From assembly GCA_964017185.1 (NCBI GenBank), contig OZ024875.1, positions 49,927,986 to 49,991,985 on the forward strand: 64,000 nt of DNA, written 5' to 3'. Source of the stretch: Rugalucina vietnamica (lineage: Eukaryota; Mollusca; Bivalvia; Lucinida; Lucinidae). Positions 1-64,000 of the stretch are shown in pieces. The notes beneath the pieces are model-generated. The model made no database searches and was not told the DNA's origin. It saw nothing but the letters and a program-made list of their open reading frames with translations. The translations under genes were made by a program, and so were the position numbers. The stretch's first letter is position 1. The number at the start of each line of letters is the position of its first letter.

Positions 1-967
1 TTTTGCTTGACACATAGATTGTGCGTACTCTAAGAATCGCCTCTGACATGTTTTGTTTAAGCAAGAAGAGAACAAAAATCAAATTTCCATCTAAAATTGT
101 CATTTAACAGCTTTGTAAGTCTTTGATATTAGATGGCGTAATGAAAACACAGTTTTGGTCAATGTCATCAATGTATGAAAATTCAGTGTTGCGGCATTTT
201 TTTTTTATTTATTTATTTATTTATTTATTTATTTTTCATAAATGAACACTGTAAAATAATGTCTCTGTTTTTCTGGACGAGCTAGGCGCAACCCCGAAGC
301 AAGCTTGTGTAACCACCAGTGCGTTGTACCAATGCTTCAAAAAATGCTCCCAGTGCGTTGTAATAGAAAATCCTCAATAAAAGGTTTGCTTCGGTACCAA
401 GAAAAAATTGGCGATAATCATGTTTCTTGAATGTTTATTCATAAATATATGATAATATAACAAAAAATATGCTCAGAAATGCATTTTCCCCTCAATTTTG
501 GCACGAAAACACATGCCACCAGTCATGTTGGTAAAATTGTATCGGATTTGGCTTCTAACCCATGAAATAAATCACATATTGCGTGATAAAATCATAAACT
601 ACAACGCTTCCGCCCTTCTCTGTGCCAGGTGTCATGGCAAATAACAAATTTATAAGGGAATGATAATGAAGAGAGGTACAAGTTTTGTTTACCTTTTCCG
701 CCATTTTAATCTTACTCCAGTTCGTAATTTTATCTGCACCAGTGCGTTGCAACTAGCTCCAGTACTTTTACATTTACCAGTGTGAATATATACACTTTGC
801 ACAGTAGTCTCTATCACCAGCACCAATATAAAACTTAAAAATTGAAAATTGTGCCAGCTAATCTAAAGAACGTCTTCCCTCCACCAGTGCCCGGATTAAC
901 GTTCCAGTCCATTGGAAAAAAACTACGAACGCACGCAGTTTCCGAAAATTCGCTGAGTAGTTTTGTG
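1..967. other. Intergenic DNA left of the 2.3-kb element
   Basis: No gene recognised. The word CCAGTGCGTTG occurs three times (about 315, 349 and 738), suggesting an old dispersed repeat. If the 968-3267 element were removed, this DNA would join directly to the PRPF18 start region, so it may contain the ancestral PRPF18 promoter. Confidence 0.4.
196..236. repeat. T-run and (TTTA)n microsatellite
   Basis: A short T-run leads into about eight TTTA units. Simple tetranucleotide repeat with no coding content. Confidence 0.9.
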
Positions 968-974
968 GGTTTAT

Positions 975-1096
975 GGTCAACTCGTACTTTTACCAACTCG
1001 TTCCTAGTCAACTCGTACTTTTTAATTGGTCAACTCGTACTGTCGTAAACTCGTACCTTAAGTCAACTCGTACTTTGTTTTTGGTCAACTCGTACT
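975..1096 (+). repeat. Left subterminal array of GGTCAACTCGTAC
   Basis: About six imperfect copies of a 13-bp word, separated by short T-rich spacers, form the left inverted terminal region of the 2.3-kb element. The same word is reversed at the right end. Confidence 0.85.
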
Positions 1097-1478
1097 AATG
1101 TAATAATCATATATTATTATATATATTTTATGATTATTTATTTGACAAATATGATTTCGTATGATTTTACCTTTTTCTTGAAAACAAAAAATGAGGTTAT
1201 AGCAAGCACTACTTGTACACGCATGACGTATTTATTAAATAGTTAATTAAATCACTGACCGAGTGAGCAGAATTTATCTGAGTCTCATAATCATGTTTAG
1301 TCATGCATTACGTAAATCATCAGCTGAGTGAGCAGATTTTATTACATAATAGTAACGGATAACTGAATAAATCTTCATTCTTTTACTTTTACCTGCATAG
1401 GATTGACAGCGTCTTTTAAATTATTTTAAAATATGATTTTATAAATTTTATGATTTTATAAATTTTAACTTACGTAAA

Positions 1479-2498
1479 ATGGGTAATAAGAGAAAAGCTG
1501 AAAACAGCATTTCATGCAACAAGACGGTGACGGGTCGACAGCATGCCATCCAGTGTGATTCCTGTGGCATGTGGCAACACAGAAAATGCGACACAGGTAA
1601 ATAAATTTACTTAGCATCTACCAACAAAAAATATCTAAACCTATGTTTGAAAACCTGGAAAAAAAACAGATATAAACTGATAAAGAGTCTGATAAGGGAG
1701 ACGTAATTATTTATTGGATTCTATCTAGTTAAAACAGTAGCCCCCTTTTTCTTGATGTTTATGATCAGTTTAAATGGGTTTAAACAGACACAAAATATTG
1801 ATATAGGTTTGATGTATCGATAAACATTTAAACATTACTTATTTCTTGTATATCACTGAACCACTGCGGAAGCTGAGGGTGAGGTTATGGCCATGTAAAA
1901 TCGGTTTAAGCCCGCCAGTAACTTTGTGTTACTGATCGTTCCAAGTCGATACTTCTGTGGTGGTTCTTTTTGTTTTATGTCTTGGTGTTTAAAAATTTTT
2001 TGTGCTGTTGGCGCCTTATGTATGTTTTCATATTTTTAGTTAAGTTAAGGTAACTGAGTGGCCACCTATTGGGAAAATAGCTGCCCATTCGGCTTACGAT
2101 TGTTTCATGGTATAAGTACCTGATTGTTAGTTTGGTTTTTTCCCACCTCGGTTTTTGGAGTGGGAATCTTTTTCTGATTGCGCCTTTTCCTGATCTTTGC
2201 CTACTTGTACCTTTTCCTACGCCGCAGCTCGTATACTTAAACTCTTCTTTTTCTAGGAATCACACACCTCGCATACAGGATGATGTGCAAGGGTCGCCTG
2301 TCAGTCAATTTTCTGTGCCATGGCTGCAAAGAATTGAGCCCAGCCATGCCAGCTGATCTAAATTCAACTGGACGTCACAGCTTAGAAATACCGCCACCCA
2401 TGATAGATATATCTAATATAACGGCAAACCTCACAAGTGACACCAATTTGTATCGAGGTGGTGATGAGAGAGATGCTGCAGAGCTTGAAGACATGTAA
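1479..2498 (+). CDS. PHD-finger-like protein carried by the 2.3-kb element
   Basis: Two exons are visible. 1479-1596 starts at ATG and ends in phase 1 at CAG|GTAAAT. 2257-2498 follows a pyrimidine-rich TTTTTCTAG acceptor. They join to 119 aa ending at TAA. A consensus donor (CAT|GTAAGA) overlaps the stop, so further exons, now lost or elsewhere, are possible. Residues 13-63 give a PHD-like zinc ligand pattern: C26-x2-C29, H34-x2-C37 and C60-x2-C63. Only one cysteine (C13) of the usual first pair is present, so the first metal site may be incomplete. The rest is low-complexity and acidic. Similar CxxC-WQHRxC modules occur in invertebrate proteins linked to transposons (from memory). A zinc-binding or nucleic-acid/chromatin role is inferred from the fold only. 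Confidence 0.55.
1925..2220 (+). repeat. Dispersed repeat, copy 1 (second copy at 35.2 kb)
   Basis: About 290 bp, including GTAACTGAGTGGCC and the stretch TTTTTTCCCACC..GGAGTGGGAAT, recurs at 35240-35515 with moderate divergence. It is non-coding, lies in the intron between the two PHD exons, and its type was not recognised. Confidence 0.7.
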
Positions 2499-2729
2499 GA
2501 TTGATTTTTGCTGCTTATTTTGTGTGAAAAAAGTTTGATTAATTGAAGGCGTATACATACTATATATACGTATACTATCGTTATAAAAAACGCATCATAT
2601 TAATTATTTGGCATGTCGTCATAAGAACTAAGATTTACAGCTATAATTATTTCATGTATTGACCAATCTTTTGATTCGCTTTTACGCATTCGAAACGGCG
2701 GAAATAAAACATGTTTAGGGTAGCCTGAA

Positions 2730-2907
2730 TATGGAAGGCCGGCGCAACATGCTAATTGCTAAATGCTATTTGCTAAATGCTAATTGCTAAATGCCAGTTG
2801 TTTATAGGAGTCGTTAATGGATATGCATCAAGCACTTGGCATTTAGCAATTAGCATTTAGCAAAACGCATTTAGCAATTTAATAGCATGTCGCGCCGGCC
2901 TTCCATA
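2730..2907. mobile_element. 178-bp foldback MITE nested in the 2.3-kb element
   Basis: Ends TATGGAAGGCCGGCGC and its complement form a long hairpin of repeated TTTAGCAATTAGCA words. CCTGAA is duplicated on both sides (2724-2729 and 2908-2913), which supports an actual insertion. Confidence 0.8.
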
Positions 2908-3130
2908 CCTGAAGAATAGAATAACCTATGATTGTGCAGCATTTAAGAACAAAACCTAACGTGTAATTATAATTGAGCCGCCTTATGAAAAAACCAACAA
3001 TTTGCATCTGCATCTTAATTGATTTTATGACTGATAATCATATTGAAACCCCGACAAAGACTCACTAAACTGCTCCATAATTGGACACAATTATCTATTA
3101 TAATCAACCTCATGATAACAAAGGCGAACG

Positions 3131-3260
3131 TACGATTTGACCAATTATAAAGTACGAGTTGACTAAGTTAAAAAGTACGAGTTGACTAAGGTAAAACGCG
3201 GTACGAGTTTTTTTAGTACGAGTTGACCACAGTACGAGAAAAAAAAAGTACGAGTTGACC
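3131..3260 (-). repeat. Right subterminal array, inverted copy of the left array
   Basis: GTACGAGTTGACC-type words repeat about six times, reverse-complementary to 975-1096. Tandem words of this kind near transposon ends are often transposase-binding sites; that role is inferred here. Confidence 0.85.
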
Positions 3261-3275
3261 AACACCCGTTTTGTG

Positions 3276-3360
3276 ACGTTTCGGGTTTTCTATAGTAATT
3301 TGCAAGCGTCGTGTGACAGGGAAGAATGAAAAATAAAAATTTAGAATAACAGACCTCAAA
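3276..3360 (+). promoter_or_regulatory. Remaining 5' leader of PRPF18
   Basis: Only 85 bp separate the right target duplication of the 2.3-kb element from the PRPF18 ATG. No TATA box is evident. The stretch just before the ATG is A-rich. Whatever lay further upstream now sits 2.3 kb away. Confidence 0.4.
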
Positions 3361-6300
3361 ATGGATATTTTAAAAGCAGAAATAGAGAGAAAGAAGAGAC
3401 TTCTCGATAAGAATAAAGATCTTCTGGTGTGTGCTTGATTATGATGATAACTCGGGAACAATTACAATTGTCATTAGTTTTCGCGATTTTGTTTTACATC
3501 CTGAATGTCAAAATTTTTTCAGTCATGCTGGGTATTGATCAGATCGGCAAGCTATTCTTTCGTCAGAAAAAAAAATCAATATTGTTTACCATTACTGCTC
3601 CTTTCCTGTTATTTTGCTCATTCGGTTGAGGGTACAACCCGGTCAATATATTGATATGATTTGATCATTTTTAGACGCTTATAAAATCATATTTTTTCAG
3701 AAATATTACAGGCTTTATTACTTTGAGTTGAAGAAATGATAATGATCTAAAGATGTTTTCAAAGCTTCTATGAAAGACTTAATTTTGTTTTCATATTTTC
3801 CATTTTATATTCAGTATTAAAGGCCATAGCGATAAACACAAAGTCATTCACCTCATACAAATTACCGACAACATCATTCCGACATTAATAAGCAGTTAAG
3901 GTCCTTTTCCAAAAAAGCTTGCAGCCTTTCAGTTTTACCTGTAGTATATGCTGAATGCTTTAGTAGTGGTCAGTCCTGATAGCGGTGTCTCTAGACCTCC
4001 CACTGACATTCCTGGTATTAATTTCCCCCTGGTGATTTTTTTTCAATTTGGCCTGTAAACCATTCAGATTCAGTAGTCATGGCTCTATTTTGATATCCAC
4101 AATTCATTTTGCTAGCAAGTACATGGATGTATTGATGCAAGCTGTGATATGCAACTGTACAAGTGCTCTAACATTCACAGCTATTTTATGTGTCCATATG
4201 AAGATGGACTCAACATTCAGATCGACGCAACAATGCAGTGTCTTTGTATTGCTCCAGGACTTCACTTGGTGCAAACAGGGTTCAAATGAGACTTGTCATA
4301 AGAAAATCAGATTTTGCTTATGCGAAAACAAAGGCGCAGATTAGCTTTGCACTAACCGTGAAGCTGATCAGCGCCTTTGTTTTCTGCATTTATAAAATCT
4401 GCACTACATTCTACTGTAAACGTTAACTAGATTTCTTGCAAGCTTATTTATCTAGTGTCTTCCATCAATTAATTAGAAATAATCATTTTTATTCAAAATT
4501 TACAAAGTGCCTTTATGATTTGAATGTTGCATGTATTTAAGCCATGTTGTGAGAAATGGAAATACTACACAGCTACTCCGTCCTTCCATTTTACCTACAT
4601 CAATATGACAATTCCTCAGCTTCCTACATGAAAGTTTCAGAATTCAGTTCATGATTCCATTTTCTTTGACTCTGTATTTTATTATACTTATAGGCTCCTA
4701 GTAAGAAATATTTCAAGAGAGGAGATTTAGCAGCAAGACAAGAAGAGGAATATTGGGCTAAGCATCAAAGACTGGTCACGGAACCAGGAAAATCAGAGGT
4801 ATGATCAAACAGAACAGATAGAAAAGCTTTGATTTTGCGAATTGTAAATGTTTGTTTATGTGTAAACTTTATACTTTTGAGTAGTGGCATTTATATATCA
4901 TAATGTTCATTGATACGCTACACAAAGATAAGTCACTTTAAGTTGTTTTTTATCATATAAAAACAAGTTTGCAGGCTTGATAGTGAAAACACAGATTTTT
5001 TTCTTCATTTAAAAGAGTCACGAGGTGGCTCAAATGTGACCATGTTGTGCTTTCCCACATTAATGAATAAATGAGCCGCCTCATGGGAAAACCAACAATC
5101 TGCATAGGCGAAAACAAAGACGCAGATCAGCTTCGCGGTAACCGCGAAGCTGATCAGCGCCTTTGTTTTTGCTACTCGGATAGTACAATTCTTCTTCTAC
5201 TTAAATCCGAAATTTCAAGCTTCTAGCTCTTTTCTGTGCTTGTAAAGGTCGGTTTGTGTCGGACCTGTTCGGAAACCACATTGTTGGTTTTCCCACGAGG
5301 CGGCTCAAATGTTGATTAATATATAAATAAATAGCAACAATAATAGAAATGTCAAGATTTTTCAGCAGAAAATTATCATTTTTTGTTGAGATTTCGTAGA
5401 TGTTAAAGTTAATATTTATATAGGAATATTACATCAGGAAAGCGTATCCATAAAATAAATACCCTTTATGTAGTGAAATTGGAGTCTGCAGGTTTACTAT
5501 TTTTCTTATTAGCTCACCTGAGCCGAAGGCTCACAGGTGAGCTTATAGGATAGGCAGGCATCCGTCGTCCGTCGTCGTCCGTCCGTCGTCCGTCCGTCCG
5601 TCCGTCCACAATTTCAAAGAAGAATATTTCTGAAGCTAGTAGGCCGATCTTGATCAAATTTAATGTGAACCATAATTGGGTTGGGGGATTGACGGCATTA
5701 GGTTTTGGAGCAGATTGTATCAAAATTGTGGTTTCCATGGCAACAGATAGGTCCCATAGACTTACAATGGGAAAAACTAAAAAAAATCTTCTTCTCTGAA
5801 ACCACTAGGCCCACAGCTTTGATATTTGGTATGTAGCAATGGCATATGGTCCTCTACATAAATTGTGCCATTCATGCCCCTGGGGTCAAATTTGGCCACG
5901 CCCCGGGGGTCGATAGTCTCCATAGACTTACTATGGGAAAAAAAATTAAAAAATCTTCTTCTCTGAAACCACAGGGCCCACAGCTTTGATATTTGGTATG
6001 TGGCAATGGTTAATGGTCCTCTACATAAATTGTGCCAGCCATGCCCCTGGGGTCAAATTTGGCCACGCCCCGGGGGTCGATAGTCTCCATAGACTTACAA
6101 TTGGAAAAACTAAAAAAATCTTCTTCTCTGAAACCACTAGGCCCACAGCTTTGATATTTGGTATGTAGCAATGGCTAATGGTCCTCTACATAAATTGTGC
6201 CATTCATGCCCCTGGGGTCAAATTTGGCCACGCCCCGGGGGTTGATAGTCTCCATAGACTTACTATGGGAAAAAAATAAAAAAATCTTCTTCTCTGAAAC

Positions 6301-9300
6301 CACAGGGCCCACAGCTTTGATATTTTGTAGGTGGCAATGGCTAATGGTCCTCTACATAAATTGTGCCAATCATGCCCCTGGGGTCAAATTTGGCCACGCC
6401 CCGGAGGTCGATAGTCTCCATAGACCTACAATAGGAAAAAAACTAAAAAAATCTTCTTCTCTGAAACCACTAGGCCAACAGCTTTGATATTTGGTATGTA
6501 GCAATGGCTAATGGTCCTCTACATAAATTGTGCCATTCATGCCCCTGGGGTCAAATTTGGCCACGCCCCGGGGGTTGATAGTCTCCATAGACTTACTATG
6601 GGAAAAAAATTAAAAAATCTTCTTCTCTGAAACCACAGGGCCCACAGCTTTGATATTTTGTAGGTGGTAATGGCTAATGGTCCTCTACATAAATTGTGCC
6701 AATCATGCTCCTGGGGTCAAATTTGGCCATGCCCCGGGGGTCGATAGTCTCCATTGACCTACAATAGGAAAAAAACTAAAAAAATCTTCTTCTCTGAAAC
6801 CACTAGGCCCACAGCTTTGATATTTGGTATGTAGCAATGGCATATGGTCCTCTACATAAATTGTGCCATTCATGCCCCTGGGGTCAAATTTGGCCACGCC
6901 CCGGGGGTTGATAGTCTCCATAGACTTACTATGGGAAAAAAATTCAAAAATCTTCTTCTCTGAAACCACAGGGCCCACAGCTTTGATATTTTGTATGTGG
7001 CAATGGCTAATGGTCCTCTACATAAATTGTGCCAATCATGTCCCCGGGGTCAAATTTGGCCACGCCCCGGGGGTAGATAGTCTCCATAGACTTACAATGG
7101 GAAAAACTAACAAAAATCTTCTTCTCTGAAACCAAAAGGCCCAGAGCTTCTATATTTTGTATGTAGCAATGTTTGGTAGTCCCCATTATAAATTGTGCCA
7201 GTCATGCCCCTGGGTCAAATTTGGCCATGCCCCGGGGGTCAATAGTGTCCATGCATAGACTTTCATTGGTCGATTCTCAATTAATTTAAATCTCATGAGC
7301 TTACAATATGATAATCTCTCAGGTGAGCTACAGGACCAATGGTCCTCTAGTTTTTGATGTACCTACAATAAGTGTTTGTTTGTTTTTTGCAAACACAATG
7401 AAACTATCAAAATATTTTTCATGATTTTTCACTTATCACAGATGAAAAAACACTGTGTATTACATGGGTGTATTTTCATAATGCATATTTTTTTTCTCTA
7501 AAGGGCAGTGGTGAGAGTCATGATTCTGGAGATGAACACAAGAAAAGAGATGAAGAGAAAGGGACAAAAATATTGCCTAGGAAAGATGTGAGTTTACTCT
7601 GACACTAAAATACCTCTTAACACTACATGTTTTATTATTTCAAGTTAACAGGAAAAAGAGTTGCTTAAATGCATTTTTTTTTTCAGGACATTTCGGCAAA
7701 CAATAGACAAGTGCAAAATACATGTAATAGGCTAAACATTCATTGCTCTTGAGGAGTGGGTAAAACAAAAGAAAGAAAAAAATGTACACACTGTAAGATT
7801 CCTTTGAAATTGAAAAGAGTGCAGGAAAAAATATAGGATTTCTTAGGAAAGTCTATTTGTCACAGAGACATTTTTCACCCAAAAAGCTTGTGTGTTTTAA
7901 TAGAAATATTTACTTATATGTCTTTTATCTCTGACAACAGGTTATTCGAAGACTGAGAGAGAGAAATGAGCCAATCACATTGTTTGGTGAGTCAGAGCAG
8001 GAAGCCTTTGACAGACTGAAGAAACTGGAAGCCAGTGAACCAGATTTCAACATTGTATGTATTGACATTTGAGTTGAATTTTGGACATGCGAAAACAATA
8101 GCATGTTGAGGCAGTCTTGAGGTTGACTCCCATGAAATATTTCTGTGACAAACATGATTCAAGAAGAGCATGTGAAAAGAGAATGACATGCTTTTTATTT
8201 ACTGGTAACCTGCCTCCTGGCCCCGAGGTTATAAAACTTTTTTCAAGCTCAGCTCAGCTGAGCATGAAATTTCAAGTGCTCATAAATGCTGAAATAGTAA
8301 AAAATTGTGGAAAATTCAGGTTCAAAACTAAAAAACTAGTAATTTATCCTGCTAATAAATGTTAAAATGCCAACAATTGTTGGCATTTTAACATTTATGA
8401 GCAGGATAAATTTTAGTCTCAGCTGAGTTGAGCATGATAAAAGTTTTATAACCTAGAACAGTGTGGGTAGGATATCTGATTGTCCCCATATGGCCTCAGC
8501 TGCTGTCCACAGATGAGCCGCCTGGTGGAAAAACCAACAATGTGGTTTCCGAACAGGTCTGACACAAACCGGCCTGTACAGCTACAGAAGCAGGCTAGAA
8601 ACTTGAAATTTTGGAGTTAAGTAGAGGAGGAATTGTACTATCCGAGGAGCGAAAACAAAGGCGCTGATCAGCTTTGGGTTAAGGGGAAGCTGATCTACGT
8701 CTTTATTTTCACCTATAGATGCGGATTGTTGGTTTTCCCATGGGGCAGCTCAGATGTAAAACATGAACTCTAACAAACAAAAAGGAATATTTTTGTATTG
8801 TAATTTAATGCATATAAATATATCAAATTATTTTTTGTGTTTTGAAATAAAGGACAAAGTTTTTATTTGAATTTCATAACATATTTCAACTTGAAACATA
8901 TTCAATATTTTTAAGGTGGTGGGTATGCCATTTGTAACTGGTCAACATGTGGCTCAGTAGCTCAGTGGTAGTGTGCTCGCACAGTAAGACTGGGTTTGAG
9001 CACCGGTCAGGCCACATTCTTTTTCCGCCCCTGTGACATTTGGTGGCCAGTGTGGGTCCATGCTCGGGATGTAAGCAGCAAAAATGGGATTGTATCGTCG
9101 GTTCCAGCATAGTTCCGAGCAGATTCAGGGACAAATCTAATTAAACAGGGGTGGGGGGGGGTGTGGGGGTGGAGATCAATCATGTAGCTCTGTGGTAGAG
9201 TGCTGGCACTGTAAGGGAGAGACCCAGGGTTCAAGTCCCGACCAGGCCACATTCTTTTTCCGCCACTGTGACAAAATGACTTCAAGGTTGCTATGGACCA

Positions 9301-12300
9301 GGTAGACCAAGATTATTTATAATAATTAAGCGTTCATCAGGCTCAGAGAATCAATACACAGTGTCATTTAAAGATGATGGGAGTTAAATAAATGATTTCT
9401 TACATGTCTTTTAAGCATGAATTGATAGTGTGTTTATCTTTTAGGGAGGCGGGTATGCCAACGACTTCAAGGCTGCTATGGACCAGGTGGATCAGGATTA
9501 TTATGCAGAGATAATGAAGAGTTCCTCAGGCTCGGAAAATCAGTCCACAGTCTCAATTAAAGATGACGGGACTACGAAAGAAGATATCGAGGTAATTGTA
9601 ATTTGAATGTATGAGCTTTGTCAAGAATATAAACAATCCAATTCTTTTGGTTTCCAAGCAGGTCAGATAGAAATGGGCTATATACGAACAGGAGAATGTC
9701 AGTTGCTTGAAATAGTTAATGGATTATACTATCAATGTAGCAAAAAAAATGCTAAGGGTAACTGTGTTGTGAGAATCCTGCCTTTTCAGTTTCTTGCCAG
9801 GTTCAGCACAAGCTTAACTGATCATAGAGATGGCTTGAGGCATGTAACTTTGTTTTATCTACGGGTTATGTAGCAAAAATAATGATGCAGTTGGACTATG
9901 CAGCTACTACTGATTGGTCCCTTTGTTTTTGCACTTATGTGACATGACATGTAAATAAAGCAGTAGGAACCAGTGACAAGCTGTTGTATGTGTGTATGAG
10001 CCGCCACATGGGAAAAGCAACAATCTGCATATGCGAAAACAAAGCCGCAGATCAGCTTCGCGGTGCTGATCAGCGCCTTTGTTTTCGCTTATCGGATAGT
10101 ACAATTCCTCTACTGCTTAAATCCAAAATTTCAAGCTTCTAGCTCTTTTCTGTGCTTGTACAGGTCGGTTTGTTTCGGGCCTGTTAGGAAACCACATTGT
10201 TGGTTTTCCCACGAGTGGCTCAATTATCTTCAAAATAATCTCCTTTGGGTTGTTTCCACTTGTTTGTTAAATAATGTCTCTTGATAAATGTTATGCACCA
10301 ATCTAGTTTGAAAAAAGAAAATGAACATTTTACCTCTTCGTGTATAAAAGTGATTTATTCAAAATGTCCGTATACAGTTATTGTTGTCTGTAGCATCTAA
10401 GTAACAGTAATTTTAAATGAAGTTTCATTGTCATAGTATCAAGCACATTACGAAAACACGCCCATGTAAAATATAGAGTTTTCTAAAGTTGTAAAAATTG
10501 AAAATTTTCAACAGAAAACTTTTGATTTTTTTCTTATTTTTGCTCAAAACATAGATTGTGGGTACACGCTGAGGCGGTTCTAACGAGTACCCATAATTTA
10601 TGTTTTGGGGCAAAAATAAGAAAAATAGGCATACCCCTGCATACCCCGTTTTGCTATATAAAAGTGGGGTTCAAGGGGGTATACATTACACGGACATGTT
10701 TTCATGATGCAGTATTTTTAATTTCCACAGAACATGAAGGAACATCTTGGTAAAGGAGACAGTGACAAAGACCAGGAAATTATTCTCAAATATCTAAAGG
10801 TATCCATTATCCTATGCTCTCAACAAGTGAGCCACCTCGTGGGAAAACCAACAATGTGGTTTCCAAACAGGCCCGACACAAATCGACCTGTACGGTAAGA
10901 GAAAAGAGCTAGAAGCTTGAAATTTCGGATTTGAGTAGAAGAGGAATTGTACTATCCGAGTAGCGAAAACAAAGGCGCTGATCAGCTTCGTGGTTACCGC
11001 GAAGCTGATCTGCGTCTTTGTTTTCGCATATGCAGATTGTTGGTTTTCCCATGGGGCGGCTCATTTGTCATTGCAAAGGATTCTCACATTTTATCAACAA
11101 AAAATAACTGTATTGGTAATATTCATGTTTGAAATTTTGATGAATCGCTAACCAACGATGTCATTAATTTTGAACAACTGGGCCCAGGATGTTTAGTACA
11201 GTTTGACACAAACATGCATGCTTAGCTGTACATGTACTTTATATTTGAAAGGCAACTAATACGAATATGAAAAATTGAGCCGCATCATGAGAAAACCAGC
11301 AATGTGGTTTCCGAACAGGTCAGACACAAACCGAGCTGTACAAGCACAGAAGATGGCTAGAGGCTGGTAATTTTGTATTTAGAAAGTAGAGGAATTGTAC
11401 TATCCATGTAGGGAAAACAAAGGGCGCTGATAAGCTTTGTATTTACGAAGCTGATCTGCACCTTTGGTTTCACATATGCAGATTTTTCTCATGAGGCGGC
11501 TCAAATGAAGTTATCGCAAAAGATTTCAAAGCTTACAGTAGATAAACGGCATTGCATCAATAATGGACTGTAAACAAGTACCCACAATCTGTGTTCTGAA
11601 TATTTGAAAGTGATTATTTATTCTCATTTTTCTGTGAAAATCCTGATTACTGCCTAGGTGTATTTTAAAACATACTTGAGCCTGTGCATGGGAAAACCAA
11701 CAATTTGCATAAGCGAAAACAAAGCCGCAGATCAGCTTTGCGGTGACTGCGAAGCTGATCAGCGCCTTTGTTTTCGCTACAAGGATAGTACAATCTCTCT
11801 TCTTCTTAAATCCGAAATTTCAAGCTTCTAGCCTGCTTCTGTGACTGTACAGCCTGGTTTGTGTCGGACCTGGTCTGAAACCCAAATTGTTGGTTTTCCC
11901 ATGCACAGGCTCACTTATTTCTTACCTAGTCATCTATTTCTTTCTTATAGCTCATATTAAAAGAGTGGGGAAATGACATTAACAAGAAGAGTGATGAAGA
12001 GAAGAGAAGTCTGAAAGGCAAGGTGGCCAGTGCAATGCATGCTCAGACTGTGCAGTATATGAAACCTATGTTCAGAAAGTTAAAACATAAGGTAGGTGGT
12101 GGTGGATTAGAACTTAAAAAGTTGTTTTCACAAATGCCAATACATGGAAAGTTTATTTTTTTTTCTTTGCAGTTCATTTGACCAATTTAATTTCCTTGTT
12201 CTATTTGGCCATTTCTTGTTAGGGCTATTCCAGTACCAGAGGACCAATGGTCCTGTAAACGCTCACCTGAGATCTGCTTCATATACCAATAAACATATTT

Positions 12301-15300
12301 GAATATTATGGTATTTAACCCCAGTGCAGGGGCAGATGAAGCCCTTGGGCCATTTTCTTTTTTCAGAATAATCAATATTCTGTCCATTTACCAATTTCCT
12401 GCTGATTTTCCCCTTCAAATAACATTTTATAAGCAGATGAGCCCCTGGGGTCCATTTTTTTTTCAGAATCATTAAATTTCAGTCCTACTGCCCATTTCCT
12501 GCAAGACTTTCACTTAAAATGACATTTTAAAAGGTTTCCCCATTCAAATGCATTGACAACCTATGTTGACCTTGCCATAAAATAAGTCAAGGTCACCACA
12601 GGGTTATGTTTTATACATACATTGTAGTACTTGAGTCATCCATACTTCATGCAAAGTTTCATTGAAATCGGTTCACCGGTTCTGGAGAAGAAGATATTTT
12701 ACCATATATGAGCATGGCGGCCATCTTGGTCATGTGACCTGGATTATTTATATACACATTGGTTCCCACTTCCTATAGATGCTTCATATAAAATTTGGCT
12801 TTGATTAACCGAGTGGTTTCAGAGAAAAAAATCTTTGAAAAGTGTGTATAGATGACAGACCGGCCAAGGTCAAGAGATGACCTTGACCTAAATTAATCAT
12901 ATACCTTTATCTAATCCATTAGTTGTTTGCATCTACCACTTTTCAGATCTCAGGCTGCAATAATTTTCAAAAAAAAGCTAATTTCCACTTTTCCCATTAT
13001 AAGTCTATGGAAACTTAAAGTTACCATAGCAACCAGAGTTCTTATCCGACTGGAATAAAAAACACAAATAATGTAGAGGCTACTGTCAGGAACATGTATA
13101 CAAAGTACAGGATTCATCCACTTGACAGTTTCTGAGGAGAAGATTTTTGAATGTTTTTTCAAAATTTTGCCCTTTATGGGGCCCCAGCAACCAATCAAAA
13201 TAAAGGATTAGGACAAAACTCGCAAGAAACATCAAACACTACTCAATAAACATTTCTACAAAAACAAAATTCAAATGTCTGCAATTTTAGCGGAAAAATA
13301 GCCGATTTCCACTTTTCCCATTATAAGTCTATGGAAATCTTAAGTTGCCATAGCAACCAGAGTTCTTATCCGCCTGGAATAAAAAACACAAATTATATAG
13401 AGGCCACTGTCAGGAACATGTATACAAAGTATAGGCTTCATTCCCTTGACAGTTTCTGAGAAGAAGATTTTTGAATGTTTTTCGAAATTTTGCCCTATAT
13501 GGGGCCCCTGCAACCAATCAAAATGAAGGATTAGGACAAAAGTCACATGAAACGTAGAGGACTACTCAATAAACATTTCTGCAAAAACAAAATTCAAATA
13601 TCTCCAACAAGACAGCAAAAATTGGCAATTTTCACTTTTTTCCATTATAAGTCTATGGGAAGCATAAGTTGCCATAGCAACCAGAGTCCTTATCCGATCA
13701 AAACAAAAAACACAATTATTCTTTCCCCCTACCTGTAGATGGTGTATGTGAAATATGAGAACAATCGGCCCAGCAGTTTCAGAGAAGAAGATCTTTGAAA
13801 TTGTGGACGACGGACGGACGGACGACGGACGGACGGACGCCGGAGCATGGGTATACTATAAGCTCACCTATGAGCCTTCGGCTCAGGTGAGCTAAAAACA
13901 TAAGTACGGGGGGAAGAAGGCACTTTGAATTTTGACCCCCCACCTATAGAAGTGAATTTCATCTCGAATGAGCCACCTACAGAACCATTCATTTCAATAA
14001 AACACCCTCCTACAGAAGCAAAATTTAATACGGATAGTAGTAGATTAAGTGGGAATTTTTTAGGAACAGAAGTAAATTTTTGTATTGCTGTTTTACGGAA
14101 CTGTATTGTGTGATTTTTGTCAAAAGTCATTAAAATAATGTTCTCACTATAATAATAAAGATTGAATACCTATTTTTTGAAAATATATCTTCATTTTATC
14201 ATCCTGATCAGCAAGCCATGTGGACAAGGAAGCTCAGCTTTCAAGAAAATTGGTCATGATGTAAGAGCCCTTGAAAAATCTCTCTCCAGGGTTACTTTTT
14301 GTTTATCAAAGGGCTCACTGAGAGATGCGAGTGTCAGACTAAAAGCAGATTTTTCTTAGTAAAAAAAAATACAATTGATCTTAGTCTCTTCATGGGTAGT
14401 TGTGTCTTGTGGAGACGTACATATCTTTCGATTACTATAACAATAATTCCAATACCCAGTGCATATTTCCTGTTCAAAATATAGCAGCAGAAGAGGAAGA
14501 ACGGTCAAAAAATATTTTCATAACGCACACCAGACACAGCAGTTAGATGATCAAATGATTGTGGCAATTAAATCAGCACTCTTCTATTTGCCAAGGGAGG
14601 AACCGGGAGGGGGGTATTTTAAGAGGTAATTTCTGAAAGATGTTTCATTACTTCAGGTACTTAACAGACCTTGGCTTCTCTATTTCTTCGAATATAACAG
14701 CAGCCAGTATACCATATTGTGTCAATCAGTAAACATAATCCATATTCGGGGGTGGGTGGGGGGGGGGTGGGGGGTTGGTGGGGGGGAGAGATGCTATAAT
14801 GTGATTCAATCAAAGACAGGAGCAGGCCAGATCATCATCTGTGATCGGCTCATTTCTAAGCTCAACTGCCTGGCTGTCATGCTTGAATAATTGTAAGCTA
14901 AACTACGGAAGATTTCTAAAGTTGTGTCCGATTCAACATATCGTCTTCGGCAATTGCGACATGGCATTGGTTCCGATTCTCTGTAAACCTCAATTATGGC
15001 ATTCTTTATGGACATCTTACCTTCAGACGTCTCCTTAAGAGACTGTAGGTCATGGCTTTCCAGCCATGACGCTATATCTGAAACTGAGAAGTTTCGAAAT
15101 TCGGATTCGGCGTCCATGTTGTACCACATGCTTTAAAAGAGAGTAGCTTCCCTTGCGGTCCGTATAAACACCCAAAACGTATTCGGGCTGTTTCGCTCCA
15201 AACCAATCACTACCATTCGGCAAACGTCCCAAAGGCGTTTCTCCGCCTTGCCAGCACAGAATTTATCACAAACCCCATCAAATGTCCAAAATAAATAACA

Positions 15301-18300
15301 AACCACTCCCAAATCTATAGTGTCTTTTTAGTGTTAGTAATGTATTTTAATGTGTGATGGGAGTGGCCTGGGTGAAATCTCAGTGGTATGTGAAAAACAG
15401 AGCATTCCATATAGCCCCACGTTACAAGTGTGTGTGTGTGTGCGTGTGTGCATGTATGTATACCTATGTATGTGTATGTTATTATTTGGCCCATTTCTTG
15501 AGCACTTTAATTTAAGCATTAAGATAAAACTATTCACTATTTTTGCATTATCTGCTGGTTTCCTGCTTACAAAAAATCAACATTGAAAATACAGGTAAAA
15601 AGGAACCCCTGACCTCTGAACCCCTGATCTCAAAGGTCAGGGGGGGGGGGGTGTCTTGTTACACATATTTCCAATAATTATTATTTTGAAGCTGGGAACC
15701 AGCAGACTATGCAAAAGTGGTGAATAGACTCTGACCTTAGGGGGGGGGGGGATGTTCGAATTTGAGTTGCAACGTGGTTGGAGTGCTGTATTCTAGAAGG
15801 TTTAGGGGCGAGTTTTGAGCATTTTGGGATGGGCTTTAGCTGCTCCACTGCATTGTCATAAGATTTCAGCAGCTCTATAAACAGAATAGGAAACTTGCAG
15901 ACCCTCAGATATGACGTTGTATTTACTACAAGAATGAGCCAGTTAAAATCCAGAGCTGGCAGGTTAGGCAAAGGTCAACATTGGTTTGTGATAGTCTTCT
16001 ATTTGAAGATATGGAATGGTCTAGGATGGGCTGTGCTTTTGGCGAGTTGGGGTGTTTCACGGACCGCAATAAACTGCGAGTTGGCATTAACAGCAGGTAA
16101 TGCAAAAAAGGTGAATACCCATGATGCAAACAGGTCATCCTAAAATCATAAAGTGAACACACAGTTTCCCATGCATGACACTAGTTAATAGATCATCCCA
16201 AACCACTCACAACATACACTACCTTCTCCAGACCCCCTCTGGCAGACTAGATTGAGGTCAAACCATCCAAAACGGTCATATATTATCCCATTCCACAGGT
16301 CTGAGACTGATGTTATGGTGTTTTAACAAATTGAGGTGGTTTGGGTTTCGGGTGGTTTGGGGTGTTTCCAGGGACTGGATCGGTCTCGTAATTCGGCCAT
16401 TTTCTATACTGGTACCCCGTTATCACCTATATACGTATAGGGCAGGTACAAGTCAAGCCATTTTCATGATTCTGACGGATTTTTTGTGTTGTTTTTATTT
16501 TGTAATATTTCTTCTTTTTAGCTTGTTTAATTTGCTTCTATACATTGCATTGAATTTTACACCTTAGAACCGATTTTCAACACGAAAAAATACCCCACCT
16601 CCTATAGAAGTAATTTTTCTCCAACTCCCACCACGTACAGAAGTATTTTAACCAACGAAGGACCCTATGATAGAAGTTTATTAAAGTGCCGTCTTCCTGG
16701 GGTACCTATGTTCAACTGGAATAGCCCTTAAGAGTTGGGTGGCCATTTTGAGCTGGAAATCAAAACAGATTGTTTCCATGGCATTGCTAGGACAATGATG
16801 ATGTCAAAACTTAGCAGTTAATCCTGGCTATGTACCCCGCTATCCGCAGCCCTAAATGAGACGAGATTTTCAATTACCGGTGCATGATAATACAATTTCC
16901 TTTAAAACTTTGGCTATTTGCTTTCAGAACATGCAAGAAGACATATTGGAGTGTTTGGTGTCAATCATGAAATATATGTTAGAGAGGGAATATAATAAGG
17001 TATGTTGTAATTGGTTGATTTACCTGAGCTATTTCATAGAAGCACTCTGTGAATATTTTTTTAACATTCAGTGTGCCTTATGGTATAGGTCTCCATATCT
17101 TGTGTGTTCATTTGGCTTGATTTGGTTGATATTATTTTATGCAATTCATTTTGTGAAACTAAATGAAACAGAGGACCAATGGTCTTATAAACGCTCACCT
17201 GAGACCTGAGATATACATTATATACTAATAAACTTTTTTGACTACAATGGCAATATGCATGTATATAACCCCAGGGCAGGGTCAGAATAACCCTTGGAGT
17301 CAATGTCTTTTCAAATCATGAAAATTCAGTCCATTTGCCAATTTACTGCAAGTTTTGCCCTTCAAATGACATTTTAACAATTTTCCCCATTCAAATGCAT
17401 GGGCAACCTAAGTTGACCTTGTCGTAAAATAGGTCAAGGTCATCCCAGGGTCATGATTGATATAAATTTGAAGACCGCCATTACTTGATGTTTCATGCCA
17501 AGTTTCAAAATCATAGGCCTCCTGGTTCTGAAAAAGGAGATTTTTTAAAATGTTTGTTATTTATAGCTATGGTGGCCATCTTGGTCATGTGACCATGACT
17601 ATTTATGAAAACTTTTTTTCACTCTTCCTGAGGATGCTCAACATAAAGTTTGGTTTTGATTGGCCAAGCGGTCTTAGAGATGTTAGAATATTTTGGTCAT
17701 TTACATGTATACAGTATAGACCCGGGGCAGGGGCAGACAACTGCCTGGGCCTAATATATTATCATATGCATAAATTTTCTGTCCATTTGCTCATTCCTAG
17801 CAAGTTTTCTGCCATTAAATGACATTTTCCTATTTTTCCCCATTCAAACACATGGGCCACCTAAGTTGACCTTGCCGTAAGGTAGGTCAAGGTCATCCCA
17901 GGGTCATGATTTATACAAACTTTGTAGAGCTCCATTCCCAGATGCTAATACCAAGTTTCAAAATCGTAAGTCTTCTGGTTCTGGAAAAGAAGATTTTTTA
18001 AAGGTCTTTGCTATTTATAGCCATGGCAGCCATCTTGGTCATGTGACCTTGAACATTTATATAAACTTTCATTCCCTCTTCCTAAGGATGCTCCACATAA
18101 AGTTTGGCTTTGATTGGCCAAGCAGTTTCAGAGAAGAAGGTGTTTGTATATTTTGGTCATATTCGTACATGTATATAGCCCCGGGGCAGGGGCAGACAAC
18201 CCCCTGGTCCCAAAATATTTTCATAAACATAAATCTTCTGTCCATTCGTTCATTTTCTAGCAAGTTTCCTGCCATTAAATGACATTTTCCTATTTTTTCC

Positions 18301-20076
18301 CATTCAAATGCATGGGCGACCTAAGTTGACCTTGCCATAAAAAAGGTCAAGGTCATCCCAGGGTCATGATTTATACAAACTTTGTAGAGCTCCATTGCCT
18401 GATGTTTCATGCCAGGTTTCAAAATCATAGGCCTTCTGGTTCTGGAGAAGAAGATTTTCAAAGGTTTTTGCTATTTATAGCCCTGGTGGCCATCTTGGTC
18501 ATGTGACCATGACCATTTATACAAACTTTTGTTCCCCCTTCCTATGGATGCTCCACATGAAATTTGAATTTGACTGGCCAAGTGGTTTCAGAGAAGAAGT
18601 TGATTGAAAAGTGTGAACGACAACAACAACAACAACGCCAACGACAACAATGACGACAGATGACAGAACATGGGTATACTATAAGCTCACCTGTGAGCCT
18701 TCGGCTCAGGTGAGCTAAAAAAAAAATATTGACACATATTAGCCCCACCTTTTATCAGACATAAGTGAGCCATGATGCGAGAAAACCGGTCTTTGGGTTT
18801 CCAACCAGGTCTGACACAAACCGGCCTATGCACCTACAGAAGATTGCTTGAAGCTTGAAGTTTTGGGTTTATGAAGAAGAGGAATTGTACTACACCTTAA
18901 GCGAAAGCAAATGCGCTGATCAGCTGTGCAGTTACTGCACAGCTGATCTGCGCCTTTAGTTATAGCAAAGGCAAAAATTCAATTTTCTCGCAACGTAGCT
19001 CAAGTTATGTTGGATTTCGTTATATACATGATGTCATAAGCTGAATGTAAATAATTTTATTTCAGGCTCATGATGCCTATTTAGAGATGGCTATCGGCAA
19101 TGCTGCCTGGCCTATAGGAGTAACTATGGTCGGCATTCACGCTCGTACGGGTCGAGAAAAGATCTCATCAAGATACGTGGCACATGTACTCAATGACGAA
19201 ACACAGAGAAAATATATTCAGGTGAGAAATTACTATACATGTAAATCTATTTCTTTGAATTGGAAAGGAGTTACATAATGAGATTGTGTCTTCAGTGTTT
19301 CTGCGAATGACAAAAACCAAGGCTAAAGGCCTGCAAAGCATGGTGTAGTGGTTAGGCTACTCACCTTGTAAACAAGGGGTTTTGAGTAAGAGCCCAGACA
19401 TCTCTTAAGTCTTCAAATGAGATTTTAAATGGAGGTTCCATCTCCATATTACCACAGCTGTTGTGAGTGATGTAAAGTGCAAACAGCATCATCACCACTA
19501 AACCATGGTTAGAGGCTTGAGACTTAAGGAAGTGGCAGGATTTACAAATTAGGCAGTGAGAAATGAGCCCCTGCATTAAATAACCAAGAATTTGCATATG
19601 TGAAAACAAAGACACAGATCAGCTGTGCAGTAACTGCACTGCTGATCAGCATCTTTGTTTTCGCTACACGGATAGTACAATCGCTCTTCTTCTTAAATCC
19701 GAAATTTCAAGCTTCTAACCTGCTAGCGTGACTGTACAGCCTGGTTTATGTCAGACCTGGTCAGAACCCCAAATTGTTGGTTTTCTCATGCACAGGCTCA
19801 ATTATTACCTTTCACTGTTGCTTTACATCCATGGTAACAGCTGAAGTCATGCCAGGGCAGTGTTTAACCCTAACTTCATTGACCCTAGGGCATTGTATAT
19901 ACTTTTGCCATAAACCGGCAACTGTTTCTTCTTGAACCAACAGAAGAAATAATTTCACAAAATTGTGATTTTGATTTGTTTATTTGCAGGGATTAAAAAG
20001 AATCATGACACAGGCCCAGCTAGTGTTCCCTACAGACCCGTCAAAAAGTTATATGTTCGAACCCATACATCACTGA
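3361..20076 (+). CDS. PRPF18: Pre-mRNA-splicing factor 18 (complete, ten exons)
   Basis: Coding exons: 3361-3426, 4694-4798, 7504-7587, 7941-8054, 9445-9591, 10731-10799, 11951-12091, 16928-16999, 19066-19221, 19990-20076. They join to 346 aa, close to the roughly 342 aa of vertebrate PRPF18; all nine introns are GT-AG and phase 0. The start [12 protein letters not shown] matches the family N-terminus. The small splicing-factor motif lies in exon 4 (about residues 86-110, [17 protein letters not shown]). The helical Prp18 domain covers about 190-340 and includes the conserved loop near 287-297 (HARTGREK). The end FPTDPSK is also typical. The protein acts in the nucleus in the second catalytic step of splicing with Slu7. 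A degenerate copy of exon 5 lies in intron 4. Identification is very secure. Confidence 0.97.
3640..4290. other. PRPF18 intron 1, left part
   Basis: AT-rich intron sequence. No gene, repeat or inverted structure was recognised here. Confidence 0.5.
4300..4395 (+). mobile_element. GAGCC-hairpin MITE, partial copy
   Basis: Only the central hairpin survives: GCGAAAACAAAGGCGCAG, a degraded stem, then GCTGATCAGCGCCTTTG. The outer ends are lost. In PRPF18 intron 1. Confidence 0.75.
5073..5306 (+). mobile_element. GAGCC-hairpin MITE, full copy
   Basis: Runs from GAGCCGCCTCATGGG to the matching GAGGCGGCTC. AAAT flanks both sides. The central stem CTTCGCGGTAACCGCGAAG is a perfect palindrome. PRPF18 intron 2. 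Confidence 0.9.
5564..5610 (+). repeat. GTCC/GTC microsatellite
   Basis: CCGTC and GTCC units (ACGG on the other strand) sit beside the 166-bp array, as in pearl-like elements. Confidence 0.9.
5758..7257 (+). repeat. 166-bp tandem array inside pearl-like copy 1
   Basis: The word AGACTTAC/AGACCTAC recurs at about 5758, 5924, 6091, 6256, 6422, 6589, 6755, 6922, 7088 and 7257, giving a period of 165-169 bp. Two unit types alternate: one has CTATGGG with ACAGGGCCCAC, the other ACAATGGG/ACAATAGG with ACTAGGCCCAC. The higher-order unit is therefore about 332 bp. Confidence 0.9.
8227..8453. mobile_element. MITE with GGTTATAAAACTTTT ends
   Basis: GGTTATAAAACTTTT at the left is matched by AAAAGTTTTATAACC at the right. 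The middle holds a near-perfect palindrome centred on CAACAATTGTTG (about 8348-8405). PRPF18 intron 4. Confidence 0.8.
8515..8751 (-). mobile_element. GAGCC-hairpin MITE, full copy
   Basis: AGAT is duplicated at 8511-8514 and 8752-8755, direct support for a 4-bp target duplication. The central stem is partly decayed. PRPF18 intron 4. Confidence 0.9.
8908..9385 (+). pseudogene. Degenerate duplicate of PRPF18 exon 5, split by a SINE
   Basis: 8908-8930 matches the end of intron 4 and the first bases of exon 5 (GGTGGTGGGTATGCCA). 9275-9385 continues with the rest (ACTTCAAGG..GCTATGGACCAGGT and on to AAAGATGATGGGAG). The copy has in-frame stops (TTA TAA TAA) and has lost its acceptor AG and donor. 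Between the halves is a 344-bp insertion with two tRNA-like heads. The true exon lies 60 bp further right at 9445-9591. The simplest reading is a local tandem duplication of the exon followed by SINE insertion and decay. Confidence 0.85.
8931..9274 (+). mobile_element. tRNA-derived SINE pair inside the dead exon copy
   Basis: Two tRNA-like heads occur: one near 8950 (TAGCTCAGTGGTAG box A, degraded box B) and one near 9181 (TAGCTCTGTGGTAG, then GGTTCAAGTCCCGACC as a good box B). Each is followed by CCACATTCTTTTTCCGCC and CTGTGAC. A G-rich stretch (9147-9172) separates them. No complete cloverleaf was found, so these are SINE parts and not tRNA genes. Confidence 0.7.
9998..10221 (+). mobile_element. 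GAGCC-hairpin MITE, internally shortened
   Basis: Both ends are present, but the hairpin has lost the second half of its tip (GCAGATCAGCTTCGCGGT runs straight into GCTGATCAGCGCC). PRPF18 intron 5. Confidence 0.85.
10445..10710 (+). mobile_element. MITE family 2 (ACGAAAACACGCCCATG ends), copy 1
   Basis: Left ATTACGAAAACACGCCCATG pairs with right CGGACATGTTTTCATGAT. The centre is an inverted pair around GTGGGTACACGCTGAGGCGG..CGAGTACCCATAA. It ends about 20 bp before PRPF18 exon 6. Other copies lie at 26481-26748 and 28740-29025. Confidence 0.75.
10829..11062 (-). mobile_element. GAGCC-hairpin MITE, full copy
   Basis: Both ends are intact and the stem is nearly perfect (CTTCGTGGTTACCGCGAAG). 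Flanks AAGT and ATTT do not match. PRPF18 intron 6. Confidence 0.88.
11277..11502 (-). mobile_element. GAGCC-hairpin MITE, degraded copy
   Basis: Ends are recognisable; the stem has lost several bases. PRPF18 intron 6, about 175 bp before the next copy. Confidence 0.85.
11678..11912 (+). mobile_element. GAGCC-hairpin MITE, GAGCCTGTGCATG subtype
   Basis: ACTT is duplicated on both sides (11674-11677 and 11913-11916). The ends belong to a second subtype, GAGCCTGTGCATGGG with ATGCACAGGCTC. PRPF18 intron 6, its third copy in this intron. Confidence 0.9.
12235..13896 (+). mobile_element. Pearl-like element, copy 2 (nested in the 4.5-kb element)
   Basis: Begins at the GAGGACCAATGGTCCT palindrome and ends with the GCTCACCTATGAGCCTTCGG..GGTGAGCT hairpin. 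An ACGG microsatellite (13805-13842) precedes the end. Inside are about three tandem units of about 324 bp (near 12980, 13306 and 13632, sharing CCCATTATAAGTCTATGG). It interrupts the left inverted repeat of the surrounding element. Confidence 0.78.
12975..13700 (+). repeat. ~324-bp tandem repeat in pearl-like copy 2
   Basis: CCACTTTTCCCATTATAAGT and GCAACCAATCAAAAT recur with a spacing of about 324-326 bp. Open frames in this array are repeat artefacts. Confidence 0.85.
14520..14592 (-). mobile_element. SINE head fragment
   Basis: CACCAGACACAGCAGTTAGATGATC matches the tRNA-related head of the SINE at 50205-50450, here cut short. Confidence 0.6.
14746..14790 (+). repeat. G-rich tract with quadruplex potential
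   Basis: Runs of three to nine G separated by one or two T. Similar G-runs occur near 9147, 15641, 15739 and 25897. Confidence 0.7.
14806..15129 (-). other. Unassigned 107-aa ORF inside the 4.5-kb element
   Basis: The frame starts [13 protein letters not shown] and has an ordinary amino-acid mix, including a CRNCRRRY patch. Residues 13-30 loosely recall the start of a SAM-like helix bundle, but there is no firm match. It could be a remnant of an element-encoded protein or chance. Kept as an ORF only. Confidence 0.2.
15425..15480. repeat. (GT)n-type microsatellite
   Basis: GTGTGTGTGTGCGTGTGTGCATGTATG tract (shown in parts), degraded towards the right. Confidence 0.8.
17170..18716 (+). mobile_element. 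Pearl-like element, copy 3
   Basis: Starts GAGGACCAATGGTC..ACGCTCACCTGAGA and ends GCTCACCTGTGAGCCTTCGG..GGTGAGCT. About three units of about 450 bp repeat the words GTTGACCTTGCC, CCCAGGGTCATGAT and GCCATCTTGGTCATGTGACC. A CAACAACGA-rich simple repeat replaces the ACGG array near the end. PRPF18 intron 8. Confidence 0.75.
18777..19001 (-). mobile_element. GAGCC-hairpin MITE, TGTGCAG stem variant
   Basis: AAGT is duplicated at 18773-18776 and 19002-19005. The hairpin tip reads CTGTGCAGTTACTGCACAG: both arms differ from the commoner TTCGCGG form yet still pair. PRPF18 intron 8. Confidence 0.9.
19333..19400 (+). mobile_element. Possible tRNA-derived SINE head
   Basis: TGGTGTAGTGGTTA resembles a box A and AGGGGTTTTGAGTAAGAGCCC a decayed box B. 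No complete tRNA fold. Confidence 0.35.
19565..19799 (+). mobile_element. GAGCC-hairpin MITE, TGTGCAG stem variant
   Basis: Ends are of the GAGCCxxTGCAT subtype; the hairpin tip is CTGTGCAGTAACTGCACTG. PRPF18 intron 9. Confidence 0.85.
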
Positions 20077-20174
20077 TGCTGACACTGCCAGAGAACTTCA
20101 TATATTTCTTACTGATTTCTTGGAAGAGGAAGCTGTCCCATGCTGACATTGGGTTTACATGGGCCATGTTAATT

Positions 20175-20409
20175 GAGCCGCGACGCGAGAAAACCGGTCT
20201 TCGGGATTTCCGACCAGGTCCGACACAAACCGGGCTGTACAGTCTCAGAAACAGGCTAGAAGCTTGAAATTTCGGATATAAGAAGAAGAGGAAATATACT
20301 ATCCGTGTAGCGAAAACAAAGGCGCTGATCAGCTTCGCGGTTACCGCGAAGCTGATCTGCGCCTTTGTTTTCGCCTAGGCAAAAATCCGGTTTTCTCACG
20401 ATGCGGCTC
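20175..20409 (-). mobile_element. GAGCC-hairpin MITE, third end subtype, in the PRPF18 3' region
   Basis: AATT is duplicated at 20171-20174 and 20410-20413. Ends are GAGCCGCGACGCGAG and CTCACGATGCGGCTC, with CCGGTCTTC/CCGGTTTTC inside. The stem is perfect. It begins 98 bp after the PRPF18 stop codon, so the 3' UTR may include it. Confidence 0.9.
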
Positions 20410-20586
20410 AATTCTATCAGAGAATATTTTGTATATTCTTTACTGACATACGTCTCAGAAGAGGGGGCTGACCGAAGTGGACATACGATCCAGATGGACC
20501 TTGTGGAGAAACAAGAGGCACAAAGGGCAATGATGGCTCACCTGATGCACTTTAGAAAAGTTAATGCACTATAATTGTTAGATGAA

Positions 20587-20814
20587 TACTGTAGATCCGG
20601 AAATATTCGCAAGAATTTAATTTTCGCTAATATTCACGAATTGGTTGCCTCGCGAATTCAAAGTTCTCGCTAATAAAGAGTCACTATAAACTTTATAGAA
20701 TACAAATGATTATTCAGTGAGAATTCACACTCGCAAATTCAAGAACTGGCTAATAATTCGGAAATAGAAAATTCGCGAAATGAAAGTCACTCAAAAATTT
20801 CTGAATTTACAGTA
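20587..20814. mobile_element. Mariner-type MITE with TACTGTA ends
   Basis: TACTGTAGATCCGGAAAT and ATTTCTGAATTTACAGTA are inverted. TA at each end fits a Tc1/mariner-type target. It contains TTCGCxAATATTC words and an AATAAA at 20672-20677 that could serve as a PRPF18 polyadenylation signal (inference). Confidence 0.7.
20672..20677 (+). promoter_or_regulatory. Candidate PRPF18 polyadenylation signal AATAAA
   Basis: A canonical AATAAA noted downstream of the stop, about 600 bp away, inside a MITE. No transcript evidence. Confidence 0.25.
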
Positions 20815-20919
20815 GTCCTGAGTCATCCTACTTTGGGCAGCCCAGCCCTATATTGATCATGTTAAAAATGGGATTCACAGAGAAAATACTTCTGCTCATG
20901 GTTTTCCCAAAGTTTTCAA

Positions 20920-21105
20920 CTAAGTCAGATGCAAACTGAGATGGCTAGAGGCTTGAAATTTCGGATTTAGATTGTAGGGGAATCATTCTCTTTATGTAGT
21001 AAAAAATCTTTTGATTTAGATTGTGGTGGAATCATTGTTTACATAGTGAAAGTAAGGTCCTGATCAGCTTGGCAGATGTAATGCAGCTGGTCTGTACTTT
21101 ACCTG
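20920..21105. mobile_element. Degraded GAGCC-hairpin MITE
   Basis: GATGCAAACTGAGATGGCTAG and GGCTTGAAATTTCGGATTTAG are inner parts of the family. The hairpin is mostly gone. Confidence 0.55.
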
Positions 21106-21110
21106 CATAT

Positions 21111-21335
21111 GAGCCTGTGCATGAGAAAACCAACAATTTGGGTTCCGACCAGGTCTGACACAAACCGGGCTGTACAGTCACAGAAGAGGGCTAGAAGCTT
21201 GAAATTTCGGATTTAAGAAGAGGGATCATACTATCTGTGTGGTGAAAACAAAGGTGCTGATAAGCTTCGCGGTTACTGCGAAGCTGATCTGCGTCTTTGT
21301 TTTTGCATATGCAGATTGTTGGTTACTCATAAGGT
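21111..21335 (-). mobile_element. GAGCC-hairpin MITE, right end decayed
   Basis: Starts GAGCCTGTGCATGAG; the stem CTTCGCGGTTACTGCGAAG is almost perfect. The last 20 bp are degraded. Lies between the convergent PRPF18 and sulfotransferase genes. Confidence 0.8.
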
Positions 21336-21589
21336 GAATAATATGTGAAAAATAGGTTTCCTCAGATGCAATGATGTTGCAGTCTATTTTTACAATGCTG
21401 GCATTGAACTGAACTGTTGTGTAAAAATTTGTATATAGAAACACTGCTTTATTCACCGTCATAAGTTATTTCATTTGTTTGTCTTTTTGTTTGCACCAAA
21501 AGTGACGAAGACTTTTGTCCACCTTCTGTATATTGCACAACTTGAAATTATGACTTAAGAGATTCAGCTCTAAGTATTTCTTCTTATTG

Positions 21590-24001
21590 TTAATCAGCTG
21601 TCCCATACAAAGTATAGTTAAGGTACAGTATACTCTCCTTGCACAGCATATCAACCATAACACCAAATGGTTGTGACATTTTCCCTCGCCATTTATCAAT
21701 TAAGGCTTTTCCTGTCAAAACATTGCCCACTTGATGCCAAGGTTGTTGGCAAACAGTACAATTTTGTGTTGATTTCTCTGCTGTCAAGCTATAAATAGAA
21801 TTTCTGATACTGTCAGTCAAATTCATTCCTGTGAAGTTGTAGATTTCTTCACTAACTTTCATAGGATTTATCGCTAGGTTTTCAAAGTAAACTGTTAGTA
21901 CTCTATTCTGAAGTGCAGGTATTTCTTCTTTCGCCAGAATGTCACGATTGAGTCTTGAACAGTAAAAGGATGTACAGTTTGCTAACTCTTCTAGAGTTGC
22001 ATTTCCACAAGCCAAAACTGCCTTTTGCGACAACAGGGTGTCGTGCGGGTTGCGTACAAGATGGATCACTTTTAACTGCGGCACTTTCTTCATGATGGGT
22101 TTAACAAGATACATGCTTGCACGAACAGTCTTTATCACGCGGTGTTTTGATGCTAAACAGCTTTCTTTCAACTTCTGAACACAAGTATTTATAGTTGAAG
22201 TGTAAAGTTCCCATGTATTATTAGGATTTCTAGTCTCGATACATTGATGGAAAAGCATTGTCTTTTTACCAAAACTTAGAAATTGTTTATCATATAGACC
22301 TTTAATGAAAATTTTCTCGATATCACAGTTGAACCAGGCTTGTAGAGTTGGTATGGCCATTTGTTCCCATTTGTAGTTTCCATGGCGACTGAAACAAAAT
22401 TTTAGCATTCATTGTAGTTTGGGAATATGTAGAATAAACTAGCCTATATGTAGAATCAACAGAGATAAGCAAAGCTTAGTTAAGCTTTAGTCCAAATTTT
22501 CTATTTTTGGAAGACAATTATTTTGTTGAACTCTTATATTAAAAAATTTGTTAGCCATTCGAAAAGCCAAATAGTTACAACTCTATGTAGCACTAAGCAG
22601 ATGCCTATATTTAGATTCTCTACTTGGCAGTTCTTTTGTTTAACATGCTTACATATATGTCCCATTGAGGAACTGTATGTGAAAGTTGGCCCTGAAGCTT
22701 GCTTCCAGCATATGTAATGGCTCAAACACGTAGAAAGTATCGGGATGTTGTTGCATTATCTCCCCTGTCATAGATGAGCCACTACGCATGTAGGTTACAA
22801 TTAATGTGGCTGTATAATTTTGTATGGCTGAAAAAGAAAAAAAAAAAAAAAAAAAAAAAAAAAGGTGCAAAAGCACAGACTTAAACTTTTAGAGTTATAA
22901 ATGAGCTACTCCGCATGTATGTTATGATTAATATGGCTGCAATATATTAATGGCTGAAAAAAGGAAAGGTGCAAAAATATAAAACATGAATCTAAACTTA
23001 AGAGCTACCAAAAAGGAATAAAACCCTGAGCTTTCTGAAGGCTTGAAATTACAGTATATAGAAATAGAGGGTTACATTACGCTAACAAAGCAGCTAATAA
23101 TGTGAATGCTTATCTGTCAGTTTGAATGTAAAGGTGGATCTGTATTTTGTCTTTATAAATTACAGCCTAATGTTCTTTTGCAAGTCACATTTTGTCCAGG
23201 TTTTATAAAGGGTTCTTACCTTGGTTTGTTTTGTCCTGTGTAGGCTTATCATGATGTTTCCAAGCCCACTGCAATTTTCCAGGTAATTCCACTACTGGAG
23301 GAGCTGGCCTCCTAGCTGCTTCAACATGTGGTCTTGTTTCCTTTGTGATAGAAAACTCATGCCATACTGGAAATACAATCTTCTTACAGAGACCAAGCAC
23401 ATTAGAAATCGTTGTTGTTGTTTTTTTTTCATTCAACATCCATTTGTGAATACTGTTTGTTTGTTAGTTATGTTACCAAATGACAAACCACTTGGTACAT
23501 ACTAAAATATGTGGTTGGGTTAAAATTCAGTGTACAGTTTAGACGATACTAATTTCACAGTAGATAATCACGTGACTTGCGGACAGTCCGCTTAATCGGA
23601 ACTCGCTACACTGTCCGGCCCAATCATAACGAGGATCGCAATATTGGCATAAACACCTCAAGGTGAGTGACCGTTTCACTTTGTCAATTTTCTTATTTTT
23701 ATTCGTATTTTTGCTCGAAATCAAACCGTGTGCCATAATGTGAGTATTTTTGCTTGAAGCCCACGGCAACAGAATGCATCCCGGCCACCTGCACTGTAAA
23801 ATAAAACTGAAAAATCTGCGACTCGATCATTTCAATTCTGACAATGATCCAACACATCTGTGTGAAATGGTGAATAAAACCAATACTACACGGATATTTA
23901 AGGCATTCATGATGGGTGGTTACAAACTAGCATATGTCCCTTCCCTTTCCAACCACGGTTTAACAGAAACCACAAGATTTCTTTGATTTTGCATCAAAAA
24001 T

Positions 24002-24038
<37 letters not shown>

Positions 24039-27000
24039 CTTTATTTAAAGAGGAAGCTCAGTTGGACTAGTCCAATCTTCCCTGAGGTCCTCTATCAAAA
24101 CAACACATACAAACAAATATATACAGACATATAAAATACAGAATCGAAAATTTAAACAACTTTTTACATTTTCCACACTGCAAGAGAGGGTTCCATACCT
24201 AGGGTATTAAATTTTCTTGACTTCTTTTCCAATCAAGATACACCGTTTCTGAACTGGTGAAGAGATGATGCATTTCTGATATTGTCTGGAATTGAGTTCC
24301 ATATCTTAGATCCTGAGTATGCAAGGCTGTTTCTGTACAGTTCAAAATTTGGTTTTGGAACATACAGAAGATTATCTGATGTAGATCTCAGTGTTCTGTC
24401 ATGCACTTCTCTTGAGAACTTAAAAATACTAGCTAAGTAGGGTGGAGTTAAGTTATGCATGATTTTATACATCAATATTGCTTTCTGGTACATTACTCTT
24501 TTAGGAAACTCCATCCATTTTAATTCAGCAAAAAGCTCAGCTGATGGAGTTTCTATTGGTTTATCTAAAATGGACCTTGCAGCTCGCTTTTGAAATTTGA
24601 CGACTGTTTCCAAGAGTGTAGAATTAGCATTACCCCATATTGTACAGCAATAGTCCAGATGTGGGAGAATATAAGCATTATAAAAGAGCTTTCTTGTTGC
24701 TACATTTAGATCACACCCTGTGTATGACTACTGTACGCAATATTGCTCGTATGCATTTTTCTACTGACCGCAATATAGCCATTGCATTTTACTACTGTCC
24801 GCAATATAGCCATTAAAGCTCATATTCTAGTTTGCGTTAAAAACAGGGTTAGACCTCAAAGCTTTCGACATTATACAATTGCTGCCTTAATGTCCAGGCT
24901 GGCACGAGTGTTTTGAGGGTTTTTTCTTCTCAGTTAAAGCCCCAGTGCTTTCAATATGTTATTTCATTCATGTCAAGACGAGGCAATAAATAGAAGGGGC
25001 GAAAACGTGAATATCCTGAGAAAAATCACCAGACACAACCGCATGCAGAGCTTGGCTTGTCTCACATGTGCTCTAACACACCCAGTGACCAGGCCACAGC
25101 GGATGATCGAATAAATTAAGAGCGACAATGAAATCAGCGGCCGCCGAGACTGCCAAAGGAGTGTTATGAACAGTAATCAAAGGAAGAATTTGTTTATATC
25201 TACATTCATTTCAGTCTATTGTTGAAAAATATACCGAGACGATCACATGTACATGCAAATAGAAAGTTTATATACACACAATTTTTCTTCAAACAACGGC
25301 ACGGCATCAATGACATAATGGCGCTAACAACATCCAATCACATCGGTGAGAGCCACGACTTTTGACGTCACTACTTCTAAGTTCATTATATGACGTCGTG
25401 TCGTGACGCAATGTATTTCTGGAACAATGAACCACACCCCGGTTGTATAAGTTCATTTAAGCTTTGTATCAAAAATGTAGATACTTGCTATAAATAAATT
25501 GTAAAAAAAATTAAAAAAAAATCCTACCTACCGTCCCTATTTTGAAATTTCATGTAACCTGATACACACATATTTTTTAAGCCCATACAAAACGGTGGAT
25601 TTCTCGCTATGCGGCTCAGTCATGTGTTCCCAGATAATGGTACGAAATGGCAAGAAATTGAAAATACATCTGCATGCACACATAATTCAACATATTAATG
25701 AGTAAAAGATGCAAATCCTAACTGTTGCTGGACTATTTTTGTGAATGCTTATAAAATATTTTATCAGAGAATCACTAAAACTATATCTTCATCCCAATGC
25801 CAACACAAAGAGGTGTACATGTACAAATGCAACTATATACGAGTAGACTGTAGTAACTACGTAAACCATCACGTGTTGATACATTTAGGAAAGTGCGTGG
25901 GGGGGGGGGGGGTGGAGAAAAAGAAACAAAACAGTCATAGTCCGACTACGACCTTAGGCGGATCACCAGTCAGACGATCCCATGGTGTGGCACATAGAAA
26001 TGTGAAATGTCCTTGCAAAACATAAATGACAGACTACACAAGTAGGCTATACGCTTTAGCAAAATCAACCTGAACATATTGTTTCAACAAAACATCGTTT
26101 ATCAAATAAATCATTCTCATCTCACAACTACATGTATTGATTACTAGTTGAGTGTGGACTGGTGTGGGTGCGAATCCCACTCGGGTCACATGTGGGTCAA
26201 ACCAAGTGTTTATTGCGGGTGAGATATGTAGGTTTTCTCGGGGTAATTCCATTTTCGCCAACCTGCATATTGGCTCTTCTCGACATGAGTGAAATAATCC
26301 TGAAAATTATGAAAAAGTGAATAATAACTGAATAGATCATTTTCTGACCATCACCTCAGGCGTGGAGACTGGCTATATTTAGCTAGTTAAAAGAAAATGA
26401 AACATTCGGGATGCGCCAATAAAACTATTTACAAAAAGCAGACAAACACATTACCTTTGTACCACAAATCTCAATTAAACATCAGGATTACATGTCCGTG
26501 GCATGTATACCCCCTTGAACCCCACTTTTATATAGCAAAACAGGGGTATGCAGGGGTATGCCTATTTTTCTTATTTTTGTTCCAAAACATATATTTTGGG
26601 TACTCGTTAGAACGAGGCGGTTCTAACGTGTACCCACAATGTATGTTTTGAGTGACAATATTAAAAATATCAAAATGTTTCAATGAAATTTTCAAATGTT
26701 TGCTTCTGACAAAATCTCTATATACTTCATGGGCATGTTTTCGTAATGAAAACGCCTCGGCGGTCTTAACTGAGACCACTGGACAGGGTAGTTAGAACTG
26801 TGGGAGAAAGAAATTTATAGCATCAATTATCTCTATACTACATGGGTAGGCTTTGGAATCTTTTATTATCTCAATTTCCATCTCATAACGCGGCTTCTCT
26901 GTGTATTTTTATGCGCAATATTGCGGACAGTCCAAATCTCGACGCGAGCAATATTTGATTCCGTACAGTTGCAATATTGCGGTCAGTCATGTGGCAAACA

Positions 27001-28666
27001 TTGCGTAGCAATAATAGCCTTGAAAAACGCTATTTTCGAAAGATTTGACCCAAACCCATGTGGTTTGTAATAGAAAATAGATTGATGTACACATATTCCT
27101 CGCGAAAACTCTTTGACTTCACATTATTAGGAAAATAGAAATGTTGACACTGATCGGGCAATATTTTTCTCGGGAGCCGGTGATTTTCCCGATATATTTT
27201 GGTGTCGTATGGCTCATGGAAAAGGAAATTACCTGTCAGATTTTGTACAACTGCTTTTCGTACCAGCCTCTTTTAATGTGTAGGTCGTTTTAATAATTTT
27301 ATGCAACGTGTATAGTGGAAAAATCGAAAATATGTGTATAACTCACCTTGAGGTGTTTAGGGCAATATTGCGATCCACGTTATGATTGAACCGGACAGTG
27401 TAGCGAGTTCCGATTAGGCGGACTGTCCGCAAGTCACGTGATTATCTACTGTGAATTTTAAACTGAAAATATTGTGTTACTGCAACGAGTTATTCCCAAC
27501 GTTTAATATGTATTTATAAATACATGTATGTAGGCAAGTAGGAACTACACAAGTTTCACTATATGACATGCAGCTGCAAACGCAGTACTAACTTTTCAGT
27601 AAAATAATTCGGACAGCAGAATTTATTCAAAACTATTTCCACACAATCATTTTGTGCATTTTGGCTAGAAATTAAATGTACTAATTTTGTGTTTATGGAA
27701 CGTCTACTGCCTCTTTTGTTATATGCGTTACCATTTAAAAGTAAAATTAATTATGTACTAAGAAATACAGTTGTTTTTAGCGTATGGTTATCTGTTTGCT
27801 TATTTTTGTTGTTTTTAGACTTAAATGCACAAAACTACCAAATGTTTATTTTATTTCGGTTCTCAAGAAAGTGGCAATATGTCACGTAAGTAAAGCATTC
27901 AAAAGGCCACCACGTCCAAACGCCCCAACATTCAGGTTGCTAACAAGTGTCGTTTTGAAGGGAATTGAATATAGGGATCAACCATGGTTTTCAGTGTTCA
28001 AACATTCGATGGATCACGAGGAAGGTGTTTGAACACAAGGCCGCAGGCCGCGTGTTCAAACACCTTCCGAGTGATCCAGCGAATGTTTGAACACTGAAAC
28101 AAACCATGGTTGATCGCTATTCTTGCATTTTCACTCTAATCCACTTAAAATCTCATGAAAATAACATTAACAACGTAAAAACTCACCGAAAACCGCGGAG
28201 CTTCTTCAACGTCGGCCATTTTGTTTCTACAAAACACATGACGTCACGTCGCATTGACCAATGACGTCGGCCAAAAGCCATGTTCAAACGGCACGTGAAT
28301 TTCATGATTTGAACATGGGTTTTGCAGTTTGAACACGGCTTTCGACCAATCGAAAACGGCTTCAAACAGCCATGCGCATAGATATCTATGCAAGAATAGG
28401 CTTTCAGATCATAACCTACGAAAATCACGGGCATGGTGCACCAGGGTCTAATGGCTCCTCAAAGTCTATTACAGTTTCCCATACTACTCAATTCAAAACA
28501 AAGAATTATGTATATTAACTTGGATGTTCATTTAAAGAAGCAGAAATTTACTATTATAGTAGTACGACTATAATAACACTGTATACTCACCAATATTGAT
28601 AACTCCAATTATCAAAACACACACAATGATCAAGCTTTTTCGGCGTCTTATTATTTTCTTCCACAT
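21590..28666 (-). CDS. Carbohydrate 6-O-sulfotransferase, paralogue A (four exons)
   Basis: Exons in transcript order: 28666-28591, 23366-23220, 22827-22653, 22388-21590, giving 398 aa with intron phases 1, 1, 2. It should transfer sulfate from PAPS to C6 of a sugar in the Golgi. Residues 1-10 are basic, 11-25 form a membrane anchor (SLIIVCVLIIGVINI) and a stem follows. The 5'-phosphosulfate loop is at about 86-95 (TYMRSGSSMTGE). The 3'-phosphate motif is at about 239-254 (KVIHLVRNPHDTLLSQK). Conserved cysteines appear late (CTVCQQPW). The intron that splits the IKGLYD region in paralogues B and C is absent. Intron 1 is 5.2 kb and hosts a 3.9-kb element. The family resembles CHST1-7; the exact acceptor sugar cannot be told. 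Confidence 0.88.
22831..22866 (-). repeat. Expanded poly-pyrimidine tract at exon 3 of paralogue A
   Basis: On the gene strand a T-run of about 27 nt lies immediately before TTTCTTTTTCAG. A shorter version is present in the adjacent duplicate. Confidence 0.8.
22899..23010 (-). pseudogene. Broken duplicate of the PAPS-loop exon start of paralogue A
   Basis: 22899-22953 repeats the first 55 bases of exon 3 (ATGAGCTACTCCGCATGTA on the plus strand against the real ATGAGCCACTACGCATGTA). Similarity continues into the intron as GGCTGAAAAA and GGTGCAAAA. An indel shifts the frame and brings in a stop (CCATATTAATCA). The copy stops before the rest of the exon. A partial local tandem duplication, now non-functional. 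Confidence 0.75.
24000..24720 (-). mobile_element. 5'-truncated LINE, end of the reverse-transcriptase ORF
   Basis: The minus strand reads through about 160 codons from RKLFYNAYILPHLDYCCTIW to the stop at 24233. This includes LQKRAAR-like (VVKFQKRAARSILDK), ELKWMEFPKRVMYQKAILMY and NLTPPYL, the typical C-terminal tail of Jockey/CR1/RTE-like ORF2 proteins. The 3' UTR follows, and the element ends in an ATT repeat (plus strand AAT, 24002-24036), a common LINE tail. The upstream part of the RT is missing, so it cannot move on its own. Confidence 0.85.
24002..24036. repeat. (AAT)n tail of the LINE
   Basis: About eleven AAT units form the 3' end of the minus-strand LINE. Confidence 0.9.
24955..25135 (-). 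mobile_element. SINE, same family as 50205-50450
   Basis: Shares GGGGCGAAAACG, GCTTGGCTTGTCTCACATGTG and CACAGCGGATGATCGAAT with the copy at 50 kb. Degraded. Confidence 0.7.
26130..26315 (+). mobile_element. SINE, forward copy
   Basis: Contains box B-like GGTGCGAATCCCACTC, then GTCACATGTG, GTTTTCTCGGGGT and GTGAAATAATCCTGAAA, in the same order as the SINE at 50 kb. Confidence 0.75.
26481..26748 (-). mobile_element. MITE family 2, copy 2
   Basis: ATCAGGATTACATGTCCGTG at left and GGGCATGTTTTCGTAATG at right. Shares the CCCCTTGAACCCCACTTTTA segment with the copy at 10445-10710, in the opposite orientation. Confidence 0.75.
27976..28115. repeat. Long palindrome (~60-bp arms)
   Basis: Arms from GATCAACCATGG through AAGGTGTTTGAACAC pair with few mismatches around AAGGCCGCAGGCCG. 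It can form a cruciform. It lies about 475 bp from exon 1 of sulfotransferase A, inside intron 1. Confidence 0.85.
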
Positions 28667-28739
28667 CTCTGGAAACAAGGTTTCCGTTTACAGTAAAATA
28701 TTAAAGGTTCACCCCTGCCGGCTGATCACGTTATAACAT

Positions 28740-29025
28740 TGCCTTTACGAAAACGCGCCCATGTGATTAACGTTTTTCTTGAGCTGTAAAAATTGGGAAA
28801 ATATCATATGAAAAATGTTGATGTTTTTTTTTTTTCCTTATTTGTTCTCAAACCATAGATTGTGGGTACACGTTAGAATCCTTCGTCTATGCGGTTCTAA
28901 CGAGTACCCACAATCTCTGTTTTGCACTAACAATTAGATAAATGTACAACTGAACACCGCAGTTTCTCCGATGGTAGAATAGTGCGGTGTAAGGAGTTAC
29001 ATGCCATGGACATGTTATCCTGATG
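28740..29025 (+). mobile_element. MITE family 2, copy 3
   Basis: TTTACGAAAACGCGCCCATG at left, CATGGACATGTTATCCTGATG at right. The inner inverted pair is GTGGGTACACGTTAGAA and CTAACGAGTACCCACAATC. It starts 74 bp upstream of the exon 1 ATG of sulfotransferase A, so it may lie in the promoter. Confidence 0.75.
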
Positions 29026-29245
29026 TTTGTTATAAGCAGAGGAAATCTATTTGCTTCAGACATAAAGTGTCATGTTAAGCACATGGGCATGTCTTGTATA
29101 ATTTATCAGTATTGCTTTATCTGCTAAATAAAAACGAATACTGTCAATTAACAATGTAGGCCATCTGGCTGCCAGAATATCAACGATAAGCATTTTGCTT
29201 TTGGTCCTTTACCATATGTATTTTTGCCTGTTTTCAGACAAAATT

Positions 29246-29465
29246 GAGCCGCCTCATGGGAAAACCAACAATATGCATTGGCGAAAACAAAGACGGTAAC
29301 CGCGAAGCTGATCAGCGCCTTTGTTTTCGCTACTCGTATAGTACAATTCCTCTTCTACTAAAAATCCGAAATTTCAAGCTTCTAGCTCTTTTCTGTGCAT
29401 GTACAGGCCGGTTTGTGTCGGACCTGTTCGGAAACCACATTGTTGGTTTTCCCACGAGGCGGCTC
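29246..29465 (+). mobile_element. GAGCC-hairpin MITE, left stem arm deleted
   Basis: Ends complete. The left arm of the hairpin is missing (AAAACAAAGACGGTAACCGCG). Confidence 0.88.
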
Positions 29466-29538
29466 AAATGTCGTGTACTGAATCAAAATTCGTGGCGCTT
29501 CTGATGAAAAGTGTTAAGTCAAATCATTCGTGCATAAA

Positions 29539-29705
29539 AAATCTTAGTTGTTCACTAGGGCGGTCATATTTTCACCTCAGCACATTTCGAATGTCGTGAA
29601 ACCTCCAAAGTTGGTTACAAATCCCATAAGATGATAGAGGAAATGTTCAGATACGACCATAGCTGTTGACGGGGACGTAAAACTATCCACTAAACAAGTG
29701 AAACA
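29539..29705 (+). mobile_element. SINE-like 3' region (family with GACGTTAA tail)
   Basis: Shares AGGAAATGTxCxGATACGACCATAG and CTGTTGACGGGGACGTAAA with copies at 45.6, 46.7 and 52.4 kb. Decayed. Confidence 0.6.
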
Positions 29706-29852
29706 AAACTGGTAGCGGCGGCTTCGTTGTGGCATGGCTATCAAAATGTTGGCCCGCCGGGCGTTAAATCATAAATCGAGGGCACAACTGGGCACCGATG
29801 GGATTCCAACTACTAATTTGTCGATCTAGAGATGAGAAGTTCGTCGAACCAG

Positions 29853-30160
29853 GGGTTAGTAACTCAAAGCAATCTTAAGCCGACCAACTTAAGTACATGT
29901 ATCTATCTCTTAGGGATTATGATGAATAACTGAAAAGGATCTTAAGTTACGGTGACAACTTAACAGCATCGTAACTTTACGGTCAACTCAAGCCACCTTA
30001 GCATCGTATTATCTTACGAGTGGCGCCTTTCATTTCAAAAAGTTACGATAGTTTAGAAAAGCTTGAATAGCAATGGCGTAAATTCTAAGGCGGTCATCTT
30101 AAGATCATCGTAAGTATGTCGTAAGAAGGGGAACTTACGATGCCTTCGAGTTACTAATCC
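29853..30160. mobile_element. MITE with GGTTAGTAACTC ends
   Basis: GGGTTAGTAACTCAAAG at left and its relative CTTCGAGTTACTAATCC at right. CAG borders both ends. The interior is full of AATCTTAAG / ATCGTAAG words. Confidence 0.7.
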
Positions 30161-30213
30161 CAGATATTTCGCAGGCTCCAACGAAATTTTGTAAACTACA
30201 AGTATTGAACTTG

Positions 30214-30296
30214 TACAGAAAAGTTTACTTTAGTTGATAGATTTTTGGAACATACAGAAAAGTTTACTTTAGCTGATAGATTTTTGGAACATACAG
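30214..30296 (+). repeat. Tandem duplication, ~40-bp unit x2
   Basis: ACAGAAAAGTTTACTTTAG..GATAGATTTTTGGAACAT occurs twice in a row with one substitution. Confidence 0.9.
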
Positions 30297-30977
30297 TATT
30301 TCATGTCATATCGATTGCGCGGTCAGTTAACTTGAATAACATCACAGTCCCTTCTTTCGCACACATTTCGTCTTTGTCAGTGGAAGACCTTTGAGGGAAG
30401 AGACCGAGCATGGCCGCAGAAAAAGTTTCAATCTCGATCTTTATGAAAGAATACTTCTTGCCATCGACCATAAACAACGGATAGGAATGCTGATTTTTTT
30501 TGTTTTATAATGCTAAAACACTCCAACTTACCGCGCATAATATCAGTTTTAGTGGTGTTTTCCTCTGTCATAAACGTCCAAACAATTTCATATTGTGTTT
30601 ATAAATAGACGGATAAAGATCCAAAAATGTTGTACTATGTGTACTTCTTACAAAATGATTTTATTATTAATGATTTTTGCTATACAGGATACGTGTGATG
30701 GTTTGTCGAGCGAAAGTAAATATTCACGCCCGAGTTGATCCACTTAAAACAGCGGTGCATTAATGAAGAGAGGGACGAAAATGGTTGAAAAACTATATTT
30801 CGGCGATTTGGATTTAATATTTAACAATTTCTCAGGAACGAGTGTATCCAGAAAGAGTTTAGACAAACCTGCGCATTTTACCAGTAATGCGGTTTATCTG
30901 TCACCCCGTCCCCTCCCATACATATCCCCTCCAGTCTGAGCATGTCCAGGAAAAGTGGTTTAGTTAAACCATCCATA

Positions 30978-31075
30978 AAAGCCGTATTGCTTTGCTTGGG
31001 TGGCTATATTTATGAAGCACATTTTGAATGTCATGATATCCTAATGTGTGGGTATAGATCTACATTAAAAATGAA
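30978..31075 (+). mobile_element. SINE-like fragment
   Basis: GCTTGGGTGGCTATATTTATG and AAGCACATTTTGAATGTCATG match the repeats at 45.5 and 52.4 kb. Confidence 0.6.
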
Positions 31076-31182
31076 TGTAATTAAATGAAGGCCATGAAAA
31101 AAGGAATGAATAGTCATGTGTCATTTTGAGCATATTTCATAATTTGCAAACAAATAATAGTCCAAAACTAATTATCCAAAAG

Positions 31183-31922
31183 CTAGTGTATAGATGAATG
31201 GTTGCCGAAAGAATACTTAAAATACGGAATGCTTTTCTTGCAAAATCGGTCCACAATAGCTTGAAAATCCGGTTTCATGACCAGGCGCCATTTTTCAACA
31301 CGCGCCTTTATATCAGACGTAGACTTTCCAGCCTGCCAATACTGTCTACATATCAAACATTTACTTTGAGAACTATTTGAAGTCACGCTGTCAACGAAAT
31401 TTCTGACAGTAGCTGTGTATTTCATACCAAAATAGTTGTAAATATCACCAAAAATATCAAGTGGACGAATCGCGATATCCTCATACCGTACTGAATAAAC
31501 TTTATTATTAAAAGTGTCCTCGTTTTCTAAAGTGGCAATATCATCATCTAGTCTTGAACAATATCTGTTCGTGCAGTTGACTAGTTCGTTTAAAGTTCCC
31601 TTTCCACACTGTCTTTTCTTCTTCTGTGACAATAGCGTGTCTTTAGGATCCCTAACTAGATGCAGTATTTTCAGTTGAGGAATTTCTTTCAAAAGCTGAG
31701 AGGCTTGCCGCATCGGGGTTCGAACTGTCTTAACCACTCGATATTTCGACGATAGGCAAATATTCTGTAACATCCTGACGCAATATTTCGCAGTAAAGTT
31801 GAAGAAGTCTGCATTTCCATCTATTTGCACTCTTTTGTCAAAGCATTCCCGCAGGATAGACGTTCTATTGCCGAATCCAAGGAATAAGTTATCAAACAAT
31901 CCTGAAACCATAGAAACAATCA

Positions 31923-31971
<49 letters not shown>

Positions 31972-34668
31972 TTTAGTTTGCGAAAGAGTATGTTTCTAGT
32001 TTTGATGTCAGTTTCGGGGGAGTCGATTTATTTTGTATGCACACAAAATAAGCGATTCAGTTGACTCCCTATGGGAAATAGCTGTCCCATCCGAAAAGTT
32101 TTAATACAACGAGCCACGTGACCCAAAATTTTATGTAAGTTGTTGCAGATTTTTTAAAATGTTTAATAAAAATAAAACAGATCCTTTGAGAGCAGTGGAC
32201 ATGAGAAAGGGGACGGGCCATACCAGGCGATTTCCTTTGATACCGTTTCTGTATGTTTTGACCATACCTCTTTGAAATACGTTCTCCAGGTCACAGTTTA
32301 GCCATGCACGAAGTGTGGGAAGAGCAACATCAGACCACCTAAATGTACCATAATCCCTGAAAATAGTAGATTCAATCGGAGAAACCTGTAACCGGAGCTT
32401 CAACCGAGGTCCGACGCAAACGGGACTATACAGCCATAGAAGAGGTTTCAAATTTTGAAATCAAGTGATAAGTTTGTTCGAACGCGTTTTAGGTACTTTT
32501 CGCGGTAACTGCGTACCTGATCTGGTTTAAATGATCTCGACAACTGAATATTGAATTAAACAATACCAATAAGCACGTTCTTGAAGGCGTGGATGTTTGG
32601 GTGTAATGGTGAAAAATGAATAATTGAGCTGAATGCAGATTTTATCTTATTTCAGTTTACTTCTTTTTCGATTTCAGTAGGCAAATATTCGAAAGGGATA
32701 TTATCAAAATACCCGTAATAAAGAAAATCTATGTACATACATGTGAGTGCCATTCAAGTAATCCAATGGAAAGTTGTGTATAAATGTTTCAGTAAGCATG
32801 TGCAAAGGCTCAAAGACGTAGAACGAGTCCGGATGTTGTTGCATGATTTCACCCAGCAAAGAAGAGCCACTGCGCATGTAAGTAAGGATCAAGATGGCTG
32901 TGAAGTTCTGTTCTCCTGGAAAAAAGGAGAAAAATTTTCAATAATAATGTGGAATACTTTTCTTCACTGCTTAACTTTGAATAATGTTCATGTATAACTG
33001 TAAAGACAATTGAGTCAATTTTTGTTTCCACACTATTTGGGTCATATTTTAATCGCACTATATTTGAGACGAATATTTACAATTGCATGTAGCTTTATGA
33101 AAAAATAATTCCAACTTCACTAATTTCCTACATTCTGATTGGTTGTTTATAAGACTTTATACTTCGATAAAAGCAATGCGTAAGAATACTTGATTTTCAC
33201 CTTAAAAACGGCGCGACGTTACGTGATTACGTGACGTTTCCTCGAGGAAACGTTGACGTCACCAAATCTAAACGTCATAAAAACAATGGATGAACGCGTT
33301 TTGAAGGCGTCGAAATGAATATTTGGAATTTTTAATAAACATGGACGCTTTTTCTTTTAATACAACATCGTAAGGTAAGCGTTTTTATCTTCTTGTTGTG
33401 TGTTGAAATTTGACGTTTGAATTTCTAATGTTCCGAGCCCCAGTTCAAAATCGACATGTCTTTCTATCGGCCCAGACGGCGACATTTCCTCCCAAAAGAA
33501 CAATTTTGAATGAAGGGGAGATGTTTTAAAGCTCCCGCTTTTACAGCTTGCCTTTAGGAAGCCAGTTATAGCTTCTATTAATTGCGAGAAGTGAGTTCTG
33601 TGCCTTGGAAATTTTCAAGATGGCTGCCTCATGAAGATCCGTTTTGCTCTATTTTCCTTCCGCTGGCTATAAAAATGAAATCAATGTAAATAAATGCAGT
33701 GTAATGGGACAAAGTTGGAATTATAAGGAATGAATTATTATTTTTGTTGATTTTATCGATGTGTAAACTCAGGCGAATCACTCACAAACTTTTTCATAAA
33801 GCCCTTCGGGCTTTATTTAGTTTGTGAGTGATTCGCCTGAGTTTACACATCGATAAAATCAACAAAAATAAAATTCATTCCTATAACATATTCATGAAGA
33901 ATAATAGCTCGGTAAAACAAAGAGCGTTATGTAATTGTGTGATCCTCTATATAATTCACAGAAATTCGGTCAGACACACAATCGGGCCAATCACATCAGT
34001 TTGTGTTACTGATTATTGACAAATTCAGTACCTGCGACTAGTTTCGGGATGCCATAACTCTGTGGTTGCAAGAAGTCATTCAAATCTTGCTTAAGTTTGT
34101 TACTACCAAGCTGGTTGTAGAAACCTGAAATTTTAAACGATACTAGGTATGGCGATATTTGAAAAGTCACTTTTATAATGCGGTTTGGCATAATTCTTAA
34201 CGTGAGATTATTTCTTAACTGGATTAATTACTTACAAACCTTGCTTACAAACGTTGCCAAAAAAAAAAAAAAAAAATAGATTTGGCAGCCTTCTTCGCAG
34301 CCATCTTGCAATATCCGCTTGTCTAGTTAATAGTTTTGTCCTGTATGCAATTGTGGTCTGACAAACTTGGCAACTCATTTGTTTATTCTCATTCTTTACA
34401 ACACAGTAAACTTTTCTCAGATTTCTGTCAGAGACGACGCCATCGCTATATGTACCACTCGGTCCGAACTCCGTCAAACACTAGTAAATCACTCCCTTAC
34501 CATTGCTTACAATAGCTCATAATTATCTTTAATCGAACAGCCCCTCACCTCCACCCCCACCCCAATCCCAATCAAAATCGCCCTGCGCCCATATCACTTA
34601 CCTATTATCAGAAGGGTAAGGCCCACTGCAGTCAAAAGGTATGGAAGTCTCAGAAAGCGTCTTTTCAT
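31183..34668 (-). CDS. Carbohydrate 6-O-sulfotransferase, paralogue B (five exons)
   Basis: Exons in order: 34668-34602, 34124-34032, 32915-32741, 32356-32268, 31901-31183, giving 380 aa with phases 1, 1, 2, 1. It should be a PAPS-dependent Golgi sulfotransferase. The N-terminus MKRRFLRLPY precedes a hydrophobic anchor (about 8-23). The stem is short, about 30 residues. The PAPS 5' loop is at 66-75 (TYMRSGSSLLGE) and the 3'-phosphate motif at about 219-235 (KILHLVRDPKDTLLSQK). A CLICRQYWQAGKS segment lies near the C-terminus. The last exon starts 27 bases from a 43-base T run (plus strand). It sits 2.5 kb downstream-to-upstream from paralogue A on the same strand, so the cluster most likely arose by tandem duplication. 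The exact substrate is unknown. Confidence 0.88.
31928..31970. repeat. T homopolymer (43 nt)
   Basis: Homopolymer in intron 4 of sulfotransferase B (poly-A on the gene strand). Confidence 0.95.
32385..32525 (-). mobile_element. Very degraded GAGCC-hairpin MITE
   Basis: CCGAGGTCCGACGCAAACGGG and a collapsed stem (CGCGGTAACTGCG) remain. It lies just beyond exon 4 of sulfotransferase B. Confidence 0.5.
33712..33900. repeat. Long foldback palindrome
   Basis: Arms of about 65 bp, including GAATCACTCACAAACT and AGTTTGTGAGTGATTC, meet at the small hairpin AAAGCCCTTCGGGCTTT. AATTCATTCC-type ends suggest a foldback element. In intron 2 of sulfotransferase B. Confidence 0.88.
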
Positions 34669-34757
34669 AGCTGCAACCGGAAACATGTGTGAAGACAGGT
34701 GCTAGCAACAAATTCGAGATGAATTTTGTACTTGGTTGGCTGAATTCGTGTTTTACG

Positions 34758-34956
34758 CCCCAAACAAAGGCGCAGATCAGCGTCGCAGTAACTGCGAGGC
34801 TGATAAGCGCCTTTGTTTTCGCTACACAAATAGTACAATTCCTCTACTTTCTAAATTAAAACTTTCCAGCCTGTAGCCTTCTCCTGTGGTTGTACAGACC
34901 GGTTTGTGTCGTACCTGTTCAGAAACTACTTTGTTGGTTTTCGCATGAGGCGGCTC
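34758..34956 (+). mobile_element. GAGCC-hairpin MITE, 5'-truncated
   Basis: Begins inside the hairpin (CAAACAAAGGCGCAGATCAG). The tip CGTCGCAGTAACTGCGAGG is another variant. Ends CATGAGGCGGCTC. About 90 bp upstream of the sulfotransferase B start codon. Confidence 0.85.
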
Positions 34957-35239
34957 AATTGTTGAGTCTGTATAAGGTGAAGCTGCTTATGTTTAGAACA
35001 ACTTGCTGGTCAGTGCGAACGTTTTCTAGACACAAAGATAATTGCGATCCCTTCGGCAGTTCCTAATTTTTATGCATCTATAGCGCGATGCTATGCATTT
35101 AGTATCACGTGCATCGGTATCACGTGCAAAAATCTGGATCAAGCGCTATGACCAGTCGAAACTGAAATCATCCCTAATATTTAGTTCCCCAGTGCAGTGA
35201 ACAGCTCTGGTGAGAAGATGTGGCAGCCGTTTTAATTCT

Positions 35240-35515
35240 GTTGAAGAATCGTGTAGGCTTTCTACAATGACATGCTTTGTGTTTTGGAGTCGAATTTTTG
35301 TGCTGTTTGAGCCTTATGTACATTATAATATTTTTAGTTAAGTTCGGGTAACTGAGTGGCCGCCTTTTGGCGAATTGCTGCTCACTCGGCATACGATATG
35401 TTTTCTTGCTATAAGTACCTAAGTGTCATTTTAGTTTTTTCCCACCCCTCGGTTTGTGGAGTGGGAATTTCTTTCTGATTGTGCCATTTCCTGATCATTG
35501 CTTACCTGAACTTTT
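35240..35515 (+). repeat. Dispersed repeat, copy 2
   Basis: Counterpart of 1925-2220; shares GTAACTGAGTGGCC and GGAGTGGGAATTTCTTTC. Confidence 0.7.
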
Positions 35516-35715
35516 TCGAACAATTACTGGATTTATGCACGTGCATATATAGTATGCTAAGTATGTAGTATGTAGGTAAAATGCATACCGATCTTGTGTT
35601 GAAATTCCGAAACCAAACATAAATGAACTGTTTGTTTTGTGTCACGGACCATAGACTACACGCTTTCCTCACACTTGTCATTATGCGTGTGTTCGGAGTT
35701 CTCCCAATGGCACCA

Positions 35716-35832
35716 TTGGTTGGTAACATTTGTACCATTGGTACCAATGGCATTACCATTTTTACCATTTGCACCAATTTCTTTACCAATGGTACCCTTG
35801 GTAATTAAATTGGTACAAATGTTACCAACCAA
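35716..35832. repeat. Small hairpin element (TTGGTTGGTAACATTTG ends)
   Basis: TTGGTTGGTAACATTTGTACC is inverted at the right as GGTACAAATGTTACCAACCAA (allowing a short slip). The interior is made of ACCATTGGTACC-type words. Confidence 0.8.
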
Positions 35833-36109
35833 CACACGCTATGTATTAGACTTTCTTTGTTCGAACGACTTCACATGTTCGAAATTGGTTTATGGGCATA
35901 TAAATGTTTGCAAACTGAAAAGACTGTAAACCCATATGGTTGGTCAACTAAAGAGTTTCCGTCCACTGTTGGTGCCCTCCGCCTGCAGTCGCGGCCACGT
36001 TTATATGTGTTAAGTAATAAATATGGCATCCAAGATGGCCACCAAATTTTCAGTAATTCATATAGGCGTCGGGTGACGTCACATATTTACCGCTATAAAT
36101 ATGAATTAA

Positions 36110-36952
36110 GGATGTTCGCTGCCAATGAAAAAGTATTCAAACTTTTTTTCTAACCTCTCTTTTTGTATTCCAAAAGATAAAATAAGACATATGAAATCAA
36201 AATAAATATAGGGTAGTGTGCATTTTTTCAAGCTATAGACCTCTGAATGAGACCTATGAACAACATGTTTGAAAATTAGAAAAATCAATTTAATTTTCAA
36301 TTCTTTCACATATTCCTTCCTGGACAAACAATACGTCACGAATGCTTTCAAAAGCCATTATATTTACGTAGCGCTGACTATTTTGGACTGAAAACAGACA
36401 TAAACGTTCATCTTAAAGTGGACGACAATTTTTTTCGACTATTTAACAACCCTACTTGTTCATATTTTTCGAATAAAAGAAAGAAAAATATAGGGTAGTG
36501 TGCATATAAGAGAGAACCAACAACTTGAAAATCGCCAATTTAAGCCTTTTTTCGGCTGTTTTATTTCTTATACCCCATTTCATAAAACCACCCAAAATTT
36601 TAAAACTGGCACACCAAAGAAAGAAATGCTGATAAAGAAGACCTTGTATACATCTACTTCTGCTAAAATAAACATCAAATCAGTGCAAGTAATTTGAATA
36701 TGTGTAATATTCAAGTTTGATCTACCCTACCCCCTAAATTTTGCCGACACTTAAAATTTTCTGAAAAGTTGCAGAAAATGGAGTAAAAAAATGAAGTTCT
36801 TTATATTGAAAATTTTCATGACTCGTTTAATGCATATCATCAATATGTATTCAAATATAAAATATTAGGAAAATATCTGCAACTGTTTACGAGATGTTCA
36901 ACAAAATAAAAACCGGTAGTTCCGAAATGTCAATTGTTGGCAGCGAACATCC
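36110..36952. mobile_element. TTAA-flanked element (piggyBac/Kolobok-type MITE)
   Basis: GGATGTTCGCTGCCAA at left and TTGGCAGCGAACATCC at right, each bordered by TTAA (36106-36109 and 36953-36956). The word AAATATAGGGTAGTGTGCAT occurs twice inside (near 36206 and 36488). No transposase. Confidence 0.8.
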
Positions 36953-37707
36953 TTAAATATATTTGAACAATAGGAACTGACATACCATTCAGATTTCTAG
37001 ATAACGGTAAATCTCTGACGTCACTCTTATGTGTGTACATAAACGAATACTAAAGTGTGCTTTTTTTTAGCAAAATAACCAGCTCGTTCCAAGGTGGTTG
37101 GTTATACAAATAACATGCGTAGAAACAAAGTTGTTGAGCACAGCATAGTAACAGACAATCTCAACAGTAAGCACGTGAACAAAGAATGGAAGAAAGTTCG
37201 CATAGAAAGCAACTGACAGTCAAGAATAAAAGATGGTTTACAAGATGGCCGTCACTTATGCAGACTGCCATCTGCATAGGTCATAAATAAATCGTGCGAT
37301 TCGCCAAGAAGTTAACTGCTTATTTACTTGTGTTAAAAATAAAGTTATTTTCTTTTCTTTTTCTATGCTGCCCATTGGAATGGTTTGACAATATCCTCAC
37401 CTAGTCTCAGACACTAACAGCCATTTGTTTATGGGGACATCTAAATTATGACCAAATTAAACTTATTTGCTACACAATAATGTATAGGTTACAGTAACAA
37501 ATATTCACAAACCAGTGCCTCTCCTTAAAATCATATTCATATAGGCCCAGAGAACTCGGAAAGTGTATTTTGATTAAACAAAACATGCATATTGGGTCCA
37601 AAATAAAATTGGACTACAACAGTAATAAACATTTTATCCCAACATTTATTTTTGTTTGCTTCAAGCCATAAAGTGAACAAACATCGAAACAGTGAAGATT
37701 CTAAAAT

Positions 37708-37942
37708 GAGCCTGTGCGTGAGAAAACCAACAATCTGCCTATGCGAAAACAAAGACGCAGATCAGCTTCGCGGTAACCGCGAAGCTGATCAGCGCCTTTG
37801 TTTTCGCTACACGGATAGTACAGTCCCTCTTCTTCTTAAATCCAAAATTTCAAGCCTCTAGCCATCTTCTGTGCTTGTACAGCCCGGTTTGTGTCAGACC
37901 TGGTCGGAACCCCAAATTGTTGGTTTTCTCATGCACAGGCTC
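37708..37942 (+). mobile_element. GAGCC-hairpin MITE, GAGCCTGTGCGTG subtype, full copy
   Basis: AAAT is duplicated (37704-37707 and 37943-37946). Perfect tip CTTCGCGGTAACCGCGAAG. Between paralogues B and C. Confidence 0.9.
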
Positions 37943-38433
37943 AAATGTATGCATTCTAACAATAACGATCAACGTTTTATTATTCTCAAAATATGACTTG
38001 TAAAAATATGTAAGACAAACTATCAAAACAACAAGAAAAATCAACATATGCAATATAAAAAAATTAATGCTTTGTTCTCGAACACTCTCTTATGCAGTTA
38101 TTACATACTTTAAAACAGCTGTCCTTATCGAATGCTAAAACGTAAGTCATCTAAAAATTCTCTTAAAACAGTCAGTCAGTTCACAGCACATTAAAACTGC
38201 ACACATATGATTAAAAATTGAGCATTGTAAGATAGTGGAATGTGTAAGTATCTCATTCATCCTCGTACTGAGAAGGAAGACGAAAACCCGCCTGAATATG
38301 GAAAAAAATCTACTTCTGTGGTGATATATACTGATGACTGAAAACATATCGAGGTACCATCCGCGCTGCTCCAGGGATGCGCTCTCCTCGACTGATCTGA
38401 CATCGATTTGCAACCATTTGTGATTCCTATGTA

Positions 38434-39337
38434 TACTGAGCCAAACATATAACGCAACGCGGTTATTGCATGCTTTTCGCATTTTAATGTAAAGTATGAC
38501 GTTCTACCCGACATATGATGGTCAGCAATTACCAATGAATAAATTGGTTACAAAAGTTTTAGATTTCTGGGCATGGGTCACTGAGCTCGAATCTGATTGG
38601 TTAAAACGGTTATTTTGCTGGCATGCGCCACCTGAGAGATTCTGGAAATCAATTTGCACACACATTGCTTCTTTATGGATAGCCCAGTGAGGTTCGATGA
38701 GGCAATTGCAATATGAACTCCATTAGTACCCAAGATTTCAAATCAAAGTTTGCATCATTGAACATTTGACGTTTAATACTGCGCATTCCATTGAACACAA
38801 TAGAAAATGGAGTTAGTGAACAATTCTAATGGCGAATGTTTTTAACGAAACCTTTGTGAAAACATGTTCATTCCTTCATTCAGCATTGTTAGATAACACA
38901 ACAGCGTCCAATTGGTCGGACTGGAACTTCTGTGACAAATGTTACAATCATGTGAGTAAACTTGAATGGTTGGGAGTAAAAATGAGTCTTCAACTCTGTT
39001 TAAAATTGAGCAAAATTGACCCTTTGACTGTAAAATTATTCATTGTCTAAAATAGGGCAGGGGTAACCCTGAAAACCAACAGTAATTTCTAGGGTACGAA
39101 TACACGTCACATGTCGCATTCTGGAAAATCACAATGCATTTGATTTTTTGCCAAGACTCTACCTCTGACAAATGACTAATTTCTGAAGACGCATAACACA
39201 GAATGTTAAAAACATGATCTTATGAGATGGTTCGATCGTCTGGCAATCTTATTCAGTGGAGGAAAAGTTTATTTGATAATGTTCTTATGTATAACAATAA
39301 AAATAAACCGATGTTGCGTTATAAGTTTGGCTCAGTA
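38434..39337. mobile_element. Mariner-type element, long copy (TACTGAGCCAAAC ends)
   Basis: TACTGAGCCAAACATATAACG at left pairs with CGTTATAAGTTTGGCTCAGTA at right. TA lies outside each end. About 400 bp of it is shared with 45157-45550. No transposase frame. It ends about 200 bp beyond the stop of sulfotransferase C and includes an AATAAA on that gene's strand (39268-39273). Confidence 0.75.
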
Positions 39338-39535
39338 TATCAGGAGTCATCTTTGAATAATTGCTGGTATACCCTGATTCGGCACGACCACAGACAATTT
39401 AAAAAAGGGGGCTTATCAACAAATAAAACCAGCATTGGTCTCTTTCCCTCCGACTCTGATGCTAATGTTAAATCTTCCACGCGCAGCATTCGCCTATGAC
39501 GGATATCATTGTATGTAAGATTACTACCAAACCAA

Positions 39536-42345
39536 TCAACCGACTTCTGGCCAAACTGATAATGGGTGTAATACTGAATAGTTCAAATACTTAATACTGT
39601 CTTTGCACAGTATATCGACAATAACCCTGAATTGTGCTGTCATAGTTGTCCGCCATTTTTCCACGTGAGTCTTTGCATCTTTATGTGATTTCCCAACTTG
39701 CCATGGTTCTTGACAAACTTTACACCCTTCCTTTGTTGCATTTCCCGTCAATTTCTTTACATAAGCTTTTATTTTGTCAGTCAATTCAATTCCAGCGAAA
39801 CTGTACATTTCGGTACAAACTTTCTCAGTGTTATATGCAATATCTTCATATAAAACGGGCATAACTCTATTAGAGAAAACTGCATCGCTGTGACTTAATG
39901 ATATATCGTCACTCAGTCTGTAACAGTATCTGGCGGAACAGCGTGCCAGGTCATCTGGAGATCCCTGCCCACACATTGCACGTGCTTTTTGTGACATCAT
40001 CGTGTCTCTAGGGTCACGGATCAGATGGATTATTTTTAGCATCGGGAGTTCCGTCATCAGTCCCTGAATCTGCCTCATCGACACCCGGATTATCTTTAGT
40101 ACTCTGTATTTCGACTTCAGACATGCGTTGCGGAGTTTCAATGCGCAAAGGGCCTGGGCTTTTTCTTTTAGCACCTTAGTCAAACTTTGAACACATTGGG
40201 TAAATACTGCAGTTTTCTGGCCATATCCTAGAAACTGCCTGTCCATTAAAGCTGCAAAGAATAACAAAATATTAATGTAGACACGACTCTCACATCTTAT
40301 TACTGAATGATTTCCATAACGTAGAGTTAGACAAAAGCATAATGCAATAAATCTGATCTTTGAATTATCGTCAACAATTTAATTCTGTATTGTAACATTG
40401 CCAGTAACACCTTTTAATTTACATGTTAATTGCATGAAACATTATATTGACAGAGTTCGTTAAAATTGCAAGTTAAAGATTTCATAAATTGGTATGTATA
40501 TGTTATCTAAACATGTCAATGGTACATTACAGTATCATATCTTCACATATATCCATGGGAACTCATTTGATGAATATAACATAGCAGTAAACTTTAGAGT
40601 AGAGGTTTTTTTTACAACATTAATTACATGTAACAGTGCAGAAGCATGGAACAACTATATGATTAAGGTATTGTTAATCTATCTTTATCTTTACCAAAAA
40701 CATACCTGTACTAATTGACTTTAGAAGTATCATATACACTTACCTCTTTTATAAAGGTTTGTTAAGTCACATGTGAACCAGGATCGTATAGTATGAAGTG
40801 CCACTTCAGTAGTATTATACTTTCCGTATGGTCTGAAAAGCAAAATACTATTTCTTTCAGATTTAGGACGAGAACCGTGGTTTCATGGAAAACTTGTTGC
40901 TCAGTTCTTTCAAAAGTTAGCTACCAATTCAATAGACACTCAATACTTCTATTGGCGAGGAAGGGACAACCCATTTTAAATACATGAACCATACAGAAAA
41001 AAAGTTGAAAAGTTAGTTGAATAAGATAAAAAGTACAGCTGCCGACTTGATTGAAAATATGTGCACGTTGGCAAACATAATATGTCTACGCCTTCTCACA
41101 AAAGTTATATAGATACGACGTGCATGATATGAAATATACGAGTAAAGACCGTGACTTACATTGAAGTACCATTCACAAACTCCATCGGTGATTTTGAATT
41201 AACAACAGATTGAATGAAGTGTAGAGGTTCAAAGACGTAGAAACTATCCGGATGTTGCTGCATTATCTCCCCTGTCAATGACGATCCACTGCGCATGTAC
41301 GTCAGAATTAAGATGGCGGTGAAATTAGCTGCTGAAAAAATGCAATTGCATTATTAATATACAAGGATTTTCTAGTAGTTAAACGGATATATGGTCCGTC
41401 GTTCGCTCTTTTATACTGCAGAAACGGCCCTTCTAATGGTCATGTCACACACAGCATGTCTTTTAGCATTTTACATTCTTTTTTATTAAGAAGTTCTGAG
41501 ATGATAATAATGACATCTGAGACTAGGCGGTATACACTTTCCAAGTATTATAAGCATCTGATAAATACATTAAATTAAAGATTCTAAGAAACAAACATTT
41601 ACCAGGTACACGTTTGGCCTCTACTACGTTATTTGTCCCTGTCATGCTGGCATTTCCTTTTATATCCAGAGGTTTTCTTATCACCACCGACTGGTCCAAT
41701 GGTGCTGCCGTAACGCTGCCATTTGGTGGCCTTAGCGTAACATAGACAACATTGTCTTTCATAGGTACAACTATGGATGCTGCACCATCTAATAACATGT
41801 TGCCATATGGTACTGAAACATGCATGTATTAAAATAATATCAAATATTTAGCTGTATGTACTCCAAGCTTTTTCATTTGTATGTATGCCAATCAGCGTTA
41901 ATCTACCTATTGATAAATAGACGACATTCAAATGTTTATGTTGAATATGGCGTTTATTTCATCGAAAGAAGTGATAAATATTCATATTTCTTAAGTGGTG
42001 AAGCATTTGTTTTATTTCTAAGAAGCTACATTTATACCAACAAGTTTACCAGTCCAAGTTTAAAAATACGTTTGAACACACATACCAATTTACAAGAACA
42101 AAAAACAGAAGAAAAAAATGTGTCTCCGTGGTTTTTGAATGCAAAGTCTGACTAATTCAGTACTGAAAAATCAAATATACTTAAATTCAATTTAGAATAT
42201 GAACCTAGACTTAACAGTAAATTCACATCTCTTGGAATAACTTTATGGATTTATGGGACAACTTACCAACAAGCATGAAGGACAAAACTACAACGACGAG
42301 AACAACGACTAGCGACCTAGTACTTCTTGATATATGCTTGCTCAT
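39536..42345 (-). CDS. Carbohydrate 6-O-sulfotransferase, paralogue C (five exons)
   Basis: Exons in order: 42345-42267, 41812-41603, 41331-41160, 40832-40744, 40251-39536, giving 421 aa with phases 1, 1, 2, 1, as in paralogue B. A PAPS-dependent Golgi sulfotransferase is predicted. The basic head MSKHISRSTR is followed by the anchor SLVVVLVVVVLSFMLV (11-26). The stem (27-97) is longer than in A and B and rich in Val, Pro and Asn. The PAPS 5' loop is at 107-116 (TYMRSGSSLTGE). The 3'-phosphate motif is at about 257-272 (IIHLIRDPRDTMMSQK). CKVCQEPWQVGKS lies near the end. All splice sites are GT-AG with matching phases. Substrate (Gal, GalNAc or GlcNAc) cannot be decided. Confidence 0.9.
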
Positions 42346-42348
42346 TCT

Positions 42349-42392
42349 GCAAATAAATAAATAAATGAATAAATAAATAAATAAATAAATAA
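42349..42392. repeat. (AAAT)n microsatellite
   Basis: AAATAAAT units start immediately upstream of the sulfotransferase C start codon. On the gene strand TTTATTTGCAG precedes the ATG. Confidence 0.9.
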
Positions 42393-42770
42393 AGTTCGGG
42401 TTCGAAAACATTCACAGATAAGCTTGTATAATAAACAAGTAAAATATTGAATTAGTATTCACCAACTGTACTGTATCCGGTGATATATTGGACTGGCATC
42501 CATCTTGGAAGCCATCATTGAATTTAAAAAAAATATCACGCATTCGGTTATTATGAAGAAGGTATCAACTTTTCAGTAAAGGACGCTGAAATAAATAAAT
42601 AAATAGATAAATAAATAAATAAAATCGAAGTTCGGATTAGGATGCATCCATGAAGTAGCTCGTATAGTACATGAGAAGATTATCTGAATATAAGTAAATA
42701 TATTTTAAAACAACAGTTTCGATGATATGCCGAACTGGCATCCATTTTGAATTTCCTGGCTCCATCCTGT
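42352..42770. repeat. Diverged tandem duplication upstream of sulfotransferase C
   Basis: Two blocks each begin with AAATAAATAAAT followed by a TTCGG word and contain GGACTGGCATCCAT or GAACTGGCATCCAT (42491 and 42731). Spacing about 240 bp. Confidence 0.6.
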
Positions 42771-43075
42771 AGCTCGTTTCACGAAGGTCTCTTAGGACAT
42801 ATCTTATGATCAAGACCAATCTTAGGAGTGACTTATGATCTATCTTAAGAAGTTGTGATTTTCTCATAAGATTTATCTCATTTCAAGGTCAAACACACCA
42901 AACAGTTAGTTTCAAGTATTGTTTCAGGTATACACTCTAGACTAACTCAAAGAAAGAAGACCAAGAATGCAATAAAGCGACCACATTATAATTTTAGAGA
43001 AACCATGTTTTTTTTATTCCGAACACTAGATCTACATTAATGTCATTAACTTTTTTTTATGAATGAATTGTATTT

Positions 43076-43076
<1 letters not shown>

Positions 43077-43107
<31 letters not shown>
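43077..43107. repeat. T homopolymer
   Basis: About 30 T, followed by ATTAAAGAAATG. Confidence 0.95.
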
Positions 43108-43109
<2 letters not shown>

Positions 43110-43419
43110 TAAAGAAATGAAATAAAATTTAATTAATTCAGGAGAGGGAGACATAGATTGTCTTCGGTGTTTTGCCTCAGGAATTATAGGCTTTTCGGAG
43201 AAACTATTGGTTTCCAGGCCCGCCGATGTTTCTCCTAGGACGGCCTATGATTCATGAGTAGAGATACCGAAGATAATCAGCGTGTCTTAAGCACAACTTG
43301 CAAACGCGAACGCGTTCCGCGCGAAATTTCGTACGATTATGAATTTTAGACGATACTCTACACACCAACTGATTCATAACATATATACACCACATGACTA
43401 CTTATAATATTACATTTTC

Positions 43420-43503
43420 GCACGCACACACGCACGCTCGCACATTTGCGCACGCACACACGCAGGCACGCACGCACGCACACACACACACACACACACA
43501 CAC
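43420..43503. repeat. (CGCACA)n / (CA)n microsatellite
   Basis: CGCACGCACA units pass into (CA)n. Confidence 0.9.
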
Positions 43504-43703
43504 TATACATACCTTCCCACATTCTAATGAGACTACTTGTAAGTACCTATACCCTAGTACGATCGACTTGTAAGTACCTGTACAATCTAACGTGAGTAGG
43601 TACCTGTACCCTACAGTCTACCTTTACGTATCTGTACCCTACAAAATACAAACTTGCAATACTTATTTAAACATACCCGACATAAGTGCTCACACTTTCG
43701 CAG

Positions 43704-44143
43704 TCACGCCCTTTCGTACGCACATGTAACATACATACGAGTTTTTTTAACTTATACATACCTAACATAAGTACGCACTCTTATCTATATTCCTTCTCAT
43801 ACGCAACGTTATACTTTTACTTTAACATAAATATTTACCCTCATAAACATTGTTTGTTTGTTTTTTTCATTCACACATGTTACCTACATACCTACCTACC
43901 AACCTACCTACCTACATACATACATACGCCCTTTTGTACGCACATGTAACATACATACGAGTTTTTTAACTTATACATACCTAACATAAGTACGCACTCT
44001 TATCTATAGTCATTCTTATACGCAACGTTATACTTTTACTTGAACATAAATATTACTCTCATAAACATTGATTTTTTTTTTCATTCAAACATGTTACCTA
44101 CCTACCTACCCTACCTATCTACCTACCTACATACATACATACA
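43704..44143 (+). repeat. 220-bp tandem duplication
   Basis: ACGCCCTTTCGTACGCACATG at 43706 recurs at 43926 as ACGCCCTTTTGTACGCACATG, and similarity holds through CATACCTACCTACC. Confidence 0.85.
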
Positions 44144-44517
44144 TACATACATACATACATACATACATACATACATACATACATACACACATACCAATGA
44201 AAGGCCTGTATACCCAATACATACATACATACATACATACATACATACCAATGAAAGGCCTGTATACCCAATACATACATACATACATACATACATACAT
44301 ACATACATACATACATACTGTAATACATACATACATACATACATACATACATACATACATACATACATACTGTAATACATACATACTGTAATACATACAT
44401 ACATACATACATACATACATACATACATACTGTAATACATACATACATACATACATACATACATACATACATACTGTAATACATACATACATACATACAT
44501 ACATACATACATACATG
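44120..44517. repeat. (CATA)n microsatellite with interruptions
   Basis: About 400 bp of CATA, broken by two copies of CCAATGAAAGGCCTGTATAC and four of TGTAAT. Open frames here (MYVCMYVC repeats) are artefacts of the four-base period. Confidence 0.95.
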
Positions 44518-44617
44518 GTATCTGAACAATCTAGATGATACTGCCTTTGTAAATCCAGTGTAAATAGTATAAATAGTCAAGTTGTGCACTGGTGTCCGAT
44601 GGGGATGGAGGTGCGGA

Positions 44618-44619
<2 letters not shown>

Positions 44620-44689
<70 letters not shown>
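44620..44689 (+). repeat. Poly-A tract
   Basis: About 70 A with one G at about 44655, read as the tail of the retroposed insert. Confidence 0.9.
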
Positions 44690-44692
<3 letters not shown>

Positions 44693-45156
44693 AGTTTCAA
44701 GTATGTTAAATCATAGAATTATTTAATATTGGTGATAGCTCAGTGGATTTATGCAAGTAGTAAATTAGTATTTTTTGCCATAATATGAACCAGGCGATCC
44801 GAGATCGATCCATTTTTCTCCTTTTTTCTTTTCTTTTTTTCTTTCTGTTTCAATATAAATACATGTACTTAAATCTACGAACGTTTTATTTTTGTGATGC
44901 TTTACACTATTTCGTCTGCAAATCGAAACCAAATCTCTTTAACACCAGTGTTTGCCTTATACACTAAAATAAAAATAAAATAAAAATTGGACCCATTGGC
45001 CCCCCCTTAGAAATAATAGATGGGCTGCTTGTACCACTCCAAGCAAAGCGTATACGCTACTGACTGGCCATCTGATAACCGCTCAGGTCTGAGCCTGCCT
45101 TGAAACCGTGGTAAAGTCAAACCATCCATAGACATAAGCCTTACTTTGGAACTTTA

Positions 45157-45550
45157 TACTGATCCAAACACAACGCATCACGATTATGGCATGTTTTCGC
45201 ATTTCAATGAATTGTAAGACAGTCTACCATACATATGCTGGTCAGCAATCGCCTGTGAATGTGTTTGGTTTTCATAGTATGGACCATTGAGCTCGAATGA
45301 GATTGGCCAAAACGGTTATTTTGGTGGCATATGCGCCTCCTGAGAGATTCTGGAAGTCAGTTTTAATACAAATTGCTTCCTTTTGGATCGTGAAAAATGA
45401 TTAATTTCTTGAGACGCATAATACAGAATGTTACAACCAGATGTTGTTAGATGTGTCAATCGCCCGGCAATCTAATCCAGTGGAAATAAAGTTTATTTGT
45501 ATAACATAACAAATAAAACCGATGTTGCGTTATATACGTTTGGCTGAGTA
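45157..45550. mobile_element. Mariner-type MITE, short copy
   Basis: Deletion derivative of 38434-39337; TA stands on both sides. It lies within a SINE-like repeat: AACCATCCATA..AAGCC is on the left and TTTGAAGCACGTTTTGGATG continues on the right, as in the uninterrupted copy at 30960-31075. Confidence 0.75.
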
Positions 45551-45690
45551 TATTTGAAGCACGTTTTGGATGCCATGACATTCTAACGTCCCATGCCGAA
45601 ATGGAGGCAACGTATCTGCATGAACATAGCTGTTGACTGGGGCGTTAGGCATTAACTCCAACAAATTAACTAAAAACACAATGTATTCTA
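45551..45690 (+). mobile_element. SINE-like 3' region
   Basis: GAAATGGAGGCAACGT and CTGTTGACTGGGGCGTTA match the family at 52.4 kb. Confidence 0.65.
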
Positions 45691-45727
45691 TTGGCGTTTA
45701 TCAATACTGAACCAATGAATAAAAAAT

Positions 45728-45830
45728 GTGATTCGGTGGCTTAGTGGTAAGCTTGCATGTTGTCCTCTGTCCAGGCGGTCCGATTTCGAATCCAGTCTAG
45801 GTAATATTTTGTTGTTTTTTGGCCATCACA
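45728..45830 (+). mobile_element. tRNA-derived SINE head
   Basis: TGGCTTAGTGGTAAGC (box A-like) and GATTTCGAATCCAG (box B-like) lie 45 bp apart. No full cloverleaf. Confidence 0.6.
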
Positions 45831-46734
45831 TAAACACGTCCGCCATTTTTAGTTTACTATTAAATAAGATCAATCATAAGTTGTGTCCTATTGTTAGGAC
45901 TAAAGTTAGGACATCGTAAGGATGAGACATATTTTAACCGAAATTAGTACTAAGTTCAAACTTAGGATAAGATATATCTTAAAACGCTTTGTGAAACGAG
46001 CCCCTGGAATTTAAACATATCTCGTTTTCTGTTAGACTAGTAATCCAATCTGAAATTTTGAGACCAGGGAGGCCGGCTTGTTAATGGATGTAGACAATGA
46101 TATTCTGCTAGCCCAATGTCTGAGGAACAGCGTGAGGCTTGTCTACAGATTTGAAATTGACTGTGTACGTTAGTACAGAGGTCAAAGATCATGGAGTGCA
46201 AAATTGTTAAATTTCTTGATATTTTATGCAATGCATGGCTGAAAGCTCATAAATAAAGCTGGTTTGGTGTAATTTTAATGATTAATAGTGCAAAATATAT
46301 TTTAAATGATACTTTGCTCGCTGTATGGCACCAATTTGGTGAAAATTAGAATCAAAGTACTAAAGGTACTGATAGTGAAAGCGACTCATTTTTAACTTTG
46401 TCAGACATTGGAGGCTGGATTACCATTTTATGCAGTCAATATTATTTTGCTTCTCCAATCTGATTTAGGCCCGTCTGCAGATGTGAAAATGATTATTTAG
46501 GTCAGGACAGGGGTCAAAGGTCAATGAGTGCAATGAGTACCGAATTGCTAAAATTGTTCTACAATGTGGTCGATTTCGCTCCGAACCAGAACAAATGCAT
46601 TTCTTTATCAAGATTAACAAATTATTAAGTTTATCTTCCTGATAACAAGAAGAAATAATTCAGCTTATCTTATAATTAAATTCATAATTGTATTGGATAC
46701 TTGCCAGTACGGTTTATGGAACAGTGGGGTCCTA

Positions 46735-46870
46735 ATGACATTACGATGGCGAATGAATTTTCCCATAAAATAGAGGAAATGTCCCAACGTGACCAGAGCT
46801 TTGAATTGGGCGTAATGATTATCTAATCAAACAAATGGATTTGCATTACCAGACATTCAGAGCATACCTA
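46735..46870 (+). mobile_element. SINE-like fragment
   Basis: AGAGGAAATGTCCCAACGTGA and CCAGAGCTTTGAATTGGGCG are decayed forms of the 52.4-kb repeat. Confidence 0.5.
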
Positions 46871-49800
46871 CTGAAAATGAGCGAGCGGGGGTTCTTCCAT
46901 TCTATTAAAATTACTGCCCATTGAAAATTTGTCATATCGCATGTTTTGGAATTTAATCCATACAATAGTACACTAGTGTTTTACAAGAAGATTCTAATAC
47001 TGCAACTTATCTGTTCTGCAGTGTCACTTAAAGGGGATATATAAAAGTTATTTCAGAACCTTTTTGTTCTTTGTCTCCTGATCGCATTTGTTCTTTGGAC
47101 TTGTTAATTGAAAACTAAACCTAAATATACCCATCAGCTCAAAAGATATGGGAACGTATTTGAATAACAACATTATATTCATGTGAGAGTAGTCTCCCTT
47201 GGTGAAAAAAACATAAAAACCAAAATAATTCACTTAAATGATGATTTAAAGTTTTGAAACTGAAACAATAAGATGTATAAATGGTAAATTGTTTTTTTTC
47301 AAATGATAAGTTGTTTGTTTTAGTTGTTTGTTTGAATAATAATCAAAATTTTCCTATGTGCTTCTATGACGTCATAGTGGAACTTATGAATATTCATGAG
47401 ATAAAAAGCCAAATTACAAATCAAGCTAACACCGGAACCAGTCATGATAATTTGGTAAGGTTTTCGGCAATCAGTTTCTTTCATCAATGTCTACTTAAGT
47501 TTCACAAAATCAAAACCTTTGGATATGACCTTTAAATCGAGGAAGTGCTCATTGGTCCTGTGTTTATAATGACATTTGATAGTAAAAGCCGGCCAGACGC
47601 CCATCCATGCATGATTTCTTTCCTTCTAAGAGGCATTTGACTATTTTATGCTAAAGGCCAATATGTATACAATCATTTAAACACTCAGTATGTCATGCCA
47701 GGAACAAGTGTAAGTAAGTTGCTCTCAAGAAATAATCATAAACGATAAACTGGTTACTGTGCTTCTGATATCACTAGTGTCTCAACATTTTAGATAATAT
47801 AAAACGATTATTTTGATAGCTCACAAATCTTTTAATATAGCAATAAACTCAAGCTTACTTTGTAGCACATGAAGTGTGATGTTACTTTACATGAACTAGT
47901 ACAACTGAAAGGTGTTGAGGGTATTTCTGTAGGTTAAAGACGGAATTGGGTAGAATTGATTGAGGCATAACAATGCCAAGGGCAGGAAAACAACACTAGA
48001 GAGTAGGTATGCAAAAAGGCCCTCAATATTAGTGGTTCTGATAAAGCAGCTGGGTCAAGAAGGATAATTTCTATTTTGAAATTTGTGTGGTCATTGTGGT
48101 TCAGCTTAATGGACTACCCTGTTGAAAGATGCAAATGATAGTAACTCTCTTTGGCTCCATGTTGTCAAGTCTAAAGAGGCTTGAGTTGCCGTATGGCCCA
48201 TATTTTTCTCATGAATATGTTCCCTGCTCTTTAAGGATCTCAGTTTTATTTTTATTTGTTATTATTGCAGCTTGTGTTTTGCCATGTGGCGGCCCTAAAC
48301 GTCTCCCCCAAAATCATCCATATTGCAGATAATATTTAAATTTCCCATTGGTCCTTTGAGATCAGCGAGGGTATTCTAAGAAATCAGAAGATTATTGTCG
48401 ATTTAGATTCATTCTCAAACCAAAGTTCAGTATATTTGGTCTCATTTGGATTATACATGTACTAGTCTTTGTATCGACTGCCCTGTGGAAAGATGCAAAA
48501 TTATAGTAATTCTCTTTTGCTCCATGTTGCCAAATCTGAAGGGTCACTAAAGAAGCTTGAGAAGCCGAAAGCGCGGTATGGCCCATCTTTTGTCTCATGA
48601 ATACGCTCACTGCTGTTAAAAGATCTCAGTTGTATCTTATTATGACGGCTGTTTTGACATGTAGGGCTGTTAGGTACATACACAATAGTACCATTAGGCA
48701 GTTCTGACATCAAGGGTAAGAGTCGGCTGTAATGAAGCACATGTAGTGTCAAATAATGCACACACATTCAATATACACAAGCTATGTCTGACATACCTAG
48801 AAGCGAGCAACTTACCGAACATTGGATTATTTGTTCGGAGATGAGTGTTCTTCTAGATATCATATACCTTGCGACTTTACAACATATATAGGGCTGGGTG
48901 TAAGATTGTAAGCATCAGAGCTGTAGCAGGTGTTTCGAGGCTTAGTCCACATCGGACCTGTCTTGCTGCTATGTCGTTTACGTAGACCATGTCAGTGGCA
49001 TCCTGCATCAACGACTTGCAGATCAACCATTGGGAAACTGCTGTTTACGTTTGAGGGGTGAAATATATATTATGCCAGTTGTTAGCACATTTCCGAACCT
49101 GCTGAAGAGATTATGGGTCTCTATCTTGCAAGTATTGTTGAGCATGCGACATTTTGTGGCCACTGCTTGCGTCTTGGTCTCATTTTACTCATTTGTGCAG
49201 CAGAATATATATCGCTAAAACCAACAAATAGGTCTTCAACAAAGGCAATGACCATATGGCACACTGAACTTGTCTTGATTGGGTTCCTGCATTTTTTTTA
49301 TCACTTTTTGGGGTCCATAGCTGAATATCAACATATATCGGATTCGTTGAAGCACATGTGGAACTTAAGAGTTTGTACTTACGACTTAAATAATTCAGTC
49401 ACTTTATTCCTTTAATTTCATGCTTTGTCTCTATGGATAAAATCTAAGGGCATGACGGGAAGGTTAGTTACTGAAGCCACACCGTGTCTAGACTAGCCTC
49501 CCACAGGCAGGTTCATACAATTACATTCAATGCACATTTCTTTCACCAATTACCTACAAATACTCTTCGAGGATCAGAAAGGGTAACAAAAGCAATAGAA
49601 ACAGTTTCCTGAAAAGTACCCGACGTGAACGTCAACTGCAGGTCTGCTTCGTTGGGAATCAGACACGCTACCAATCAAATCAAGTATTTGTTCTCTGCAG
49701 CAAGTAGCACTATTAAAGAATTTCAAGACATCAAACTTCCTGTTGCAACTACATATCATTGTAATGACTGAACAATTGATAGGTGAAATAATTCACAAAT

Positions 49801-50200
49801 CCTTGTTGCAATATATATTTTGGGTTGATGACACTAAAACCCAGTTGGTGGGGTAATTCAACACTGACGGCACATTCATCTCATCTACCTATCATGGAAA
49901 CCAACATGTACCACCTGAGGAGGCTTAAGTTATTATTGTGTTAATGTCACATATAGCGTAACGGCGATATACTGTTCATCTAATACATAATGTATACAGA
50001 ATTTTATTCTCAATATATGCGTTACAAAGGTAACAATATGCGTTACAAAGGTAACTCAAACACTGTACAAAAGGTGATCTCTTGAAAATACAAAAAGAGA
50101 AACAAACAATGCTAGAAACAGATATCCTTGCTTCTACCTTTATTATCTATAAAATATCAGAAAATGTTTTCCATGGCGAAAAACGGACAAGAAACATTTA
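46871..50200. other. Gene-poor stretch
   Basis: No gene recognised. The only structure noted is a direct duplication (48108-48295 and 48476-48668). Short frames, for example 49574-49759 on the minus strand, have no recognisable motif. Confidence 0.4.
48108..48668 (+). repeat. Direct duplication, ~190-bp copies ~370 bp apart
   Basis: GAAAGATGCAAATGATAGTAA..GGCTCCATGTTG..TATGGCCCAT at 48124 recurs at 48488 as GAAAGATGCAAAATTATAGTA..TTGCTCCATGTTG..TATGGCCCAT. Confidence 0.8.
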
Positions 50201-50204
50201 TTTT

Positions 50205-50450
50205 ATTTTTATTTTATTTTTTTATTCAGTTTAACGTCCCTTTCAAGATTATTTCAGCTCATATGAGACGGGCCAATCTGTAGGTGGGGCGAAAACGGGA
50301 GAACCCCGAGAAAAACCACCTGACACACCCGCAAGCAGAACTTGGCTTGTCTCACATGTGGCCAGAGCGGGGCTCGAACCCACACCAGACACAGCGGTGA
50401 GATGATCGAATGGTTAAGTGCGGTAATGAAATATCAGCGCTCTTAAAGAA
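50205..50450 (-). mobile_element. SINE, best copy of its family
   Basis: On the minus strand: tRNA-like head with GGTTCGAGCCCCGCTC (box B), body CACATGTGAGACAAGCCAAG, and tail CTTGAAAGGGACGTTAAACTG followed by AATAAA-type repeats. The GACGTTAAAC tail is common in molluscan SINEs. Other copies are at 24955, 26130 and 14520. Confidence 0.8.
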
Positions 50451-51080
50451 ACATTTATGAAATAAGGTATTGCTGATATTGCAATGAGTATATAATTTTG
50501 CAATACATGTACACTTGTGCTGAATGACTAACCTATAAAGGAGCCCCAAAACTTCACAGCTTTTTGTCTTTATATCTTAATTGTTTGTAAGTGTTGCTCA
50601 AACAAAAACTAATATTTCGCGATGCATTTTATCCCAATAGACACAAACGCAAGTCTACTTCATAAAATTTGGGTACTTTCAGTACTTTGATTTGATATCC
50701 AAACCCTGGTATGCATCATTTGTAACTTATAAACATCTAATACAATGCATGAAGACTTCTTTTATTGCTTTATTTAAAATCAATGCAGAAAAAAATGAAG
50801 AAAAAGGCCATTGTTTTATCAAAATTTAACTTTTGAAATAAAAAATGCACTTGATGACCTTTGACCTCTGTAATTTGCATATAAGCCATTTGCTGGAGTG
50901 TAGACAGGGCAAATATTATTCAGCAAAGGTTACTGAACAATGTTCAATATAGAACTTTGCATTAACATTCCGGCCTCCCAAAAATGATTTCTAGCTGTCC
51001 CCTGAGAAATAGTTACCAGTCTATGTGTTATTATGTCTAATGTATATCGCGTTAACAGTGTAAGACACTGGGCATTATAA

Positions 51081-51104
51081 ATTAATTAATTAATTAATTA
51101 ATTA
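51081..51104. repeat. (TTAA)n microsatellite
   Basis: ATTAATTAATTA run. Confidence 0.9.
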
Positions 51105-51113
51105 TAGCTATAT

Positions 51114-51473
51114 ATGACTTCAAGTGCACCGCTTAATGTACCTGTAGAACGTAAGTTAACGTATTTACGATTTATTTTAAAGATAACTGAAAACCTTCAG
51201 GATGAGACCGTGATTACAGCTGCGTTATGGAGTGTTCAGTTGATAGAAAATAGAGATCAAGTTCAAGTAGAAATGGGAGAGCTTATAAAACAAACTAACA
51301 TAGAGATATATTTCGAAAATGGTTTCCCGTCTCCATATGACCTTAGCAGTTGGTGGAACCAACCAACCAACCAAGCAAATATACACATTTTCTCGAGTCT
51401 TTCACAATCTAGAATCGACCTGTTTTTAACATCTCGGTTGCAATTGGGTGCCGTTTTCCCAGTGGGCACATGA
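51114..51473 (+). other. Unassigned 119-aa ORF
   Basis: Frame MTSSAPLNVPVERK.. with an ordinary composition up to about residue 85. No motif recognised. It precedes the LINE remnant on the same strand and could be part of the same decayed element. Confidence 0.2.
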
Positions 51474-51639
51474 CGTCAAAATGACGTCATATCAACGTCG
51501 ATGTTTCTTTTTTAATCAAAAATTCAATTTCAAATATTCAATTTTTTATATCAATTTTGTGATATCAAAAAATATGGTACTTACAGTTCAACTATAAATG
51601 TTATTCTAACGAGCAAAAACACTTTTATAAAACTCTTTT

Positions 51640-52025
51640 ACCTCGGAAGGTTCTGATGACCAGGAATCCAACACTCTATTAGAGAATGTTGATAACGTTT
51701 TAAACAGTGATCAAAAAGAACCATGCGACGCAGATAATAAGCGAAAAAGAAATTAAAATTGCGTTAAAATATTAAAAACAAATAAACCGAGATGGCGTCA
51801 TTTTCTCAGAGTTCTGGTATCTGATACGTGAAGAATTTACACAAGTAATAAAACATATTTTCAATGTAAACAGACTATCTCCTAGTAAACACAACGCAAT
51901 ACTAAGTAAACGCTATTGTATAAAAAAGTGAACCAGAAGATATCCGAAATTCTTTTGAATGTAGATTATAAAATCATTACTAAAAATAGCGGAACGCTTC
52001 AAAAGTTTTAACCATATATAATACA
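51640..52025 (+). mobile_element. Decayed L1-like LINE fragment (reverse-transcriptase start)
   Basis: Around 51955-52005 the frame LLNVDYKIITK is the RT block normally written PISLLNxDYKIxxK. Upstream pieces read LKTNKPR, VLVSDT and IYTSNKTYF in shifting frames. Several stops and frameshifts make it dead. Confidence 0.6.
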
Positions 52026-52405
52026 GATAAAAAAGTCTTTGTCCGGGGTCGAATGTTTCCAGTTCCTCCAACGACCACAGGACCCAAAGGTGTGTTCCTT
52101 ATCTTTGTTCCCCATCGCAGGTATCCCTCATCGAAGGCCACCAGGGCTAGTTTTATAATGTTAAAGGTGCAAGTTTTGATGATTACATGTATAGACTGTA
52201 AGCAAGCAAGTAACTTTAACATAATTGATCAAGAATATGCTTAATTTTGGTGGTTAGTATATTATAGAACAGACATTGGCTTTGATAAATTGACGGACAG
52301 ACAAACCATCTGAAAAACAGATGCAGTGAAAGCACTGCAAGCCTCGCGATCATGACAATGTTGACATAATATTAACATCATATTAAGAACCTTAGTATCA
52401 TATAG

Positions 52406-52566
52406 TGGCTTGCTTGGGTGGTTGTATCTTTCAAGCACTTTTTGGACGTCATGACATCCTAATTTTGGGTAAAAGTCCCATGAAATGGAGACAACGTCCC
52501 GACATGACCATAGATTATGACTGGGACGTTAAGCACCAATTCAAACAAACAAACAAACAAACAAAC
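52406..52566 (+). mobile_element. SINE-like element with (CAAA)n tail
   Basis: GCTTGGGTGGTTGTATC, AAATGGAGACAACGTCCCGAC, GACTGGGACGTTAAGCACC, then six CAAA units. Best copy of the family seen at 29.5, 31.0, 45.6 and 46.7 kb. Confidence 0.7.
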
Positions 52567-52745
52567 ATATTTATAGTAGACTCATTCAGGATCATGTCTT
52601 GGAAAGCGTTTAAACTGGTTTATATGGTCAATATTTGTTGAAGCCTACTGTGAAAGTTTCTGAAATATCATTCACAACTTTCCTACGGAAATAGTTATTC
52701 CACAGAGAAAAAGTCGATTTAACTATTCATGAACCATATAAACAT

Positions 52746-52962
52746 GTGCCGCGTCATGAGAAAACCGGATTTTTGCCTGTGCGAAAACAAATGCGCAGAT
52801 CAGCTGTGCAGGAACTGCACAGCTGATCAGCGCCTTTGTTTTCGCTACACGGATAGCACAATTTCTATTCTTCTAAAATTCGAAATTCAAAGCTTCTGGC
52901 CTTCATCTGTGTTTAGTCCGGTTTCTGTCCGACCTACTGTTAGTTTTCTTATGGGAATGCTC
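52746..52962 (+). mobile_element. GAGCC-hairpin MITE, TGTGCAG stem variant
   Basis: First base changed (GTGCCGCGTCATGAG). Hairpin tip CTGTGCAGGAACTGCACAG. The right end is decayed. Confidence 0.85.
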
Positions 52963-53317
52963 ATACAAAACTCTTCAGCAGTAACTATGCTGAAGTCACT
53001 TACTAATTACGGGGGTATTCGTGAGTGGTTTTGTCTTTGCGTTTTTAGAGCCAGACTGCTACTATCGAGTATCTTGTACAGAGAAATGACGGCCACAGTC
53101 ACCTCTTTTAGCGCTAGATTTTTTTTTTTTTTTCTATTGAGTCGATGACGCTTTTTTTATCCAGCTTCACCGAAATTCAATGCTCTTCTTTTATTTTCTT
53201 TTATGATGTTTTTAATTGATATGATAATTACAAAATGAAAAACGGACACCAAATACTTCACTCATTGAAATACTCTTTTCAGTCCTACTGATGTGAAACC
53301 CTGATGACAAATAAGCT

Positions 53318-53412
53318 ATGTCATGAGGAAACCAGATTTTCGAATATGCGAAAACAAAGGCGCAGATCAGTTGTGCAGTATCTGCACAACTGATCTGCGC
53401 CTTTGTTTCGCT
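53318..53412 (+). mobile_element. GAGCC-hairpin MITE, hairpin half, TTGTGCAG variant
   Basis: Tip GTTGTGCAGTATCTGCACAAC; both arms carry the extra change. The stem lacks the usual A.A mismatch (GCGCAGATCAG faces CTGATCTGCGC). Cut off 12 bp before the next copy. Confidence 0.85.
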
Positions 53413-53424
53413 ATTCCTCTAAAT

Positions 53425-53658
53425 GAGCCATCTCGTGGGAAAATCAACAATGTGGTTTCCGAACAGGTCCGACACAACCCGAGCTGTACAAGCACAGAAA
53501 AGAGCTAGAAGCTTGAAATTTCGGATTTAAGTAGGAGAGGAATTGTACTATCCGAGTAGCGAAAACAAAGGCGCTGATCAGCTTCGCGGTTACCGCGAAG
53601 CTGATCTGCGCCTTTGTTTTCGCCTATGCAGATTGTTGGTTTTCCCATGAGATGGCTC
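53425..53658 (-). mobile_element. GAGCC-hairpin MITE, full copy
   Basis: AAAT is duplicated (53421-53424 and 53659-53662). Perfect tip CTTCGCGGTTACCGCGAAG. Adjacent to a partial copy in the opposite orientation. Confidence 0.9.
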
Positions 53659-53837
53659 AAATCCGAAATTTCAATTCTGTCACTGTACACTACAGGCCAG
53701 TTTGTGAAGACCGGATTTCTCCCGTAGTGGCTCGCATGGTATAGCTTTCGCTCGGCGACACAATAGAACCCTAGCTAGCCGAAAAAGTATTAAACTATTA
53801 CCATGTTAAGTTACTTAGTCTCTTGTTCATGCACACA

Positions 53838-53925
53838 ATCCGACACTGATGGGGCTCGAACCACCGACCTCTCGATCGATACGAGCCAGACGTTCTATTG
53901 TCAACCTCTAGGTTAATTTGGTCCG
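53838..53925 (-). mobile_element. tRNA-derived SINE head
   Basis: On the minus strand GGTGGTTCGAGCCCCATC is a good box B; CTAGAGGTTGACAATAGAACG occupies the box A side. Not a complete tRNA. Confidence 0.55.
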
Positions 53926-53929
53926 GCGA

Positions 53930-56900
53930 TACTGATCAGCATTAATACGAAACGCAATTAAACAATGTGCTTCAGGATATAATAAGACCAATTCGAGATT
54001 TTATCATCGAAATATTTTACATATGCCAACAGAGGCCACAATAAAACAACTGACAAATAAATATTTCGTGAGATCTGTATTGAATGTCTCAATAGTAAAA
54101 TACTATTATGTTAACCTTGTACAATTGTATAAGGATTATCAACCTTTCAAATAGTTTTAACATTACCATAACCATTTCGAACATTTTGACATGATTTGTT
54201 CAGACCCGATGGAATCAATTGGTGACCTTATTTTTTACCGGCGATGTTACGGTGGACGCCTAAAATGGCGTTTGTTTTGGTGCAGCGGTTGTCGTCGCAT
54301 TCTACTGGTATTTGTGTTTAGGCTTGAAATCTAGGTGATCTGAACTAAATACGTGCTGAACGGCAGTAGATCTACATTTCATTTGAAAATATACTTCATA
54401 CAATAAAAGTAGGCTAATTTACAAACGCGAGTTTCCTTTTTGTGTGGAAAAGCAAATGTTTATCACCCGTCTCTAATAATTCTCACTTGTCATTTTCACA
54501 GTTGATGACATATGAAATGTGCGAACCAAAGCGCAAAATAGATCTATATAAAAACAAGTAGATCTTTAAAGACAAGTTAGAGACTTATGGTTTATGGGGA
54601 AAATCGTAAAAATGCCTTTTTGCACATTTATGAATTTAAAATCCATGCGTGTTTTATATCCCTTCGACGAAACTCCGGCCACTTGCTTCTTGCAAGCAGA
54701 TTATACTCGTACAGAGACGGACGCCCGCATAGGGACAGACAAATCTATATCATATCACAACAACAATCCATATATTACCTTGACTTCCTATCGTATTTAA
54801 TGTCCGAATGACCACTCATATCCAAACGTTTACTGTCCACTCATATTCTCTCAGCAATATTGTATTCCAGTATAGACTAAAATTGTAAATGGACAAAAAT
54901 ATTTGCCGATGGTCTTATATTTGTCGATGGTCGCTGTTTATATAAAGGTTTACAATAGTGGACGTGATACGACGAAAAAATCAAATAAAAGCCTCGAATA
55001 AAAGCCTCTGGTTATAATGTGTTTCTTTCACCTTTTGCCAATCTTGTATAAGCCGAGAAAACCTGATTATTGAAAAACTACACAACGAAAGGCGTAGATC
55101 AGATGCAACTGATGTAGTATAGCAGGTCAGAGCCTTAAGTTGGTTTCGATACGCAGATAACACCGGCCCTTGCTCCAGTCCTTAAACCACATACATACAG
55201 TCGTCCGACGCATTACAGCCCGTTTAGTCATTGTATGTCTGGTCGGGAAGTTTCATTAAACCACGAGGACAGATTTTCTCCATTTTTCAATAGAATTGTG
55301 GAGAAAAGATAATTATGACAATAAAATATACAAAATGAAATTCGAACAGCGAAAACCCATACCCTAACCGCTGTGCGACCGTCTACACGAGATTCCAGAT
55401 TTTCTTATACTTTCAGAGAAGACCGAGAAAACAATGCGCATATGCTTGTTGAGCCAATTTTGTTGTGTTACGGCTCAGATAGCTGCGGATATCGAGCGTA
55501 ATGACCATACTGGACTTTCACAGAGAAGCAACAATAGACGACATTATGACCATAAACGAAATTAATATTTCAATCCAGCTAAGTGGAGACACAAAAAAGT
55601 CCCTACAATGTTTGCTCTCTTGTGGGCAGCACTTGTGTATGATACAGTTATTTAGCTAGTTCCGAATCTTGACCAGTTCCGAACCGCATGGCCTATTCAT
55701 CACGATTTACAAAACAGGGATAAGATTTAAAAACAAATCGTTTGTATGATCTTGAAGTCCATCACTGTGGTGATGATGTCAGACTTTGACAGCTTATCTG
55801 CATGCTGAAAATACTTCTTCGCAATAACATGTCGTATGATCTTGAGAACTTATTTTGCACTTGTATAATTATCAGTGTACTGCATGTTTCCGCAGAATGC
55901 ATCGACCTGATGTTAATTCCTTTTCAACATTCCAACATTCATTCAAGCAAGATAAATGAACGTTTTATCGATTTTTATTCAGTGAAAGCCGAGTAATTAT
56001 TCAGTCTCGAATCAGCAAAACCGATTATTATATTTCTTAAGTAGGTGAACGATTTACTTCTGCTCCGTCTAAGGCCCTGTTCATGACCAAAACACACCAG
56101 ATAGTCAGTGCAATTAATTCAACCACACTGCAACGAAATGCTTTCAAATGTCCTATCGTCGGTTTATCAGTAACAGCAGCGCAATTGTCAATGTTCGGTA
56201 GTTCTACGTAATAATAAATGTGAGAAGTCCCTGGATCCTTTAACACCATACACAATTACGCAATCGAGGCTGTTGTGTTTTTACAAGTGATTCGAAACTG
56301 GAAAAATGATTCGGAACACAATAGTACACAGCTGATTCACAATGAAACAATCTGGATACCACTATTTAATAGAATGATTTAAAATAGTAAGATAAAATAG
56401 ACAGCTTTAAAACAGTAAGTACAAATTCAGTTTGTTTGGAAACCGCGTTGAAAGAAAAGTGATTCGGAACTGGTAAAATTACTGTTAAATTTGAAAGTAA
56501 GTCAGACAAACGAGAAGGATTGAGACAGAAAATTTGTCTCATAGAAAAAAGACAAAATACAAATAGATCTGCGAATGTTTTTGATTTGATTATGAATGTT
56601 TTTGGTTTCCTTAAAACATTAACGATTAACAAACTGACCGAAGAATCGTGTTTCGCTTTGATGAAGGGCCGAACTCTTCGCCCAGTGAGTCAGTCTCGCT
56701 CTAGTGCGGTTACGTTGCGATTTAATTTAGGTTGCCTGTTTATTCCGACGGACTGGCTGTTGTACACGTCACCAGTTTTGTTTTTGTTGGTGCTAACCGG
56801 ATGGCTACCTCACTGGGAAAGAGCTAGTCATCTTGTTCTTCATGCTTGTTGTTGATGTTCTTGTAATGCATCAATCTCCAACCAGATTTCTTGGTTTGGA

Positions 56901-57000
56901 CTTTGAATTTAATTGATTGAAATTTTAAGCTTTCACTGGATGATGAAAAACATTGGGCTGTTTTAATGTCTGTGAAGCACGACGGCAATAAAAATGTAAA
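53930..57000. other. Gene-poor stretch
   Basis: No gene recognised. The phrase AGTTCCGAA / GATTCGGAAC recurs (about 55665, 56288, 56462). A 52-aa frame at 55501-55659 (+) starts MTILDFHREATIDDI, reminiscent of a GNAT N-terminus, but nothing follows. The frame 56520-56855 has no motif. Confidence 0.4.
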
Positions 57001-57008
57001 TATTTGTT

Positions 57009-57014
57009 TTTATT
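57009..57014 (-). promoter_or_regulatory. Candidate polyadenylation signal of the GNAT gene
   Basis: AATAAA on the minus strand, 166 bp beyond the stop codon. Confidence 0.45.
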
Positions 57015-57179
57015 AAATTGAAATGAAATTTCTATTTGTACAAAACGCAGTAATTACTATCAGTGAAACTTGATATAGATAATAGTAAAATCGTAATAAC
57101 AATGCATGAGGCTTCACAATTTACAGTCTCAATACACAATTTCTAGTACATTTCTAAATACTAAATAGTTTTGAATCCG

Positions 57180-60100
57180 TCACAGCAACAGTAAATATAT
57201 CTTCGTGCTCTTATGTTCCCCTGTCCGTTCTCCTAAATTACCGCCCTTGTATGGGTACTGGCAATAGGGTATCTCAATAATTGTTTCAAAACCACTTTTC
57301 TCATAGATCCTCTGTGAAAAGTTGGAGGTTCCCTCTCCCTTGATTGCCTTGAAACCTAGCTCCTTTGCCAAAGCTACCCCAGCGTTTAGTAGTATATACC
57401 CTAACCCTCGCCGACGATAATTTTTATGCACAGCAAGAGCCACAAAATGGAACATTTCATCAATGTTACATCTATTGAAAAGGTCCATTTCTGCGTCTTT
57501 ATGAGACAAAAATGTCCACATGTCTTTAACGTTTTCGTAAGTCACGTGACTGACATCGTTGACGTCACTTTTCTTGGCTATCCGGCATGTTCTGATCCCC
57601 ATAATCTCATTTGTGTCGTCTGAAACTGCCATGATGGATAAGTTTTGTTTCAGAACAGACGTGATTTTCTGTTCTGAGAACTGGTTCCACACTACGCCGA
57701 ATGCGCCACAAATAGTTTCGTCTGGCATAAACTGGTTCGCCATGATGTCCATGACGTCACCAAACCGGTCTTCCTGTATCAATTCAAGATGGCCGCCAGG
57801 AACTTGAAATCCAGTCTTGATTTTATCAAAAACCTGAAAACAATGAGTAACTGAATAATAGTTAGGACAACATATGAGCTGCCCCATGGGAAAACCAACA
57901 ATCTGCATATGCGAAAACAAAGGCGCAGATCAGCTTCGCAGTAACTGCGAAGCTGAACAGCGCCTTTGTTTCGCTACACGGATAGTACACTTCATCTTCT
58001 TCCTAAATCTGAAATTTCAAGCTGTTAGCCTGCTTCTGTGCTTGTACAGTTCGGTTTGTGTCAGACCTGTTCAGAAACCACATTGTTGGTTTTTCCACGA
58101 AGTGGCTCATATCTCATAGTCATTTAATTTTTATCAAGATGGGTCTATACATATATGTACTATTCACTTTTCCTAGCTATAAATCCAAGCAATCTTAAGC
58201 CCTGGTCACATGGACAGATTTACTCACGTATGCAAATTTTGCGTATACGCAAATTTTACTCACGTAAGCAAATCTGTCCATGTGACCGCAATTTTTCCAC
58301 TTTTGCGTATACGCAAAATTTGCATATACGCAAAATTTGCACTTGGTCTAGAGCAAGTGCAAATCTCAATTTACTTTTACTTACGTGAGCAAAATTTGCA
58401 TACATGCAAATCTGTCCATGTGACCGGAAAGTAAATTTGCATATGTGAGTAGTTATTAATTTGTGCCATATAAATGCTAAAAAGGCGTTAATTCAAACTG
58501 CAATTCGGAAAGCAAAGTTTGCATATGTGAGTAGTTATTAATTTGTGCCATATAAATGCTAAAAAGGCGTTAATTCAAACTGCAATTATTCCCAAAATGA
58601 CTGAATAAAACAATACAACATATCTGACCTAATTAAAATAACACTACCACCTTAAAACGTTCAGTAGAAAGCTATTGAAGGCCTAGGGGTTAAAGGAATC
58701 TGTTAACTGAGAGCAGTGGATTTTGCCACACCAAATAAATTCCCAAATGTTCTGTACTCAGTTGGAGTGGCGAGCCAATAGATCATGAGTGCTACTTGTT
58801 TTTGCACATCTAATGCATCCCGTACAGTATTTTCCATTGGAGAAAGATCAGGTTCAAGAACCCTGCACACCTTATTGAAGGTTTGCCTAGTGATTCTGAA
58901 GTTTTCCACCCATTGCTCATCTGTAAATGTCTGTAGCACTATCCTGTCATACCAATCACTAGATCTTTTTTTTCGCCATTTCTGCTTTTCATGTCCTAAC
59001 CCCATAGCAAACCCTAATCCAAGGCAGTATGGCATCTTTCTATGTCGCCTAAACCTGAACAGTCCATTCATTTTAACTACTTTTACTGATATAAATTTTA
59101 TACGATATAAAAATCTGACAATTTTAACTGAAATGACAAGACCTCAAAAGCTCATGTGACCGCAAAGCAAAATTTACTTTTACTTACGTGAGCAAAATTT
59201 GCATATATGCAAAATTTGCGTATACGCAAATCCTGGCCATGTGACCGGGGCTTAAGTAAACTTCGTATGTCATAATATCAGGTTAAAACCCAAAGGTATA
59301 GTTGCACAATTGGAGCCATCGGCTCCGTTAATAAACTTTCCGGTCACGTGCGGCTCCGTATCATATCGGCTGAAATTGTGGAGAGAACAACGAGGCTTGT
59401 AAAGAGTATTTTGGGATACGGGATACTGGGATATTTGTGTTTTGGGATATTCAGGAATTTTGGGATATGGGATATTTTAATTTATTTTGGGATACGATTT
59501 AAATTAATTTTGGGATATGGGATATTTTGGATGGTTTATTTGGGGATATGGGATATTGCCTATACCCCCCTAACCAAGCCTCAACAACGTAAGTTTTCCA
59601 TTTGTTGTCAAAGTTAGTTTTATTTGCTATGTTTTAGCGAAAAAAGATTGTGGTCCCGGGCGAGGGACTTTTTGACTTACTTTTTTGTTTGTGACTATGT
59701 ACTGCATATGGTTTGGTAAACAGGAAAGACCGACACAGATTTCATTAACCGGCGGAGCCGATGGCTCCCATTGTGCAGTTTCCTCGATAGTGGCTCATGG
59801 AACAGCATAATTAAATGTGTCGAGCATTAATATTCAGCTGATTAAGATAGATCAAAGGTAATGGTTTATGTAATGTGTTCAGTCGAACCGTAAATTTGGC
59901 GCTTCCGAGCAAAGGCAGGTTAAGTATTTAAGCCGAAACAGGAAATGGCAGAATTATAAAGAATCAGCGCTTGTTGATTACGCAGTTGTGAAGGCACGTT
60001 TCCCTATTACACATTATCAAATCGTGTAAGAGCACACAAAAAATACATCACATAAAGTATTAGGGCCCACGACAGAACACAAAAAGATCGATTGCAGTAG

Positions 60101-60249
60101 ACATGAAATGGAAAAGAGATTAAATCGACCGTTTTGCATCCGTATTTTGAAAACACGCATATCGTTAATTTCAACAAAACTGTAAAACGATGAAAGATTA
60201 ATTGAACGTTTTAGATTTAGTAGCAAAATGAACTTACTTGTTGTATCAT
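57180..60249 (-). CDS. GNAT N-acetyltransferase, arylalkylamine type
   Basis: The main exon 57833-57180 encodes 217 aa after a clean TTGTTTTCAG acceptor in phase 0. A possible first exon, 60249-60238, gives MIQQ and a GTAAGT donor, for 221 aa; this start is tentative. The product should move an acetyl group from acetyl-CoA to an amine. Motif A is clear in the main exon: HFVALAVHKNYRRRGLGYIL contains the RxxGLG acetyl-CoA loop, and NFSQRIYEKSGFE is the motif B tyrosine helix. The upstream DETICGAFG stretch is also typical of invertebrate dopamine/arylalkylamine N-acetyltransferase-like proteins. No signal peptide, so cytosolic. The intron (57834-60237) holds a hairpin MITE, a Harbinger element and another MITE. 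The substrate is not predictable. Confidence 0.8.
57876..58108 (+). mobile_element. GAGCC-hairpin MITE, full copy
   Basis: ATAT is duplicated (57872-57875 and 58109-58112). Tip CTTCGCAGTAACTGCGAAG, a co-varied variant. In the GNAT intron. Confidence 0.9.
58199..59251 (-). mobile_element. PIF/Harbinger element with partial transposase
   Basis: GCCCTGGTCACATGGACAG at left and CTGGCCATGTGACCGGGGC at right are inverted; TTAA-like sequence flanks both. ATGCAAATTTTGCGTATACG words fill both ends. A 77-bp segment (TTTGCATATGTGAGTAG..AACTGCAATT) is directly duplicated at about 58436 and 58511. Carries half a transposase. In the GNAT intron. Confidence 0.8.
58703..59071 (-). pseudogene. Harbinger transposase, N-terminal part only
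   Basis: The 122-aa frame contains the HARBI1-like block: LQTFTDEQWVENFRITRQTF, then LEPDLSP, VALMIYWLATPTEYRTFGN and LFGVAKST. It stops right after this motif, before the catalytic DDE domain. The rest is absent from the element, so it cannot be an active transposase. Related full-length copies elsewhere would be needed for mobility. Confidence 0.85.
59303..59783. mobile_element. MITE with GGAGCCATCGGCTCC ends
   Basis: TTGCACAATTGGAGCCATCGG at left, CCGATGGCTCCCATTGTGCA at right. It encloses a minisatellite of TTTTGGGATATGGGATA words (59409-59561). GNAT intron. Confidence 0.75.
59409..59561 (+). repeat. GGGATATGGGATA minisatellite
   Basis: About six imperfect copies of TTTTGGGATATGGGATA, T-rich between. 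Confidence 0.85.
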
Positions 60250-60325
60250 TTCCCGTGACACTCTTGCATCTGCGGTGGAAACGCCATTTTATTACTATAT
60301 CGCTGTATATTATGGCAAAATAAAT

Positions 60326-60559
60326 GAGCCGGGTCGTGAGAAAACCATATTTTTGCCTAGGCGAAAACAAAGGCGCAGATCAGCTTCGCAGTAACTGCGA
60401 AGCCGAACATCGCCTTTGTCTTCGCTACACGGATAGAACAATTCCTCTTCTTTCTAAATCCAAAATTTCCAGTCTCTAGCCATCTTCTGTGCTTTACATC
60501 TCGGTTTGTGTCAGACCAGGTCGGAAAACCCGAAGACCGGTTTTCTCGCGGCGCGGCTC
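60326..60559 (+). mobile_element. GAGCC-hairpin MITE, third end subtype
   Basis: GAGCCGGGTCGTGAG and CGCGGCGCGGCTC ends; tip CTTCGCAGTAACTGCGAAG. 76 bp upstream of the proposed GNAT first exon, hence in its promoter region. Confidence 0.88.
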
Positions 60560-60773
60560 ATTAATATGAACTGTGCGACCTTTTATAAGCAAAGGGAGAT
60601 AAACACAACAAAATAATGCTACTTTGCCCTAGACTAGTAACTATTCTTGAAGCTTTACAATGACTATTTTTGGACCGTGGTGAAGCACCAACCATTTTTA
60701 TCTCCTGCCTTAAGCTGGGATCAGATCAACTCCATCGTCCCGATTGCCAAAAGCTCCCGACAGAGCTCGATAA

Positions 60774-61389
60774 AGGCCGTCTCACACAGAACACGGTTGG
60801 GCACACGGTTCCAATACGGTTTACACGGTTATACACGGATTGAATGGTACGAGTATTGAGCTCCAACCGTGCCTGAGGTACGATTTAGACTCGAATGTAG
60901 CAAGAGTGAGTACGATCAAAGCACGGGTATACTCGATCAAGCAATGTTTGTCACGGTTTGAACACGATTTGCCAGCGATTTTCATACGATTGTTTTACGG
61001 TTCCAAGTACGGTCTAGTTCGATCTGTTATGGCCTAGTACGATTAAACACGACGTTTACAGGGTTTATATACGGTCGATTCCATACGATTTATATACGAT
61101 TTTGACACAGTTGAGCTTACTCGTGCGTTGTGCTTCATGTACGGTTGTATATACGGTCTCGTACGGGCTCACACGGTCTCTCACGGTCTTGTACGATCGC
61201 TTATACGATTATACACGGACGTCGCACCCGTGCTAGTTTTTTAAAAGTTTTAAAAATCATACACGGCTTACACGGATACACTCGAATGGCCCGAGTGCAA
61301 GTCGGATAAGGCCACGGTTTATTCGGTTGTATGTACGGTTTACACGGGTGACCAACCGTGTAAACCGTGTGTTCTGTGTGAGACGGGCT
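60774..61389. mobile_element. Harbinger-like MITE with TAA duplication
   Basis: GGCCGTCTCACACAGAACACG and its relative at the right (GTTCTGTGTGAGACGGGCT). TAA on both sides (60771-60773 and 61390-61392). The interior is built from ACACGGTTTACACGG and TACGATT words. Confidence 0.8.
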
Positions 61390-61392
61390 TAA

Positions 61393-62384
61393 ACTGCCTG
61401 AACATGACTTTTACTCGAGCGCTACTCGATCATACCCGATAGCCGCACGAGCTCACTGCTCGGGCATACCGATCTCAACAGGAGCCATACACGATCTGTT
61501 CACACAGCGATAATTACTCGATTCTTACACGAGCAATTCCAGACAAACTAGACCACTACTCGATCGCTTCTCGATCTCTACTCGATCGCAGCACAAGTAT
61601 TTTGACATTGAAACCTTGACCTACATACGTCAGAGTTGTGATTTGTGCAGCGAAGAAGATATAAAGAATCAGGAGAGTCATCGCGGGAGTCATCGACTTC
61701 AACTGGCGTTGGTGCTGACCGCTTTCCCCTTTTTAGCCTTCTGGGGGCTGGGTTCTGGCGAAGCCGTTGCTGCTAACACAGCAGCAACGGCAAGACGCGC
61801 CTTTCTACCTGTTCGCGGCACGAGCGACTAATGACATCTACGGATCTTCGCGCCTTTTTGAATTGAAGCTCAATGCGCGTGTGCAAAGTCGGGTAGCGAT
61901 CGGGTCCACTCGAGTAGCGATCGGGTATGCTCGAGAAGCGGGTAGAGATCGAGTGAGATCGAATGGGATCGGGTATGGATCTGGGAGCGATCGAGTACGG
62001 TCGTATGGAGATCGGCTTGATCTGGACCTCGGCTCGAGTAGGAATCGTTTTGATCGAGTAAGCATCGAGCAGTGGTCGAACTTAGGTCGGGCTGATCGTG
62101 TCCTGGTCGGCAAATATTTCAATCCCGATCTAGGTAGATCTCTACACGATCGCTACTCGACCGACCCGATCCCTACTCGACTGATTCTCGATTCGTTCTC
62201 GATCGCTTCCCGAGCGGTTTGCTGCACGCTCTCTACTCGAATATTTTTGATATGTCAAAAATTAACGAAAGGCCGACCAAAGACGACCGTCCACACCACT
62301 CCCGCCTATCAAGCTCGATCAACCCCCGACCGCATGATCGGGTTTGATCGGGTTGATCTGATCGGCAGTGTGAACCCGTCTTAA
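61393..62384. mobile_element. CTCGATC-rich element, right end TTCACACTGCC
   Basis: The right end reads inward GACGGGTTCACACTGCCGATC. The left end is unclear; it may lie at about 60711 (TAAGCTGGGATCAGATCAAC), in which case 60774-61389 is nested in it. The interior has dense ACTCGATC words in both orientations. Open frames here follow that bias and are not taken as genes. Confidence 0.55.
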
Positions 62385-62389
62385 ATGAT

Positions 62390-62955
62390 AACATGGGTCA
62401 GCATGGGAGTCCCTGCAGTGCCAACGATGTGTCAGGGTTTTATATGGTTAAGATTATCTAAAAGATTGAAAAGGGGGAAACTTGAGAAATGCACAGTGAA
62501 ATGGGGAACCTTCTTTATTTCATCTAAGATTATTGTCATTGGTTAATATTAAAAATACAATATAATTAAAAATAAATACGTAAATGGCATTTGCAACATA
62601 CTGGAACCTAAGTATATTTTTTCACTCTCTAATAACTAAGTACTTTTTCACTTTTTAAACTCATAACTTGACCGTCATATATTTTTAACACCGAACTAAC
62701 TTCTGAAGTCCTCTTTGGATGTTAAGAAGAAGAAAAAATATTAGTATCACAAATAACCCATTCATTAGCATCACAATAATATGATGAGCCTGTTATATGT
62801 GACCATTTATTTATTAGTATAGACGACGAAATGCATTGTGGAAATTCCTTAACATATTCAAATAGCAAACATTTGCACTATGTTTATTTTGTACTCATGT
62901 ATGTCTGGGTGTTCTTTTTTGTTTAACAGAAATAGTGGTCATTTCTATATACATT
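62390..62955. other. AT-rich stretch without recognised features
   Basis: Nothing recognised on either strand. Confidence 0.5.
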
Positions 62956-62959
62956 TATT

Positions 62960-63345
62960 CAAGTGCACTTACACTCCGTGTGACAAGTTGACCATCAATT
63001 CATTAGTATCAAAAGTTGACCATCAATATATTAGTATCACAAGTTGACCATTAATTCATTAGTATCACAAGTTGACCATCAATTCATTTGTATCACAAGT
63101 TGACCATCAAATCATTAATATCACAAGTTGACCATCAATTTATTAGTATCACAAATTGACCATTATTCATTAGTATCAAAAATTGACCGTATTAATGTAT
63201 CAGTATCACAAGTTGCCCATCAATTTATTTAGTCTCACAAGTTGACCATCGATTCATTAGTATCACAAGTTGTCCATTTGCTTATTAGTATAACAAATTG
63301 ACTATTTGTTGACTATTGACTATTGACATATTTATTAGTTTCACA
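62960..63345 (+). repeat. 28-bp minisatellite
   Basis: About 12 imperfect units of the type CACAAGTTGACCATCAATTC + ATTAGTAT. Units drift towards both ends. Not CRISPR: units are contiguous, without unique spacers. Confidence 0.9.
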
Positions 63346-63401
63346 AGACGCATGCAATTCTTTTGATATATTCACAAACAAGAGTTCGCCGTATATGAAA
63401 T

Positions 63402-63424
63402 GAGCATGTGCGTGAGAAAACGAA
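63402..63424 (+). mobile_element. GAGCC-hairpin MITE, terminal fragment
   Basis: GAGCATGTGCGTGAGAAAACG, cut off where the pearl-like element begins. Confidence 0.6.
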
Positions 63425-63702
63425 CCAGAGGACCAATGGTCCTATAAACGCTCACCTGAGATCTGGGATATGTGACTTAAGTTGACCTTGCCATAAAATG
63501 GGTCAAGGTCATCCCAGGGTCATGATTTATATAAACTTGATAAAGCTCTATTGCCTGATGCTTCGTGCCAAGTTTCAAAATCATAGGCCTTCTGGTTCTG
63601 GAGAAAAAGATTTTTAAAGGTTTTTGCTATTCATAGCCATGGCAGCCATCTTGGTCATGTGACCTTGACCTTTTATATAAATTTTCATTCCCTCTTCCTA
63701 AT
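63425..63702 (+). mobile_element. Pearl-like element, copy 4 (truncated)
   Basis: Starts GAGGACCAATGGTCCTATAA and matches copy 3 up to CATTCCCTCTTCCTAA, where another element begins. Its right part is not in the window. Confidence 0.75.
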
Positions 63703-64000
63703 GCAGCTTTCACACTGATCACGATCCGACCACGATTGGTATCGTGGTCTTCATCGTGGACAAATCGGGACTATCGTATCTAATCTTATCAGATGGCATC
63801 ACATCTTGATGTCAATCGTGATGATCGAAATTTTTTTGTCTGCCAAAATTTTTGCCACAATTACCACGATTGGCGGGACAATCGTGACCATCGCATCAGA
63901 TCGTATGACATCGTAACTAATCGCAACAAATCGTATCTCATCTTGTTCCTGAATCGCGGTGATCGGGATCGACCAAAACACCGCGATCTGTTGAGATGAG
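63703..64000 (+). mobile_element. Element with TTTCACACTGATCACGATC end, runs off the window
   Basis: GCAGCTTTCACACTGATCACG begins it, followed by many CACGATTG/ATCGTGAT words. It resembles in design the elements at 60774 and 61393. Its right end lies outside. Confidence 0.55.

Follow-up and report, generated by a model that had tools for sequence, protein, structure and literature searches.

Short, non-coding elements of high copy number that are flanked by terminal inverted repeats (TIRs), such as Stowaway, Tourist and other TIR MITEs, usually lack a second internal hairpin, and Helitron-type elements have neither TIRs nor a target-site duplication (TSD). The repeat family described here, from the clam Rugalucina vietnamica, resembles the former in size, TIRs, coding content and copy number, but differs from them in its TSDs and in its internal hairpin; its TIRs and 4-bp TSDs set it apart from a Helitron-type element, an assignment we rejected. 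A published parallel to its general anatomy is an element of Lucina pectinata, 210 bp long, with 30-bp imperfect TIRs (27/30) and a 77-bp segment that is 96% self-complementary, which occurs in several copies in introns and promoters and of which similar fragments are reported in other molluscs (PMC4732748, available excerpts). The likeness in size, in TIRs of ~30 bp and in the self-complementary segment is one of description, not of letters, and the two differ in that no TSD is identified for the L. pectinata element in the excerpts of that report, whereas the copies here have clear ones (PMC4732748). The preliminary description of this DNA knew of no account of the family. None appeared among the papers listed in literature searches by topic and by sequence fragments, Repbase and most subscription journals lying outside that scope; of 114 papers containing a fragment, the 20 listed each had just one of the two fragments of 10–11 letters, and by title none concerned mollusc repeats.

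Anatomy, abundance and copies in the window

Alignment of genome copies yields a 234-bp element bounded by GAGCC...GGCTC and composed of a ~30-bp TIR, a subterminal near-palindromic hairpin of ~65 bp, an asymmetric tail of ~105 bp and a second TIR. Terminal positions pair at i+j=233, and the four outermost pairs are complementary in 96–100% of copies. Exact matches to the tail number 40,168 genome-wide, and those to two versions of the hairpin tip 29,870 (CGG) and 18,208 (CAG). Sampled density, from 20 matches in 40 kb taken at arbitrary positions and 24 in the 64-kb window (the whole stretch of DNA that was analysed), is 375–511 matches per Mb, or 7.5–10% of bases. We are fairly confident that the family is a MITE, a non-autonomous cut-and-paste transposon of very high copy number, in which three tip alleles, moved as blocks, account for most of the covariation between the hairpin arms. 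Copies and parts of copies in the window are as follows.

5073..5306, plus strand: full copy, tip TTCGCGG/CCGCGAA (CGG allele), flanked on both sides by the 4-bp AAAT
5073..5102, plus strand: left TIR of that copy
5108..5172, plus strand: its hairpin as predicted by folding, arms 5108-5139 and 5141-5172 around a 1-nt centre
5173..5276, plus strand: its asymmetric tail, from the alignment
5277..5306, plus strand: its right TIR
4289..4384, plus strand: partial copy, tip mismatched at 4 of 7 pairs
8515..8751, minus strand: full copy, tip broken by an arm gap
9998..10221, plus strand: copy lacking the right tip arm (deletion)
10829..11062, minus strand: full copy, TTCGCGG/CCACGAA, mutation in one arm
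11277..11502, minus strand: copy, left tip arm gapped
11678..11912, plus strand: full copy, TTTGCGG/CTGCGAA, two mismatches
18767..19001, minus strand: full copy, TGTGCAG/CTGCACA (GTGCAG allele)
19565..19799, plus strand: full copy, TGTGCAG/CTGCACT, one mismatch
20175..20409, minus strand: full copy, CGG allele, type-B ends
21111..21335, minus strand: full copy, TTCGCAG/CCGCGAA, mutation in one arm
29246..29465, plus strand: copy, left tip arm mostly deleted
34758..34956, plus strand: copy, GTCGCAG/CTGCGAG, one mismatch
37708..37942, plus strand: full copy, CGG allele, type-C-like ends
52747..52962, plus strand: copy, TGTGCAG/CTGCACA
53314..53414, plus strand: partial copy consisting of left TIR and hairpin, TTGTGCAG/CTGCACAA
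53425..53658, minus strand: full copy, CGG allele
57876..58108, plus strand: full copy, TTCGCAG/CTGCGAA (CAG allele)
60326..60559, plus strand: full copy, CAG allele

All the tips named in the preliminary description lie where it placed them: TTCGCGG/CCGCGAA at 5132/5142, 20334/20344, 37767/37777 and 53583/53593, TTCGCAG at 57.9 and 60.4 kb, TGTGCAG at 18.9 and 52.8 kb, and TTGTGCAG/CTGCACAA at 53.4 kb. The window contains TTCGCGG 14 times, against a mean of 2.2 and a largest value of 7 in 100 shuffles. All seven tip pairs (columns 59-65) are intact in 9 of the 24 window matches, and these are exactly the nine listed there; among the other 15, four have one mismatch, two have two, one has four, five have an arm gap and three have no complete tip pair. 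One-arm decay is thus present in the window and had been left unlisted.

A clam-repeat motif, tried as three short words, was absent from the window. Two scans of viral contigs found the stem in no stretch and the TIR core in two, which we take as chance matches since, by eye, the 361 and 341 bases inspected there contain no hairpin and no further TIR end.

Target-site duplications and the putative transposase

Identical 4-bp TSDs flank 115 of the 154 copies (out of 218) that retain both terminal letters and flanks, where shuffling gives a mean of 31 and a maximum of 48, and 108 of these 115 have the form AWWT. Sola2 elements are described with TSDs that are likewise 4 bp, AT-rich and AWWT (PMC3627910, in the part available), and the mover of this family is, from its insertion sites, probably a Sola2-type transposase. 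The described Sola2 ends are 12–21 bp TIRs from amoebozoa, set beside the present ones by description only (PMC3627910, same part), and no transposase was seen with the copies here. It is the TSD that carries the assignment, since neither an autonomous partner nor a transposase turned up among the left-end-like loci inspected (4 of the 635 matches genome-wide that lack the usual stem start, two of them followed 7 kb further). A Pfam search with 10 of the 12 stop-to-stop stretches of at least 90 aa near such loci gave nothing at the cut-off. Among the matches listed (100 of the 635), the supposed left ends without the stem start proved by eye to be, for the most part, right ends or variants with small indels. 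As partner candidates, L223 and L224 were rejected as ordinary copies with small changes, and L225 as a copy into which, next to the hairpin, a second foldback element had inserted.

Covariation of the arms and the three tip alleles

The preliminary description had held that in each version of the tip both arms changed together, whereas neutral decay would break the arms singly. The hairpin is real, and paired change does occur genome-wide, but in 218 copies only at 3 of 32 stem pairs: (i) 64/70, with GC 113, AT 59, AC 8 and GT 3 (of 188); (ii) 61/73, with CG 156, TA 14, TG 8 and CA 6 (of 185); and (iii) 60/74, with TA 167, GC 13 and GT 3 (of 185). At the remaining 29 pairs the paired fraction departs from the expectation for independent arms by no more than about 4 percentage points. 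As a general rule joint change of the arms finds no support. Most decay affects a single arm: among 5082 cells there are 255 one-arm changes (left-only 122, right-only 133) and 22 double ones. The stem also retains mismatches: of 187 copies, 182 have A.A at 51/83, where it is fixed, and 80 have A.C at 47/87. Over 30 pairs, G.T mismatches are as frequent as A.C (107 each). From the three covarying pairs, these two stem mismatches and this equality it follows that the covariation is mainly that of three tip alleles. CGG, CAG and GTGCAG cover 157 of the 182 copies (out of 218) that have all six letters, and explain most of the tip covariation. That all variants might come from two or three recent master copies had been named beforehand as the outcome that would count against a needed hairpin, and this is largely what the three alleles represent.

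The 22 double changes of the sample include 11 compensated ones. Both figures lie above the means of shuffles within age classes (10.8 and 5.2), a point against pure inheritance, although compensated and uncompensated double changes rise together.

Mean tail divergence within an allele is 14.8% for GTGCAG, 11.8% for CAG and 6.8% for CGG. Every tip allele occurs on more than one TIR type: type A carries 85 CGG, 14 CAG and 0 GTGCAG, type B 14, 12 and 5, and type C 6, 0 and 1, respectively. Normalised mutual information, from 141 of 239 copies, is 0.86 between left and right TIRs and 0.69 for tip columns 64-70, and 0.12–0.17 between TIR and tip; columns were compared with TIR type in 160 of the 239. 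The consensuses of the B-CGG (14 copies) and B-CAG (12) subfamilies differ at 6 of 234 columns, including 64 and 70. Each allele would have arisen in a founder, its two-arm change made in two steps or by one template switch, and would have spread by transposition; it may then have been transferred whole, in a single contiguous block, from one backbone to another through recombination or gap repair. We infer this exchange indirectly, from the weak TIR–tip association. The matching of the arms would then be mostly a legacy of common descent and of exchange in blocks, not of hairpin repair in each copy.

Arm coupling and possible roles of the hairpin

Inheritance by itself does not suffice for everything. 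Genome-wide, double mutants at the CpGs of tip pairs 61/73 and 62/72 comprise compensated classes of 88 and 144 and uncompensated classes of 77 and 77 (odds ratio 2.14, 95% CI 1.41–3.23, p 0.0004), and the 60 such copies inspected (20 of the 144 TG/CA double mutants among them, and no CA/CA copies) had varied backbones. Because compensated double mutants outnumber uncompensated ones, a weak coupling between the arms is likely. Such an excess on varied backbones would be expected if quasi-palindrome template switching, or mismatch repair in extruded hairpins, copied mutations across the arms. Template switching at quasi-palindromes is documented in yeast (PMC3820800, available part), and at the other stem CpGs of the 60 tip-selected copies 6 doubles are compensated and 2 are not. 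The excess comes, however, mainly from the class of 144, the other compensated class being 88 and the uncompensated ones 77 each; in the 239-copy set, stem CpGs 36/97 and 48/85 have 9 compensated and 12 uncompensated doubles; and one-arm changes far outnumber double ones. The mismatches at 51/83 and 47/87 stay uncorrected, which contradicts the earlier suggestion of mutual correction if it is taken as continual, and led us to drop it as the main cause; we regard arm correction as unlikely. Equally doubtful is that the hairpin centre is a hot spot of recombination and correction, at which breaks or template switches swap whole tip alleles among copies whose ends differ and, at a low rate, copy arm mutations.

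The outer stem is unusually constant: among non-CpG columns, an allele of at least 10% occurs at 1 of 40 there and at 24 of 90 in the tail (p 0.0006). This constancy suggests sequence recognition, and selection on founders would have kept the outer stem for its sequence, as a putative binding site for a transposase or host factor, and not for perfect pairing. A broader reading is that the hairpin was a DNA-level signal, a subterminal recognition site or a cruciform, which founders needed for transposition and in which compensatory changes were fixed under selection. The stem stays near-invariant across subfamilies in which tail and TIRs have diverged, and all three tip alleles are paired; yet the constraint falls on sequence, mismatch included, rather than on pairing, and a tip arm is missing from two copies (9998-10221 and 29246-29465), where it may have been lost after insertion. 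Private changes, too, are rarer in the stem (163/3329) than in the tail (574/8108), and since the ratio test yields p 0.026 with one sample but 0.095 with the larger, mutation rate may explain part of the constancy. We hold a DNA-level signal to be a tentative reading, somewhat short of an even chance. That selection maintains an RNA hairpin, as a small-RNA precursor or structured transcript, is very improbable: a strong fold is predicted for either strand of the element, but stem covariation is confined to 3 of 32 pairs, G.U-type mismatches do not outnumber A.C, the A.A mismatch is near-fixed and decay is mostly one-armed. Wobble use accordingly lends nothing to the earlier idea of a hairpin needed as RNA structure.

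Taken together, covarying arms in repeat families need testing against founder alleles, ancestry being most of the signal here. A single small transposon family may make up 7.5–10% of a 1.09-Gb genome. If the hairpin centre were indeed a hot spot, several hundred thousand near-palindromes would evolve as a shuffled interior pool between matched end pairs. In any case, so many near-palindromes offer a clean genome-wide test of whether mutations in one arm influence the other in an animal.

Anatomy, insertion sites and abundance

Profile searches of the 64-kb window, part of a genome of 1.09 Gb in 47 contigs, returned 24 matches to one repeat family, represented on both strands and with full copies of ~234 bp. 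With terminal inverted repeats (TIRs) enclosing a near-palindromic hairpin and an asymmetric tail, this GAGCC-hairpin family is a MITE.

Parts of the MITE (columns of the MITE alignment, except the last line)
Columns 0-30: left TIR
Columns 35-99: hairpin, with a single unpaired base at column 67
Columns 100-203: tail
Columns 204-233: right TIR
Window 5108-5139 and 5141-5172: hairpin arms of copy 5073-5306

Among 154 copies having both ends and flanks, the 4-bp flanks were identical in 115, whereas 2000 trials with shuffled flanks averaged 31 and never exceeded 48. Target-site duplications (TSDs) fitting AWWT among these 115 were ATAT (38), AAAT (34), ATTT (27) and AATT (9). PMC3627910 names AWWT as the TSD of Sola2 elements, and the TSD supports a putative membership of the MITE in Sola2.

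The MITE occupies 7.5% of bases in the window (24 matches), 9.7% in 40 kb sampled from arbitrary places on 16 contigs (20 places, 20 matches) and 10.1% in the flanks of 29 genome matches (44 in 86 kb); scaled to the genome, this gives ~0.41-0.56 million matches including fragments, an order of magnitude only, the sample being small. An exact tail word occurs 40,168 times genome-wide, and the exact CGG and CAG tips (see below) 29,870 and 18,208 times. Such abundance is high for a single family, yet, provided the host is a bivalve, it is comparable to the level of MITEs as a whole class in one Manila clam annotation (9.23%, PMC9803972). Akin to the GAGCC-hairpin MITE in plan, a Lucina pectinata repeat is described (PMC4732748) as 210 bp with 30-bp TIRs and a 77-bp palindrome.

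Left TIRs of the MITE type also precede different interiors at window positions 2975 and 63402 and at a locus elsewhere in the genome (L014:1219), where the interior has, by eye, another small hairpin; the TIR may be common to several MITE families. A composite copy (L225:12-813) has, next to its hairpin, a foldback element of ~575 bp with arms of 183 bp (80%) and keeps ACTT at both flanks, and related composite ends occur at two further loci (L226 and L228).

Other features of the window
21590-22408, 31183-31923, 39536-40267 (-): cluster of three ORFs that match sulfotransferase families (PF13469, PF00685)
57180-57920 (-): GNAT acetyltransferase-domain ORF, its listed 5' end overlapping MITE copy 57876-58108
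5746-7252: tandem array, period ~166 bp, about nine copies
33738-33871: inverted repeat, 53-nt arms, 100% complementary, 28-nt spacer, perhaps a separate, young foldback element
27989-28099 and 58204-58287: near-perfect palindromes, spacers of 3 and 0 nt
17404-18544, 12517 and 63433: spaced repeat of ~455 bp, five related copies, the one at 63.4 kb directly after a GAGC...GAAAAC end
62978-63315: minisatellite of a 28-bp unit, GTATCACAAGTTGACCATCAATTCATTA-like

Covariation and the three tip alleles

The preliminary description held that the hairpin arms co-vary, and listed nine tips (the seven inner pairs) in the window. All nine are present and real, but they are the sole intact ones among the 24 matches: seven of the other 15 have one, two or four mismatches among the seven pairs, five are gapped and three lack a complete tip pair. 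Across all 239 copies, 143 tips were intact, 50 mismatched, 16 gapped and 30 without a complete pair.

Pairing was compared with expectation in 218 unique copies, comprising those of the window, DNA matches (loci L001-L030), arm-pattern matches (L031-L080), tail-pattern matches (L081-L140) and incidental copies in longer loci. Strong covariation was confined to three of 32 stem pairs, namely 64/70 (paired in 91% vs 53% expected), 61/73 (92% vs 79%) and 60/74 (97% vs 83%), the remaining pairs lying within ~4 percentage points of expectation. Pair 51/83 is an A.A mismatch in 182 of 187 copies, and pair 47/87 is GC in 88, AC in 80 and AT in 11 (n=187). Samples selected without regard to the hairpin give the same picture: 64/70 was paired in 58/58 tail-chosen copies (34.0 expected), with A.A at 51/83 in 54/55, and in 61/74 window, incidental and arbitrary copies (35.5 expected), with A.A in 68/74. 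Covariation of this kind is also seen between paired TIR positions in several columns, one example being 13/220 (GC 99, AT 59, AC 8, GT 7; n=177).

Combined, the three covarying pairs define the alleles CGG (109 copies), CAG (37) and GTGCAG (11), with 25 others (n=182). CGG looks youngest because its mean tail divergence is lowest (6.8%, as against 11.8% in CAG and 14.8% in GTGCAG), in a sample enriched for window-like copies. The TIRs fall into three types, A, B and C, of which left and right go together (normalised mutual information 0.86, n=141). The ends are AA in 112 copies, BB in 38, CC in 10, unlike in 10 and uncertain in 15. The tip is loosely associated with TIR type (0.12 left, 0.17 right), and variable interior columns 34-188 are mostly weakly tied to it (0.02-0.39, 160 copies). 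B-CGG and B-CAG consensuses differ at six columns only (20, 26, 34, 64, 70 and 164). The simplest reading is that the hairpin moved between backbones by block exchange, a new two-arm change within the B lineage being a possible alternative.

Likely weak coupling between the arms and probable constraint on the outer stem

At 27 non-diagnostic pairs (5082 cells), changes were left-only in 122, right-only in 133, double and compensated in 11 and double and uncompensated in 11. The 22 doubles exceed the mean of 10.8 in age-class shuffles (reached in 0% of 500) and the 11 compensated ones the mean of 5.2 (reached in 0.6% of 500), but in data and shuffles alike roughly half of the doubles are compensated. 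When the partner was shifted by 1-8 columns, there were 5-17 doubles in 3185-4145 cells, and several double changes trace to the same few degraded copies.

Both the tip CpG (61-62) and its partner (72-73) may decay to CA or TG. Genome-wide, compensated doubles (CA/TG 88, TG/CA 144) exceeded uncompensated ones (CA/CA 77, TG/TG 77), with an odds ratio of 2.14 (1.41-3.23; Fisher p 0.0004). Sixty double mutants were inspected (20 of the 144 TG/CA, 20 of the 88 CA/TG and 20 of the 77 TG/TG). Their backbones were varied, with a median pairwise tail distance of 0.19-0.20 vs 0.135 in 60 CGG copies, so they are not a single young subfamily, though some have older backbones in common. Stem CpGs 36/97 and 48/85 showed 9 compensated and 12 uncompensated doubles in the 239-copy set, and 6 and 2 in the 60 tip-selected copies. 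Given the excess of compensated CpG doubles on varied backbones, weak coupling between the arms at the tip is likely; candidate causes are template switching, repair inside an extruded hairpin, better transposition of paired tips and residual shared ancestry.

The outer stem was assessed at non-CpG columns in 102 window, incidental and arbitrary copies. An allele of at least 10% was present at 1/40 outer-stem columns (column 47) vs 24/90 tail columns (p 0.0006), and private changes amounted to 4.9% vs 7.1% (ratio test against private changes, p 0.026); after adding 61 tail-chosen copies, the column test gave p 0.0014 and the ratio test p 0.095. The stem sequence, mismatch included, was little altered while tails and ends diverged, which suggests that the stem was recognized by its sequence at the level of the founders.
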